DNA from: Geodermatophilus marinus
GTDB taxonomy: Bacteria; Actinomycetota; Actinomycetes; Mycobacteriales; Geodermatophilaceae
Length of the DNA stretch: 64,000 nt
Direction of reading: 5' to 3'
NCBI RefSeq assembly: GCF_003428645.1
Contig: NZ_QVQH01000001.1
Location: 310,001 to 374,000 of the forward strand
Made by a program: the position numbers and the translations under genes. The notes beneath the pieces are model-generated. The model did no database searches, had not been told where the DNA came from, and was given only the letters and a program-made list of their open reading frames with translations. Shown piece by piece: positions 1 through 64,000 of the stretch (positions are counted from its first letter, which is position 1; every line of letters starts with the position of its first letter).

Positions 1-1
1 C

Positions 2-628
2 GGCGCGCTGACCGACCACGTGCTCGACCTCGCGCTGGCCCGCTGCCGGCGCTGGCTGGACCAGGACATCGCGCTGTCGGTCGCGGTCAACCTCTCCGCC
101 CACTGCCTGGCCGAGCCCGACCTCGTCGAGCGGGTGCGGCGCGCGCTGCGCCGGCACGGGGTGCCGGGGGAGCTGCTCACCCTGGAGCTGACCGAGGGCA
201 GCGTCGTCGACGACTCGGTCCGCAACAGCACCGTGCTCGCCGACCTGCACGCCCTGGGTCTGCGGCTGTCGATGGACGACTTCGGCACCGGCTACTCGTC
301 GCTGTCCCAGCTGCGGCAGCTGCCCATCGACGAGGTCAAGATCGACAAGTCGTTCGTGCTGAGCATGTCCACCAGCCAGGGGGAGTCCTTCATCGCCCGC
401 TCGATCATCGAGCTGGCCCACAACCTCGGCCTGCGCGTGGTCGCCGAGGGCGTCGAGGACGAGCTCACCCGCAACGCCCTGGCCGACATGGGCTGCGACA
501 AGCTCCAGGGCTTCCTCATCAGCCGCCCGCTGCCCGACGACAAGCTGGAGAGCTGGCTGCTGGCGCGCACCGGGGTGCGCTCGGCCGTGCCCGGGACGCC
601 GCACCGGCGGCTGTTCGTCCGGGCCTGA
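2..628 (+). CDS. EAL-domain cyclic-di-GMP phosphodiesterase, 3' part
   Basis: The reading frame is open from the left edge, so the N-terminus lies outside the window. The visible 208 residues are the C-terminal two thirds of an EAL domain, the family that hydrolyses cyclic di-GMP to pGpG. Recognisable parts are LELTE on an early core strand, the loop-6 motif DDFGTGYSS, the VKIDKSFV strand carrying the DxxK-type residues, the AEGVE segment with a metal-binding or general-base region Glu, and a closing QGF segment. The signature EAL tripeptide itself must be upstream. Whether a GGDEF or sensor domain precedes it cannot be seen. The gene is followed by a tRNA with its own promoter, so it probably ends its transcription unit here. 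Confidence 0.9.
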   Translation, partial: GALTDHVLDLALARCRRWLDQDIALSVAVNLSAHCLAEPDLVERVRRALRRHGVPGELLTLELTEGSVVDDSVRNSTVLADLHALGLRLSMDDFGTGYSSLSQLRQLPIDEVKIDKSFVLSMSTSQGESFIARSIIELAHNLGLRVVAEGVEDELTRNALADMGCDKLQGFLISRPLPDDKLESWLLARTGVRSAVPGTPHRRLFVRA

Positions 629-645
629 CCCCGGCGAGAACCCCC

Positions 646-676
646 GCGACACCCCCCGCTCGAGGTCGGGTACAGT
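646..676 (+). promoter_or_regulatory. Likely promoter of the tRNA-Thr gene
   Basis: A good -10 hexamer TACAGT lies at 671-676, about 20 nt before the mature tRNA. The -35 region is poor (GCGACA at 646-651, spacer 19). The call rests mainly on the -10 box and its position. Confidence 0.45.
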
Positions 677-695
677 TCTCCTCGGCCTCGCGCCC

Positions 696-768
696 GCCCC
701 TTTAGCTCAGTCGGCAGAGCGTCTCCATGGTAAGGAGAAGGTCTACGGTTCGATTCCGTAAAGGGGCT
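696..768 (+). tRNA. tRNA-Thr (anticodon GGT)
   Basis: A full cloverleaf can be folded. The acceptor stem GCCCCTT (696-702) pairs with AAGGGGC (761-767). The D-arm is GCTC/GAGC. The anticodon stem TCTCC/GGAGA encloses the loop ATGGTAA, giving anticodon GGT at 729-731. The T-arm has a TTCGATT loop. The discriminator is T768 and no CCA is encoded. GGT reads ACC and ACT, the main threonine codons in a GC-rich actinobacterium. Confidence 0.97.
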
Positions 769-826
769 CTGGAACAACACCGCGGCCGCGCGGTCCGGTC
801 GTCCGACCGGGCCGCAGGCCGCCCCC

Positions 827-900
827 GGCGGTGTAGCTCAGCCAGGCAGAGCAAGCGGCTCATAATCGCTGTGTCACCGGTTCAAATCCGGTCACCGCTA
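827..900 (+). tRNA. tRNA-Met (anticodon CAT, elongator)
   Basis: The acceptor GGCGGTG (827-833) pairs with CACCGCT (893-899), with one G-T closing pair. The anticodon loop CTCATAA gives CAT at 861-863. The T-loop is TTCAAAT and the discriminator A900. The anticodon stem lacks the GGG/CCC run of initiator tRNAs and position 1 pairs with 72, so this is the elongator. CCA is not encoded. It lies 58 nt after tRNA-Thr and just before rpmG, probably in one transcript. Confidence 0.96.
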
Positions 901-997
901 CCCCGACGGACCCCGCCAGCCGGGGTCCGTCCGCGTGTGGGCGCCCGCCCGCGCGCCGGGCCGGCCGGCCCGTCCTGACAAGGCGAGGAGCGCTCCC

Positions 998-1162
998 GTG
1001 GCAGCCACCGACATCCGTCCGAAGATCACCCTGGCCTGCCAGGAGTGCAAGAACCGGAACTACATCACCCGCAAGAACCGGCGCAACGACCCCGACCGGC
1101 TCGAGCTGAAGAAGTACTGCCCGGTCGACCGCAAGCACACGGTCCACCGCGAGACGCGCTGA
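998..1162 (+). CDS. rpmG: 50S ribosomal protein L33
   Basis: A 54-residue protein with the L33 pattern [20 protein letters not shown]. The GTG start is chosen because GAGGAG lies 7 nt before it and because the length matches the family. L33 sits near the tRNA E site of the large subunit. The zinc-binding form has two CxxC pairs. Here the first pair is intact, but the second reads CPVDRK with only one cysteine. The protein therefore keeps three of the four ligands, and zinc binding is doubtful. The location upstream of hadA matches the rpmG2-hadA-hadB order of mycobacteria. Confidence 0.95.
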
Positions 1163-1194
1163 GCGGCGGCGCGCACGGACGGGAGGGCGGGAGC

Positions 1195-1641
1195 ATGGCA
1201 CTCGACACGGGACTGGTCGGGCGCAGCTACCCGCCCTCTGCCGTCTACGAGGTCGGCCGCGAGAAGATCGCCGAGTTCGCCGCCGCCGTCGGCGCGACCG
1301 ACGCGGTGCACACCGACGCCGCGGCCGCCCGGGCGGCCGGCCACCCCGACGTCGTGGCCCCGCCCACGTTCGCCATCGTGGTGACCCTCGCCGCGGCCGG
1401 TGCGGTCGTCCGCGACCCCGACGTCGACCTCGACTACAGCCGGGTCGTGCACGGGGAGCAGCGCTTCACCCACCACCGGCCCATCCGCGCCGGTGACCGG
1501 CTGGTCGCCACCCCTGTGGTGGAGGCGGTCCGCAGCGTCGGCGGCAACGACCTGCTCACCACCCGCGTGGACGTCGCCACCGAGGGCGGCGAGCCGGTCT
1601 GCTCGGCGACGTCGATGCTCGTCGTCCGGGGGGATGCATGA
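1195..1641 (+). CDS. hadA: MaoC-like dehydratase, HadA-type subunit (N-terminal MaoC domain)
   Basis: A 148-residue protein resembling the mycobacterial HadA subunit of (3R)-hydroxyacyl-ACP dehydratase. It shows an N-terminal hot-dog domain: the early segment with a VGR.KIAEFAAAVG helix, a substrate-channel APPTFA motif, and RFTHHRPIRAGDRL. The family's catalytic D/H pair is carried by the partner HadB. The ATG start follows a purine-rich GGGAGGGCGGGAG site. The stop overlaps the start of hadB by 4 bp, so the two subunits are translationally coupled. In mycobacteria this enzyme serves FAS-II and mycolate elongation. I see no hadC here, and if the host makes no mycolates the acyl substrate must be different. 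Confidence 0.85.
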   Translation: MALDTGLVGRSYPPSAVYEVGREKIAEFAAAVGATDAVHTDAAAARAAGHPDVVAPPTFAIVVTLAAAGAVVRDPDVDLDYSRVVHGEQRFTHHRPIRAGDRLVATPVVEAVRSVGGNDLLTTRVDVATEGGEPVCSATSMLVVRGDA

Positions 1642-2066
1642 GCGCCACCGTGCGCGCGGCCGAGGTCGAGGTCGGCACCGAGCTCCCCGAGCAGGTCTAC
1701 CCGGTCACCCGGGCCGACCTCGTGCGCTACGCCGGGGCCTCCGGCGACCTCAACCCCATCCACTGGAGCGACCGGGTGGCCACGGCGGTCGGGCTGCCCG
1801 GGGTCATCGCCCACGGCATGCTGACGATGGCGCTCGCCGCCCGGGCGGTCACCACCTGGGCCGCTGACCCCGCCGCCCTCGTCGAGTACCAGGTCCGCTT
1901 CGGCCGCCCCGTGGTCGTCCCCGACGACGACGAGGGGACGGCGGTCGCCGTCCGCGGGCGGGTCGCCGCGCTGGGCGAGGACGGCCGGGCCCGAGTGGAC
2001 CTCACCGTCACCTGCGGCGGGGAGAAGGTGCTCTCCCTGGCCCGCGCCACCGTCCAGCTGGCCTGA
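1638..2066 (+). CDS. hadB: MaoC-like dehydratase, HadB-type catalytic subunit
   Basis: A 142-residue MaoC/hydratase-2 protein. The catalytic motif is clear: YAGASGDLNPIHW supplies the Asp and His of the hydratase-2 site, and GVIAHGMLTM is the conserved helix start facing it. It is expected to dehydrate 3-hydroxyacyl thioesters as a heterodimer with the upstream HadA-like protein. The ATG overlaps the hadA stop (ATGA at 1638-1641). After it comes aspC, which is convergent, so the rpmG-hadA-hadB unit ends here. Confidence 0.87.
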   Translation: MSATVRAAEVEVGTELPEQVYPVTRADLVRYAGASGDLNPIHWSDRVATAVGLPGVIAHGMLTMALAARAVTTWAADPAALVEYQVRFGRPVVVPDDDEGTAVAVRGRVAALGEDGRARVDLTVTCGGEKVLSLARATVQLA

Positions 2067-2093
2067 CCCGTCCCGGCCCCCGACCGGGCGCGG

Positions 2094-3347
2094 TCAGCCG
2101 GCCCGGGCGAGCAGGCGCTGCATCCGCGACACGCCCTCCACGAGGTCGTCGTCCCCGAGCGCGTAGGACATCCGCAGGTAGCCGGGGGTCCCGAACGCCT
2201 CCCCGGGGACGACGGCCACCTCGGCCTCCTCCAGGACCAGCTCGGCCAGCTCCGCGCTGGTCGTGGCGGTGCGCCCGCCGATCGACCGGCCGAGCAGGGC
2301 CTTGACCGACGGGTAGACGTAGAACGCCCCGCGGGGCTCGGGGCAGGCCACCCCGGGGATCTCCCGCAGCATCGACACGATGGTCCGGCGACGCCGGTCG
2401 AAGGCGGTGCGCATCGTGTCCACGGCCGAGAGGTCACCGGTGAGCGCGGCCACCGCGGCCGCCTGGGAGACGTTGGCCACGTTGGAGGTGGCGTGCGACT
2501 GCAGGTTGGTCGCCGCCTTCACCACGTCGGCCGGCCCGAGCAGCCAGCCGACCCGCCAGCCGGTCATCGCGTAGGTCTTGGCCACACCGTTGACGACGAC
2601 GCAGCGGTCGGCCAGCTCGGGCACCAGGACCGGCATCGAGGGGGCCGTGGCGCCGTCGTAGGTGAGGTGCTCGTAGATCTCGTCGGTGAGCACCCACAGG
2701 CCGTGGTCGGCCGCCCAGCGGCCGATCTCCTCGACCACCTCCGGCGGGTACACCGCCCCCGTCGGGTTGGAGGGGGAGCAGAACAGCAGCACCTTCGTGC
2801 GCGGGGTGCGGGCGGCCTCGAGCTGGGCGACCGACACCAGGTAGCCGCTCTGCTCGTCGGCCACCACCGGCACCGGCACACCCCCGGCCAGGGAGATCGC
2901 CTCGGGGTAGGTCGTCCAGTAGGGCGCCGGCAGGAGCACCTCGTCGCCCGGGTCGAGCATCGTGGCGAAGGCCTCGTAGACCGCCTGCTTGCCGCCGTTG
3001 GTGACCAGGACGTTGGCCGGGGTCAGCTGCAGCCCCGAGTCCCGGGCGGTCTTGGCGACGATCGCCTCCTTGAGCGCCGGCAGCCCCCCGGCGGGGGTGT
3101 ACCGGTGCATCGCCGGCTGCCGGCAGGCGGCGACCGCGGCCTCGACGACGTACTCGGGCGTCGGGAAGTCCGGCTCCCCCGCACCGAAGCCGATCACCGG
3201 GCGGCCCGCGGCCTTGAGCGCCTTGGCCTTGGCGTCCACGGCCAGCGTGGCCGACTCGGCGATCGCGGCGATGCGGCGGGAGACGCGCCGCTCGGCCGGG
3301 GGCGCGGCGGTCGTGGTGGCGGCGGGCTCCGAGGAGGAGGCGGTCAT
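2094..3347 (-). CDS. aspC: Aspartate aminotransferase, class I PLP-dependent
   Basis: A 417-residue fold-type I aminotransferase, interconverting aspartate and oxaloacetate with glutamate/2-oxoglutarate. The PLP Schiff-base lysine is K257 in [15 protein letters not shown]194 (SPSNPTG), D222 and Y225 (TDEIYEHL) complete the cofactor site, and R265 and the late YLRMSYA arginine bind phosphate and substrate carboxylate. [10 protein letters not shown] near residue 56 is the N-terminal signature. The first 20 residues are low complexity. aspC next to secE is the arrangement also known from Streptomyces. It is transcribed towards hadB and divergently from trpT-secE. Confidence 0.93.
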
Positions 3348-3419
3348 GGGGTCATCGTGTCAAAGCCGGGCGCGTCCGGCGCCCGGCGTCCGTCCTGCCC
3401 CGCGCCCGACGGGAGCGCG

Positions 3420-3450
3420 TTGGCTGCCGGCCCCCGCGGTCCCGTACACT
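3420..3450 (+). promoter_or_regulatory. Possible promoter of trpT-secE-nusG
   Basis: TTGGCT (3420-3425) and TACACT (3445-3450) are separated by 19 nt, about 105 nt before tRNA-Trp. The spacing is slightly long. It is the best candidate in the aspC-trpT gap. Confidence 0.35.
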
Positions 3451-3555
3451 GCTTGTCCTGGGGCAGGTCGACCCCGCCACCGGCGTGCCCCGGATCCCCT
3501 CGGGGTGGGGCGCTGTCCGGAGCGGGTCGGACGGTCCCAGGCCCGGCCAGGGCAC

Positions 3556-3628
<73 letters not shown>

Positions 3629-3740
3629 CCCGTGCCGCCGGCCCGCTGCCGGCGACCAGCACGACCGCACGAGACCACGACAGCACCAGGCCGACCGGGG
3701 CCGCCCCCGGCCGGCACCACCACGAGGCGAGCGAGGCGCA

Positions 3741-4280
3741 GTGAGCGACGACAAGCCGGGACGCGAGGACGACGCCCGCACCGCCGCCGACGCCGAGCTC
3801 ACCGACGAGCAGATCGACCGGGAGACCCCGGGCGTCGACGACGCCGGCGCGCTCGAGGCCGCCGAGGACGACGTCGCCGCGGACGCCGAGGCGGACGAGG
3901 AGAAGGTGGTCGCCGGGCGCACCGGCGGCCGGCGTGGTGGCCGCATCACCGCCGGGGACGAGGACGACGAGTCCGCGCCGCCCGCGGGGCGCCGGGCCGC
4001 CCGGGAGCGCTCCACCCGGCCGGCGGGGCGGGCGCCGTCCGGCGGCACCCGGTCCCGGGCGGCCGCCGAGCGGGCGCGCGCCGACGAGGTCCGCCAGCGC
4101 CGGAGCCTGCGCCGGTTCCTCCGCGAGGTCGTCGCCGAGCTGCGCAAGGTCATCTGGCCGGGGCGCCGGGAGCTGATCACCTACACGACCGTGGTGATCA
4201 TCTTCGTCGCCTTCGTGGTCGCCCTCGTGGCCGGCCTCGACCTGCTCTTCGCCCAGGGCGTGCTCGCCGTCTTCGGCTGA
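3741..4280 (+). CDS. secE: Preprotein translocase subunit SecE
   Basis: SecE clamps SecY in the SecYEG channel of the inner membrane. The conserved cytoplasmic amphipathic segment [20 protein letters not shown] lies near residues 120-142 and is followed by one transmembrane helix (about 150-172). The protein is 179 residues, much longer than the roughly 65-residue essential core. The first 110 residues are an acidic then Arg/Gly-rich disordered tail, as in other actinobacteria. The GTG at 3741 is preceded by GAGGCG. nusG follows after 40 nt, so secE and nusG are one transcript. Confidence 0.93.
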
Positions 4281-4320
4281 GCCCCCCCGCACGCCCGTCA
4301 CCGACCGAGGAAGAGACACC

Positions 4321-5205
4321 GTGACCGACCCCCGCGAGCCCTTCGACACCGACAGCGCCGTCGAGGCCACCGACCTCGACGACGCCCGCTTCGACCTCCG
4401 CGGCTCCGCCGACGTGGAGACCGGCGTCGGCGAGGCCGGGGCCGCCGAGGGCTCCACGGAGACCGCCGACCAGGACGCCGACACCGGGGTCGCCGACGTC
4501 GCCCCCGAGGTGGAGGCCGGCGACCCGGACAGCCTGGCCACCGACCCGCTGGCCGCGCCGGCCCCCGCCTCCGACCTGCCGGAGCCGGCCGAGGACGAGG
4601 ACCCGGTCGAGGAGCTGCGCAAGGCCCTGCGGATCGCGCCCGGCGACTGGTACGTCGTCCACTCCTACGCGGGCTACGAGAACAAGGTGAAGACCAACCT
4701 CGAGTCCCGCATCCAGTCCCTGGACATGGAGGACTACATCTTCCAGATCGAGGTGCCCACCGAGGAGGTCACCGAGATCAAGAACGGCAAGCGGACGCAG
4801 GTCAACCGGAAGGTCTTCCCCGGCTACCTGCTGGTGCGCATGGAGCTCAACGACGAGTCGTGGGGCGCGGTGCGCAACACACCGGGCGTCACCGGCTTCG
4901 TGGGCGCCACCTCCCGGCCCTCCCCGCTGACCCTCGACGAGGTCGTGAAGATCCTCGCGCCGACCGTCACCCCGCAGGTGACCAAGGCGGCAGAGACCAC
5001 CACGGCGGCCGCCGCCGCGCCGACCACCGCCGTGGTCGACTTCGAGGTCGGCGAGTCGGTGACCGTGATGGACGGGCCCTTCGCGACCCTGCCGGCCACC
5101 ATCAACGAGATCAACGCCGAGCAGCAGAAGCTCCAGGTGCTGGTCTCCATCTTCGGCCGGGAGACGCCGGTCGAGCTGTCGTTCAACCAGGTGCAGAAGC
5201 TGTAG
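4321..5205 (+). CDS. nusG: Transcription termination/antitermination factor NusG
   Basis: A 294-residue NusG. Residues 1-100 form an acidic low-complexity tail typical of actinobacterial NusG. The NGN domain that binds the RNA polymerase clamp starts at [12 protein letters not shown] (109-120) and runs to about 215, including [10 protein letters not shown] linker rich in Thr and Ala (221-237) leads to the C-terminal KOW domain ([15 protein letters not shown] to the end), which contacts Rho or S10. The GTG start has a strong GAGGAAGAG site. The TAG stop forms the first bases of a dispersed palindromic element. Confidence 0.96.
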
Positions 5206-5269
5206 AAGGGCCTCGGTGCCCCCAGTCCTCGCTCCGCTCGGCCCGGGGCCCTGCACCGAGGCCGTTCCA
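5203..5269 (+). repeat. Dispersed 3'-end palindrome, copy after nusG
   Basis: The element begins with the nusG stop (TAGAAGGGCC). The outer stem GGCCTCGGTGC (5209-5219) pairs exactly with GCACCGAGGCC (5253-5263), and the interior carries CCTCGCTCCGCTCGG. It ends with the common tail GCCGTTCCA. It can fold in nusG-rplK mRNA. Confidence 0.85.
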
Positions 5270-5291
5270 CCACCCCATCGAGAAGGAAGTC

Positions 5292-5723
5292 ATGCCCCCC
5301 AGGAAGCGGTTGACCGCGGTCATCAAGCTCCAGATCAACGCCGGTGCGGCCACCCCCGCCCCGCCCGTGGGTCCGGCGCTCGGCCAGCACGGCGTCAACA
5401 TCATGGAGTTCTGCAAGGCCTACAACGCCGCCACGGAGTCGCAGCGCGGCAACGTGATCCCGGTCGAGATCTCGGTCTTCGAGGACCGCTCGTTCACCTT
5501 CGTCACCAAGACCCCGCCGGCGGCCCGCATGCTGCTCAAGGCGGCCGGGGTGGAGAAGGGGTCCGGCGAGCCGCACAAGACCAAGGTCGCCACCGTGACC
5601 CGCGACCAGGTCCGCGAGATCGCGCAGACCAAGATGGCCGACCTCAACGCCAACTCGCTCGAGCAGGCCGAGAAGATCATCGAGGGCACCGCCCGCTCGA
5701 TGGGCATCACCGTCACCCAGTAG
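5292..5723 (+). CDS. rplK: 50S ribosomal protein L11
   Basis: A 143-residue L11 of normal length. The N-terminal domain ([19 protein letters not shown], with its thiostrepton-facing proline-rich loop [10 protein letters not shown]) and the rRNA-binding C-terminal domain ([14 protein letters not shown] ... [20 protein letters not shown]) are both present. L11 forms the GTPase-associated centre with 23S rRNA helix 43/44 and is the target of thiopeptide antibiotics. The ATG start follows GAAGGAAG. The stop is TAG, next to another palindromic element that separates it from rplA. Confidence 0.97.
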
Positions 5724-5790
5724 GAGAGGACCCCGCTGCCCCCCGGGTCTCGCACGCCCGGCCCGGGACCCCGCAGCGGGGCCGTTCGTG
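5721..5790 (+). repeat. Dispersed 3'-end palindrome, copy after rplK
   Basis: The rplK stop TAG is followed by GAGAGGACCCCGCTGC. The left arm (5728-5739) pairs with GCAGCGGGGCC (5773-5783). The inner part has CCCGGGTCTCGC and GGCCCGGG arms. The tail reads GCCGTTCG. Confidence 0.85.
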
Positions 5791-5857
5791 GGAGGGCCTC
5801 TCGCCAGGCCCGGTCACCACAGGACTCCCGGCCCGGCGCCGGGGGAGAGGAACCACC

Positions 5858-6577
5858 ATGGCGAAGCACGGCAAGAAGTTCCGCGAGGCGGCCGCCAAGG
5901 TCGACCGCGAGAACCTGTACACCCCGCTGCAGGCCGCCGGCCTGGCCAAGCAGACGTCGCCGACCAGCTACGACGCCACCGTCGAGGTCGCGATGCGCCT
6001 GGGCGTCGACCCGCGCAAGGCCGACCAGATGGTCCGCGGCACGGTCAACCTGCCGCACGGCACCGGCAAGACCGCCCGCGTCATCGTCTTCGCGACCGGT
6101 GACAAGGCCGCCGAGGCCGAGGCCGCCGGTGCCGACGTCGTGGGCTCCGACGACCTCATCGAGCGCATCCAGGGCGGCTTCCTGGACTTCGACGCAGCGA
6201 TCGCGACGCCGGACCAGATGGCCAAGGTCGGCCGGATCGCCCGCATCCTCGGTCCCCGCGGCCTGATGCCGAACCCGAAGACCGGCACCGTGACCCCCGA
6301 CGTCACCAAGGCGGTCAACGACATCAAGGGCGGGAAGATCAACTTCCGCGTCGACAAGCAGGCCAACCTGCACCTGGTGATCGGCAAGACCTCGTTCGAC
6401 GAGACCCGGCTCGTGGAGAACTACGCCGCCGCCCTCGACGAGGTCCTGCGCGCCAAGCCGGCCGCGGCCAAGGGGCGGTACCTGAAGAAGGTCACCATCT
6501 CCACGACGATGGGCCCGGGCATCCCGGTCGACCCGAACCGCACCCGCAACCTGACGGTGGACGAGCCGACCTCCTGA
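5858..6577 (+). CDS. rplA: 50S ribosomal protein L1
   Basis: A 239-residue L1, the usual bacterial length. The hallmark [21 protein letters not shown] motif and the second half of domain I ([25 protein letters not shown]) are intact. L1 forms the mobile stalk that escorts E-site tRNA, and in many bacteria it represses its own rplKA mRNA. The ATG at 5858 follows GGGGGAGAGGAA. A perfect 19-bp inverted repeat follows the gene and separates it from the rplJ promoter. Confidence 0.97.
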
Positions 6578-6595
6578 GCTCCGCTCCTCCCACGG

Positions 6596-6652
6596 CGATC
6601 ATGGCGCCGTGACCGCTCGGTCCCCGGGGCCGTGGTCACGGCGCCATGATCG
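6596..6652 (+). terminator. Long inverted repeat ending the secE-rplA unit
   Basis: Perfect 19-bp arms at 6596-6614 (CGATCATGGCGCCGTGACC) and 6634-6652 are separated by 19 nt. There is no clear U-tract; TCTTCGGG follows. The GATCATGG end resembles the hairpin at 16150-16190. Confidence 0.75.
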
Positions 6653-6653
6653 T

Positions 6654-6681
6654 CTTCGGGGTCGTGCGCGGCGTGTATGCT
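6654..6681 (+). promoter_or_regulatory. Promoter of rplJL
   Basis: A good -10 TATGCT at 6676-6681 with a weak -35 (TTCGGG at 6654-6659, spacer 16), placed just after the rplA terminator and about 220 nt before rplJ. Confidence 0.5.
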
Positions 6682-6683
6682 GG

Positions 6684-6907
6684 CTGCCGTTCCCCCCAAG
6701 ACCGCTGGTCGCCGCACGTCCGCGTGCGGTCGAAGGCCCCGCTCCGGCGGGCGGCCCGCGCAGGAGGACGGTCCGATCGGCGGCGCCCACCCGCGCCCGC
6801 CCCTCGCCCCGTGCGCCCTGCGCCGGGGCGTTCGTCGTCTGCAGGCCCTCCCGACCGCCCGCCCCGCGCACCGGCCGGCGGTCCGCCCGACAGACGAGAG
6901 GAGGCCC
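6684..6907 (+). promoter_or_regulatory. rplJ 5' leader, probable L10-type autoregulatory RNA
   Basis: The 220-nt untranslated leader of rplJ contains CCCCCAAGACCGCTGGTC near its 5' end, a segment characteristic of actinobacterial L10 leaders, and several GC-rich complementary stretches. In other bacteria the L10-(L7/L12) complex binds a kink-turn in this leader and represses rplJL. No full covariance check was possible here. Confidence 0.6.
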
Positions 6908-7486
6908 ATGCCCACGCAGGCGAAGGCCGCGGTGATCGACGAGATCACCGAGCGGTTCCAGTCGTCCAGCGCGGCGGTGCTCACCGAGTACCGCGGGCTG
7001 ACCGTGGCGCAGCTGACCCAGCTGCGCCGTTCCCTCGGTGAGGGCAGCAGCTACGCCGTCGTCAAGAACACCCTGACGAAGCGTGCCGCGGAGCAGGTGG
7101 GCTTCGCCGACCTCGCGCCGCTGCTCAACGGCCCGACCGCGATCGCCTTCATCGAGGGCGACCCGGTCGACGCGGCCAAGGCGCTCCGTGACTTCGCGCG
7201 CGCCAACCCGCTGCTCGTCGTCAAGGGCGGCGTGGTCGAGGGCCGCACGGTCGACGCCGCCGAGGTCACCCGCCTCGCCGACGTCGAGAGCCGTGACGTG
7301 CTCCTGGCCAAGCTCGCCGGCGCCATGAAGGGCAACCTCACCAAGGCCGCGGGTCTGTTCCAGGCCCCGGTCGCGCAGGTCGCCCGCCTCGCCGCCGCCC
7401 TGCAGGAGAAGAAGTCCGCGGACGCTCCTGCCGCTGCTGCCGACACCACCCCCGACACCGACGCCGCCCCCGCCGCGGCCGACTGA
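6908..7486 (+). CDS. rplJ: 50S ribosomal protein L10
   Basis: A 192-residue L10. The N-terminal RNA-binding domain is clear ([33 protein letters not shown]), followed by the helix that anchors L7/L12 dimers ([20 protein letters not shown] ... [13 protein letters not shown]). The last 25 residues are an Ala/Asp/Thr tail. It forms the base of the stalk that recruits translation factors. The ATG follows GAGAGGAGG. It lies 17 nt upstream of rplL and is co-transcribed with it. Confidence 0.96.
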
Positions 7487-7503
7487 CCCCAGAAGGAGAG
7501 ATC

Positions 7504-7902
7504 ATGGCCAAGCTGTCCAACGACGAGCTGCTCGACGCGTTCAAGGAGATGACCCTCCTCGAGCTGTCGGACTTCGTGAAGCTGTTCGAGGAGACCTTCG
7601 ACGTCACCGCGGCCGCCCCGGTCGCCGTCGCCGCGGCCCCGGCCGCCGGTGGTGCCGGTGGCGACGGTGGCGCCGCCGCCGCCGAGGAGCAGGACGAGTT
7701 CGACGTCATCCTCGAGAACGCCGGTGACAAGAAGATCCAGGTCATCAAGGAGGTGCGCGGCCTGACCTCGCTCGGCCTCAAGGAGGCCAAGGACCTGGTC
7801 GACGGCGCGCCGAAGCCGGTCCTGGAGAAGGTCGCCAAGGACGCCGCGGAGAAGGCCAAGGCCGCCCTCGAGGGCGCCGGCGCCACCGTCACCGTCAAGT
7901 GA
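7504..7902 (+). CDS. rplL: 50S ribosomal protein L7/L12
   Basis: A 132-residue L7/L12. The N-terminal dimerisation helix pair ([27 protein letters not shown] has its conserved core here) is followed by an Ala/Gly hinge (residues 38-60) and the C-terminal factor-binding domain ([20 protein letters not shown] to VTVK). It contacts EF-Tu, EF-G and IF2. AGAAGGAGAG is an excellent ribosome binding site, consistent with the need for several copies per ribosome. Confidence 0.97.
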
Positions 7903-7943
7903 GGGACCCCGCTGCCCTCGGGCCGCCTGCAGGGTCCCACCAC
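7903..7943 (+). repeat. Degenerate dispersed palindrome after rplL
   Basis: Directly after the TGA stop, GGGACCCCGCTGC is followed by GCCTGCAGGGTCCC, so the two arms remain but the middle has shrunk to about 10 nt. The start GGACCCCGCTGC matches the left arm of the copies after rplK and rpoA. Confidence 0.6.
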
Positions 7944-7994
7944 GAGCGTGCGAGTGGTGGGGGGCAGGGGGTCCTCCGGGAGCGGGGCCTCAGG

Positions 7995-8075
7995 GGCGGC
8001 ACCTGAGCCGTTCCAGGAGCGGCACGCAGGTCGTTCCAGGTGCGGCCGGGCCGCTCCAGCACGTCACCTCGCGGC
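7995..8075 (+). repeat. Repeated tail modules upstream of rpoB
   Basis: Three copies of the palindrome tail are seen without the rest of the element: GCCGTTCCAGGAGCGG, GTCGTTCCAGGTGCGG and GCCGCTCCAGCACGTCACC. They recall the tails after map, rpsM and rpsD. Confidence 0.5.
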
Positions 8076-8090
8076 GCTCCGCCGCACGCA

Positions 8091-8120
8091 GGGGCCGTCT
8101 CCCGATCGGGAGACGGCCCC
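8091..8120 (+). terminator. Terminator hairpin of the rplJL unit
   Basis: A perfect 30-nt palindrome: GGGGCCGTCTCCCGA (8091-8105) pairs with TCGGGAGACGGCCCC (8106-8120), followed by TGTCGCGTCT. It ends rplJL transcription or limits it before the rpoB promoter. Confidence 0.8.
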
Positions 8121-8266
8121 TGTCGCGTCTCCACAACCGCGGCGTGGCGGTCCCGCCGACGCGGCCCGGCTGGCATCATGGGTCCGCGCCGCGCGGCGGC
8201 GTGCCGAACCGGCCCCGCCGGCCGGCTGCCCTCCCGGGTGCGGTCCCCTCGTGCGGACCCCCGGCG

Positions 8267-8295
8267 TGGACAGCCCGCTGAGAACGGGGTAGGGT
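8267..8295 (+). promoter_or_regulatory. rpoB promoter
   Basis: TGGACA (8267-8272), a 17-nt spacer and TAGGGT (8290-8295), close to the actinobacterial housekeeping sigma consensus. About 200 nt of leader follow, starting with TTCCCTGTTGCGCTGCCCC. A GTTGCGCTGC segment also occurs in rpoB leaders of other actinobacteria as I recall them. Confidence 0.75.
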
Positions 8296-8495
8296 TCCCT
8301 GTTGCGCTGCCCCCTGACTGCATGCCCGCCGAGACGGGTCACCTGGGGTGCCCGGGGGACCGCTCCCGGACGCCCCGCGGAGACCGCCCGGACGGGCAGT
8401 TCAGCAGACCGGTCGGCAGTGCCGCCACTACCGACGACGACCCAGGACGACCCCGCACCCGCCCGCACGTCGTGAGGTCCTTGGAAGGACGCATC

Positions 8496-12005
<3,510 letters not shown>

Positions 12006-12010
12006 TCGGC

Positions 12011-12046
12011 CGCCGGCCGGTCCGTCGGGCGACGGACCGGCCGGCG
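12011..12046 (+). other. Strong hairpin between rpoB and rpoC
   Basis: A perfect 17-bp inverted repeat: CGCCGGCCGGTCCGTCG (12011-12027) pairs with 12030-12046. It starts 6 nt after the rpoB stop. rpoC lacks a clear separate promoter, so this is more likely an mRNA processing, stabilising or attenuating structure than a full terminator. Confidence 0.7.
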
Positions 12047-12102
12047 TCCCCAGCCAAACGACTAGAAGTGCAGTAACGAGCCCCGGGAAAGGGGTCCACT
12101 CA

Positions 12103-16008
<3,906 letters not shown>

Positions 16009-16076
16009 GAAAGGACCCTCGTCAGGGTCCCGCGCCTCGCACGCCCGGCGCGGGACCCTGACGAGGGCCGCTCCAG
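16009..16076 (+). repeat. Dispersed 3'-end palindrome, copy after rpoC
   Basis: Three nt after the TGA stop, AAGGACCCTC opens a near-perfect 23-bp hairpin: 16014-16036 pairs with 16047-16069 with a 10-nt CTCGCACG-type loop. The tail is GCCGCTCCAGCGGGTCACC. It is the most symmetric copy in the window. Confidence 0.85.
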
Positions 16077-16085
16077 CGGGTCACC

Positions 16086-16118
16086 AGGGCCCCGCAGGTC
16101 ATCGACCTGCGGGGCCCT
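16086..16118 (+). terminator. Intrinsic terminator of rpoBC
   Basis: Perfect 15-bp stem AGGGCCCCGCAGGTC (16086-16100) with GACCTGCGGGGCCCT (16104-16118), a 3-nt loop, followed by TCCGCGTTT. Confidence 0.9.
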
Positions 16119-16149
16119 TCCGCGTTTCACGGCGTGACGAAACCCGCCG

Positions 16150-16190
16150 GTGATCATGGGGTTGTCGCCGAGCGACAACTCCATGATCAC
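16150..16190 (-). terminator. Terminator of the luciferase-like monooxygenase gene
   Basis: GTGATCATGGGGTTGTCG (16150-16167) pairs with 16173-16190 over 18 bp with one mismatch and a 5-nt loop. It starts 6 nt after the minus-strand stop and may also act on the plus strand. Confidence 0.75.
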
Positions 16191-16196
16191 GAGAGG

Positions 16197-17240
16197 TCAG
16201 GCGTCGGCGATGCGGCGCATGGTCTCCACCGTGCGCAGCCGGCCCTCGGCGCTGTCGTCGAGCGGCTGCAGCATGAGGGTTCCCACCCCGGCCTCCCGGA
16301 AGGCGGCCACCCGCTCCGCGACGTGCGACTCCGGCCCGATCAGCGAGGTGGCCTGCACCAGTTCGTCGGGCACCGCGGCGGCGGCCTCGTCCTTCCGGCC
16401 CTCGAGGTAGAGGTCCTGGACCGTGCGGGCCTCGTCCTCGTACCCGTACCGCCGGGCCAGGTCGTTGTAGAAGTTCTTGCCCCGGGCGCCCATGCCCCCG
16501 ATGTAGAGGGCCAGCGAGGGGCGCACCCGGTCCAGCAGCGACCCGGCGTCCTCGCCGATCGCCACGGGGACGCCCGTCACCACCTGCAGCTCCCCGAGGG
16601 ACGGGTCGCGCTTCGCCCGGCCGGCCGCCAGCGCCTCGCCCCACACCGACCCGGCCTTCTCCGGCACGAAGAAGATGGGCTCCCACGCCTCGGCGATCTC
16701 GGCGGCCAGCTCGACGTTCTTGGGACCGATGGCGGCCAGCAGCACCGGGATGCGGTCACGCACCGGGGTGTTGATCAGCTTCAGCGGCTTGCCCAGGCCC
16801 GTACCCTGCTCGGCCGGGAGCGGGACCCGGTACTTCGGCCCGTCGTGGACCAGGCGCTCGCGCCGCCACACCTGCCGGCAGATCTCGACGACCTCGCGGG
16901 TGCGCTGCAGCGGGGCGTCGTAGGGGACGCCGTGCCAGCCCTCGATGACCTGCGGCCCGGAGGCGCCCAGGCCCAGGGTGAACCGCCCGTCGGACACGAA
17001 GTCCAGCCCCGCGGCGGTCATGGCGGTCAGGGCCGGCGTCCGGCTGTAGATCGGGAAGATGCCGCTCATCAGCTCCACCCGCTCGGTGACCGCGGCCAGG
17101 TAGCCCAGCTGGCTCACCGCGTCGAAGGTGTAGACCTCCGCCACCATCGCGAGGTCGAGCCCGGCGGACTCGAGGTCGCGGATCTCCGCGGCGGTCTGGC
17201 GGAACCCGCCGCTGTAGCTGGCCTGGATGCCGATGCGCAC
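16197..17240 (-). CDS. LLM-class, probably F420-dependent, oxidoreductase
   Basis: A 347-residue TIM-barrel protein of the luciferase-like monooxygenase class. Family features are the N-terminal strand RIGIQASYSG, the GRFTLGLGASGPQVIEGWHG segment, which binds the cofactor and is followed by Y, the LINTPVRDRIPVLLAAIGPKNVELAAEIAEAW strand-helix, and a C-terminal TLMLQPLDDS strand. Mycobacterial relatives use the deazaflavin F420; the substrate cannot be told. GTG at 17240 is preferred because GGGAG lies 5 nt before it; GTG at 17246 or 17267 is possible. It lies between rpoC and the str operon, on the opposite strand. Confidence 0.85.
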   Translation of the reverse strand: MRIGIQASYSGGFRQTAAEIRDLESAGLDLAMVAEVYTFDAVSQLGYLAAVTERVELMSGIFPIYSRTPALTAMTAAGLDFVSDGRFTLGLGASGPQVIEGWHGVPYDAPLQRTREVVEICRQVWRRERLVHDGPKYRVPLPAEQGTGLGKPLKLINTPVRDRIPVLLAAIGPKNVELAAEIAEAWEPIFFVPEKAGSVWGEALAAGRAKRDPSLGELQVVTGVPVAIGEDAGSLLDRVRPSLALYIGGMGARGKNFYNDLARRYGYEDEARTVQDLYLEGRKDEAAAAVPDELVQATSLIGPESHVAERVAAFREAGVGTLMLQPLDDSAEGRLRTVETMRRIADA

Positions 17241-17318
17241 GTCCACTCCCGGGGTCGGCGGCGCCACCGTTGACGCCGGGCCGACCGTAGCGGCCGCGCC
17301 CGCGCGGGCTGCGCGGGC

Positions 17319-17549
17319 TCAGGCGGTGCGGGGCCCCAGCGCGCGGACCACGCCCACGACCTCGGTGACGACGCGGACCCCGTCCACGTCGCCGGGCACC
17401 CGGCTGGCCGCGCGCGGGTCCGCGAGGTCGACCTTCAGGACGTAGCCGGAGTCGCGGCGGGCCAGCCCCACGCCGACCACCTCCGGGTCCGCACCCAGCC
17501 GCGCGGCGAGGACGCTCTTGGCGGCACGGGCGGCGGCGCGGTCGGTCAT
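17319..17549 (-). CDS. Small orphan related to the N-terminal domain of the neighbouring peptidase
   Basis: A 76-residue protein, with an alternative ATG three codons upstream (17558). No named family is recognised with confidence. It has one compact alpha/beta pattern: a helix (DRAAARAAKSVLAARLG), a VVGVGLARRDSGYVLKVDL hairpin, and VDGVRVVTEVVGVVRALGP. The end resembles VDVRVIGAVRAL, residues 77-87 of the peptidase encoded at 18851-19837, so the two probably share this small domain. It could be a free-standing propeptide, an inhibitor or a decayed gene copy; nothing in the sequence decides. It lies downstream of the tandem array in the direction of transcription, and only 38 nt separate its start from the array. 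Confidence 0.55.
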   Translation of the reverse strand: MTDRAAARAAKSVLAARLGADPEVVGVGLARRDSGYVLKVDLADPRAASRVPGDVDGVRVVTEVVGVVRALGPRTA

Positions 17550-17587
17550 GGCGACCATGGTGCCCTGTCGAGCGGCCGGAGGACAGT

Positions 17588-18848
17588 AGAAGGACCCCCT
17601 CGCCCCCCACGCCTCGCTGCGCTCGCCGCGGGCCCCTGCGAGGGGGCCGTCCCTCCTGCTCGCCCCCCACGCCTCGCTGCGCTCGCCGCGGGCCCCTGCG
17701 AGGGGGCCGTCCCTCCTGCTCGCCCCCCACGCCTCGCTGCGCTCGCCGCGGGCCCCTGCGAGGGGGCCGTCCCTCCTGCTCGCCCCCCACGCCTCGCTGC
17801 GCTCGCCGCGGGCCCCTGCGAGGGGGCCGTCCCTCCTGCTCGCCCCCCACGCCTCGCTGCGCTCGCCGCGGGCCCCTGCGAGGGGGCCGTCCCTCCTGCT
17901 CGCCCCCCACGCCTCGCTGCGCTCGCCGCGGGCCCCTGCGAGGGGGCCGCCCCTCCTGCTCGCCCCGCACGCCTCGCTGCGCTCGCCGCGGGCCCCTGCG
18001 AGGGGGCCGCCCCTCCTGCTCGCCCCGCACGCCTCGCTGCGCTCGCCGCGGGCCCCTGCGAGGGGGCCGCCCCTCCTGCTCGCCCCGCACGCCTCGCTGC
18101 GCTCGCCGCGGGCCCCTGCGAGGGGGCCGCCCCTCCTGCTCGCCCCGCACGCCTCGCTGCGCTCGCCGCGGGCCCCTGCGAGGGGGCCGCCCCTCCTGCT
18201 CGCCCCGCACGCCTCGCTGCGCTCGCCGCGGGCCCCTGCGCGGGGGCCGCCCCTCCTGCTCGCCCCGCACGCCTCGCTGCGCTCGCCGCGGGCCCCTGCG
18301 AGGGGGCCGCCCCTCCTGCTCGCCCCGCACGCCTCGCTGCGCTCGCCGCGGGCCCCTGCGCGGGGGCCGCCCCTCCTGCTCGCCCCGCACGCCTCGCTGC
18401 GCTCGCCGCGGGCCCCTGCGAGGGGGCCGCCCCTCCTGCTCGCCCCGCACGCCTCGCTGCGCTCGCCGCGGGCCCCTGCGCGGGGGCCGCCCCTCCTGCT
18501 CGCCCCGCACGCCTCGCTGCGCTCGCCGCGGGCCCCTGCGAGGGGGCCGCCCCTCCTGCTCGCCCCGCACGCCTCGCTGCGCTCGCCGCGGGCCCCTGCG
18601 CGGGGGCCGCCCCTCCTGCTCGCCCCGCACGCCTCGCTGCGCTCGCCGCGGGCCCCTGCGAGGGGGCCGCCCCTCCTGCTCGCCCCGCACGCCTCGCTGC
18701 GCTCGCCGCGGGCCCCTGCGCGGGGGCCGCCCCTCCTGCTCGCCCCGCACGCCTCGCTGCGCTCGCCGCGGGCCCCTGCGCGGGGGCCGCCCCTCCTGCT
18801 CGCCCCGCACGCCTCGCTGCGCTCGCCGCGGGCCCCTGCGCGGGGCTG
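17588..18848. repeat. 21-copy tandem array of a 60-bp palindromic unit
   Basis: Twenty-one cores with an exact 60-bp period occupy about 1.26 kb. The first copy (17588-17654) is a whole dispersed element: AGAAGGACCCCCTCG, then CGCCTCGCTGCGCTCG, then CGAGGGGGCCGTCC. In later units the left end is replaced by the junction CCGTCCCTCCTGCTCG. Units differ at only three places: cores 1-6 read CGCCCCCCAC and 7-21 CGCCCCGCAC; the junction changes from CCGTCC to CCGCCC at the same point; and the base starting each GGGGGCC run is A or C. That last base alternates A,C from 18181 to 18721 and then is C three times. The array fills the space between the peptidase stop and the small orphan gene. Confidence 0.97.
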
Positions 18849-18850
18849 CT

Positions 18851-19837
18851 TCAGGAGCCGATCCACTCCAGGGCCAGCACGTCCAGGACGGTCACCAGCG
18901 GGTTGGCGTAGGTGACCCCGCCGCCGGTGCTGCCCCCGAGCTCGCTGCCGGCGAAGAGCAGCCCGAGGGGGGCGCGGTCGCTGCTCCGCCAGATCACCGA
19001 CCCGCTGTCCCCGCCGGCGCTGAAGGCCCCCGCGAGGCCCTCGACCTCCACCTGGTCGTCGAAGGTGTGCACCACCCCGTCGTACTGGACCGCGACGCCG
19101 TCGACCTCCACCGCGGTGACCCGCCCCCGCGTGTGACCGGTGGTCCGGCCGACCTTCTCCACGACCTCGTCCGGGTCGATCTCCTCCACCGGCACGGCCA
19201 GGGCCCCCAGCGGGCCGCCGGGCAGCCGCCCGGGCTCGGCGGGCACCTCCGGGTCCAGGACGGCGACGGCGGCGTCGACCAGGTTGACCCCGCCGTGGGC
19301 GTGGAACCGCTCGAAGGCGGCCAGGGTCGCGACGCGGTCGGCGTCCACGCCGCGGTCGGCCGGCCCCGGCTGCAGCACCGGGTCACCGACCCGGCCGGCG
19401 TCGGTGGCGGCGAGCACGTGGTTGTTCGACAGCATCGCCAGCCGGCCGGCGGCGTGCACGAACCCGCCCAGCGTCCCCGCGCTGACCCCGGCGTGGCCCA
19501 CGGACACCCCCGGGTGCAGCGGCCGGACCCGGCGCTGCAGGTCCCCGGGCGCGGGGGAGGGGATCGTGGGCGAGGGCAGTGCGCGGACCGCGCCGATCAC
19601 CCGGACGTCGACCTCGCCGAGGACGGCGTCGTCCAGGCCGGCCAGCAGGATGTCGGCGTCCTCCTTGCTGGCCAGCCGGATGGCCAGGTGGGCCTGCTGC
19701 GGGCCGACGGGGGCCAGGCCGAGCGCAGGCCGCGCCCAGCGGGTCCCACCGAGCCCGCTGGCCGTCACCGGGCCGACCGACTCGGCCAGCCGCGTCTCCA
19801 GATGGGCCTTGAGCTCGCGGGCGAGGTCGACGTGCAC
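18851..19837 (-). CDS. Trypsin-fold serine peptidase-like protein with N-terminal accessory domain
   Basis: A 328-residue protein with a chymotrypsin-like catalytic set: H140 in MLSNNHVLA, D188 in NLVDAAVAVLD and S278 in SAGGDSGSVIW, each at the expected spacing. VGRTTGHTRGRV and GLLFAGSELGG flank the specificity region. The first 90 residues form a separate small alpha/beta domain ending VRVIGAVRALPSP. No signal peptide or membrane helix is visible, so the enzyme is probably cytoplasmic or leaves by another route. The GTG at 19837 is chosen because GGAGG precedes it by 6 nt; an upstream ATG at 19981 would add a low-complexity extension. The stop is only 2 nt from the tandem array. Confidence 0.8.
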   Translation of the reverse strand: MHVDLARELKAHLETRLAESVGPVTASGLGGTRWARPALGLAPVGPQQAHLAIRLASKEDADILLAGLDDAVLGEVDVRVIGAVRALPSPTIPSPAPGDLQRRVRPLHPGVSVGHAGVSAGTLGGFVHAAGRLAMLSNNHVLAATDAGRVGDPVLQPGPADRGVDADRVATLAAFERFHAHGGVNLVDAAVAVLDPEVPAEPGRLPGGPLGALAVPVEEIDPDEVVEKVGRTTGHTRGRVTAVEVDGVAVQYDGVVHTFDDQVEVEGLAGAFSAGGDSGSVIWRSSDRAPLGLLFAGSELGGSTGGGVTYANPLVTVLDVLALEWIGS

Positions 19838-20094
19838 GGGTGCCTCCGGTGGCGGTGGGTGGGCGTCCTGCCACCGACCGTAGGGCGAGGTACTGACAGT
19901 CGCGCGACGGCCGCCGGGCCGGGCCGGGGTCCCGGCCCGGGGGGATGTGGCGGGTATGGTCGCCGCACCCCGCCCGGCCACCCCGCCGGGTCGGCCGCCG
20001 CGCTCGGGAACAACCCGCGTGCGGGACGGGTTGACCCGGACGTGCCCGCGCGGACACGGCTGATCAGTGCCCGCCGGGTGTGCCGGACCCCGCT
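19838..20094. other. Divergent intergenic region, no gene seen
   Basis: About 250 bp between the peptidase start and the rpsL promoter. It contains short GC-rich inverted repeats and a TTGACC at 20031-20036 without a matching -10 box. I see no convincing open frame with a start site. Confidence 0.5.
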
Positions 20095-20123
20095 TTGACC
20101 GTGTTCCGGCACGCGGGTATCGT
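20095..20123 (+). promoter_or_regulatory. Promoter of the rpsL-rpsG-fusA-tuf operon
   Basis: TTGACC (20095-20100), a 17-nt spacer and TATCGT (20118-20123). A leader of about 250 nt without an evident gene follows up to rpsL. This is among the best matches to the housekeeping promoter in the window. Confidence 0.75.
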
Positions 20124-20381
20124 GGTCAGCCGTGCCCAGGGTGCCCTGGGCCTGCTCCCGTTCGCGGTGCGCCTGCCAGCAGGTGGTGGCGCCGAGTCGC
20201 GGGGGGCGACCGATCCGGTTCGAATCACCGGCCGGTCCTGGGGAAGGCGACACGCCCGACCGCGGGGGCCGGTGGTGGACCACGGCCGGGACCGGGTACA
20301 GCCCCGGGCAGGACCGGCACCCGGCACGACAGAGCACCGTCCACAGCACGACCCAGCGCAGGTAGGAGATCCAGGCCACCC

Positions 20382-20756
20382 ATGCCCACGATCAACCAGC
20401 TGGTCCGCAAGGGCCGCGAGGACAAGGTCGAGAAGACCAAGACCCCGGCGCTGAAGGGCTCCCCTCAGCGTCGTGGGGTGTGCACCCGCGTGTACACGAC
20501 GACGCCGAAGAAGCCGAACTCGGCGCTGCGCAAGGTCGCTCGCGTCCGCCTCACCAGTGGCATCGAGGTGACCGCCTACATCCCGGGCGTCGGCCACAAC
20601 CTGCAGGAGCACTCGATGGTGCTCGTGCGCGGCGGCCGGGTGAAGGACCTCCCGGGCGTGCGCTACAAGATCATCCGCGGCTCGCTGGACACCCAGGGCG
20701 TCCGCAACCGCAAGCAGGCTCGCAGCCGGTACGGCGCGAAGAAGGAGAAGAGCTGA
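20382..20756 (+). CDS. rpsL: 30S ribosomal protein S12
   Basis: A 124-residue S12 of standard length, opening [11 protein letters not shown]. It takes part in decoding at the A site. The loop [14 protein letters not shown] keeps the lysine altered in streptomycin-resistant mutants, and [11 protein letters not shown], where the second resistance lysine region follows after the usual residues, is also wild type. The ATG is preceded by GTAGGAGATCC. rpsG follows after 1 nt. Confidence 0.97.
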
Positions 20757-20757
20757 C

Positions 20758-21228
20758 ATGCCGCGCAAGGGCCCCGCGCCGCGCCGTCCGCTGGTCGCCG
20801 ACCCGGTCTACCAGTCGCCGCTGGTCACCCAGCTGGTGAACAAGGTCCTGGTCGACGGCAAGCGCTCGGTCGCCGAGTCGATCGTCTACGGCGCCCTCGA
20901 GGGCTGTCGCGCCAAGACCGACACCGACCCGGTGGTGACGCTCAAGCGCGCGCTGGACAACGTCAAGCCGGCGCTCGAGGTCCGCAGCCGCCGCGTCGGT
21001 GGTGCGACCTACCAGGTGCCCGTCGAGGTCCGCGCCTCGCGCAGCACCACGCTGGGTCTGCGCTGGCTGATCCAGTACAGCCGCGCCCGCCGCGAGAAGA
21101 CGATGACCGAGCGGCTGATGAACGAGCTGCTCGACGCGAGCAACGGTCTGGGAGCCGCGGTGAAGCGCCGCGAGGACACCCACAAGATGGCCGAGTCGAA
21201 CAAGGCCTTCGCGCACTACCGCTGGTGA
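20758..21228 (+). CDS. rpsG: 30S ribosomal protein S7
   Basis: A 156-residue S7, the standard length. [20 protein letters not shown] and the C-terminal NKAFAHYRW are family hallmarks. S7 nucleates folding of the 16S rRNA 3' major domain and touches E-site tRNA. The start is 1 nt after the rpsL stop, with GAAGGAGAAGAG as binding site inside rpsL. About 100 nt separate it from fusA. Confidence 0.97.
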
Positions 21229-21328
21229 GGCGCGTCCACCAGCGCCCGCCGTCGGCGGGACCTCCGGGGCGCTCCTGGACGTCGACGCCCCGGCGCCCGC
21301 ACACGGACAACCCGCAAGAGGAGAAGTA

Positions 21329-23428
<2,100 letters not shown>

Positions 23429-23431
23429 CCT

Positions 23432-23457
23432 GCCGGGCGGGGGCGACCCCGCCCGGC
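23432..23457 (+). terminator. fusA-tuf intergenic hairpin
   Basis: GCCGGGCGGGG (23432-23442) pairs with CCCCGCCCGGC (23447-23457), loop GCGA. No U-tract follows. It may attenuate read-through so that tuf, which needs much more product, relies on extra initiation or mRNA stability. Confidence 0.65.
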
Positions 23458-23519
23458 CCCACCCAGCAAGCCCACCCCAGAGTTCGCGCTCACTGCGACA
23501 CCACGAGGAGAGGAACCCA

Positions 23520-24713
23520 GTGGCCAAGGCCAAGTTCGAGCGGACCAAGCCGCACGTCAACATCGGCACCATCGGGCACATCGACCACGGGAAGACCACC
23601 CTGACCGCGGCGATCACCAAGGTGCTGCACGACAAGTACCCGGACCTCAACGAGGCGTCGGCCTTCGACCAGATCGACAAGGCGCCCGAGGAGAAGGCCC
23701 GCGGCATCACGATCTCGATCGCCCACGTCGAGTACCAGACCGAGAACCGGCACTACGCGCACGTCGACTGCCCCGGGCACGCCGACTACATCAAGAACAT
23801 GATCACCGGTGCGGCGCAGATGGACGGCGCCATCCTCGTGGTCGCCGCGACCGACGGCCCGATGCCGCAGACCAAGGAGCACGTGCTCCTGGCCCGCCAG
23901 GTCGGCGTCCCCTACATCGTCGTGGCGCTCAACAAGGCCGACATGGTCGACGACGAGGAGATCCTCGAGCTCGTCGAGCTGGAGGTCCGGGAGCTGCTCA
24001 GCGAGTACGAGTTCCCGGGTGACGACGTCCCCGTGGTCCGCGTCTCCGCGCTCAAGGCCCTCGAGGGCGACGCCGAGTGGGGCGACAAGCTGATGGAGCT
24101 CATGAACGCGGTCGACACCGCGATCCCCGAGCCGCAGCGCGAGGTCGACAAGCCCTTCCTCATGCCGGTCGAGGACGTCTTCACCATCACCGGCCGCGGC
24201 ACCGTCGTGACCGGTCGCGTGGAGCGCGGCGTCGTCAAGGTGAACGAGGAGGTCGAGATCGTCGGCATCCGCCCCTCGTCGACCAAGACCACCGTCACCG
24301 GCGTCGAGATGTTCCGCAAGCTGCTCGACCAGGGCCAGGCCGGTGACAACGTCGGCCTGCTGCTGCGCGGCATCAAGCGCGAGGACGTCGAGCGCGGCCA
24401 GGTCGTCGTGAAGCCGGGTTCGATCACCCCGCACACCAACTTCGAGGGTTCGGTCTACATCCTCTCGAAGGACGAGGGTGGCCGTCACACGCCCTTCTTC
24501 AACAACTACCGTCCGCAGTTCTACTTCCGGACCACGGACGTGACGGGCGTCGTGACCCTGCCCGCCGGCACCGAGATGGTCATGCCCGGCGACAACACCG
24601 AGATGACGGTCGAGCTCATCCAGCCGATCGCCATGGAGGAGGGCCTGCGGTTCGCCATCCGCGAGGGTGGTCGCACCGTCGGCGCCGGCCGCGTCACGAA
24701 GATCATCAAGTAA
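23520..24713 (+). CDS. tuf: Translation elongation factor Tu
   Basis: A 397-residue EF-Tu of normal length. The P-loop is GHIDHGKT (19-26), followed by DCPGHADY and NKADMVDD; domain II/III contain [17 protein letters not shown] and the C-terminal [14 protein letters not shown]. It delivers aminoacyl-tRNA to the A site. The start is GTG after GAGGAGAGGAA, and the stop is TAA, both fitting a very highly expressed gene. A perfect inverted repeat follows. Confidence 0.98.
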
Positions 24714-24721
24714 CACCCCGC

Positions 24722-24757
24722 GACGGGCGGTGGTCGTGCCCACGACCACCGCCCGTC
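24722..24757 (+). terminator. Terminator of the str operon
   Basis: GACGGGCGGTGGTCGTG (24722-24738) pairs perfectly with 24741-24757. It lies 8 nt after the tuf stop and is followed by CCCCGGG rather than a U-tract, as is common in high-GC genomes. Confidence 0.8.
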
Positions 24758-24883
24758 CCCCGGGTGGCCGTGCGCTGTGCGCACGAACACCCTCCCCGCT
24801 GGGGCCAGACCGGATGAGGTCTGCGACCACCCGGCGTTCCCCAGCTACGAACGAACACCGATCGGCAGGAGCAGAGAACAGCG

Positions 24884-25189
24884 ATGGCGGGACAGAAGAT
24901 CCGCATCCGGCTGAAGGCCTACGACCACGAGGCGATCGACGCCTCGGCGCGGCGCATCGTCGACACGGTGACCAAGACCGGTGCGCGCGTCGTCGGCCCG
25001 GTGCCGCTGCCGACGGAGAAGAACGTCTACTGCGTCATCCGGTCCCCGCACAAGTACAAGGACTCGCGGGAGCACTTCGAGATGCGCACCCACAAGCGGC
25101 TCATCGACATCCTCGACCCGACGCCGAAGACGGTCGACGCGCTCATGCGCATCGACCTGCCGGCCTCGGTCGACGTCAACATCCAGTAA
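24884..25189 (+). CDS. rpsJ: 30S ribosomal protein S10
   Basis: A 101-residue S10 (family length 100-105). [22 protein letters not shown]-like [14 protein letters not shown] and [19 protein letters not shown] are typical. S10 is both a head protein of the small subunit and NusE, a partner of NusB and NusG in antitermination. It opens the S10 operon rpsJ-rplC-rplD-rplW-rplB-rpsS-rplV-rpsC-rplP-rpmC-rpsQ. GGCAGGAGCAG lies before the ATG. No clear promoter motif could be fixed in the 170-nt gap. Confidence 0.97.
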
Positions 25190-25199
25190 GGGGGGAGTC

Positions 25200-25865
25200 A
25201 TGGCGAACACGTTCCGTGGTCTCCTCGGCGAGAAGCTGGGGATGACCCAGGTCTTCGACGAGAACAACCGCATCGTGCCGGTGACGGTCGTCAAGGCGGG
25301 CCCCTGCGTGGTCACCCAGGTCCGGACCCCCGAGGTCGACGGCTACTCCGCCGTCCAGCTCGGCTTCGGTGAGATCGACCCGCGCAAGGTGAACAAGCCC
25401 GAGGGCGGCCACTTCGCCAAGGCCGGGGTCACCCCCCGCCGCCACGTGGTGGAGCTGCGCACCCAGGACGCCTCGGACTACACGGTCGGCCAGGAGCTGA
25501 CCGCGGAGGTCTTCGACGGCGTCGCCAAGGTCGACGTCATCGGCACCAGCAAGGGCAAGGGCACCGCCGGTGTCATGAAGCGGCACGGCTTCCACGGCCT
25601 GGGTGCCGCGCACGGCACCCAGCGCAAGCACCGGTCGCCCGGCTCCATCGGCGGGGCCTCGACCCCCGGTCGCGTCTTCAAGGGCCTGCGCATGGCCGGC
25701 CGCATGGGCGCGGTCAAGACGACGACCCTCTCGCTGAACGTGCACAAGGTGGACGCCGAGCGCGGCCTGCTGCTCATCAAGGGCGCCATCCCCGGCCCCA
25801 AGGGCGGCGTCGTGCTCGTGCGCTCGGCCGTCAAGGGCGGCCCCGTGGGGAGTGACGACAAGTGA
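25200..25865 (+). CDS. rplC: 50S ribosomal protein L3
   Basis: A 221-residue L3. [14 protein letters not shown] opens the protein, and [26 protein letters not shown] is the extended loop that reaches the peptidyl-transferase centre. The ATG follows AAGGGGGGAG. It overlaps rplD by 4 bp. Confidence 0.97.
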
Positions 25866-26755
25866 CCGCATCGACGACCCAGAACCGGACCGACCGCCAG
25901 GTCGACGTCCGCACCCCGGCCGGGGAGACCACCGGCAGCGTCACGCTGCCCGGCGAGCTCTTCGACGCGTCGGCCAACGTCTCGCTCATGCACCAGGTCG
26001 TGGTGGCCCAGCTCGCCGCCGCGCGCCAGGGCACGCACGCGACCAAGACCCGCGGCCAGGTCCGCGGTGGCGGCGCCAAGCCCTACCGCCAGAAGGGCAC
26101 CGGCCGGGCCCGCCAGGGCTCGACCCGCGCCCCGCAGTTCGAGGGCGGCGGCACCGTCCACGGCCCGCAGCCGCGGGACTACTCGCAGCGGACCCCCAAG
26201 AAGATGAAGGCCGCCGCCCTGCGCGGTGCCCTCTCCGACCGGGCCCGCGAGGACCGCGTGCACGTGGTGAGCACCTTCGTCGACGGCGACGCCCCCCGGA
26301 CCAAGGCCGCGCTGGCCACCCTCCGGTCGGTCACCCAGGCCAAGCGGGTGCTCGTGGTCCTCGACCGCGACGACGTCCTCAACTGGGTCAGCCTGCGCAA
26401 CCTGCCGCAGGTGCACCTGCTCGAGGCCGGCCAGCTGAACACCTACGACGTGCTCGTGGCCGACGAGGTGGTCTTCACCGAGGCGGCGCTGGCCGAGTTC
26501 GTGTCCGGCCCCTCCCGGGACCGCGGCCGCGACCTGCCCGACGTGGCGACCTCCCTGACCAAGGGCGGCGTCCCGTCGATCGCCCCGGCCGAGGGCGAGG
26601 GCACCGTCGAGACCACCGAGGCGCCCGACCCGCAGGCCACCCCCCGGACCCCGGGCCGCGCCGTGCCGGCGGAGGACGTGACCACCGCGTCCGAGGCCGC
26701 CCGCGCCGAGGTGCCCGCCGACGACACCGACGACACCACCGAGGAGAAGCCGTGA
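25862..26755 (+). CDS. rplD: 50S ribosomal protein L4, with C-terminal extension
   Basis: The first 215-220 residues are an ordinary L4: the loop [20 protein letters not shown] that lines the exit tunnel, then [20 protein letters not shown] and a C-terminal [20 protein letters not shown]. The protein is 297 residues because about 75 extra residues, rich in Pro, Thr, Glu and Asp, follow after AALAEFVSG. Codon use in the extension matches the body. The GTG start overlaps the rplC stop (GTGA), and the stop overlaps rplW, so the extension is bounded by coupled junctions. Its role is unknown. Confidence 0.96.
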
Positions 26756-27054
26756 GCGTGCGCGACCCCCGGGACGTGCTGCTGTCCCCGGTCATCTCGG
26801 AGAAGAGCTACGGGCTGCTCGACGAGAACCAGTACACGTTCCTGGTGCTGCCCGAGGCCAACAAGACCCAGATCAAGATCGCGGTCGAGCAGGTCTTCGA
26901 CGTGAAGGTCCTCGGCGTCAACACGATCAACCGCCAGGGCAAGCGCAAGCGCAGCCGGGGCAACCGGATGGGCCGGCGCAAGGACACCAAGCGGGCCATC
27001 GTGTCGCTCGCCCCCGGCGACCGCATCGAGATCTTCGGCGGGCCGGGCGCCTGA
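26752..27054 (+). CDS. rplW: 50S ribosomal protein L23
   Basis: A 100-residue L23. [20 protein letters not shown] and the basic loop [19 protein letters not shown] are family features. It sits at the tunnel exit where signal recognition particle and trigger factor dock. The GTG overlaps the rplD stop by 4 bp. Confidence 0.96.
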
Positions 27055-27108
27055 GGCGCCCGCACCCAGTGACCGGACCAGAGAGAACAGACAGGGACTG
27101 AGTCAGAA

Positions 27109-27942
27109 ATGGCTATCCGCAAGTACAAGCCGACGACGCCGGGCCGCCGCGGTTCGTCCGTCGCCGACTTCGCCGAGGTCACCCGCGACCATCCCGAGAA
27201 GTCGCTGGTCCGGCCGCTGCACGGTCGCGGCGGGCGCAACGTGCACGGGAAGGTCACCGCGCGGCACCAGGGCGGCGGGCACAAGCGCGCCTACCGGCTG
27301 ATCGACTTCCGCCGGGCGGACAAGGACGGCGTGCCGGCCAAGGTCGCGCACATCGAGTACGACCCGAACCGCACCTCGCGGATCGCGCTGCTGCACTACG
27401 CCGACGGCGAGAAGCGCTACATCCTCGCCCCGGCCCGGCTCAAGCAGGGCGACACCGTCGAGTGCGGGCCCGCGGCCGACATCAAGCCGGGCAACAACCT
27501 GCCGCTGCGGAACATCCCCGTCGGCACGGTGGTCCACGCCATCGAGCTGCGGCCCGGTGGCGGGGCGAAGATCGCCCGCTCGGCCGGCACCAGCGTCCAG
27601 CTGGTGGCCCGCGAGGGCCGGCTCGCGCAGCTGCGCATGCCGTCGGGCGAGATCCGCAACGTCGACGTGCGCTGCCGCGCCACCGTCGGCGAGGTGGGCA
27701 ACGCCGAGCAGTCGAACATCAACTGGGGCAAGGCCGGCCGCATGCGGTGGAAGGGCAAGCGCCCGACCGTCCGCGGTGTCGCGATGAACCCGGTCGACCA
27801 CCCGCACGGTGGTGGTGAGGGCAAGACCTCCGGTGGCCGGCACCCGGTCAACCCGAAGGGCAAGCCGGAGGGCCGCACGCGCAAGCGCAAGGCCAGTGAC
27901 GCCCTGATCGTGCGCCGCCGGCGCACCAACAAGAAGCGCTGA
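27109..27942 (+). CDS. rplB: 50S ribosomal protein L2
   Basis: A 277-residue L2. [19 protein letters not shown], the SH3-like middle domain and the C-terminal [19 protein letters not shown] with the essential histidine segment are all intact. It supports the peptidyl-transferase centre and subunit joining. The ATG is 54 nt after rplW. Confidence 0.98.
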
Positions 27943-27968
27943 GCGGGCCAGAGGGAGCACGAGAAGAC

Positions 27969-28250
27969 ATGCCACGCAGCCTGAAGAAGGGCCCGTTCGT
28001 CGACGACCACCTGCTCAAGAAGGTGGACGCGCAGAACGAGAAGGGCACCAAGACCGTCATCCGGACCTGGTCGCGCCGCTCGACGATCATCCCCGACATG
28101 CTCGGGCACACGATCGCCGTGCACGACGGCCGCAAGCACGTCCCGGTCTTCGTGACCGAGGCGATGGTCGGGCACAAGCTCGGCGAGTTCGCACCCACGC
28201 GCACCTTCCGTGGGCACGTCAAGGACGACCGCCGGTCGCGCCGCGGCTGA
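27969..28250 (+). CDS. rpsS: 30S ribosomal protein S19
   Basis: A 93-residue S19: [18 protein letters not shown], the core [20 protein letters not shown] and [16 protein letters not shown]. It binds the head of the small subunit with S13. The start follows AGAGGGAGCACGAGAAG. Confidence 0.97.
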
Positions 28251-28272
28251 CCAGGTAGAGAGAGTTCAGACA

Positions 28273-28740
28273 ATGACTTCCCAGGTGGGACAGGAGGCGC
28301 CGGTCGCCCGGGCAACCGCCCGGTTCGTCCGCGTCACCCCGATGAAGGCGCGGCGGGTGGTGGACCTCGTCCGCTACCTGCCGACCGACGAGGCCCTGGC
28401 CCTGCTGCGCTTCGCGCCGCAGGCGGCCAGCGAGCCCGTGGCCAAGGTCGTCGCCAGCGCCGTCGCCAACGCCGAGCACAACCTGCGGCTGGACCCGGCC
28501 GCGCTGGTCGTGAGCGCGGCCTACGTCGACGAGGGCCCGACCCTCAAGCGCATCCGGCCGCGGGCCCAGGGCCGCGCGTACCGGATCAACAAGCGGACCT
28601 GCCACATCACGGTCGAGGTCAGCGAGGTGAGCGCCAGCGAGGAGCTCGCCGGCAAGTCGCGCACGGCCCGCCGTCGCACCGGCCAGTCCGGCCCGGCCAC
28701 CCAGCAGTCGAAGGGCAACACGAGGGGAGGGACCCGATAG
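28273..28740 (+). CDS. rplV: 50S ribosomal protein L22
   Basis: A 155-residue L22. The core [19 protein letters not shown] and the tunnel hairpin around [20 protein letters not shown] are present. The last 30 residues form a Lys/Arg/Gly/Gln-rich tail longer than in E. coli. The stop is TAG, one of few in the window that is not linked to a palindromic element; it shares its G with the rpsC start. Confidence 0.96.
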
Positions 28741-29645
28741 TGGGTCAGAAGGTCAACCCGCACGGGTTCCGACTGGGCATCACCACCGACTACAAGTCCC
28801 GGTGGTACGCCGACAAGCTGTACAAGGACTACGTCAAGGAAGACGTGGCCATCCGCAAGCTCATGACCAAGGGCATGGAGCGCGCGGGCATCTCCAAGGT
28901 GGAGATCGAGCGCACGCGGGACCGCGTCCGCGTCGACATCCACACCGCCCGGCCGGGCATCGTCATCGGCCGGCGCGGCGCGGAGGCCGACCGCATCCGC
29001 GGCGAGCTGGAGAAGCTCACCGGCAAGCAGGTGCAGCTGAACATCCTCGAGGTCAAGAACCCCGAGGCCGACGCCCAGCTCGTGGCCCAGGCCGTCGCCG
29101 AGCAGCTGTCCAGCCGCGTCAGCTTCCGCCGGGCCATGCGCAAGGCGATGCAGTCGGCCCAGCGCAGCCCGCAGGTCAAGGGCATCCGGGTGCAGTGCTC
29201 GGGCCGCCTCGGCGGCACCGAGATGAGCCGCTCGGAGTTCTACCGCGAGGGCCGCGTGCCGCTGCACACCCTGCGCGCGAACATCGACTACGGCATCTAC
29301 GAGGCCCGCACGACCTTCGGCCGCATCGGCGTGAAGGTCTGGATCTACAAGGGCGACGTCAGCGGCTCGCGCGCCGAGCGCGAGGCGCTGGAGGCCCTGG
29401 CCGCCCGGCAGCAGCGCCGCGAGCGCTCGCAGCGGCCGCGCCGGTCGGGCTCCTCGGGCACCACCGCCGGGGGTACCGAGGCCGGCCGCGCCGCCGCCGA
29501 GACCCCCACCGGTCCGGCGACCGCCGACAGCGCGGTCGCGACGACGTCCGGGGACGCCGCCGCCCAGCAGACCCTCGCCGAGTCCGCCGGTGCCCAGGGT
29601 GCCGCCGCGGCCGAGAGCGCGGCCACCGAGAACACGGAGGGCTGA
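28740..29645 (+). CDS. rpsC: 30S ribosomal protein S3, with C-terminal extension
   Basis: The core of about 220 residues has [13 protein letters not shown], the KH motif [20 protein letters not shown] and the C-terminal [11 protein letters not shown]3 lies at the mRNA entry site and has helicase activity there. The whole protein is 301 residues because about 75 Ala/Thr/Gly/Glu-rich residues follow. The GTG shares one base with the rplV stop, so the genes are coupled. Confidence 0.96.
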
Positions 29646-29648
29646 CCC

Positions 29649-30065
29649 GTGCTGATCCCACGGCGCGTCAAGCACCGCAAGCAGCACCACCCGAGCCGCT
29701 CGGGCCGTGCCAAGGGCGGGACGCAGATCAACTTCGGCGAGTACGCCATCCAGGCGCTCGAGCCGGCCTACGTCACCAACCGGCAGATCGAGTCGGCGCG
29801 TATCGCGATGACCCGGCACATCCGCCGTGGCGGGAAGGTGTGGATCTCGATCTACCCGGACCGCCCGCTCACCAAGAAGCCCGCCGAGACCCGCATGGGC
29901 TCCGGCAAGGGCTCGCCCGAGTGGTGGGTGGCCAACGTCAAGCCGGGGCGGGTCATGTTCGAGCTGTCCGGCGTCCCGGAGTCCGTGGCCCGCGAGGCCA
30001 TGCGCCGCGCGATCCACAAGCTGCCGATGAAGTGCCGCTTCATCACGCGTGAAGGAGAGGTGTGA
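29649..30065 (+). CDS. rplP: 50S ribosomal protein L16
   Basis: A 138-residue L16, standard length. It opens [14 protein letters not shown], and [20 protein letters not shown] and [19 protein letters not shown] are the A-site-facing segments. GTG start 3 nt after rpsC. GAAGGAGAGG near its end serves rpmC. Confidence 0.97.
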
Positions 30066-30298
30066 TGGCCGCCGGTCTGACCGCTCCCGAGCTGCGCGAG
30101 CTCTCCGCTGAGGAGCTCGCCACGAGGCTGCGCGAGTCGAAGGAAGAACTGTTCAACCTGCGGTTCCAGGTGGCCACCGGCCAGCTGGACAACAACCGGC
30201 GGCTGCAGACCGTCCGCCGCGACATCGCCCGGATCTACACGATCATGCGCGAGCGCGAGCTGGGCCTCTCGGCCGCCCCGAGCGAGGGTGTGGCATGA
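30065..30298 (+). CDS. rpmC: 50S ribosomal protein L29
   Basis: A 77-residue L29: [27 protein letters not shown]-type coiled hairpin, then [17 protein letters not shown] at 30065 overlaps the rplP stop by one base and lies 4 nt after GAAGGAGAGG; GTG at 30062 is the alternative. L29 is at the tunnel exit next to L23. The stop overlaps the rpsQ start. Confidence 0.94.
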
Positions 30299-30594
30299 GC
30301 GAGCCCGACAACACCGCTGTCGCCAGCGGTCCCGGCCTGGCCGGCCGTGGCTACCGCAAGGTCCGCGAGGGCTACGTGGTCAGCGACAAGATGGAGAAGA
30401 CCATCGTCGTCGAGGTCGAGGACCGCGTGAAGCACGGCCTCTACGGCAAGGTCCTCCGGCGCACGAGCAAGCTGAAGGCCCACGACGAGCAGGGGGTCGC
30501 CGGCGTCGGTGACCGCGTGCAGATCATGGAGACCCGGCCGCTGTCGGCCACCAAGCGGTGGCGGCTGGTCGAGGTCCTCGAGAAGGCCAAGTGA
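30295..30594 (+). CDS. rpsQ: 30S ribosomal protein S17
   Basis: A 99-residue S17. The OB-fold signature [20 protein letters not shown] and [20 protein letters not shown] are clear, with an N-terminal tail of about 20 residues. ATGA overlap with rpmC. It is the last gene of the S10 operon; a strong hairpin follows. Confidence 0.96.
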
Positions 30595-30606
30595 GCCGCG
30601 GCCTCC

Positions 30607-30636
30607 CCGGGGCGTCCGCTGTGGCGGACGCCCCGG
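30607..30636 (+). terminator. Terminator of the S10 operon
   Basis: CCGGGGCGTCCGC (30607-30619) pairs perfectly with GCGGACGCCCCGG (30624-30636), loop TGTG. It is 12 nt after the rpsQ stop. Confidence 0.85.
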
Positions 30637-30657
30637 TCGAGGCCACCCAGGACCAGG

Positions 30658-30663
30658 TACCCT
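30658..30663 (+). promoter_or_regulatory. Likely -10 box of the spc operon promoter
   Basis: TACCCT lies just after the S10-operon terminator and about 155 nt before rplN. No good -35 hexamer is seen at the right distance. Confidence 0.4.
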
Positions 30664-30699
30664 GGACGACTGGCGCCGCCCACGGGTGGGCGCCGCATC

Positions 30700-30762
30700 C
30701 CGGTACCCGTGTCGGACGCACCGGCGGTCGCCCCCGCCGGTGCGTCCGCGCGTGGGTACCGG
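30700..30762 (+). promoter_or_regulatory. Extended hairpin in the rplN leader
   Basis: The inner stem CGGACGCACCGGCGG (30713-30727) pairs perfectly with 30734-30748. An outer stem CCGGTACCC (30700-30708) pairs with GGGTACCGG (30754-30762), with a small internal loop between. It lies between the presumed promoter and the rplN binding site, so it would form in the 5' leader, a natural place for ribosomal-protein feedback. The ligand is unknown. Confidence 0.65.
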
Positions 30763-30817
30763 ACAGCCGGTTCACCGTTCCGGCCCGGCTGTCACCGAGA
30801 GAGATCAGGAGTAGCAC

Positions 30818-31186
30818 GTGATCCAGCAGGAGTCGCGACTGCGTGTCGCCGACAACACCGGTGCGAAGGAGATCCTCTGCATCCGCGTGCTCGGCGGCTC
30901 GGGGCGACGCTACGCGGGCATCGGTGACGTCATCGTCGCCACCGTGAAGGACGCGCTGCCCGGTGCCGGGGTGAAGAAGGGTGACGTCGTCAAGGCGGTC
31001 GTCGTCCGCACGGCGAAGGAGCGGCGGCGTCCCGACGGCTCCTACATCCGCTTCGACGAGAACGCCGCGGTGATCATCCGTGACAGCGGGGACCCGCGCG
31101 GTACCCGCATCTTCGGCCCCGTCGGGCGCGAGCTGCGCGACAAGCGGTTCATGCGGATCATCTCGCTCGCTCCGGAGGTGTTGTGA
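30818..31186 (+). CDS. rplN: 50S ribosomal protein L14
   Basis: A 122-residue L14, standard length: [40 protein letters not shown] and [20 protein letters not shown]. It forms an inter-subunit bridge and is the silencing-factor contact. GTG start after GATCAGGAG. First gene of the spc operon. Confidence 0.97.
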
Positions 31187-31188
31187 CC

Positions 31189-31536
31189 ATGGCTCAGGCA
31201 GCCAGCGGGAAGACCCCGTCGATGAAGGTGAAGAAGGGCGACACGGTCGTCGTGCTGTCCGGCAAGGACAAGGGCGCGAAGGGCCGCGTGATCGCCGCCT
31301 ACCCCAAGCAGCAGAAGGTGCTGGTCGAGGGCGTGGGCCGGGTGAAGAAGCACACCCGCATCAGCTCGAACCAGCGCGGCGCGCAGCAGGGCGGGATCGT
31401 CACGCAGGAGGCGCCCATCCACGTCAGCAACGTGATGGTGATCGACTCCGAGGACAAGCCGACCCGGGTCGGTTACCGCAAGGACGAGGAAGGCCGCAGC
31501 ATCCGGGTCTCGCGGCGCACCGGTAAGGACCTCTGA
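31189..31536 (+). CDS. rplX: 50S ribosomal protein L24
   Basis: A 115-residue L24. The KOW motif [20 protein letters not shown] and [14 protein letters not shown] are typical. It initiates large-subunit assembly near the tunnel exit. ATG at 31189 is 10 nt from GGAGG; GTG at 31183, overlapping the rplN stop by 4 bp, is also possible and adds two residues. Confidence 0.93.
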
Positions 31537-31540
31537 TCCC

Positions 31541-32125
31541 ATGAGTGCACCCACCCGTGAGCTGCCCCGCGTGCTGGCCCACTACCGCGAATCGATCGCG
31601 CCGGCCCTGCAGTCGGAGTTCGGCTACGAGAACGTCATGCAGATCCCGCGGCTGACCAAGATCGTCGTCAACATGGGCGTCGGCGAGGCCACCCGGGACG
31701 CGAAGCTGATGGACGGCGCCGTCCGGGACCTCACCGCGATCACCGGCCAGAAGCCGGCCGTCGTGCGCGCCCGCAAGTCCATCGCCCAGTTCAAGCTGCG
31801 CGAGGGCATGCCGATCGGCGCCAAGGTGACCCTGCGCGGCGACCGCATGTGGGAGTTCCTGGACCGGCTGCTGTCGCTGGCCCTGCCCCGCATCCGCGAC
31901 TTCCGCGGCCTGAACGCCAAGCAGTTCGACGGCAACGGCAACTACACGTTCGGGCTGACCGAGCAGTCGATGTTCCGCGAGATCGACGTCGACAAGATCG
32001 ACCGCCCCCGCGGCATGGACATCACGCTGGTCACCACCGCCACCACGGACGAGGAGGGTCGCGAGCTCCTGCGCCTGCTGGGCTTCCCGTTCGCCGGCCA
32101 GCCCGTCGTCACGACCATCCGCTGA
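31541..32125 (+). CDS. rplE: 50S ribosomal protein L5
   Basis: A 194-residue L5: [40 protein letters not shown] and the C-terminal [20 protein letters not shown]. It binds 5S rRNA and P-site tRNA. ATG 5 nt after rplX. Confidence 0.97.
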
Positions 32126-32162
32126 GCCGGGATCGAGTCGGCGGGAACGAGGAGAGACAGAC

Positions 32163-32348
32163 ATGGCCAAGAAGGCGCTGATCAACAAGGCGGCCCGCAA
32201 GCCGAAGTTCGCCGTCCGCGGCTACACGCGGTGCCAGCGGTGCGGCCGCCCGCACTCGGTCTTCCGGAAGTTCGGCCTCTGCCGGATCTGCCTCCGGGAG
32301 ATGGCGCACGCCGGTGAGCTGCCGGGCGTGAGCAAGAGCTCCTGGTAG
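32163..32348 (+). CDS. rpsN: 30S ribosomal protein S14, zinc-binding type Z
   Basis: A 61-residue S14 of the short type. Two CxxC pairs, CQRCGR and CRICLR, form the zinc ribbon, so this is the zinc-dependent form. Sequence opens [20 protein letters not shown]. The ATG follows CGAGGAGAGACAG. The stop TAG opens a palindromic element that separates it from rpsH. Confidence 0.97.
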
Positions 32349-32436
32349 CAGGACCCCGACCTCCCCACCCTTCGCAGGCTCAGGGTGGGACCCGGGACGG
32401 GGCCCGACGGCGGCCCCGCAGCCGGGCCGCTCCATC
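32346..32436 (+). repeat. Dispersed 3'-end palindrome, copy after rpsN
   Basis: The rpsN stop TAG is followed by CAGGACCCCGACCTCC. Inner arms CCCACCC and GGGTGGG enclose TTCGCAGGCTCA. The right side is longer than usual: GGGACGGGGCC, then a second GGCCCCGCAGCCGGGCCG block, and the tail GCCGCTCCA. Confidence 0.75.
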
Positions 32437-32517
32437 CCACAACCGATCGCCGAGAGGCCCGCGCGCAGTCCTCGGGACCACGCGCAGAGGAACCGCGGCG
32501 AGAGAGGCACCACACCC

Positions 32518-32928
32518 ATGACGATGACCGACCCGATCGCGGACATGCTCACGCGGATCCGGAACGCCAACCAGGCGTACCACGACTCCGCGGTCATGCC
32601 GTCGTCGAAGCTGAAGACGCACATCGCCGAGATCCTCCAGCAGGAGGGGTACATCGCCGGCTGGTCCGTCAACGAGGTCGAGAAGGACGGCACCACCCGC
32701 AAGGAGCTGGTGGTGGACCTCAAGTACGGCCCCAACCGCGAGCGGAGCATCGCCGGCGTCCGGCGCGTCTCCAAGCCCGGTCTCCGGGTGTACGCGAAGT
32801 CGAACGCGCTGCCGAAGGTGCTCGGCGGCCTGGGGGTGGCCATCATCTCCACCTCCACGGGGCTGCTCACCGACCGTCAGGCGAACAAGAAGGGCGTGGG
32901 CGGGGAAGTCCTCGCCTACGTCTGGTAA
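32518..32928 (+). CDS. rpsH: 30S ribosomal protein S8
   Basis: A 136-residue S8. [20 protein letters not shown] and the C-terminal [21 protein letters not shown] are diagnostic. In E. coli S8 represses the spc operon by binding its mRNA. Start ATG 32518 or 32524, after GAGAGAGGCAC. Stop TAA. Confidence 0.96.
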
Positions 32929-32940
32929 GGGAGCGAGCAG

Positions 32941-33480
32941 ATGTCACGGATCGGACGACTGCCGATTCCGGTGCCCAGCGGTGTGGACGTCACGATCGAC
33001 GGCCGGATGGTCAGCGTGAAGGGTCCCAAGGGCGAGCTGGCCCACACGGTCGCGGCCCCCATCACCGTGGAGCGCGCCGACGACGGCACGCTCGCCGTGC
33101 TCCGGCCCGACGACGAGCGCGAGAGCCGAGCCCTGCACGGCCTGTCGCGCACGCTGATCGCCAACATGATCACCGGGGTCACCGACGGGTACACCAAGAC
33201 GCTGGAGATCGTCGGCGTCGGGTACCGCGTCCAGGCCCGCGGCTCGGACCTCGAGTTCGCGCTGGGCTACAGCCACCCGGTGCCGGTGCGGGCCCCGGAC
33301 GGGATCACCTTCACCGTCGAGTCGCCGACCCGCCTGCGGGTCGCCGGGATCGACAAGCAGCAGGTGGGTCAGGTCGCGGCCAACATCCGCGGGCTGCGCC
33401 GCCCCGACCCCTACAAGGGCAAGGGTGTGCGCTACCAGGGTGAGGTCATCAAGCGCAAGGTCGGGAAGACGGGTAAGTGA
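32941..33480 (+). CDS. rplF: 50S ribosomal protein L6
   Basis: A 179-residue L6, standard length: [38 protein letters not shown] and the C-terminal [16 protein letters not shown]. Two tandem L6 folds. Start 12 nt after rpsH with GGGAGCGAG; stop shares one base with the rplR start. Confidence 0.97.
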
Positions 33481-33890
33481 TGGCACAGACCGAGAAGAGT
33501 GCCGCTCGGGTGCACAAGCCCGTCGGCACCGACGTCAGCACCGCGCGGCGGACCTCCCGCCTGCGCCGGCACACCCGCCTGCGCAAGCGGGTGGCGGGTA
33601 CGCCGGAGCGTCCGCGCCTGGTGGTCAACCGCAGCTCCCGGCACATCCACGTGCAGGTCGTCGACGACACCGTCGGCCGGACCCTCGTCAGCGCCTCCAC
33701 GCTGGACCGCAGCCTGCGCGGTGCGGAGGGCGACAAGTCCGCCCTGGCCCGCCGGGTGGGGGCACTGGTCGCCGAGCGCGCCCAGGCCGCCGGCATCACC
33801 GCCGTCGTGTTCGACCGCGGTGGGAACCGCTACCAGGGCCGGATCGCCGCGCTCGCGGACGCGGCCCGCGAGGGTGGGTTGGACTTCTGA
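33480..33890 (+). CDS. rplR: 50S ribosomal protein L18
   Basis: A 136-residue L18: [40 protein letters not shown] and [20 protein letters not shown]. It binds 5S rRNA with L5. ATG at 33480 shares its A with the rplF stop; the GTG one codon upstream is an alternative. Confidence 0.96.
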
Positions 33891-33937
33891 TGACCACGTC
33901 GACGAGCACGCCGAAGAAGATCGAGAGGGACCTCTGA
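33890..33937 (+). CDS. 15-residue mini-ORF coupling rplR to rpsE
   Basis: ATG at 33890 shares its A with the rplR stop, and the TGA at 33935-33937 shares its A with the rpsE start. The peptide reads [16 protein letters not shown] ribosome ending rplR could restart here and then on rpsE, whose own binding site GAGAGGGAC lies inside the mini-ORF. It may be only a coupling device with no functional peptide. Confidence 0.35.
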
Positions 33938-34551
33938 TGCCAGGACCACAGCGACGCGGCGGCGGCGCCGGCGGCGGCAACGACCGCCGCGACCGTCGTG
34001 ACGGCGGGCGGGGGCCCGGCGGCGCGCCTGCCGAGAAGAGCAACTACATCGAGCGCGTGGTCGCCATCAACCGCGTGTCCAAGGTCGTCAAGGGCGGTCG
34101 GCGCTTCAGCTTCACCGCCCTGGTGATCGTGGGCGACGGTGACGGCACCGTGGGCGTCGGGTACGGCAAGGCCAAGGAGGTGCCCGCGGCCATCGCCAAG
34201 GGCGTCGAGGAGGCCAAGAAGCACTTCTACCGGGTGCCGCGCATCGCCAGCACCATCCCGCACCCGGTGCAGGGTGAGGCGGCGGCCGGCGTCGTGCTCC
34301 TGAAGCCGGCCAGCCCCGGTACCGGTGTGATCGCCGGTGGCCCGGTGCGCGCCGTCCTCGAGTGCGCCGGCATCCACGACGTGCTCTCCAAGAGCCTCGG
34401 CTCGTCGAACCCGATCAACATCGTGCACGCCACCATGCAGGCGCTGAAGGACCTCGTCCGCCCCGAGGAGATCGCGGCCCGCCGCGGTCTGCCGCTGGAG
34501 GACGTCGCCCCGGCGGCCATGCTGCGGGCGCGTGCGGGCCAGGGGGTCTGA
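33937..34551 (+). CDS. rpsE: 30S ribosomal protein S5
   Basis: A 204-residue S5. After a Gly/Arg-rich tail of 30 residues come [40 protein letters not shown] and the C-terminal [16 protein letters not shown]. It secures decoding fidelity at the mRNA entry side. The ATG overlaps the preceding mini-ORF stop. Confidence 0.97.
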
Positions 34552-34552
34552 C

Positions 34553-34750
34553 ATGGCGCAGCTGAAGGTCACCCAGATCCGGTCGGCGATCGGCACCAAG
34601 CCCAACCAGCGCCAGACGCTGCGCTCGCTGGGCCTGAAGCGGATCAACGACTCGGTCGTCCAGGAGGACCGTCCCGAGATCCGCGGGATGGTCGCGACGG
34701 TGCCGCACCTCGTGCGTGTGGAGACCGTCACCGTCGAAGAGATCAGCTGA
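34553..34750 (+). CDS. rpmD: 50S ribosomal protein L30
   Basis: A 65-residue L30: [29 protein letters not shown]-type core, ending [12 protein letters not shown] 1 nt after the rpsE stop. Confidence 0.96.
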
Positions 34751-34763
34751 GCAGGGACGAGTC

Positions 34764-35207
34764 ATGACTCTCAAGGTCCACCACCTGCGCCCGGCGCCGG
34801 GCGCCCACACCGCCAAGACCCGCGTGGGGCGCGGTGAGGGCTCCAAGGGCAAGACCGCCGGCCGCGGCACCAAGGGCACGGGCGCGCGGGGCAACACCTC
34901 GCCGCGGTTCGAGGGCGGGCAGACGCCGCTGCACATGCGGCTGCCGAAGCTCTCGGGCTTCAAGAACGCCGACAAGGTCGTGTTCCAGGTCGTCAACCTC
35001 GACCGGATCGCGGCGCTGTTCCCCCAGGGCGGGTCGGTCAACCCCGACTCGCTCGCCGAGGCCGGCGCGGTCCGCCGCGGCCAGCCGGTCAAGGTGCTCG
35101 GCACCGGCGACCTCGGCGGGGTCGAGGTGCACGTGCACGCGCACGCGTTCTCGGCGTCCGCCGCGGAGAAGATCGCCGCGGCCGGGGGCAGCACCACCCG
35201 CATCTGA
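34764..35207 (+). CDS. rplO: 50S ribosomal protein L15
   Basis: A 147-residue L15: [33 protein letters not shown]-type glycine-rich start, [18 protein letters not shown], and a C-terminal [16 protein letters not shown]. The start follows GCAGGGACGAG. A complex repeat region of 330 bp separates it from secY. Confidence 0.97.
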
Positions 35208-35352
35208 CGAAGGACCCACTGCCCCATCGTGGAAGGCCCTCCCTGCCCTCCGTCGACGGACGCCGTCCACCCCAGCCCCGGCACGCCCGGGGCGGGGTGC
35301 GCGGCGGCGTCGCGGCGGGGCCCGGTAGGAGGGCCGCCCGCGGTGGGACCCC
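35208..35352 (+). repeat. Nested pair of dispersed palindromes after rplO
   Basis: An outer element starts AAGGACCCACTGCCCC (35210-35225) and closes with GCGGTGGGACCCC (35340-35352). Inside lies a second one starting GGAAGGCCCTCCCTGCCC (35231) and ending GGTAGGAGGGCCGCC (35324-35338). Its core CACCCCAGCCCCGG / CCGGGGCGGGGTG forms a hairpin. The arrangement looks like one copy inserted into another. Confidence 0.65.
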
Positions 35353-35364
35353 GCAGAGGGGTCT

Positions 35365-35409
35365 GACCCCCGGGGCGCATCTCCGCGCGAGATGACCGCC
35401 CCGGGGGTC
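35365..35409 (+). terminator. Terminator of the rplN-rplO unit
   Basis: GACCCCCGGGGCG (35365-35377) pairs perfectly with CGCCCCGGGGGTC (35397-35409). An inner stem CATCTC/GAGATG (35378-35383 and 35389-35394) extends it. Confidence 0.8.
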
Positions 35410-35539
35410 GTCTGCTCCCGGGCCCGGCGCCTCCCACCGCGCCGGCCGGGTCTCCCCCTGCGGGCCCCACCGCGAGTGGCGGGGCGCAGGGGGGCTCCGT
35501 CCCGTTGATAACCTCATCCGACCGACCAGGGGAGGGCAC

Positions 35540-36850
35540 GTGCTGCAGGCGTTCGCCGCGGCGTTCCGGACGCCAGACCTCCGGCGCAAGCTGCTGTTCT
35601 CCCTGGCGATCATCGCCGTGTACCGGCTGGGCGCCGCGATCCCGGGGCCCGGCGTCTCGGTGGAGGCGATCAACAGCTGCCTCGAGCAGGCGCAGGCCTC
35701 CGACCAGCGGGACGTCTACTCCCTGGTCAACCTCTTCTCCGGCGGCGCGCTGCTGCGCCTCTCGGTGTTCGCGCTGGGGATCATGCCCTACATCACCGCG
35801 AGCATCATCGTGCAGCTGCTCGTCGTGGTCATCCCGCGCTTCGAGCAGCTGAAGAAGGAGGGGCAGTCGGGCCAGCAGAAGCTGACCCAGTACACCCGCT
35901 ACCTCACGATCGCGCTCGCGGTGCTGCAGAGCACCGGCATCATCGCCCTCGCCCGCAGCGGCCAGCTCTTCCCCGGCTGCGCGCAGGACATCATCCCGTC
36001 GGACTCCATCTGGTCGACGATCCTCCTGGTCATCACCCTGACGGCCGGGACCGCGCTCATCATGTGGCTGGGGGAGCTGCTCACCGAGAAGGGGATCGGC
36101 AACGGCATGTCCGTGCTGATCTTCACCTCGATCGCGGCCCGCATCCCGGCCGAGGGCGGCGCCATCCTGCAGACCCGCGGCGGCTTCGTCTTCGCCTTCG
36201 TCTGCTTCCTGGCGCTGCTCATCATCGGCGCCGTCGTGTACGTCGAGCAGGCCCAGCGGCGCATCCCCGTCCAGTACGCCAAGCGCATGGTCGGCCGCCG
36301 CATGTACGGGGGCACCTCGACCTACCTGCCGCTGAAGGTCAACCAGGCCGGCGTCATCCCGGTCATCTTCGCCTCGTCCCTGCTCTACCTGCCGCAGCTG
36401 ATCACCCAGCTGCAGGGGGACGAGACCGGCCCCGTGCGGCAGTTCTTCGAGAACTACGTGATCGACCAGAGCAGCCCGGTCCACGTGGCGATCTACTTCG
36501 GGATGATCATCTTCTTCACGTACTTCTACGTGTCGATCACCTTCAACCCGGAGGAGCGCGCCGAGGACATGAAGCGCTACGGCGGCTTCATCCCCGGCAT
36601 CCGCCCCGGCCGACCGACCGCCGAGTACCTCCAGTACGTGCTGTCCCGGATCACCCTGCCCGGGTCGATCTACCTGGGGCTGGTGGCAGTGTTGCCCAAC
36701 CTGTTCCTCTCGATCACCCAGCCGGGAGCGAACCAGAACTTCCCGTTCGGGGGGACCGCAGTGCTGATCATGGTGGGAGTGGGGTTGGAGACCGTGAAGC
36801 AGATCGAGACGCAACTCAACCAGCGCAACTACGAAGGGTTCCTGAAGTAG
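35540..36850 (+). CDS. secY: Preprotein translocase subunit SecY
   Basis: A 436-residue protein with ten predicted membrane helices, the channel of the Sec translocon. Landmarks are [25 protein letters not shown] (helix 1 and plug entry), [17 protein letters not shown], the cytoplasmic loop [21 protein letters not shown] and [22 protein letters not shown] before helix 9. GTG at 35540 follows AGGGGAGGGCAC. The TAG stop shares its G with the adk GTG start. A possible -10 TAACCT at 35509-35514 suggests its own promoter. Confidence 0.97.
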
Positions 36851-37458
36851 TGCGCGTCGTGCTGCTCGGTCCCCCCGGGGCGGGCAAGGGGACCCAGGCC
36901 CAGATCCTCGCCGGCGCGCTGGGCGTCCCGGCCATCTCGACCGGCGACATCTTCCGCGCCAACGTCAGCGGCGGCACGCCGCTGGGGTTGGAGGCGAAGG
37001 TGTTCATGGACGCCGGTGACCTCGTGCCCGACGCGATCACCGTGGCCATGGTCAAGGACCGCCTCGCCGAGGCCGACGCCGCGGGCGGTTTCCTGCTCGA
37101 CGGCTTCCCGCGCACCATCGCCCAGGCCGAGCAGCTGGCCGTCTCCCTCACCGAACTGGGCCACGGGCTCGACCGCGTGCTCGAGTTCGTCGTCGACGAG
37201 GAGGAGCTGGTCGCCCGGCTGTCCACCCGGGTGGTCGAGGTCGACGGCAAGCAGGTCCAGCGCGAGGACGACAAGCCCGAGACGGTCCGGCGCCGGCTGG
37301 AGGTCTACCGGGAACAGACGGCGCCGCTCTCGGGGTTCTACGAGGCCGAGGGGCTGCTCGCCCGGGTGGACGCGATGGGGCCGGTCGAGGAGGTCACCGC
37401 GCGCGCGATGGCCGCGCTCGGCCAGCCGCAGACGGCCGGGCAGCCGGGCGCGGTCTGA
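36850..37458 (+). CDS. adk: Adenylate kinase
   Basis: A 202-residue enzyme converting ATP + AMP to 2 ADP. The P-loop GPPGAGKGT is at residues 7-15, [10 protein letters not shown] and [11 protein letters not shown] bind AMP, and the LID begins at TRVVEVDG. The LID is short and lacks the cysteine quartet, so it is the non-zinc form. The GTG overlaps the secY stop by one base. The secY-adk-map-infA order is conserved in many bacteria. Confidence 0.97.
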
Positions 37459-37529
37459 GGCGGGCGGCGACGATGGCCGCCGGAGGGCTCCTCGGTAGGC
37501 TGCCGCGGCTGGCGAAGTGGAGTGGACGG

Positions 37530-38333
37530 ATGATCCAGATCAAGACACCGCACGAGCTGGAGCTCATGCGCGGGGCGGGCCTGGTGGTGGCCGGTGCGAT
37601 CGCGGCGGTCCGCGCCGCCATCCGCCCCGGCGTGACCACCGGCGAGCTGGACGCCATCGCCGAGGACCACATCCGCACCGCCGGCGCCGTCCCCTCGTTC
37701 CTCGGCTACCACGGCTTCACCGGCAGCATCTGCGCCTCGATCAACGACGAGATCGTGCACGGCATCCCGCGGCCGGACCGGGTGCTCGCCCAGGGCGACA
37801 ACATCTCGATCGACTGCGGTGCGATCCTGCACGGCTGGCACGGCGACTCCGCCGTCACCGTCACCGTGGGGGAGCCCTCTACCGAGGACGCCGCCCTCAT
37901 GGACGTCACCGAGCGGTCGATGTGGGCCGGCCTGGCCCGGGCCGTCGCCGGCGGGCGGCTGACCGACATCAGCCACGCCGTCGAGGAGGTCGTCGTGGCC
38001 GAGCGGCACCCCTACGGGATCGTCGACCACTACGGCGGGCACGGCATCGGCACCGAGATGCACCAGGACCCGCACGTGCTGAACTACGGCCGCCCGGGTC
38101 GGGGCCCGCGCCTGGTCCCCGGCCTCGCCCTGGCGATCGAGCCGATGGTGACCGTGGGGGACCCGGCCACCGAGGAGCTCGACGACGGCTGGACCGTCGT
38201 GACCAAGGACGGGTCGCGTGCGGCCCACTTCGAGCACACCGTCGCCGTCACCCCGGAGGGGCCGTGGGTCCTCACGGCCGAGGACGGCGGCGTCGCGGGG
38301 CTGGCGCCCTTCGGGATCACGCCCCGCACCTAG
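37530..38333 (+). CDS. map: Methionine aminopeptidase, type I
   Basis: A 267-residue metalloprotease that removes initiator methionine. Metal ligands are D95 and D106 ([14 protein letters not shown]), H in [11 protein letters not shown] in AIEPMV and E in [11 protein letters not shown] 37530 begins the conserved [17 protein letters not shown]; an in-frame ATG at 37473 would add 19 residues. Stop TAG opens a palindromic element. Confidence 0.95.
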
Positions 38334-38396
38334 GAGGACCTCGCTACCCCCACCGCTCGCAGGCTCGCGGCGGGACCCTGCAGCGAGGCCGTTCCA
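38331..38396 (+). repeat. Dispersed 3'-end palindrome, copy after map
   Basis: The map stop TAG is followed by GAGGACCTCGCTACCCCC. CCGCTCGCAGGCTCGCGGCGG forms the inner hairpin and GCAGCGAGGCC the right arm. The tail is GCCGTTCCAGTCGGTCACC. Confidence 0.85.
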
Positions 38397-38454
38397 GTCG
38401 GTCACCGGCTCGGCTCGGGACGGCGTCCCTCCTGGTGGATCACATCCACCCGGG

Positions 38455-38484
38455 TTGGAGCGGCGCGTCGGAGCGGGGTACAGT
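38455..38484 (+). promoter_or_regulatory. Promoter of the alpha operon (infA to rpoA)
   Basis: TTGGAG (38455-38460), an 18-nt spacer and TACAGT (38479-38484). It lies after the map-linked palindrome and about 170 nt before infA. Confidence 0.65.
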
Positions 38485-38656
38485 GGCCGATGGCGCTAAC
38501 GCCGCCCTGTTGTCGTGCTGTGGCCGCGCGGCACGGGGCGCCCTCTGCGGGAGCGTCCTGCACCACCCGTTCGAACACACCTCCGCGCACCCGCCGGCCC
38601 CGGCGTGGGCGCAGGGGTCCCACCAGCACCACCGAGACAGGGAGGCCGTGTCGGGC

Positions 38657-38878
38657 ATGGCGAAGAAGGACGGGGCCATCGAGGTCGAGGGTCGCGTCGT
38701 CGAGCCGCTGCCCAACGCGATGTTCCGGGTCGAGCTGCAGAACGGGCACCGGGTGCTCGCCCACATCAGCGGCAAGATGCGCCAGCACTACATCCGCATC
38801 CTGCCCGAGGACCGCGTGGTCGTGGAGCTCTCGCCCTACGACCTGACCCGCGGTCGCATCGTCTACCGCTACAAGTAA
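38657..38878 (+). CDS. infA: Translation initiation factor IF-1
   Basis: A 73-residue OB-fold protein of exact family length: [26 protein letters not shown]-type start, [20 protein letters not shown] and the C-terminal [17 protein letters not shown]-1 blocks the A site during initiation. ATG 38657; GTG 38648 would add three residues. Stop TAA. Confidence 0.97.
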
Positions 38879-38946
38879 CCGCTGCGGCGCGTCCTGTCGA
38901 CGACGACGCGCCGGGCGCACGAGCACAGGAATGAGGGGCGGCACCG

Positions 38947-39060
38947 GTGAAGGTCCAGCCGTCGGTGAAGAAGATCTGCGACAAGTGCAAGGTGATCCGC
39001 CGGCACGGCCGGGTCATGGTCATCTGTGACAACGCCCGCCACAAGCAGCGGCAGGGCTGA
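38947..39060 (+). CDS. rpmJ: 50S ribosomal protein L36
   Basis: A 37-residue protein starting [20 protein letters not shown] and ending RHKQRQG. The zinc ribbon ligands C11, C14, C27 and H32 are all there, so this is the zinc form. GTG start after GAGGGGCGG. Confidence 0.96.
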
Positions 39061-39075
39061 GGGAGTACCTGAGAC

Positions 39076-39456
39076 ATGGCACGACTGGCCGGCGTCGACC
39101 TGCCCCGCGAGAAGCGGATGGAGATCGCGCTCACCTACATCTACGGCATCGGCAAGGCCCACGCCAAGGAGACCCTGGCCGCGACGGGCGTCAGCCCCGA
39201 CCTGCGCGCCCGGGACCTCAGCGACGAGGACCTGCTCAAGCTGCGCGACTACATCGACGAGCACTTCCGCGTCGAGGGTGACCTGCGCCGCGAGGTGGCC
39301 GCCGACATCCGCCGCAAGGTGGAGATCGGCTGCTACCAGGGCCTGCGGCACCGCCGCGGCCTCCCGGTGCACGGGCAGCGCACCCGCACGAACGCGCGCT
39401 CCAGCAAGGGCCCGCGCAAGACCATCGCCGGCAAGAAGAAGGCCGGCAAGAAGTAA
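39076..39456 (+). CDS. rpsM: 30S ribosomal protein S13
   Basis: A 126-residue S13: [25 protein letters not shown]-type start, [20 protein letters not shown] and a Lys-rich end. It contacts P-site tRNA and bridges to the large subunit. Start follows GGGAGTACCTGAG. Stop TAA, then a palindromic element. Confidence 0.97.
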
Positions 39457-39580
39457 GAGGACCCCGCTTCCCCCCACGCCTCGCACGCTCGGCGTGGGCC
39501 CCTGAAGCGGGGCCGACTCCGGCACTGCGCCGGGGCCGTTCCAGGCCCTCACCCGGGCCGTTCCACCCCCTCACCAGGCC
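39457..39580 (+). repeat. Dispersed 3'-end palindrome with extra tails, after rpsM
   Basis: GAGGACCCCGCTTCCCCCC opens the element. The inner hairpin CCCACGCC/GGCGTGGG encloses TCGCACGCTC, and GAAGCGGGGCC (39504-39514) is the right arm. Two further tails follow, GGGGCCGTTCCAGGCCCTCA and GGGCCGTTCCACCCCCTCAC. Confidence 0.8.
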
Positions 39581-39604
39581 ACGAAAGACAGAGGAACCGG
39601 ATAC

Positions 39605-40012
39605 ATGCCTCCCAGGGCTCGTGCCGCGGCCGGCGCCAAGAAGGTCCGCCGCAAGGAGAAGAAGAACGTCGCCCACGGCGCCGCGCACATCAAGAGCACG
39701 TTCAACAACACGATCGTGTCGATCACCGACCCCAACGGGAACGTGATCAGCTGGGCCTCCGCCGGCCACGTCGGCTTCAAGGGCTCCCGCAAGTCCACGC
39801 CGTTCGCCGCGCAGATGGCCGCCGAGAACGCCGCGCGCAAGGCGCAGGAGCACGGCATGCGCAAGGTCGACGTCTTCGTCAAGGGCCCGGGCTCGGGTCG
39901 GGAGACCGCGATCCGCTCGCTGCAGGCCACCGGCCTCGAGGTGGGCCAGATCCAGGACGTGACGCCGCAGCCGCACAACGGCTGCCGCCCCAAGAAGCGC
40001 CGCCGGGTCTGA
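39605..40012 (+). CDS. rpsK: 30S ribosomal protein S11
   Basis: A 135-residue S11: [40 protein letters not shown] and the C-terminal [16 protein letters not shown]. It lines the platform by the mRNA exit. ATG after AGAGGAACC. Confidence 0.97.
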
Positions 40013-40044
40013 CCGGCCACCGACGAGAGCGAAGGTAGATAACC

Positions 40045-40671
40045 GTGGCCCGTTACACCGGAGCCGACTGCCGCATGTGCCGGCGCGAGAAGATGAAGCT
40101 GTTCCTCAAGGGCAGCAAGTGCGAGTCCCCGAAGTGCCCGATCGAGATCCGGCCCTACCCGCCGGGCGAGCACGGCCGGGGACGCAGCAAGGACAGCGAG
40201 TACCTGCTGCAGCTGCGGGAGAAGCAGAAGGCCCGCCGGATCTACGGCGTGCTGGAGAAGCAGTTCCGCGGCTACTACGAAGAGGCCAACAAGAAGTCCG
40301 GCAAGACCGGTGAGGTCCTGCTGCAGATCCTCGAGTCGCGGCTGGACAACGTGGTCTACCGGGCCGGCTTCGCCGAGTCCCGCGACATGGCCCGCCAGCT
40401 GGTGCGCCACGGCCACATCCGGGTCAACGGCCGCAAGGTCGACATCCCGTCCTACCGGGTGGCCGCCAACGACATCGTCGAGGTCGCGGAGAAGTCGCGC
40501 CGGATGATGCCCTTCGAGGTCGCCCAGGCCCGCGCCGGTGAGCGGCCGGTGCCGCCGTGGCTGGAGGTCATCAGCTCCCAGCTGCGCGTGCTGGTCCACA
40601 GCGTCCCGGCCCGCCAGGTGATCGACACCCCGGTCCAGGAGCAGCTGATCGTCGAGCTCTACTCCAAGTAA
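40045..40671 (+). CDS. rpsD: 30S ribosomal protein S4, zinc form
   Basis: A 208-residue S4. The N-terminal cysteines C9, C12, C26 and C31 (CRMCRREKMKLFLKGSKC and PKC) make the zinc-binding type. The S4 RNA-binding motif is RLDNVVYRAGFAESRDMARQ LVRHGH-like. It starts 30S assembly. GTG start after GCGAAGGTAG. Stop TAA. Confidence 0.97.
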   Translation: MARYTGADCRMCRREKMKLFLKGSKCESPKCPIEIRPYPPGEHGRGRSKDSEYLLQLREKQKARRIYGVLEKQFRGYYEEANKKSGKTGEVLLQILESRLDNVVYRAGFAESRDMARQLVRHGHIRVNGRKVDIPSYRVAANDIVEVAEKSRRMMPFEVAQARAGERPVPPWLEVISSQLRVLVHSVPARQVIDTPVQEQLIVELYSK

Positions 40672-40673
40672 GT

Positions 40674-40741
40674 AGAAGGACCCCCTCGCTCCCCACCACG
40701 CGCTCCGCGCGCGGCGGGTCCCGGCGAGGGGGCCGTTCCAT
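40674..40741 (+). repeat. Dispersed 3'-end palindrome, copy after rpsD
   Basis: TAGAAGGACCCCCTCG begins 2 nt after the TAA stop, so here the TAG is not the stop. The inner part is CCACCACGCGCTCCGCGCG. The right arm CGAGGGGGCC and tail GCCGTTCCATCGCGTCACCA follow. Arms are the same as in the first unit of the tandem array. Confidence 0.85.
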
Positions 40742-40843
40742 CGCGTCACCACGGCGGGGCGGTCGGACAGATGACCGCCCCGCTGGCACCACCCCCTCAC
40801 GGCGTCATATGGCGGGCGCCGGAGGACCCCGAGGAGAACACCC

Positions 40844-41920
40844 ATGCTCATCGCACAGCGCCCCACGCTGACCGAGGAGACCATCTCCGAGCACCGCTCG
40901 CGGTTCGTCATCGAGCCCCTCGAGCCCGGCTTCGGCTACACGCTCGGCAACTCGCTGCGGCGCACGCTGCTGTCGTCCATCCCCGGTGCGGCGGTCACCA
41001 GCATCCGCATCGAGGGCACCCTGCACGAGTTCACCACCGTGCCGGGCGTCAAGGAGGACGTCACCGAGATCATCCTCAACCTCAAGGGCCTGGTCGTCAG
41101 CTCCGACTCCGACGAGCCGGTGACCATGTACCTGCGCAAGCAGGGCCCCGGCGAGGTGACCGCCGCGGACATCGCCCCGCCGGCCGGTGTCGAGGTGCAC
41201 AACCCCGACCTGCACATCGCGACCCTCAACGCGAAGGGCCGCCTGGAGATCGAGCTGGTCGTCGAGCGGGGCCGCGGCTACGTGCCGGCGCCGCAGAACA
41301 AGCAGCCCGGTCAGGAGATCGGCCGCATCCCGGTCGACTCGATCTACTCGCCGGTCCTCAAGGTCACCTACGCCGTCGAGGCCACCCGTGTCGAGCAGCG
41401 CACCGACTTCGACCGCCTGGTCGTCGACGTCGAGACCAAGCCCTCGATCGCCCCGCGCGACGCCATCGCCTCCGCCGGCTCGACCCTGGTCGAGCTGTTC
41501 GGCCTGCTGCGCGAGCTGAACGTGGACGCCGAGGGCATCGAGGTCGGGCCCAGCCCGGCCGAGGCGGCGGACATCGCCAACTTCTCGATGCCGATCGAGG
41601 ACATGGACCTCACCGTCCGGTCCTACAACTGCCTCAAGCGCGAGGGCGTGCACACCGTCGGCGAGCTGGTCACCCGCTCCGAGGCCGACCTGCTCGACAT
41701 CCGCAACTTCGGCGCCAAGTCGATCGACGAGGTCAAGATGAAGCTGGCGGCGATGGGCCTCGCGCTCAAGGACAGCCCGCCCGGGTTCATCCCGACCTCG
41801 GTCGAGAGCTACGACGAGGGCTACGAGACCGACGCCTACCACGGTGCCGCCGAGTACGGCGGCCAGTACGGCGGGGGCGAGTACGGCGAGGCCTCCTACC
41901 AGGAGACCGAGCAGCTCTAG
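40844..41920 (+). CDS. rpoA: DNA-directed RNA polymerase subunit alpha
   Basis: A 358-residue alpha subunit. The N-terminal assembly domain has [31 protein letters not shown]-type sequence. After a flexible linker, the C-terminal domain has [20 protein letters not shown] and [19 protein letters not shown], which bind UP elements and activators. The last 45 residues are acidic and Tyr/Gly-rich, longer than in E. coli. ATG after GAGGAGAACACC. The stop TAG opens a palindrome. Confidence 0.97.
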
Positions 41921-41982
41921 AAGGACCCCGCTGCCCCCCACCGCTCGCAGGCTCGCGGCGGGACCCTGCAGCGGGGCCGACT
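41918..41982 (+). repeat. Dispersed 3'-end palindrome, copy after rpoA
   Basis: A close-to-consensus copy. TAGAAGGACCCCGCTGC begins with the rpoA stop codon. CCGCTCGCAGGCTCGCGGCGG is the inner hairpin and GCAGCGGGGCC (41968-41978) the right arm. The tail is shortened (GCCGACTGTCC). Confidence 0.88.
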
Positions 41983-42152
41983 GTCCGGGGTTGGATGGCG
42001 GGGAGACCCGCCGTCCGGCACCGTCGTCCGGACAGCCACACTGGGGGCCGCGGCACGACCGGCACCCGCGCTCGACGGATGACCACCCCCGCACGACTGC
42101 TTGCACGATGCAGCCCGGCGCCCACCGCCCGGCCGCCCGAGGAAGGACCGAC

Positions 42153-42812
42153 ATGCCCACCCCCACCAAGGGCCCCCGTCTCGGCGGGTCCCCCGCGCAC
42201 GAGCGGCTGATGCTGGCCAACCTGGCCACCTCGCTGTTCGAGCACGGGCGGATCACCACCACCGAGGCCAAGGCGAAGCGGCTGCGCCCCTTCGCCGAGA
42301 AGCTGGTGACCTTCGCCAAGCGCGGTGACCTGCACGCCCGGCGGCAGGTCATGACGGTCATCCGCGACAAGGACGTCGTCCACACCCTGTTCGCCGAGAT
42401 CGGGCCGCGCTACGAGAACCGCCCCGGCGGCTACACGCGCATCACCAAGGTCGGGCCGCGCAAGGGCGACAACGCCCCCATGGCGGTCATCGAGCTCGTC
42501 GAGGCGCTGACCGTGGCCCAGCAGGCCGTCGGCGAGGCCGAGCGGGCCCGCGGCACCCGGTTCGCCGCCGGCACCGGCTCCGCCGCCGCCGCCGCGGGCG
42601 AGGTCACCGCCGACGCGCTCGAGTCGGCCGAGGGCGCCGAGTCCGCCGACAGCGCCGAGCCGGCGGACTCCGCCGGCTCCGCGGACTCCGCCGGCAGCCC
42701 GGAGGAGACCGCCGAGGCCGGCAGCAACGCCAGCCCCGCCACCCCGGAGGACGTCGACGCGACGGACGCCGCGGAGCCGGCGGGTGCCGCGGAGCCCGGG
42801 GACGCGAGGTGA
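42153..42812 (+). CDS. rplQ: 50S ribosomal protein L17, with acidic C-terminal extension
   Basis: Residues 1-120 are L17: [33 protein letters not shown]-type start and [20 protein letters not shown]. The protein is 219 residues because about 95 Ala, Glu, Asp and Ser residues follow, with repeated SAD/PADSAG units. The ATG follows GAGGAAGGACCG. The stop overlaps the next gene by 4 bp. Confidence 0.96.
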
Positions 42813-43111
42813 CCGGCCCGGAGACCACCGGCCCCGGCGGCGACACCTCGCCGGCCGTGACCGGTGGCGACGTCGACCCCGAGGCCCAGGAGACCGTCAC
42901 CGACGTCTTCAACCCCGACGACGAGCGGCAGGACGACGGCGACGTCACCCCGGAGCCGCAGCGGGAGAACGCCGCGGTCGTCGACGACCCGGCGCTCTCG
43001 CCCGAGGTCGCCCGAGCCGCCGCAGCCGAGGTCGAGGCCGCCGAGCTCTCCGACGCCGCGACCTCCGGCACCCGGTACGAGGGCGGCGACGCCGCGCCCG
43101 ACCCCCGGTGA
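42809..43111 (+). CDS. Acidic low-complexity orphan coupled to rplQ
   Basis: A 100-residue protein of unknown function. The GTG overlaps the rplQ stop (GTGA). Third codon positions are almost all G or C, as in the neighbours, so it is likely translated. Composition is Asp, Glu, Ala, Pro, Thr and Gly with no hydrophobic core, membrane segment or cysteine, which suggests disorder. It continues the style of the L17 tail and may derive from such a tail. Confidence 0.5.
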
Positions 43112-43118
43112 GCGGTCG

Positions 43119-43967
43119 CTGACCGCCGCACAGCACACCGACGAGCCCGCCCCCGTCCCCGGGGGCGGGCTCGTCCGTCTCCGCCTGTCGATCGCCTACG
43201 ACGGGACGGCGCTGCACGGGTGGGCCCGCCAGCCCGGCCAGCGCACCGTGCAGGGCGACCTGGAGGCGGCGCTGGCCACCGTGCTGCGCCGCCCGGTGGG
43301 GCTGACCGTGGCCGGGCGGACCGACGCCGGCGTGCACGCCACCGGGCAGGTGGCGCACTGCGACGTCCCCCTCGACGTGTGGGACCGGCACCGGGACGGG
43401 CTGGTGCGGCGGCTGCGCGGCGTCCTCGCCCCCGACGTCGCCGTGACCGCGGTCGGTACCGCGCCGCCCGACTTCGACGCGCGCTTCGGGGCGCTGGCCC
43501 GCCACTACGTGTACCGGCTCACCGACGCCCCCGGGGGGGCGCCCCCGCTGCGCCGGGCGGACACCACCCCGTGGCCGCGCGGGGTCGACGCGGCCGCCAT
43601 GGCGGCCGCGGCGCGACTGCTGCTGGGCGAGCACGACTTCGCCGCGTTCTGCCGGCGCCGCGAGGGGGCCACCACCGTGCGCGCGCTCCAGGCGCTCGAC
43701 GTGGCCCGCGACGGTGCCCTCGTCACCGTCGCCGCGTCGGCGGACGCGTTCTGCCATTCGATGGTGCGCAGCCTGGTCGGGGCCCTGCTGGTCGTGGGGG
43801 AGGGGCGCCGGCCGGTCGGGTGGCCCGCGGCGCTGCTCGGCCGCACCGAGCGCTCCGGGGAGGTGCCGGTCGCGCCCGCCCGCGGGCTGACGCTGGTGCG
43901 CGTCGACTACCCCGCCGACGACGCGCTCGCCGCCCGGGCGAAGGTCACGCGGGCCCGCCGCTGCTGA
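43119..43967 (+). CDS. truA: tRNA pseudouridine(38-40) synthase TruA
   Basis: The enzyme modifies U38-40 in the anticodon stem. [20 protein letters not shown] opens the fold, and [15 protein letters not shown] holds the catalytic Asp. [20 protein letters not shown] is the conserved C-terminal segment. The start is uncertain: no ATG, GTG or TTG occurs in this frame between an ATG at 42864, inside the preceding coding region, and a GTG inside the conserved core. CTG at 43119 with GGTGAG six nt upstream is the choice offered here. A GC hairpin lies between 43141 and 43174. An indel in this GC-rich stretch is also possible, since a GTG at 43108 in another frame overlaps the previous stop in the usual 4-bp way. 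Confidence 0.85.
43141..43174 (+). other. GC hairpin at the 5' end of truA
   Basis: ACGAGCCCGCCCCCG (43141-43155) pairs perfectly with 43160-43174 around a TCCC loop. It resembles a terminator of the alpha operon but lies inside the extended truA frame, downstream of the proposed start. Confidence 0.6.
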
Positions 43968-44009
43968 CCGGCCGGTCGGCGGGCCGCGGGGACCGCCGGG
44001 CGCGACCGG

Positions 44010-44675
44010 CTACGGCGTCGCCGCGACCGCCTCGGCGACCGGGGTGTCGCCGCCGACCAGCTCCACGACCGCGCCGTCCCGCGGGGCGTCCAGCAGGGCG
44101 AGCAGCACCGCGGCCACGTCGTCCCGCGGCACCTGGCCGGCGTCGATGCCGTGGCCGAGCCGCACCCTCCCGGTGCCCGGGTCGTCGGTGAGCCCGCCCG
44201 GGCGGACGACGGTGACGGCCAGGGCGGGCCGGGCCAGCAGATCGGCCTCGGCGGCCAGCTTGGCGCGCAGGTAGGCGGTGAAGACCTCGTCGGCGCCCGC
44301 GGGCGTCCCGCCCCCGGCCACGCGGTCCACGCCCATCGAGCTCACCAGCAGGTAGGTGCGGACACCGGCCTGCTCGGCGGCGTCGGCGAGCAGGACGGCG
44401 GCGCCGCGGTCGACGGTGTCCTTGCGCGGTGCCCCGCTGCCGGGCCCGGCGCCGGCGGCGAACACGACCGCGTCCGCCCCGCGCACGACCTCGGCGACCT
44501 CGTCGGCGGAGACCTGCTCGAGGTCGAGCACCACCGGCCGCACGCCGTCGCCCTCCAGGTCGGCCCGGTGGTCGGGGTTGCGGACGATGCCGAGGACGGT
44601 GTCCCCGCGGGCGGACAGCAGGCGGCCCAGGCGGCGGGCGACCTGCCCGTGGGCCCCGGCGATCACGATGCGCAT
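44010..44675 (-). CDS. NAD(P)-binding SDR-like oxidoreductase (NmrA/YwnB type)
   Basis: A 221-residue Rossmann protein. The dinucleotide motif is IAGAHGQVARRLGRLLSARG. VVFAAGAGPGSGA and YLLVSSMGVDR are the next strands, and YLRAKLAAEADL holds the YxxxK-like pair; VTVVRPGGLTDD follows. It belongs to the atypical short-chain family that often senses or reduces small molecules; the substrate is unknown. ATG 44675. It is convergent with truA and lies directly downstream of mobA on the minus strand, 9 nt away. Confidence 0.82.
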   Translation of the reverse strand: MRIVIAGAHGQVARRLGRLLSARGDTVLGIVRNPDHRADLEGDGVRPVVLDLEQVSADEVAEVVRGADAVVFAAGAGPGSGAPRKDTVDRGAAVLLADAAEQAGVRTYLLVSSMGVDRVAGGGTPAGADEVFTAYLRAKLAAEADLLARPALAVTVVRPGGLTDDPGTGRVRLGHGIDAGQVPRDDVAAVLLALLDAPRDGAVVELVGGDTPVAEAVAATP

Positions 44676-44684
44676 GCGCGGGGC

Positions 44685-45290
44685 CTACCCCCGGCGGCGC
44701 CGCCCCACCCGGGCGCGCTCGGCGGCCGCCCGGGCCCGCTCCAGCTCGGCCGGGGTGTCGCAGTCGGTCCACGGCGGCGGCCGGCCCTCGGGCACCTCCG
44801 GGCGCAGCCGTCGGACGGCCAGCTCGGCGAGCACCCGGCGGACCGAGGTGGGGCCGCTGACCCCGGACAGCGCCGCGCCCAGCGCCGCGGTGCGCCAGAC
44901 CCCGAGCAGCAGCTGGTCACGGCCGGTGTCGTCGACGACGAGCACGCCGTCGCCGGTCAGCCGCTCGCGCAGCGCGCGCACCAGCCCGGCCGTGACGAAC
45001 GGGAGGTCACCGGCGAGCAGCGCTACCACCTCGGTGTCCACGACCGCCAGCCCGGCCCGCATCGCCGCCACCGGCCCGCCCCGGGGCGGGTCCTCCCGGA
45101 CCACCACCACGCCGGGGGGCACCGGCTGCGGCGGGCCGACGACCACCCGCGGGTCGGCGTCGGCGACGGCGGCCAGCACGATCGCGAGCATCGTCCGGCC
45201 GCCGACCTCGAGCTGCGGCTTCGCCCGTCCCCCCATCCGGGCCGCGCGGCCGCCGGCCAGGACGACCGCGGCGTACGGCGGCAGGACCAT
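44685..45290 (-). CDS. mobA: Molybdenum cofactor guanylyltransferase-like protein
   Basis: A 201-residue nucleotidyltransferase. [20 protein letters not shown] is the nucleotide-binding signature, [14 protein letters not shown] holds the metal Asp, and [11 protein letters not shown] is typical for MobA. MobA attaches GMP to molybdopterin to make the bis-MGD cofactor of formate dehydrogenase and other DMSO-reductase-family enzymes. It stands divergent from fdhD and near moeA-moaC-mog, which supports the role. Confidence 0.85.
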
Positions 45291-45317
45291 GCGAGGACCG
45301 TAGGCCGCCGGCGTGGG

Positions 45318-45323
45318 TACCGT
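45318..45323 (+). promoter_or_regulatory. -10 box of fdhD, leaderless arrangement
   Basis: TACCGT ends 8 nt before the GTG start at 45332. Transcription would begin at or next to the start codon. Confidence 0.5.
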
Positions 45324-45331
45324 CGCCTCCC

Positions 45332-46162
45332 GTGGGACGAGTCACCAGCCGGACACCCGTGCTCCGCATCCGCGGGGGGTCGCGCACCACCCGGCCGGAC
45401 ACGGTGGCCGCCGAGGAACCGCTGGAGATCCGGCTGGCCGGGACCCCGCTCGCGGTGACCATGCGCACCCCCGGCGACGACTTCGACCTCGTGCACGGCT
45501 TCCTCGCCACCGAGGCCGTCATCGGGTCGGCGGAGGACGTCGCCGCCCTGCGCTACTGCGACTCGGTGGACGCCGACGGGCGCAACACCTACAACGTCGT
45601 CGACGTGGACCTCGCCCCCGGCGTCGAGGCCCCGGACACCGCGCTGGACCGGAACTTCTACACGTCGAGCTCGTGCGGGGTGTGCGGCAAGGCCTCCATC
45701 GACGCCATCCGCACCCGCACCCGCCACGACGTCGCCGGTGACCCGGTGGCGGTGCCGCTGGGCACGCTGCTGGCCCTGCCGGACCGGCTGCGTGCGGCCC
45801 AGCAGGTCTTCGCCAAGACCGGCGGGCTGCACGCGGCGGGGCTGTTCACCGCCGACGGGGAGCTGGTCGCGCTGCGCGAGGACGTCGGGCGGCACAACGC
45901 CGTCGACAAGGTCGTCGGTGACGCGGTCCGCGGCGGGCGGCTGCCGCTGGGCGGGCACGTGCTCGTGGTCAGCGGCCGGGCGAGCTTCGAGCTGACGCAG
46001 AAGGCGGCGATGGCCGGCATCCCGGTGCTCGCGGCCGTCTCGGCGCCGTCGTCCCTGGCCGTGGAGCTGGCCGCCGACGTCGGGATCACCCTGGTCGGCT
46101 TCCTCCGCGGCGACGGCTGCAACGTCTACACCAGGCCGGAGCGGATCGTGCTGCCGGAGTGA
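45332..46162 (+). CDS. fdhD: Sulfurtransferase FdhD, formate dehydrogenase maturation
   Basis: A 276-residue protein. The persulfide-carrying motif CGVCGK is at 115-120. [14 protein letters not shown], the [16 protein letters not shown] segment and [17 protein letters not shown] are hallmark stretches. FdhD passes sulfur from IscS to the molybdenum cofactor of formate dehydrogenase. GTG 45332 lies 8 nt after a TACCGT box. No formate dehydrogenase genes are in the window. Confidence 0.92.
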
Positions 46163-46306
46163 TGTCGAGCCACTCGGCCACGGGAGCCGCCCCGCGCAGG
46201 TGACGCGAGGAGTGGGGGCCGGAGGCTCCCGCGACGAGCCGTCAGGCAGGGCTCAGCGCCACTGGGGGACGGCACCTGGCCGCGGTGGGAGCGCGGTAGC
46301 GCGACA

Positions 46307-46801
46307 TCAGGCATGGTCGCCGCCGCGCAGCTGGCTGACCACGTGCGGCAGGAGCGGGCCGAGCACCGCCAGGCCGTCGCGCACCCCGCCCGTCGAGCCG
46401 GGCAGGTTGACCACCAGGGTGCGTCCCGCGGTCCCGGCGGTGCCGCGGGAGAGCACCGAGGTGGGCACCTTCCCCTCGCCGTAGCGGCGGACCGCCTCGG
46501 CGATGCCCGGGGCCTCCCGCTCGAGGACGGCGCGGGTGGCCTCCGGCGTCACGTCGGTGGGGGAGAGCCCGGTGCCGCCGGTGGTGAGGACGACGTCCGC
46601 CCCGGAGGCGACCGCCTCGCGCAGCACCGCGGCCAGCGCCTCGACGTCGTCCGGGCGCACGTGCGGGCCCTCGACGGTGAAGCCGAGCTCCCGCAGGCCC
46701 TCGGCGAGCGCGCGGCCGCTGCGGTCCTCGTAGACGCCGGCCGAGGCCCGGTTGGAAGCGGTGACGACGACCGCCCGCGCCCCGGGGGGCAGCTCGCTCA
46801 C
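46307..46801 (-). CDS. mog: Molybdopterin adenylyltransferase
   Basis: A 164-residue MogA/MoaB-type protein. ARAVVVTASNRASAGVYEDR is the N-terminal strand, DVVLTTGGTGLSPTDVTPEA the molybdopterin site, and NLPGSTGGVRDGLAVLGPLL the C-terminal loop. It adenylates molybdopterin before metal insertion by MoeA. The GTG overlaps the moaC stop by 4 bp. The stop is convergent with fdhD across 144 bp in which I see no gene. Confidence 0.9.
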   Translation of the reverse strand: MSELPPGARAVVVTASNRASAGVYEDRSGRALAEGLRELGFTVEGPHVRPDDVEALAAVLREAVASGADVVLTTGGTGLSPTDVTPEATRAVLEREAPGIAEAVRRYGEGKVPTSVLSRGTAGTAGRTLVVNLPGSTGGVRDGLAVLGPLLPHVVSQLRGGDHA

Positions 46802-47271
46802 CGCCGCCACTCCCCGCTCTTGCCGCCGGACTTGGCCAGCAACCGGACGTCGGTGATCGAGGCCCGCGGGTCCACGGCCTTCACCATGTCGACCATCGTC
46901 AGCCCGGCCACGGCGACCGAGGTCAGCGCCTCCATCTCCACCCCGGTGCGGTCCGCGGTGCGGGCGGTGGCGGTGATCTCGACGCCCTCGTCGGTCACCT
47001 CGAGGTCCACGGTGACGCCGTGCAGGGCGATGGGGTGGCACAGGGGGACCAGGTCCGGCGTGCGCTTGGCCCCGGCGATGCCGGCGATGCGGGCCACGGC
47101 CACGGCGTCGCCCTTCGGCACGCCCTCGCCGCGCAGCAGGGCGACCACCTCGGGGCTGCACAGCACCCGGCCGGCGGCGGTCGCCTCGCGGGCGGTGACG
47201 GCCTTGGCGCTGACGTCGACCATGCGGGCGGCGCCGGCCTCGTCGACGTGGGTCAGCCGGGGTCCGGTCAC
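46798..47271 (-). CDS. moaC: Cyclic pyranopterin monophosphate synthase
   Basis: A 157-residue MoaC. RMVDVSAKAVTAREATAAGR, DLVPLCHPIALHGVTVDLEV and GVEMEALTSVAVAGLTMVDM VKA-type sequence identify it, the CHP motif holding the active-site His. It makes cPMP from the MoaA product. The GTG overlaps the moeA stop by 4 bp, and the stop overlaps mog. Confidence 0.94.
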   Translation of the reverse strand: MTGPRLTHVDEAGAARMVDVSAKAVTAREATAAGRVLCSPEVVALLRGEGVPKGDAVAVARIAGIAGAKRTPDLVPLCHPIALHGVTVDLEVTDEGVEITATARTADRTGVEMEALTSVAVAGLTMVDMVKAVDPRASITDVRLLAKSGGKSGEWRR

Positions 47272-48470
47272 TGGAGGGCTCCTTCGATCAGGACGACGTC
47301 GACCGAGGCGCCGGCCGGCAGCTCGGTGACGTCCTCGGGGACGACGACCAGGCAGTTGGCGCGCGCGAGGTGCGCCACCAGGTGCGAGCCGGGCCCGCCG
47401 ACCTGGGAGACCTCCCCGCCCTCGTAGCGGCCCCGGAGGAACTGCCGCCGCCCGGCGGGGGAGCGCAGCGGCGCGGTGAGCCGCGCGGGCGCGCGCAGCC
47501 GGCCGGGGGAGGTGTGCCCGAGCGCCCGGCGCAGGGCCGGCCGGACGAACACCTCGAAGGAGACGAAGGAGCTCACCGGGTTGCCGGGCAGGGTGACCAC
47601 GGGGACGCCGTCCACCGTGCCCGCCCCCTGCGGCCCGCCCGGCTGCATGGCCACCTTGCCGAACTCCACCGTGCCCAGGCCGGCGAAGGCGTCCTTGACC
47701 ACCTCGTAGGCCCCGGCGCTCACCCCGCCGCTGGTGACCAGCAGGTCGGCCCAGCCGAGCTCGGCGCGGACGGTGGTGAGGAACTCGTCGACGTCGTCGG
47801 GCACGAAGTGCAGCCGCCGGGCCTCCCCGCCGGCCTCGGTGACGGCCGCGGCGAGCAGCGTCGAGTTCGACTCGTAGACCTGGCCCGGGAGCAGCGGCTC
47901 GCCGGGCTCGACCAGCTCGCTCCCGGTCGAGAGCACGAGCACCCGCGGCCGGCGCCGCACCACGAGGGCGCGCACCCCCACGGCGGCGGCCAGGCCGAGC
48001 TGGGCGGCGCCGAGCGCGGTGCCCGCGGTGAGCGCCACGGCCCCGGCGGCGATGTCCTCCCCGGCGTGCCGCAGGTGGGTCCCGGCCGCGGGGGCGTCGC
48101 GGACCTCGACGACGTCGGTGCCGCCGTCGGTCAGCTCCACCGGCACGACCACGTCGGCGCCCTCGGGCAGCAGCGCGCCGGTCATGATCCGCTGCACGGT
48201 GCCCGGGGCGAGCGGGCGGACGTCGGTGCGGCCGGCCGGCACGTCGTCGGCGACCGGGAGCCGGACCGGGCCGGGGGAGACCTCCGACCAGCGCGCGGCG
48301 TAGCCGTCCATCGCGGAGTTGTCGAAGCCCGGCAGGGGCACGCGGGCGACGACGTCGCGGGCGAGGACGCGGTGGCGCGCCGCGGCGAGCGGGACCTCCT
48401 CCTCGGGCAGCGGCGGCAGCAGCGCCGCCACGGCGGCCTGGTGTTCCTCGACGGTGCGCACGGGGCACAT
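47268..48470 (-). CDS. moeA: Molybdopterin molybdenumtransferase
   Basis: A 400-residue MoeA. PLPGFDNSAMDGYA opens the family signature, MTGALLPEGADVVVPVE and RVLVLSTGSELVEPGEPL follow, and TSGGVSAGAYEVVKD and LPGNPVSSFVSFEVFVRPAL mark the molybdate-inserting domain. It inserts Mo into adenylylated molybdopterin. First gene of moeA-moaC-mog. ATG 48470 is used; GTG 48461 is possible. Confidence 0.94.
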   Translation of the reverse strand: MCPVRTVEEHQAAVAALLPPLPEEEVPLAAARHRVLARDVVARVPLPGFDNSAMDGYAARWSEVSPGPVRLPVADDVPAGRTDVRPLAPGTVQRIMTGALLPEGADVVVPVELTDGGTDVVEVRDAPAAGTHLRHAGEDIAAGAVALTAGTALGAAQLGLAAAVGVRALVVRRRPRVLVLSTGSELVEPGEPLLPGQVYESNSTLLAAAVTEAGGEARRLHFVPDDVDEFLTTVRAELGWADLLVTSGGVSAGAYEVVKDAFAGLGTVEFGKVAMQPGGPQGAGTVDGVPVVTLPGNPVSSFVSFEVFVRPALRRALGHTSPGRLRAPARLTAPLRSPAGRRQFLRGRYEGGEVSQVGGPGSHLVAHLARANCLVVVPEDVTELPAGASVDVVLIEGALQ

Positions 48471-48513
48471 CCTGTCCGATCGCGAGCGGGGCCACCGCGG
48501 GGCGGGAGGGCGC

Positions 48514-48744
48514 GTGGCCGACGTCGTGGTGCTGGGCCAGGTCGGCCGGGACCCGGTCGACCCGACCGGCGGCGGGGACTCCTGCGTGGCCGCGCTCACC
48601 ACCGCGGTGCTCGGTGGCGCCGCCCCGGCCGACGCCGCCTGGGCTGCCTCCGCGGCCGTGACCGGCACCGTCCGGCGGCTGGGCGGCCGACCGGCGCCGT
48701 CCCCGGAGTGCCTCGCGCAGGTGGTCCGCGCCCACCGCCGATAG
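48514..48744 (+). pseudogene. Remnant of a PfkB/ribokinase-family sugar kinase with internal deletion
   Basis: Only 76 codons remain. The first 13 residues, VADVVVLGQVGRD, look like the first strand of a ribokinase-type enzyme. They run straight into VDPTGGGDSCVAALTTAVLG, the second PfkB signature with the catalytic Asp, and the usual C-terminal TVRRLGGRPAPSPE. The sugar-binding and lid regions, about 200 residues, are missing. Start (GTG after GGGAGGG) and frame are intact, so the deletion was in frame. The product cannot be a kinase. Stop TAG. Confidence 0.7.
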
Positions 48745-48785
48745 TCTCCGGCCCAGCGGCGGGGGCGAGGAGCGGAGGACCGGGC

Positions 48786-49280
48786 ATGGCCGAGTACGAC
48801 CGGATGCTGGCGGCCAACGAGGCGTGGGCGCAGCAGTTCCCCGGTGAGCTGCCGGTCGCGCCCGCGCGGAAGGTGGCCGTGGTCGCCTGCATGGACTCCC
48901 GCATGCCGCTGTTCCCGCTGCTCGGCCTCGCGGTCGGCGACGCGCACGTGATCCGCAACGCCGGCGGCGTGGTCACCGACGACACGGTCCGGTCGCTGAC
49001 CATCTCGCAGCACCTGCTCGGCACGCGGGAGATCGTGCTGGTCCACCACACCGACTGCGGCCTGCAGAAGACCGACGACGCGTCCTTCGCCGACCTGGTC
49101 GAGCAGGTCACCGGGCACCGCCCGCCGTGGCCGGCGCGCGCGTTCACCGATGTCGAGGAGGACGTGCGCACCTCGATCCGGCTGCTCCGCGAGAGCCCGT
49201 TCCTGCTCTCCCGCGACATCTGCGGCACCGTCTACGACGTGTCCACCGGGCGCCTGCGCCGGGTCGCGGCCGACGGCTGA
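48786..49280 (+). CDS. Beta-class carbonic anhydrase
   Basis: A 164-residue enzyme for reversible hydration of CO2. Zinc ligands C35 (ACMDSR), H88 and C91 (VHHTDCG) and the D37-R39 dyad are present. Length and the [17 protein letters not shown] motif match the short plant-type beta CAs of actinobacteria. ATG preceded by GGAGGACCGGGC. It might supply bicarbonate for carboxylations. Confidence 0.93.
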
Positions 49281-49312
49281 GCCGGCCCGTCGGGAGGCCG
49301 GCCGGGCGCTGG

Positions 49313-49318
49313 TATCGT
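49313..49318 (+). promoter_or_regulatory. Likely -10 box of the rplM-rpsI promoter
   Basis: TATCGT lies 107 nt before rplM. Its -35 region is weak. The leader holds a GC-rich hairpin (GCGCGCGGGCC against GGTGCCCGCGCGG). Confidence 0.4.
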
Positions 49319-49425
49319 CGTCGGCTGGCGCGCGGGCCGGCTGGTGCCCGCGCGGCCGCACCACGTCTCCCGTGCTCGGCGAGGCGATCCCACCAGCCGC
49401 TCCCGACGACGACGGAGGACGCGCC

Positions 49426-49869
49426 GTGCGCACGTACTCGCCCAAGCCCGGTGAGGTCACCCGGGCCTGGCACGTCATCGACGCCACGGACGTGGTGCTC
49501 GGTCGACTCGCCAGCCAGACCGCTGTCCTGCTCCGCGGCAAGCACAAGCCGCAGTACGCCCCGCACGTGGACGTCGGCGACTTCGTCGTCATCGTCAACG
49601 CCGGCAAGGTCGCCCTGACCGGGTCGAAGCGGGACGAGAAGGTCGCCTACCGGCACTCCGGCTACCCGGGCGGCCTCAAGACGATCCCCGTCGGCGACCA
49701 GTTGCGGACCCACCCCGACCGCGTCGTCGAGCGCGCCGTCAAGGGGATGCTGCCGCACAACAGCCTGGGCCGGCAGATGCTCAAGAAGCTGAAGGTGTAC
49801 GCCGGGCCCGAGCACCCGCACGCCGCTCAGCAGCCCCAGCCCTTCGAGATCAAGCAGGTGGCCCAGTGA
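49426..49869 (+). CDS. rplM: 50S ribosomal protein L13
   Basis: A 147-residue L13: [26 protein letters not shown]-type start, [20 protein letters not shown] and [20 protein letters not shown]. Early assembly protein of the 50S. GTG follows GACGGAGGAC. Overlaps rpsI by 4 bp. Confidence 0.97.
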
Positions 49870-50285
49870 CGACCGCCCTCAACGTGACCGACGCCGAGGG
49901 GCGTCCGGTGCAGACCGTCGGCCGCCGCAAGGAGGCCGTGGTGCGCGTCCGGCTCCTGCCGGGCACCGGCCAGTTCCGCCTCAACGGCCGGACCATCGAG
50001 CAGTACTTCCCGAACAAGGTGCACCAGCAGCTCATCCGCGAGCCGCTGGTCACCGTGGAGCGGGCCGAGCAGTACGACGTCGTCGGCATCCTCCGGGGCG
50101 GCGGCGTCAGCGGGCAGGCCGGCGCGCTGCGCCTGGCCATCGCCCGGGCGCTCGTCGAGGTCGACGCCGAGGACCGCCCGGCCCTGAAGAAGGCCGGCTT
50201 CCTCACCCGCGACGCCCGCGTCACCGAGCGCAAGAAGTACGGCCTGAAGAAGGCCCGCAAGGCGCCTCAGTACTCGAAGCGCTGA
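49866..50285 (+). CDS. rpsI: 30S ribosomal protein S9
   Basis: A 139-residue S9: [40 protein letters not shown] and the C-terminal tail [12 protein letters not shown] that touches P-site tRNA. GTG coupled to rplM. Confidence 0.97.
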
Positions 50286-50296
50286 CCGGTACGTCC

Positions 50297-51640
50297 GTGG
50301 GTCGCCTCTTCGGGACCGACGGCGTCCGGGGTCGGGCCAACGCCGACCTCACGCCGGAGTTGGCCCTCGCGGTGGCACGTGCCGCCGCAGGCGTGCTCGC
50401 CGACCGCGACGGGACGGGGCGTCCCGTCGCGGTCGTCGGCCGCGACCCCCGCGCCAGCGGGGAGATGCTCGAGGCCGCCGTCGTGGCCGGCCTCGCCAGC
50501 GCCGGTGCCGAGGTGCTGCGCGCCGGGGTGCTGCCCACCCCGGCGATCGCGCACCTGACCGCGCACACCGGCGCCGACCTCGGCGTGATGATCTCCGCCA
50601 GCCACAACCCGATGCCCGACAACGGCATCAAGCTGTTCAGCCGGGGCGGGCACAAGCTGCCCGACGCCGTCGAGGCCGCCATCGAGGAGACGGTCACGGG
50701 CGGGGACGCCGCGGGGCCCCGCCCGACCGGTGCCGCGGTGGGCCGCGTCCGGGACCTCACCGACGCCACCGCGGCCTACGTCGAGCACCTGCTCGCGACC
50801 GTTCCCCGGCCGCTCACCGGGCTCACCCTCGTCGTCGACTGCGCCCACGGCGCGGCGGCGGCGTGCGCCCCCGACGTCTACCGCCGCGCCGGGGCCACCG
50901 TGCACGTCATCGGTGGCGAGCCCGACGGCTGGAACATCAACGACGGCATCGGCTCCACGCACCTCGGGCCCCTCACCGAGGCGGTGCGCGCCCACGGCGC
51001 CGACGTCGGCATCGCGCACGACGGCGACGCCGACCGCTGCCTGGCGGTGTCGGCCACCGGGGAGCAGGTGGACGGCGACGCGATCCTCGCCGTGTGCGCC
51101 CTCGACCTGAAGGAGCGGGGCGCGCTCGCGGAGGACACCGTGGTCGCCACGGTGATGAGCAACCTCGGGTTCCACCACACGATGCGCGACGCCGAGATCG
51201 CGGTGCACACCACCGCCGTCGGCGACCGGTACGTGCTGGAGGCGCTGCGCACCCGCGGGCTCTCGCTGGGCGGCGAGCAGAGCGGGCACCTCGTCTTCCT
51301 CGAGCACGCGACCACCGGCGACGGCCTGCTCACCGGGCTGACCCTGCTCTCGCGCATGGCCGGCACGGGGGCCTCGCTGGCCGAGCTGGCCTCGGTCGTG
51401 CAGCGCCTGCCGCAGACCCTGGTCAACGTCCCGGTGACCGACCGCATGGCGGTCGTGGAGAGCGAGGAGGTCGCCGCCGCCGTGAACGCCGTGGAGGCCG
51501 AGCTGGGGGACGACGGCCGGGTCCTGCTGCGGCCCTCGGGCACCGAGCAGCTGGTCCGGGTCATGGTGGAGGCGCCCACCCAGGAGGCGGCCGAGGCGGT
51601 GGCCGCCCGGCTGGCCGGGGTCGTCGCGCGCTGCTCCTGA
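50297..51640 (+). CDS. glmM: Phosphoglucosamine mutase
   Basis: A 447-residue alpha-D-phosphohexomutase converting glucosamine-6-P to glucosamine-1-P for UDP-GlcNAc and peptidoglycan. The phosphoserine is S102 in [17 protein letters not shown]. The metal loop is [10 protein letters not shown], and [10 protein letters not shown] and [14 protein letters not shown] are the sugar- and phosphate-binding loops. GTG only 11 nt after rpsI, as in other actinobacteria. Confidence 0.96.
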
Positions 51641-51641
51641 C

Positions 51642-51669
51642 CCCCCGGGGCGACCGGCCGCCCCGGGGG
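51642..51669 (+). terminator. Hairpin after glmM
   Basis: CCCCCGGGGCG (51642-51652) pairs with CGCCCCGGGGG (51659-51669). It begins 2 nt after the stop of glmM. Confidence 0.75.
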
Positions 51670-51761
51670 TGACCCGTGGGACGGCTGCGGGGCGAGGGGG
51701 CCGAGTGCCTCCCCCGGGGAGTGCCGCGGCCGTGTCGGACGGATCGGTCCGGCACCGCCGG

Positions 51762-51767
51762 TACCGT
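51762..51767 (+). promoter_or_regulatory. -10 box of glmS, leaderless arrangement
   Basis: TACCGT ends 7 nt before the glmS ATG at 51775, and no ribosome binding site precedes that ATG. Confidence 0.55.
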
Positions 51768-51774
51768 GGGCCCA

Positions 51775-53628
<1,854 letters not shown>

Positions 53629-53631
<3 letters not shown>

Positions 53632-53697
53632 AAGGACCCCGCCGATGATCAGGTGAGCTGGTCATCGGGGGTCCTGGCTCACCACCGGTGCTGAGCC
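53629..53697 (+). repeat. Variant dispersed palindrome after glmS
   Basis: TAGAAGGACCCC starts with the glmS stop. AGGACCCC (53633-53640) pairs with GGGGTCCT (53668-53675), and CCGATGA (53642-53648) with TCATCGG (53662-53668). The centre is different from the other copies and contains ATGATCA. A second small hairpin GGCTCA/TGAGCC follows (53676-53697). Confidence 0.7.
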
Positions 53698-53781
53698 AGG
53701 ACCTGCAACGGTGAGCCAGGACGCCGGCCCGGCGCGTCACCAGGCTGCGCGGGCGGGACGGCGGCACGGCAGACTGGCGGC

Positions 53782-54168
53782 GTGGTCATCGGGGTGGGCA
53801 TCGACGTCGTCCCGGTGGCCCGGTTCGCCGAGTCGCTGGCCCGCACCCCGGCGCTGCGCGACCGGCTGTTCACGCCCGCCGAGCAGCGGACGCCCGCCGG
53901 CTCGGACCGCACCGGCGAGTCGCTGGCCGCCCGGTTCGCGGCCAAGGAGGCCGTGGCCAAGGCGCTCGGCGCGCCCGGCGGCCTGCAGTGGCACGACGCC
54001 GAGGTCACCGTCGGCGAGCGCGGCCGCCCGCACCTGGTGGTGCGCGGCACCGTCGCCGCGCGGGCCGCGCAGCTGGGCGTGACCGAGTGGCACCTGTCCC
54101 TGAGCCACGACGGCGGCATCGCCTCGGCGGTGGTCGTCGCCGAGGGCCGCACCGGGGAGGTCGCGTGA
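53782..54168 (+). CDS. acpS: Holo-[acyl-carrier-protein] synthase
   Basis: A 128-residue phosphopantetheinyl transferase that activates acyl carrier protein. [12 protein letters not shown] holds the metal Asp, and [16 protein letters not shown] the KEA motif; [14 protein letters not shown] is the third. GTG 53782. The stop overlaps nnrD by 4 bp. Confidence 0.95.
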
Positions 54169-55589
54169 GGGGCCTGCACACCGCCGCGGAGGTCCGCGCC
54201 GCGGAGGAGCCGGTGCTGGCCGCCACCCCCGAGGGCGCGCTCATGCAGCGCGCGGCCACCGGGCTGGCCACCGCGTGCCTGGACCTGCTGGGCCGGTGCT
54301 ACGGCGTCCGCGTCACCGCGCTGGTCGGGGCCGGCAACAACGGCGGCGACGCGCTGTTCGCCGGCGCGCTGCTGGCCCGCCGCGGCGCGCGGGTCACCGC
54401 CGTCCTCCTCGACGCCGACCGCGCGCACCCCGCCGGGCTGGCCGCGCTGCGCGCCGCCGGCGGGCGGGTGACCGGTCCGGGCGGGCCGACCGGCCTGGAG
54501 CGCGCGGACCTCGTGCTCGACGGGATCGTCGGCATCGGCGGCACCGGCGGGCTGCGCGGGCCCGCGGTGGCGCTGGTCGCCGCCGCGGCCGCCGGCCCCG
54601 GGCTCATGGTCGCCGTCGACGTCCCCAGCGGGGTCGACGCCACCACGGGGGCGGTGCCCGGGGCGGCGTTCCCCGCCCAGCACACGGTGACCTTCGGTGC
54701 CGTCAAGGCGGGCCTGGTCGTCGGGGCCGGGCGCGGGTACGCCGGCACCGTCCACCTCGTCGACCTCGGCCTGGAGCTGCCGCCGGCCGGCCTCTCCCAG
54801 TTCGCCGACGCCGACGTCGCCGACCGGCTGCCCGCGCCGGCCCCCGACGACGACAAGTACTCGCAGGGCGTCGTCGGCATCGTGGCCGGCTCGGCCACCT
54901 ACCCGGGCGCCGCCGTCCTCTGCACCGGCGCGGCGCTGCGGACCCGGCCCGGCCTGGTCCGGTACGCGGGCACCGCGGCCGACGGCGTCCGCTCGGCGTG
55001 GCCGGAGACGATCGTGACCGAGGGGCGCCCCGGGGACGCCGGCCGGGTCCAGGCCTGGGTCGTCGGGCCGGGCGTGGGCACCGACGAGGACGCGCGCAGC
55101 GTCCTGGCCGAGGTGCTGGCCACCGACCTGCCGGTGCTGCTGGACGCCGACGCCCTCACGATGGCCGCGCAGGACCCCGACCTCGTGCGGGGCCGGTCGG
55201 CGCCGACCGTGCTCACCCCCCACGACCGCGAGTTCGCCCGCTTCGGGCGGGAGCCCGGGCCCGACCGCGTCGGCGCGGCGCGGACCCTGGCGGCCGACCT
55301 GGGCGCCGTCGTCCTGCTCAAGGGGGACGCGACCGTGGTCGCCGACCCCGGCGGGCGGGCGTTCGTGAACGGCACCGGCACGTCGTGGCTGGCCACCGCG
55401 GGCACGGGTGACGTGCTCTCCGGCATCGCCGGCGCCGTGCTCGCCACCGGGCTGGACCCGGCCGAGGCGGCGGCGACCGCCGCCCACCTGCACGGGCGGG
55501 TCGGGCAGGTGGCCGCCGAGCGCGGGCCGCTGCTCGCCGGGGACCTGGTGCGCCGCCTCCCCGAGACCCTGGCCCGCCTGCGCCGGTGA
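54165..55589 (+). CDS. nnr: Bifunctional NAD(P)H-hydrate repair enzyme (epimerase + dehydratase)
   Basis: A 474-residue fusion. The N-terminal YjeF/epimerase part has [20 protein letters not shown] and [20 protein letters not shown]. The C-terminal ADP-dependent dehydratase has [51 protein letters not shown] and the [23 protein letters not shown]-type site. Together they repair hydrated NADH. Coupled to acpS by GTGA. Followed after 28 nt by alr. Confidence 0.95.
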
Positions 55590-55617
55590 TCCCGGCGGGC
55601 CTGGGAGGATCGACCCC

Positions 55618-56754
55618 GTGACCCACCCCGTCCGCGCCGAGGTGGTCGTCGACCTCGACGCCATCGCCGCCAACACCGCCGTGCTCCGCGAGCGGGTCGG
55701 CCGGCCGCTCATGGCGGTGGTCAAGGCCGACGGGTACGGCCACGGCATGGTGCCCGCCGCCCGCGCCGCGCTCGCCGGCGGCGCCGACGCCCTCGGGGTC
55801 GCCGTCGTCGAGGAGGCCCTGGCGCTGCGCGCGGCCGGGATCACCGCGCCGGTGCTGGCCTGGCTCAACGGGCCGGGGGAGGACCTGGCGGCGGCGCTGG
55901 CCGCCGACGTCGAGGTCTCGGTCAACGCGGTGTGGGGGCTCGAGGAGGCCGTCGCCGCCGCCCGGGCCGCCGGCCGCACCGCCCGGCTGCACCTCAAGGT
56001 CGACACCGGCCTCTCCCGCGGCGGGGCGACGCCCGACCAGTGGCCGGCCCTGGTGGCCGCCGCCGCCCGCGCGCAGGCCGACGGCGAGGTCGAGGTGGTC
56101 GGGCTGTGGAGCCACCTGGCCTACGCCGACGCACCCACGCACCCGACGATCGGGCTGCAGGTGGGCGTGTTCGAGGAGGCCGTGGTGATCGCGCGGGACG
56201 CCGGGCTGACCGGGGCGCGCCGGCACCTGGCCAACTCCGCGGCCACCGTGGCGCTGCCGCACACCTGGTTCGACATGGTGCGGCCCGGGGTGGCCGTCTA
56301 CGGGCTGGACCCCCTCGGTGGCGACCCCGCCGTCCACGGTCTGCGCCCGGCCATGACCGTCCAGGCGCGCGTCATGCTGACCAAGCGGGTGCCGGCCGGG
56401 GCGGGGGTCTCCTACGGGCACACCTACGCGCCGGAGCGGGAGACGACGCTGGCCGTCGTGCCGGTGGGCTACGCCGACGGCGTCCCGCGGGCGGCCGGGA
56501 ACCGGGCCCCGGTGCTCGCCGCCGGGGCGCACCGGACCATCGCCGGCCGGGTGTGCATGGACCAGTTCGTGCTCGACGTCGGCGACGACGCGGTGGCCCC
56601 CGGCGACCGGGTGGTGCTGTGGGGGCCGGGCACCGGCGGGGAGCCCACGGCGCAGCAGTGGGCCGACGCCGTCGACACCATCCACTACGAGCTGGTCGCC
56701 CGCATCGGCGGGCGCTTCGCGCGCCGGCACGTCGGCTCGGCCGGCGCCGTCTGA
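55618..56754 (+). CDS. alr: Alanine racemase
   Basis: A 378-residue PLP enzyme that supplies D-alanine for peptidoglycan. The PLP lysine is K36 in MAVVKADGYGHG. The second base is Y266 in GVSYGHTY. HLKVDTGLSRGG and RVCMDQFVLDVG are conserved substrate and dimer segments. GTG at 55618. The stop TGA shares its A with the next ATG. Confidence 0.96.
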   Translation: MTHPVRAEVVVDLDAIAANTAVLRERVGRPLMAVVKADGYGHGMVPAARAALAGGADALGVAVVEEALALRAAGITAPVLAWLNGPGEDLAAALAADVEVSVNAVWGLEEAVAAARAAGRTARLHLKVDTGLSRGGATPDQWPALVAAAARAQADGEVEVVGLWSHLAYADAPTHPTIGLQVGVFEEAVVIARDAGLTGARRHLANSAATVALPHTWFDMVRPGVAVYGLDPLGGDPAVHGLRPAMTVQARVMLTKRVPAGAGVSYGHTYAPERETTLAVVPVGYADGVPRAAGNRAPVLAAGAHRTIAGRVCMDQFVLDVGDDAVAPGDRVVLWGPGTGGEPTAQQWADAVDTIHYELVARIGGRFARRHVGSAGAV

Positions 56755-57947
56755 TGGCCGCCGGCCCGCCGGCCCGCCGGCACCAGCCGCACCTCCCGCA
56801 CACCCGCGCCGGGGTCGTCGGCGCCCTGATCGGGCTGGCCGCCGCCGGGACCGCGGTGGGGGTGGCGGTCAGCCGCGCCGCGGCCCGCCGGGTCGGCGCC
56901 GAGCGGATCGGGTCCGCGGCCGGGCTGCCGCCCGGCGCCTCGGACGCCGAGCTGCGCGAGGACGACCCGCTCGGCCCCGCCTCCCGGCGGGCGGACCGCA
57001 CCGCGCTGGTCCAGGCCGACGACGGCGTGCTGCTGCACGTGGAGGAGGTCGGGCCGACCGACGCCCCCCTGACCGTCGTCTTCGTGCACGGCTACTCGCT
57101 GTCCCTGGCGTCCTGGACGTTCCAGCGCCGCACGCTGGCCGCCGAGCTCGCCACGGCCAACGGTGCCCGGCCGCGCGCCCGCCTCGTCTTCTACGACCAG
57201 CGCGGCCACGGCGCCTCCGGCCGCGGTGCGGCCGAGCACGCCACCATGGCCCAGCTGGGCCGCGACCTCGCCCGGGTGCTGGACGCGCGGGTGCCGCGCG
57301 GCCCCGTCGTCCTCGCCGGGCACTCGATGGGCGGGATGACGGTGATGGCGCTGGCCGCCGTCCGGCCCGACCTGTTCCGGGAGCGGGTGGTGGGCGCGGC
57401 GCTGCTGAGCACCTCGAGCGGCAACCTGGCCGACCTCAGCTTCGGCCTGCCCGAGCTGCTCACCCGCGTGCGCGCGGCGGTCTTCCCGGTCGCCGCGTAC
57501 ACCATGCGCCGCCGGCCGGCGCTCGCCGAGCGCACCCGCCGGCTGGCCGCCGACCTCATCTCGCACCTCACGTGGGGGCTGTCGTTCGCCTCCGACGACG
57601 TCGACCCGGCGCTCGGCCGGTACGTCGACGCCATGATCGCCGGCACGCCGGTGGACGTGATCGCGGAGTTCTACCCGGCGATCGCCGGCCTCGACGAGAC
57701 GGCCTCCCTCGGCCCCCTGCGCACCGTGCCGACCCTGGTGCTCACCGGCGACTCCGACCGGCTGATCCCGCCGGGGCACAGCGAGGCCATCGTCGAGCAC
57801 CTCACGCGGGAGGGCCCGGCCGACGTGGAGCACGTCGTCGTCCCCCGGGCCGGGCACATGGTGCCGCTGGAGCGGCCCGACGAGGTCACCGGCGCCCTCA
57901 CGGCGCTGCTGCGCCGGGTCGGCGCCGGGACGCCCGCCCCCGGGTGA
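56754..57947 (+). CDS. Alpha/beta hydrolase with N-terminal hydrophobic segment
   Basis: A 397-residue protein. Residues 18-45 (TRAGVVGALIGLAAAGTAVG) are a likely membrane anchor or signal segment. The hydrolase fold has VFVHGYSLSLASW (oxyanion), YDQRGHGASG, the nucleophile elbow GHSMGGM, the acid in LTGDSDRLIPPGHS and the His in RAGHMVPLERP. Such genes stand after alr in many actinobacteria. The substrate is unknown. It is coupled to alr by one shared base. Confidence 0.9.
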   Translation: MAAGPPARRHQPHLPHTRAGVVGALIGLAAAGTAVGVAVSRAAARRVGAERIGSAAGLPPGASDAELREDDPLGPASRRADRTALVQADDGVLLHVEEVGPTDAPLTVVFVHGYSLSLASWTFQRRTLAAELATANGARPRARLVFYDQRGHGASGRGAAEHATMAQLGRDLARVLDARVPRGPVVLAGHSMGGMTVMALAAVRPDLFRERVVGAALLSTSSGNLADLSFGLPELLTRVRAAVFPVAAYTMRRRPALAERTRRLAADLISHLTWGLSFASDDVDPALGRYVDAMIAGTPVDVIAEFYPAIAGLDETASLGPLRTVPTLVLTGDSDRLIPPGHSEAIVEHLTREGPADVEHVVVPRAGHMVPLERPDEVTGALTALLRRVGAGTPAPG

Positions 57948-57979
57948 CGTCCGCGCGGTACCGGTCCGGTGCCCGCCGT

Positions 57980-57985
57980 TAGGGT
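57980..57985 (+). promoter_or_regulatory. -10 box of the uracil-DNA glycosylase gene, leaderless arrangement
   Basis: TAGGGT ends 6 nt before the GTG at 57992. No binding site lies between. Confidence 0.5.
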
Positions 57986-57991
57986 GCCTGC

Positions 57992-58621
57992 GTGGCCGCA
58001 CCCCGACCGCCCCGGCTCGACGCCGCCGCCGAGGAGGTGGCGGCCACCGCACGGGCGGCGCCGGACTGGGCCGCGCTGGCCGGGGCGGCGCGCGGCTGCC
58101 TGGCCTGCCCCGAGCTCGCCGGGGCCCGGCAGCACGTCGTCGTCGGGGACGTCCCCGCGTCGGGCCGGCCCCGGCTCGCCCTGGTCGGCGAGGCACCCGG
58201 TGCGACCGAGGACGAGACCGGCCGGCCGTTCGTCGGCCGGTCGGGAGCCCTGCTGGACCAGCTGCTCGCCGAGGCCGGGCTGGACCGCGCGCAGGCCGCG
58301 GTGCTCAACGTGGTGAAGTGCCGGCCGCCGGGCAACCGCACCCCGAAGGCGCCCGAGGTGACCCGGTGCAGCGGGTGGCTGCACCGCCAGCTGGAGCTGC
58401 TCGACCCCCCGGCGGTCGTGGCGCTCGGCCTCTCGGCGGCCAAGTGGTTCCTCGGGCCGCGCACGGTGCTGGCCGCCGCGCGCGGCCGCGCGCACGACGT
58501 GGACGGGCGGGCCGTCTGGGCCACCTACCACCCGTCGGCGGCGATCCGGTTCGGCCCGAACGGCGCGCCGCGGGCCGGGCTGCTCGAGGACCTGAGGGCC
58601 GTGGCCGGGACCCTGCGGTGA
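57992..58621 (+). CDS. Uracil-DNA glycosylase, family 4 type (4Fe-4S)
   Basis: A 209-residue enzyme. GEAPGATEDETGRPFVGRSG is the family-4 active site motif, and HPSAAIR the leucine-loop/His motif. C36, C39, C110 and C126 are spaced as iron-sulfur ligands (CLAC, KCRPPGNRTP and RCSGW). It removes uracil from DNA. Stop overlaps tsaE by 4 bp. Confidence 0.9.
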   Translation: MAAPRPPRLDAAAEEVAATARAAPDWAALAGAARGCLACPELAGARQHVVVGDVPASGRPRLALVGEAPGATEDETGRPFVGRSGALLDQLLAEAGLDRAQAAVLNVVKCRPPGNRTPKAPEVTRCSGWLHRQLELLDPPAVVALGLSAAKWFLGPRTVLAAARGRAHDVDGRAVWATYHPSAAIRFGPNGAPRAGLLEDLRAVAGTLR

Positions 58622-59070
58622 GGCGGGAGCACCTGCTGCCCACGGTGGAGGACACCCGGGCCCTGGGCGCCGCGCTGGCCGAGCTGGTGCGGGCCGGCGA
58701 CCTGGTCGTGCTGGCCGGGCCGCTCGGCGCGGGCAAGACCGCCCTCACCCAGGGCCTCGGTGCCGCGCTGGGCGTGGGGGAGCCGGTGACCTCGCCGACC
58801 TTCGTCATCGCCCGGGTGCACCGGGGCGGCCGGCTGCCGCTGGTGCACGTGGACGCCTACCGGCTCGGCGGGGCGGCCGACGTCGACGACCTCGACCTCG
58901 ACGCGTCCGCGGAGGAGTCGGTGACCGTCGTCGAGTGGGGCCGGGGACTGGTCGAGCAGCTCGCCGACGAGCACCTGGAGGTGCGGCTGGACCGCCGGGA
59001 GGACGACGTCCGGACCGCGCTGCTCGTCCCGCACGGCCCCGGGTGGGAGCGGCGCCTGGCCGGCGTCTGA
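58618..59070 (+). CDS. tsaE: tRNA t6A biosynthesis ATPase TsaE
   Basis: A 150-residue P-loop protein. The Walker A is GPLGAGKT (34-41), TSPTFVIARVH and HVDAYRLGG follow, and VTVVEWGRGL is typical of the family. It works with TsaB and TsaD in threonylcarbamoyl transfer to A37. Coupled to the glycosylase gene by GTGA. Its usual neighbour tsaB is displaced 740 bp by a toxin-antitoxin pair. Confidence 0.94.
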   Translation: MRREHLLPTVEDTRALGAALAELVRAGDLVVLAGPLGAGKTALTQGLGAALGVGEPVTSPTFVIARVHRGGRLPLVHVDAYRLGGAADVDDLDLDASAEESVTVVEWGRGLVEQLADEHLEVRLDRREDDVRTALLVPHGPGWERRLAGV

Positions 59071-59077
59071 CCCCGCG

Positions 59078-59509
59078 TCAGGCGCCGCCCGGTCCCAGGG
59101 CCGTGAGCAGCTCGACGTCCCGGTGGCCGGCCAGGGCGGCGAGCCCCGCGTCGAAGGTGACCACCCGGACCCCGCGCCGGCGGGCCAGCGCCAGCAGGTG
59201 CGCATCGGTCACCTGGCGGTGCCCTGCGGTGGCGGGGACGTCCGGGTCGACCATCGAGACGTCGTCCACGAGGAACCGGTGAGCGCCGATGCGGCGCAGG
59301 CGGGCGAGGACCTCCCGTGCGGCGGCGGCACCGATCGGGCTGGGCAGGACCGCCCGGTTGGAGGAGACGCGGACGAACCCGCTCTCGGTGACCGGGCAGG
59401 TGGCCCACCCGGTCCGGCCGGCGACCGAGAACCACGTCCGGATCGCGGCGTGGTGCACGTGCGAGTCCCACGCCAGGGCCACGAGGGCGTTGACGTCGAG
59501 CAGGGCCAC
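59078..59509 (-). CDS. vapC: PIN-domain ribonuclease, VapC-like toxin
   Basis: A 143-residue PIN protein. The acidic site is D5 (LLDVNALVALA), E42 (VTESGF), D102 (QVTDAHLLALA) and D120 (VVTFDAG). VapC toxins cleave tRNA or rRNA. GTG start 6 nt after the antitoxin stop, normal for a type II pair. The stop is 7 nt from the tsaE stop, so the two genes are convergent. Confidence 0.88.
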   Translation of the reverse strand: MALLDVNALVALAWDSHVHHAAIRTWFSVAGRTGWATCPVTESGFVRVSSNRAVLPSPIGAAAAREVLARLRRIGAHRFLVDDVSMVDPDVPATAGHRQVTDAHLLALARRRGVRVVTFDAGLAALAGHRDVELLTALGPGGA

Positions 59510-59515
59510 CTGCGG

Positions 59516-59755
59516 TCAGGCCTCGTCGAGGGCCCGGGCGACCATCGACGGCGTGATGGGCGGGGTGCCGCTCGGGACGCGGATGACCGGGAGCGCGCCG
59601 TCGCTCTCCACCCGGGCCGGGGTCAGCCCGCGGCGGGCGAGCTCCGAGACGACCGAGCCGATCGAGCGGCGCTCGCTCGCGGCCAGTTCGCGGGCGGCGG
59701 CGAGCACGTCGTCGTCCAGGTCGAGCGTCGTCCGCACGGCCTGATGATACCGCAT
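59516..59755 (-). CDS. vapB: Ribbon-helix-helix antitoxin, VapB-like
   Basis: A 79-residue protein. VRTTLDLDDDVLAAARELAA is the ribbon-helix-helix DNA-binding domain, and the C-terminal 30 residues (LPVIRVPSGTPPITPSMVAR) would wrap the toxin. ATG 59755, or GTG 59737. The product probably represses its own promoter, which must lie in the 58 bp shared with tsaB. Confidence 0.85.
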   Translation of the reverse strand: MRYHQAVRTTLDLDDDVLAAARELAASERRSIGSVVSELARRGLTPARVESDGALPVIRVPSGTPPITPSMVARALDEA

Positions 59756-59799
59756 CACGGCATCACCGCCGTACCCGTGGGCGCCCGGCGTCCCCGCAC

Positions 59800-59805
59800 T
59801 ACCCT
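59800..59805 (+). promoter_or_regulatory. -10 box of tsaB, leaderless arrangement
   Basis: TACCCT ends 8 nt before the GTG at 59814. The promoter overlaps the region upstream of the divergent vapB gene. Confidence 0.5.
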
Positions 59806-59813
59806 GGTCGGTC

Positions 59814-60449
59814 GTGCTCGTCCTCGCCCTCGACACCGCCACCCCGACCCTGGTCGCAGGGGTCGCCCGCTGGGCCGACGGGCGGGCCGACGTCCTCGCC
59901 GAGCACGCCCTGCCGTCGGGCACCCGGCACGCCGAGCTGCTCACCGGCGCCGTCACCGGGGTGCTCGCCGAGGCCGGGCTCCGCGTCGCCGACCTCGGGG
60001 CGGTCGTCACCGGCCTGGGGCCGGGGCCGTTCACCGGGCTGCGGGTCGGGGTCGTCACCGCCGCGGCGATCGGCGACGCGCGCGGGCTGCCGGTCGTCGG
60101 CGTCTGCTCGCTGGACGCCGTGGGCGCCGGCGCCCGCGCCGTGGTCACCGACGCCCGCCGCAAGGAGGTCTACTGGGCCGTCTACGGCGGCGACGGCGGG
60201 CGGCTCGACGGGCCGGGGGTCGCGCGGCCCGAGGAGCTCACCGTCCCCCGTCCGGTGGTGGGGGACCCGCGCTTCGCCGACCGGCTGGGCGTCGACGTCA
60301 CCCCGGCCGACGTGACCACCGCCGGGCTGCTGCGCGCCGCCGGCCCGCAGCTGGCCGACCCGTCGTCCGCCGGCCCGCTGGTGCCGCTCTACCTGCGCCG
60401 GCCGGACGCCGTCCCGCCCGCCTCCTACAAGCCGGTGACGTCGGCGTGA
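59814..60449 (+). CDS. tsaB: tRNA t6A biosynthesis protein TsaB
   Basis: A 211-residue ASKHA-fold protein. LVLALDTATPTLVAGVARWA and GLGPGPFTGLRVGVVTAAAI identify it. It dimerises with TsaD and is required for t6A37. GTG 59814; the stop overlaps rimI by 4 bp. Confidence 0.94.
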   Translation: MLVLALDTATPTLVAGVARWADGRADVLAEHALPSGTRHAELLTGAVTGVLAEAGLRVADLGAVVTGLGPGPFTGLRVGVVTAAAIGDARGLPVVGVCSLDAVGAGARAVVTDARRKEVYWAVYGGDGGRLDGPGVARPEELTVPRPVVGDPRFADRLGVDVTPADVTTAGLLRAAGPQLADPSSAGPLVPLYLRRPDAVPPASYKPVTSA

Positions 60450-60898
60450 GCACCCGGCTGCGGCCGATGCGGCTGGCCGACCTCGACGCCGTCCTCGCGC
60501 TGGAGGAGGAGCTGTTCGCCCCCGACACCTGGACGCGGGCGATGTACCGGGACGAGCTCTCCCGCACCGACACGCGCCACTACCTGGTGGCCGAGGACGG
60601 CGACCGGGTCGTGGGCTACGCCGGCTTGATCGCCTACGACGACGAGGCGCACGTGGCCACCATCGGGGTGACGACCGGCCGCCAGGGCGAGGGCATCGGC
60701 GCGCGGCTGCTCGACGCGCTGCTGGTCGAGGCCGACCGGCGCAGCCCGGTCGTGCTGCTGGAGGTGCGCGCCGACAACGGGACGGCGCAGGCGCTCTACC
60801 GGAGGCGGGGGTTCGTCGAGGTCGGCCGGCGCCCGCGCTACTACCAGCCGAGCGGCACGGACGCCGTCGTGATGAAGAGGGAGCGGGCAGGGGCGTGA
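60446..60898 (+). CDS. rimI: Ribosomal protein S18-alanine N-acetyltransferase-like
   Basis: A 150-residue GNAT acetyltransferase. RPMRLADLDAVLALEEELFA opens the fold. IGVTTGRQGEGIGARLLDAL binds acetyl-CoA, and LEVRADNGTAQALYRRRGFV and GRRPRYYQPSGTDAVVM follow. GTGA overlap with tsaB. Its last codons and stop lie in the first copy of a 77-bp repeat. Confidence 0.92.
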   Translation: MSTRLRPMRLADLDAVLALEEELFAPDTWTRAMYRDELSRTDTRHYLVAEDGDRVVGYAGLIAYDDEAHVATIGVTTGRQGEGIGARLLDALLVEADRRSPVVLLEVRADNGTAQALYRRRGFVEVGRRPRYYQPSGTDAVVMKRERAGA

Positions 60899-61052
60899 GC
60901 ATCGCAGCGAGGGACGAGCGAGGAGCGGAGCGCTCCGCGGGAGCGACCGGGGACAGGGAGCGGGCAGGGGCGTGAGCATCGCAGCGAGGGACGAGCGAGG
61001 AGCGGAGAGCTCCGCGGGAGCGACCGGGGACAGGGAGCGGGCAGGGGCGTGA
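60878..61052 (+). repeat. 77-bp tandem repeat across the rimI-tsaD junction
   Basis: Two units of 77 bp start at 60878 and 60955, and a partial third at 61032. Each begins AGGGAGCGGGCAGGGGCGTGA. The rest contains GAGCATCGCAGCGAGGGACG and the palindrome GCGGAGCGCTCCGC; the second copy differs there by one base (GAGAGC). The first TGA ends rimI and the last GTG starts tsaD. Confidence 0.95.
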
Positions 61053-62086
61053 CCGACGAACCGCTGGTGCTGGGATTCGAGACCTCGTGCGACGAGACCG
61101 GCGTGGGGCTGGTGCGCGGGCACACGCTGCTGTCCGACGCGCTGGCCACGTCGGTGGCCGAGCACGAGCGCTTCGGCGGGGTGGTGCCGGAGATCGCCTC
61201 GCGGGCGCACCTGGAGGCGATGGTGCCGACGGTGCACCGGGCGCTGGCCGAGGCCGGCGTCCGGGCCGCTGACGTCGACGCGGTCGCGGTGACGGCCGGG
61301 CCCGGGCTGACCGGCGCGCTGCTGGTCGGGCTGGCCGCCGCCAAGGCGTACGCGCTGGCCCTCGACAAGCCGCTGTACGGCGTCAACCACCTGGCCGCGC
61401 ACGTCGCGGTCGACGAGCTGCAGCACGGCCGGCTCGCGGAGCCGTCGCTGGCGCTGCTGGTCTCCGGCGGGCACAGCTCGCTGCTGCTGGTGCCCGACCT
61501 CTCCCAGGAGGTGCGCTCGCTCGGCCGCACGATCGACGACGCGGCGGGGGAGGCCTTCGACAAGGTCGCCCGCGTGCTCGGCCTGCCGTTCCCGGGCGGC
61601 CCGCCGATCGACCGGGCCGCGCGCGAGGGCGACCCGGCGGCGATCGACTTCCCGCGCGGGCTCACCGGCCCCCGCGACGCCCCCTACGACTTCTCCTTCT
61701 CGGGCCTGAAGACCGCCGTCGCCCGCTGGGTCGAGGCCCGGCAGCGGGCCGGCGAGCCGGTGCCGGTGGCCGACGTCGCGGCGTCCTTCCAGGAGGCGGT
61801 CGCCGACGTGCTGACGGCCAAGGCGGTGCGGGCCTGCCGGGACCACGGCGTGGACCACCTGGTGCTCGGCGGCGGGGTGGCGGCCAACTCCCGGCTGCGG
61901 GCGCTGGCCGAGCAGCGGTGCGCCGCGGCCGGCATCGTGCTGCGGGTGCCCAGCCCCCGGCTGTGCACCGACAACGGTGCGATGGTGGCGGCCCTGGGCT
62001 CGCGGCTGGTCGCGGCGGGGGTGGCGCCGTCCGCGCCGGACGTCGGCGCCGACAGCTCGCTGCCGATCGACGTCGTCACCCGCTGA
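61049..62086 (+). CDS. tsaD: tRNA N6-adenosine threonylcarbamoyltransferase
   Basis: A 345-residue ASKHA protein. The metal site is H114 and H118 (NHLAAH). [17 protein letters not shown] and [15 protein letters not shown] bind nucleotide, and [17 protein letters not shown] and the final [13 protein letters not shown] are family motifs. It transfers the threonylcarbamoyl group to A37. GTG 61049 lies in the repeat, which also provides GGGCAGGGG as binding site. Confidence 0.96.
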
Positions 62087-62089
62087 CGG

Positions 62090-62126
62090 GAGTGGATCCG
62101 TCGGTGTCACCTCGACGGATCCACTC
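62090..62126. terminator. Bidirectional hairpin between tsaD and the methyltransferase
   Basis: GAGTGGATCCGTCG (62090-62103) pairs perfectly with 62113-62126 around a 9-nt loop. The right arm lies inside the last codons of the opposing gene, whose stop is in the loop. Confidence 0.8.
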
Positions 62127-63321
62127 CGCAGACGAGGGCGGTGGGCCGGCCGGCGACCCGGGTGACCACGACGGTCGCCGAGCCGTCGCCCGGCCCGCGC
62201 AGCTGCCGGGCGAGCTGCTCGGGCTCGATCGCCGAGCCGCGCTTCTTCACGACGACCCGGCCGACGCCGCGGGCCCGCAGCAGCGCCCGCAGCCGCTTGA
62301 GGTGGAACGGCAGCACCGCGTCGACCCGGTAGGAGGCCACCCACGGGGAGGCGGCGGGCGCGTCGGAGGTGAGGTAGGCGATCGTCGGGTCGACCAGCGT
62401 CGCGCCGAGGTCGGCGGCGACGAGCGCGACCAGCCCGGAGCGGATCACCGCCGGGTCGGGCTCGTGCAGCCACGTGCCCACGGGCCCGGTGGGTGCGGAG
62501 CCGGGGTCCTCGTCCGCGGTCAGTTCCAGCACCGCGTCCCCGTGCACCAGGGACGCCCGGCGCCAGGCCGTCGACACCCCGCGCCCCCACAGCAGCGCCT
62601 CCACGACCGTGCCGCCGGCCGACACCCACTCCGCCTCGACGCCCTCGGGCACCCGCGCGTGGTCCAGGCCGGGCGCGACCTTCACCACCGCCCGCGGCAC
62701 CCCGTCGAGCAGCGCGGCCACCGTCGGCCAGGGCGGCGACCAGCGGTCGGGGTCGAGCCGGCGCCGGCCGCCGGCGCGCCGGGCCGGGTCCAGCACGGCG
62801 GCGCGGCAGCCGGCGACCGTCCCGCCCTCGGCGGCGGCGACCAGGTCGACGACGTCGGCATCCACCACGGTGACGCGGTCGGCCAGGCCGAGGGCCGCGG
62901 CGTTCGCGGCGGTCAGCTCCCGGGCGACGGGGTCCCGGTCCACCGCCACCACCGCCGCGCCGGCCCGGGCGAGGGCGATCGCGTCGGTGCCCGAGGCGCA
63001 CCCGAGGTCGGCGGCGTCCGAGCCGGCCACGCGCAGCCGCGCGGCCCGGCGGGCGGCCAGCGCCGGCCGGCCGGCCTGCTCGAGGGTGTCGGCGGTCAGC
63101 AGCAGGACGTCGGCGTCCGCGCCGAACACCGGCCGGGCGCGGGCCCGCAGCCGGGCGAGCTCCCACGCCGGCCCGGCCAGCTCGGCACCCACCTCGGCGC
63201 GCAGCCGGGTCAGGCCGGCCAGCACCTCGGCGCCCCCGGCGAGGAGGTCGGCGGCCCGGGCGGTGGCCCGTTGCCCGGCGGGGGTGCGCAGCGCGCGCAG
63301 CCTGGTGAGGTCGTCGGGCAC
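62107..63321 (-). CDS. Class I SAM-dependent methyltransferase with THUMP-like domain
   Basis: A 404-residue protein. Residues 90-210 are a Rossmann methyltransferase domain: ADLGCASGTDAIALARAGAA binds S-adenosylmethionine and [15 protein letters not shown] stands where a DPPY-type motif occurs. The C-terminal region has VDAVLPFHLKRLRALLRARG and VGRVVVKKRGSAIEPEQL, resembling the THUMP-like domain of actinobacterial members. The substrate is probably RNA, but this is inference. GTG 63321 is used. It is divergent from groES. Confidence 0.8.
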   Translation of the reverse strand: MPDDLTRLRALRTPAGQRATARAADLLAGGAEVLAGLTRLRAEVGAELAGPAWELARLRARARPVFGADADVLLLTADTLEQAGRPALAARRAARLRVAGSDAADLGCASGTDAIALARAGAAVVAVDRDPVARELTAANAAALGLADRVTVVDADVVDLVAAAEGGTVAGCRAAVLDPARRAGGRRRLDPDRWSPPWPTVAALLDGVPRAVVKVAPGLDHARVPEGVEAEWVSAGGTVVEALLWGRGVSTAWRRASLVHGDAVLELTADEDPGSAPTGPVGTWLHEPDPAVIRSGLVALVAADLGATLVDPTIAYLTSDAPAASPWVASYRVDAVLPFHLKRLRALLRARGVGRVVVKKRGSAIEPEQLARQLRGPGDGSATVVVTRVAGRPTALVCGVDPSR

Positions 63322-63369
63322 GCCGCCAGCGTGGCGCACGGCCGGTGCTCCCCCGGGTCGGGGGGCCCG

Positions 63370-63404
63370 GTTGAGTGGCTGGCACTCTCCTGGGTAGAGT
63401 GCCA
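63370..63404 (+). promoter_or_regulatory. groES promoter overlapped by a CIRCE operator
   Basis: CTGGCACTC (63378-63386), a 9-nt spacer and GAGTGCCAA (63396-63404) form the inverted repeat bound by the heat-shock repressor HrcA. TTGAGT (63370-63375) and TAGAGT (63394-63399) with 18 nt between them make the promoter that it would block. Arms differ from each other at one base pair. Confidence 0.88.
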
Positions 63405-63511
63405 ACCGACACGGGCAGGTGCCTGACCCCCGCGACGGCAGGCCCGGCCTTCGTGCCACAGCATCAGCTCCACCTACCCAGCCGTCCGAGCCAGAAGGGG
63501 GCGTCACCGAC

Positions 63512-63820
63512 GTGACGACCGCTACCAAGGTCACCATCAAGCCGCTGGAGGACCGCGTCGTGGTCCAGGCCAACGAGGCCGAGACCACCACCGCCTCGGG
63601 TCTGGTCATCCCCGACACCGCCAAGGAGAAGCCGCAGGAGGGCACGGTCGTGGCCGTGGGCCCCGGCCGCGTCGACGACAACGGCAACCGCGTCCCGCTC
63701 GACGTCAAGGTCGGCGACGTCGTCATCTACTCCAAGTACGGCGGCACCGAGGTCAAGTACGCCGGCGAGGAGTACCTGGTGCTCTCCGCCCGCGACCTGC
63801 TCGCCGTCGTCGAGAAGTAA
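63512..63820 (+). CDS. groES: Co-chaperonin GroES (Cpn10)
   Basis: A 102-residue Gro[22 protein letters not shown] opens it, [20 protein letters not shown] contains the mobile loop that binds GroEL, and [20 protein letters not shown] and DLLAVVEK close it. GTG 63512 gives the usual N-terminus, with AGAAGGGGG ten nt before. Stop TAA. groEL, if adjacent, lies beyond the window. Confidence 0.95.
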
Positions 63821-63960
63821 GGGGACCCCGTCGCCCCCACCGCTCGCGAGCTCGCGGCGGGGCCCTGCGACGGGGCCGGTTCCAGCACCCTGCGACGGGG
63901 CCGGTTCCAGCACCCTGCGACGGGGCCGATCCCGGCCCTCACAGGGGTCGTTCCAGCACC
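63821..63960 (+). repeat. Dispersed palindrome after groES with a 25-bp tandem tail
   Basis: GGGGACCCCGTCGCCCCCAC opens after the TAA. CCGCTCGCGAGCTCGCGGCGG forms the inner hairpin. The right arm and tail TGCGACGGGGCCGGTTCCAG then recur at 63866, 63891 and 63916 with a 25-bp period. A last GTCGTTCCAGCACC follows. Confidence 0.85.
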
Positions 63961-64000
63961 TCGCGTCCGCCCCGGCGACCCGTACTGACCGGGTCCCGGG

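Follow-up and report, generated by a model that had tools for sequence, protein, structure and literature searches.

A dispersed palindromic repeat found mostly at gene 3' ends in Geodermatophilaceae

Results and Discussion

Copies of the repeat in the window

The window, by which we mean the whole stretch of 64,000 nucleotides analysed here (Geodermatophilus marinus, contig NZ_QVQH01000001.1, positions 310,001 to 374,000), carries housekeeping genes, and behind the stop codons of several of them stand copies of a palindromic repeat that combines two nested stems with an internal loop. Units span about 60-70 nt; nine clean copies measure 60-62 nt when GGACC is taken as the start and the fourth base after GGCCG as the end. 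The 5' foot is purine-rich, (T)AGAAGG. The outer stem of about 11 bp contains one bulged A and has arms that vary between copies, the internal loop is one-sided with approximately ACCCT on the 3' side, the inner stem of 8 bp holds an A.C mismatch (conserved in 86 of 124 copies), and the loop is conserved as TCGC..GCTC. The 3' foot is GGCCG, and a TTCC tail is found only in a minority of copies. The word AGAAGGACCCC occurs 34 times, against 7 occurrences of the reversed word. Arm subfamilies recur at unrelated loci (ACCCCGTCCT, for example, at 12 places), and near-identical copies at unrelated sites are few: 12 pairs are at least 95% identical, 7 of them cluster neighbours and 5 unrelated, with 2 of the latter lying within family-2 composites. 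At gathering scores, Rfam returned only three tRNAs from the window and no curated model matched the repeat.

A covariance model, R1, was built from eight clean copies named in a preliminary description of this DNA and from a ninth at 17592. The eight score 57.7-81.6 bits, high values because the model was made from those same copies; independent of the building set are the rpsN copy, the antisense match at rplL and the matches elsewhere in the genome. All eight lie on the plus strand. The copy after nusG (5203..5269; 65.3 bits at 5208-5268) provides the TAG stop through its TAGAAGG foot; that after rplK (5721..5788; 72.5 bits at 5728-5788) also has a TAG stop and occupies a site where relatives carry a native hairpin. 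In the rpoC copy (16009..16075; 57.7 bits at 16013-16074) the internal loop has become a perfect 21-bp arm. The map copy (38331..38396; 77.0 bits at 38336-38395) again has a TAG stop, the rpsM copy (39457..39519; 81.6 bits at 39459-39519) occupies a position at which a native rpsM-rpsK hairpin is present in many relatives, and in the rpsD copy (40672..40740; 65.5 bits at 40678-40739) GGACC starts 6 nt past a TAA. The rpoA copy (41918..41983; 78.9 bits at 41923-41983) precedes a retained native hairpin, and the rpoA stop is TAG here, TGA in most relatives. The groES copy (63821..63884; 72.2 bits at 63823-63882) has its 3' part repeated downstream as 25-bp tandem repeats (63863-63928).

The ninth clean copy, overlooked in the preliminary description, is the founder of a tandem array. 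It lies on the plus strand at 17587..17653 (67.0 bits at 17592-17653) with a TAGAAGG foot. A small minus-strand frame of 79 codons at 17558-17319, a putative gene, has this copy about 30 nt upstream of its start. The array, equally overlooked, runs on the plus strand from 17599 to 18845 with a 60-bp unit and 20.8 units (Tandem Repeats Finder); neither founder nor array has a recognised stop codon in front.

Nine of the twelve copies originally named thus belong to the family by R1, the ninth being the diverged plus-strand copy after rpsN (32346..32410; 50.3 bits at 32351-32410; TAG stop), and the other three were misfiled. The site after rplL (7903..7992), first taken for a merely decayed copy, is a composite in which a minus-strand copy at 7915-7974 (56.7 bits), antisense to the gene, is nested in an outer palindrome GGGACCCCGCT..AGCGGGGCC. 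The plus-strand sites after rplO (35208..35347) and glmS (53629..53680; foot TAGAAGGACCCC) share an element-like 5' foot, GAAGGACC, and contain palindromes different from that of the element, a nested one at rplO; R1 finds no match at the rplO site and none at E<=1 at the glmS site. Two matches lie further on in the rplO-secY gap: a sense one at chance level (35365-35414; 16.4 bits, E 0.93) and, at 35448-35493, one in antisense (22.0 bits, E 0.09).

Abundance and placement at stop codons

The preliminary description reasoned that a genome with no further copies would point to ordinary terminators of similar composition; the covariance search finds at least 142 matches in this genome at E<=0.01. 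Within the Geodermatophilaceae, matches occur in 85 of 96 genomes and in 9 of 12 genera. Genomes G019 and G094 gave 0 matches in this search, in genera whose members mostly have tens. Outside the family, a class-level sample searched under stricter filters than the own genome gave one weak match in 295 genomes, and 71 rpoA loci from other actinobacteria gave none. Extra-family matches were also noted at five places in three draft genomes (G440, G447 and G509), for which transfer and contamination are both possible. The repeat is nearly confined to the Geodermatophilaceae. Two narrow tests, of viral contigs with one consensus pattern and of plasmids with one rpoA copy as query, found nothing, and a literature search outside which most subscription journals fell found no report of the repeat in this family.

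As first proposed, the copies lie mostly at gene 3' ends. Among the 142 full copies listed, 80 start 0-6 nt past an in-frame stop (TGA 47, TAG 23, TAA 10), and 38 of the other 62 come after element-like sequence. Seven of these 62 have a TAG at their foot; one of them, rpsN, is a true stop rejected by the frame filter used for the count, which leaves 6. Within the 8 nt that precede the model start, any TAG is found in 33 of the 142 matches listed (CTAG 16, GTAG 15, ATAG 2). The distance to the stop is mostly 4 nt for TGA copies and mostly 2 nt for TAG copies, and because of this difference the element boundary is not sharp. In relatives, 60 of 79 copies start 0-6 nt past a stop, at loci picked near housekeeping genes. 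A downstream frame could be called for 74 of the 80 stop-adjacent copies: 49 are co-directional, 36 of these starting within 100 nt, and 25 are convergent. Many copies therefore sit inside operons and cannot be strict terminators, as the preliminary description had argued.

A GC-rich hairpin 3' of a stop codon is what an intrinsic terminator looks like, and in a window of 73.7% GC such stems at gene ends might resemble each other through composition. The repeat differs from terminators, however, in that the longest T run within 20 nt 3' of the stem is 0-2 in all 142 matches listed, in that many copies precede co-directional genes, in the existence of nested and antisense copies, and in a lineage-restricted sequence whose loop and feet are conserved. 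The plain terminator was rejected on the absent T-tracts, the sites before co-directional genes and the specificity of the model (one class-level genome and no other actinobacterial rpoA locus, as given above, where similarity through composition would have called for many matches in other GC-rich actinobacteria), and we regard ordinary terminators as a highly improbable explanation.

The placement also suits a different RNA-level reading, in which the repeat is a functional element of mRNA 3' ends (a partial terminator, an RNase barrier or a cistron insulator) selected at stops. The 80 stop-adjacent copies and the proportion of close, co-directional downstream frames agree with such a role, and an RNA function might account for how tightly the sense copies are spaced behind stops, which speaks against reading the repeat as a DNA hairpin. 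The missing T-tract and the antisense, nested and tandem copies, on the other hand, do not sit well with it.

Covariation without wobble preference

The preliminary description held that the copies form a real family whose arms carry compensating changes, each pairing with its own partner, and this is borne out. Among the cells of the nine clean copies, 92.2% are paired and 23 are changed on both sides, levels reached by 0 of 500 shuffles; these statistics are favourable to the structure because it was drawn from the same sequences. Weaker measures gave 9 double-change pairs (12 of 500 shuffles) and 13 further pair types (95 of 500). Repair to perfect palindromes was rejected as a general source of the covariation, since a perfect arm of at least 18 bp occurs in 1 of 152 own copies, that of rpoC; the map copy of relative L208 is, by eye, a second, partial case.

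The further proposal that the fold is selected as RNA finds no support in a wobble test. In sense-strand stems of the own copies A.C outnumbers G.U by 49 to 23; this excess comes partly from one column, and leaving out a second A.C-rich column brings the counts to 29 and 22, close to parity. The copies of relatives give A.C 30 against G.U 12. A control on RNase P RNA gives G.U 38 against A.C 10, although this control is biased towards G.U, its structure having been predicted from an alignment of the same RNA in which G.U is allowed as a pair, and the counts are in general not independent because the copies share ancestry. The stems covary, but wobble pairs are not preferred in the sense strand, and the test lends no support to selection of the fold at the RNA level. 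In 123 of the 142 matches listed the complementary strand is the better DNA fold. The indifference to wobble and the conserved A.C mismatch weigh further against an mRNA 3'-end element. More generally, covariation in mRNA 3'-end repeats is by itself no proof of RNA function, because pair changes are compensated here while sense-strand wobble is not favoured.

Filled and empty sites in relatives

The presence of copies at the same stops differs between close relatives. On a 29-row tree the minimum number of changes is at least 5 for map, 5 for rpsM, 6 for rpsD and 7 for rpoA. Unrelated simple stems at homologous positions had been named beforehand as a sign of ordinary terminators; homologous sites in relatives are indeed often empty or occupied by an unrelated native hairpin, yet nusG has a sense match at the orthologous site in 19 of 25 relatives, or 20 of the 26 genomes in the genus once our own is counted, which looks like retention. 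Empty and native-hairpin sites are more in keeping with a repeat that moves than with a 3' element that stays in place. At rplK, 7 of 25 relatives have a sense copy, 4 an antisense copy and 14 no copy; the final Gly codon of rplK is missing in all 11 copy-bearing relatives and present in 11 of the 14 copy-free ones, the other 3 lacking it as well. Antisense copies thus occur among the relatives' sites, as do, by eye, nested ones (rpoA of L203, L204 and L205; rpsD of L042). At the rpoA site GCTGC arms recur, and several copy-free sites start with GCTGC; this site may have gained its copy long ago and lost it repeatedly, or gained it on several occasions.

Native hairpins also begin near stops, and they have given way at rpsM and often at rplK. 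For a functional mRNA 3'-end element such turnover would mean that one functional hairpin had taken the place of another, and the sense copy at nusG in 20 of the 26 genomes would likewise be expected; the many copy-free orthologous sites would not. Taking both sides together, we consider selection at the mRNA level unlikely. It appears probable to us, instead, that the repeat is a dispersed non-coding DNA hairpin of REP type, which would spread as DNA and be retained chiefly at the 3' ends of genes; there a copy would lie outside the reading frame or bring its own TAG. The DNA hairpin, perhaps on one strand, may be what the spreading process recognises, and effects on mRNA would be secondary.

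The RAYT transposase suggested as a partner in the preliminary description was not found: PF01797 (Y1_Tnp) has 0 matches in the own genome and in 0 of 57 Geodermatophilaceae genomes including it, as compared to matches in 5 of 14 control genomes, and a RAYT as the engine of spread was rejected on this result. A partner transposon was not found either, in a search limited to the Y1 family, and no target-site duplication was seen. These negative results weigh against the REP-type reading, as do the blurred element boundary, the apparent retention at nusG and the scarcity of near-identical copies at unrelated sites.

As a sub-case of the REP-type DNA hairpin, spread might need no transposase and rely on hairpin-to-hairpin gene conversion or ectopic template switching, which we put forward tentatively. 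Hairpin swapping in DNA would explain replacement, the loss of few target bases, recombinant arms, nesting, and compensating arms without RNA selection, and the absence of a detected RAYT is in line with it. By eye, the native hairpin is gone at the filled rpsM sites of the window, L204, L207, L210 and L042 and at the filled rplK sites of several relatives. In the clearest filled/empty pair, rplK of L227 and L230, one of few clean pairs, about 7 nt are lost with no duplication (by eye); the mismatched arms at rplK of L224 and L232 resemble recombinants with the nusG type, and in 3 composites the family-2 loop has had its 5' half replaced. Against this, replacement could be insertion followed by deletion, the native hairpin is retained at rplK of L227 and at most filled rpoA sites with visible flank, rpsM of L045 has further GC-rich inverted repeats 3' of the copy that make the site's state ambiguous, and the replacement event itself was not observed.

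Comparison with known repeats

REPs of the GTAG and CGTC superfamilies are described as high-copy, palindromic and mostly extragenic sequences near ORF 3' ends, whose TAG end often supplies the stop codon, whose arms show complementary alternatives, and which form clusters and dimers and are in some cases intragenic (PMC3733652). The Geodermatophilus repeat likewise is high-copy, palindromic and mostly extragenic, stands at ORF 3' ends with TAG as a stop, has complementary stem variants and clusters, so that the REP-like nature raised at the outset is a fitting possibility. E. coli REPs are reported to carry a mismatch or bulge that is conserved and to be recognised strand-specifically as single strands (PMC8266576), and the repeat shares the conserved mismatch and bulge. 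Unlike REPs, which are given as 20-40 nt long (PMC3733652), its unit measures about 60-70 nt and has an inner stem nested in an outer one, with an internal loop. The GTAG tag is stated to be conserved in more than 90% of members in most REP families, and GT pairing to be often seen in GTAG REPs (PMC3733652), whereas here GTAG is found in only 15 and any TAG in 33 of the 142 matches listed, G.T/G.U pairing is not favoured, and the 57 family genomes yielded no RAYT. MITEs are similarly short, non-coding, dispersed inverted repeats; possible differences are that no target-site duplication was seen at L227/L230 (by eye, one of few clean pairs) and that the Y1 search yielded no partner transposon. 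Integron attC sites and the ends of IS200/IS605 elements are cut as single-stranded hairpins, by IntI and TnpA; the Y1_Tnp family was looked for in the 57 family genomes and not found.

If this reading is correct, the repeat would represent an actinobacterial equivalent of REPs for which no RAYT was found, and since many family genomes are available for filled/empty comparison, the spread of RAYT-less palindromic repeats becomes testable. For annotation, the presence of the element accompanies changed stop codons and, at rplK, the loss of the last residue.

Plan and copies of the element

The nine clean copies of the element in the window (60-62 nt) follow one common plan: GGACC with a bulged A, an 11-bp outer stem whose arms vary, an internal loop with more bases on the 3' side, an 8-bp inner stem with the loop TCGC..GCTC, and GGCCG at the 3' foot. 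These copies gave the covariance model R1; two of their five covariation measures are weaker, being reached by 12 and 95 of 500 shuffles. The preliminary description had placed palindromes behind twelve housekeeping genes, and most of these places held up in a search of the window with filters off: eight carry clean copies, which match by construction, and the rpsN copy also matched, while the glmS palindrome and the place named at rplO did not match R1, and the copy within the rplL composite is antisense. Further matches were the ninth clean copy, at 17592 and absent from the earlier list, and the units of an array. This tandem array (17592-18845) has about 21 units, each of 60 bp, that grew from a single copy of the element, and it lies some tens of bases upstream of where a small minus-strand frame starts.

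Copy number and taxonomic range

The draft genome (5.23 Mb, 71 contigs), in which the window is C1:310001-374000, holds at least 142 R1 matches at E<=0.01, with 150 candidates scored; this is a lower bound because the rpsN copy, matched in the window search, is missing from the genome list. The further copies that the preliminary description had proposed to look for by covariance model thus exist. Among the genome matches listed, the window region has 10 separate ones, where the genome average would predict about 1.7, five array units being left out of both region and total; because the window was picked for its many copies, this no more than hints at a preference of the element for highly expressed genes.

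Within the Geodermatophilaceae, R1 matches in 85 of 96 genomes and 9 of 12 genera, with at least about 56 matches in most genomes. The 11 match-less genomes are nine fragmented ones from three genera (g5, g8, g10), plus G019 and G094, two members of genera that otherwise match; in six of the 11, completeness is at least 90% and contamination at most 5%. No match was found in a family MAG locus (L047) or among the 71 rpoA loci taken from other actinobacteria, and a class-level sample of 295 other genomes, run with stricter filters and few candidates scored per genome, gave one weak match. In an order-level sample 53 of 298 genomes match, 50 in the family and three drafts (G440, G447, G509) in two other families. 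The latter have one or two copies each, at five places altogether (L302-L306), with a TGA triplet in any frame 1-4 nt before the element in four and about 17 nt before it in the fifth; these copies may reflect either transfer or contamination.

Placement and turnover at gene ends

From fetched stretches and the window we obtained 152 distinct own copies, and removing ten outside 57-64 nt left 142. Counting only frames that have 50 codons or more and a coding-like GC3, 80 of these start 0-6 nt behind a stop, and the same 80 were recovered from 145 under a looser length limit; the filter is imperfect, having rejected the rpsN copy, which lies 2 nt from its TAG. The stops ahead of the 80 are TGA (47), TAG (23) and TAA (10), and the commonest spacings are 4 nt (mostly TGA) and 2 nt (mostly TAG). 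Downstream, a crude caller finds a co-directional frame in 49 cases (36 starting within 100 nt) and a convergent one in 25, with six uncalled. The other 62 copies comprise 38 with element-like sequence within 60 nt upstream and 24 without, several of which appear nested by eye. In relatives, at loci picked around housekeeping genes, 60 of 79 full copies start 0-6 nt after a stop. By eye, one copy (L022, 1501-1561) perhaps encodes the C-terminal part of the gene upstream of it.

The 142 copies show 70 arm types, the most frequent at 12 places, and 12 pairs are at least 95% identical (seven cluster neighbours, five at unrelated sites). A perfect 21-bp arm, the pattern expected from arm-to-arm repair, is rare, occurring in one of the 152 copies, that of rpoC.

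RpoA of the window is 93-96% identical to that of eight family records (L039-L046; Blastococcus, Geodermatophilus, Trujillonella, Goekera). A sense copy lies within 12 nt of the stop of map in 8, rpsM in 7, rpsD in 6 and rpoA in 8 of 29 rows, which represent 28 different genomes, as L042 (Geodermatophilus sp. TF02-6) and L220 (same GTDB genus), identical in the coding tree, are one. The minimum changes are 5, 5, 6 and 7, respectively, on a tree with 10 weak inner branches out of 25; these counts are inflated because decayed or nested copies were scored absent; by eye, copies are nested at rpoA of L203, L204 and L205 and at rpsD of L042, and apparent deletion remnants stand at rpsD of L045 and rpoA of L208. 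A native rpsM hairpin common in unfilled relatives is missing, by eye, from the filled window, L204, L207, L210 and L042, its state in L045 being ambiguous; rpoA sites mostly retain their native downstream hairpin.

At rplK, 25 relatives divide into 7 with a sense copy, 4 with an antisense copy and 14 without. Presence of a copy is associated with absence of the final Gly codon, which is found in none of the 11 with a copy and in 11 of the 14 without (exceptions L228, L236, L246). Comparing L227 with L230 by eye reveals an insertion accompanied by the loss of about 7 nt and by no duplication. In L224 and L232 the arms at the rplK 3' end do not pair with each other by eye, and apparently are a recombinant of nusG and rplK types. 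At nusG, a sense copy is present in 19 of 25 relatives and an antisense copy in one (L223), with five giving no match (by eye two empty, three partial); the sense copy in 20 of 26 genomes, our own included, is a sign of retention.

DNA or RNA hairpin

Selection on a sense RNA should make G.U outnumber A.C among departures from the majority pair. In 124 own copies, with the column of a conserved A.C mismatch (86 of 124) left out, we counted 49 A.C and 23 G.U; removing a second A.C-rich column as well gave 29 and 22, near even. A second, overlapping own set of 24 rows gave 9 A.C and 3 G.U, and the 79 relatives' copies 30 and 12. The RNase P RNA control from 25 genomes of the genus had 38 G.U and 10 A.C, with a structure predicted from the same alignment, which already admits G.U. 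The element's wobble counts come from related copies and are uncorrected for strand bias of mutation. With DNA parameters the better fold belongs to the complementary strand in 123 of 142 copies and to the given strand in 16. Together these results speak against selection on sense RNA and would fit a hairpin recognized as DNA.

Likeness to REPs

The preliminary description had named REP-like mobile repeats as one of several possibilities and proposed to look for a RAYT-type transposase. The likeness stands: placement, TAG stop, variable complementary arms and clusters are all shared with REPs (PMC3733652), and a conserved mismatch is likewise present in E. coli REPs, where it is reported to be needed for recognition (PMC8266576). 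The enzyme was not found, RAYT (PF01797) matching in 0 of 57 family genomes. CGTC REPs are also reported to lack a dedicated transposase (PMC3733652). The GTAG tag, conserved in GTAG REPs, is present in just 15 of 142 copies. We call the element a REP-like variant because membership fails on this tag, on length and on RAYT.

The likeliest mechanism would be a DNA hairpin that spreads, either through some trans activity or because templates are switched from one hairpin to another; copies would survive mostly at gene ends, and any effects on mRNA would be secondary. Searches of the open-access literature gave no description of the repeat; the kind is known, and the variant appears undescribed there.

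Other repeats

A second palindrome family, GCGGAGTGGATCC..GGATCCACTCCGC, occurs in the own genome (for example L253, L259 and L261-L265), often directly behind TGA. Allowing one mismatch at most, GCGGAGTGGATCC matches 60 times versus 5 for the reversed control, and among 16 assembled palindromes listed 10 immediately follow a TGA triplet in any frame. The R1 element lies inside the loop of three of them (L264, L274 and, inverted, L255), and in these composites the loop's 5' half is replaced. Within the window, the 3' tail of the element is repeated in short tandem behind groES (25 bp, 63863-63928) and rpsM (22 bp, 39533-39575), and a 77-bp tandem repeat of 2.3 units with 98% matches occupies 60878-61052.
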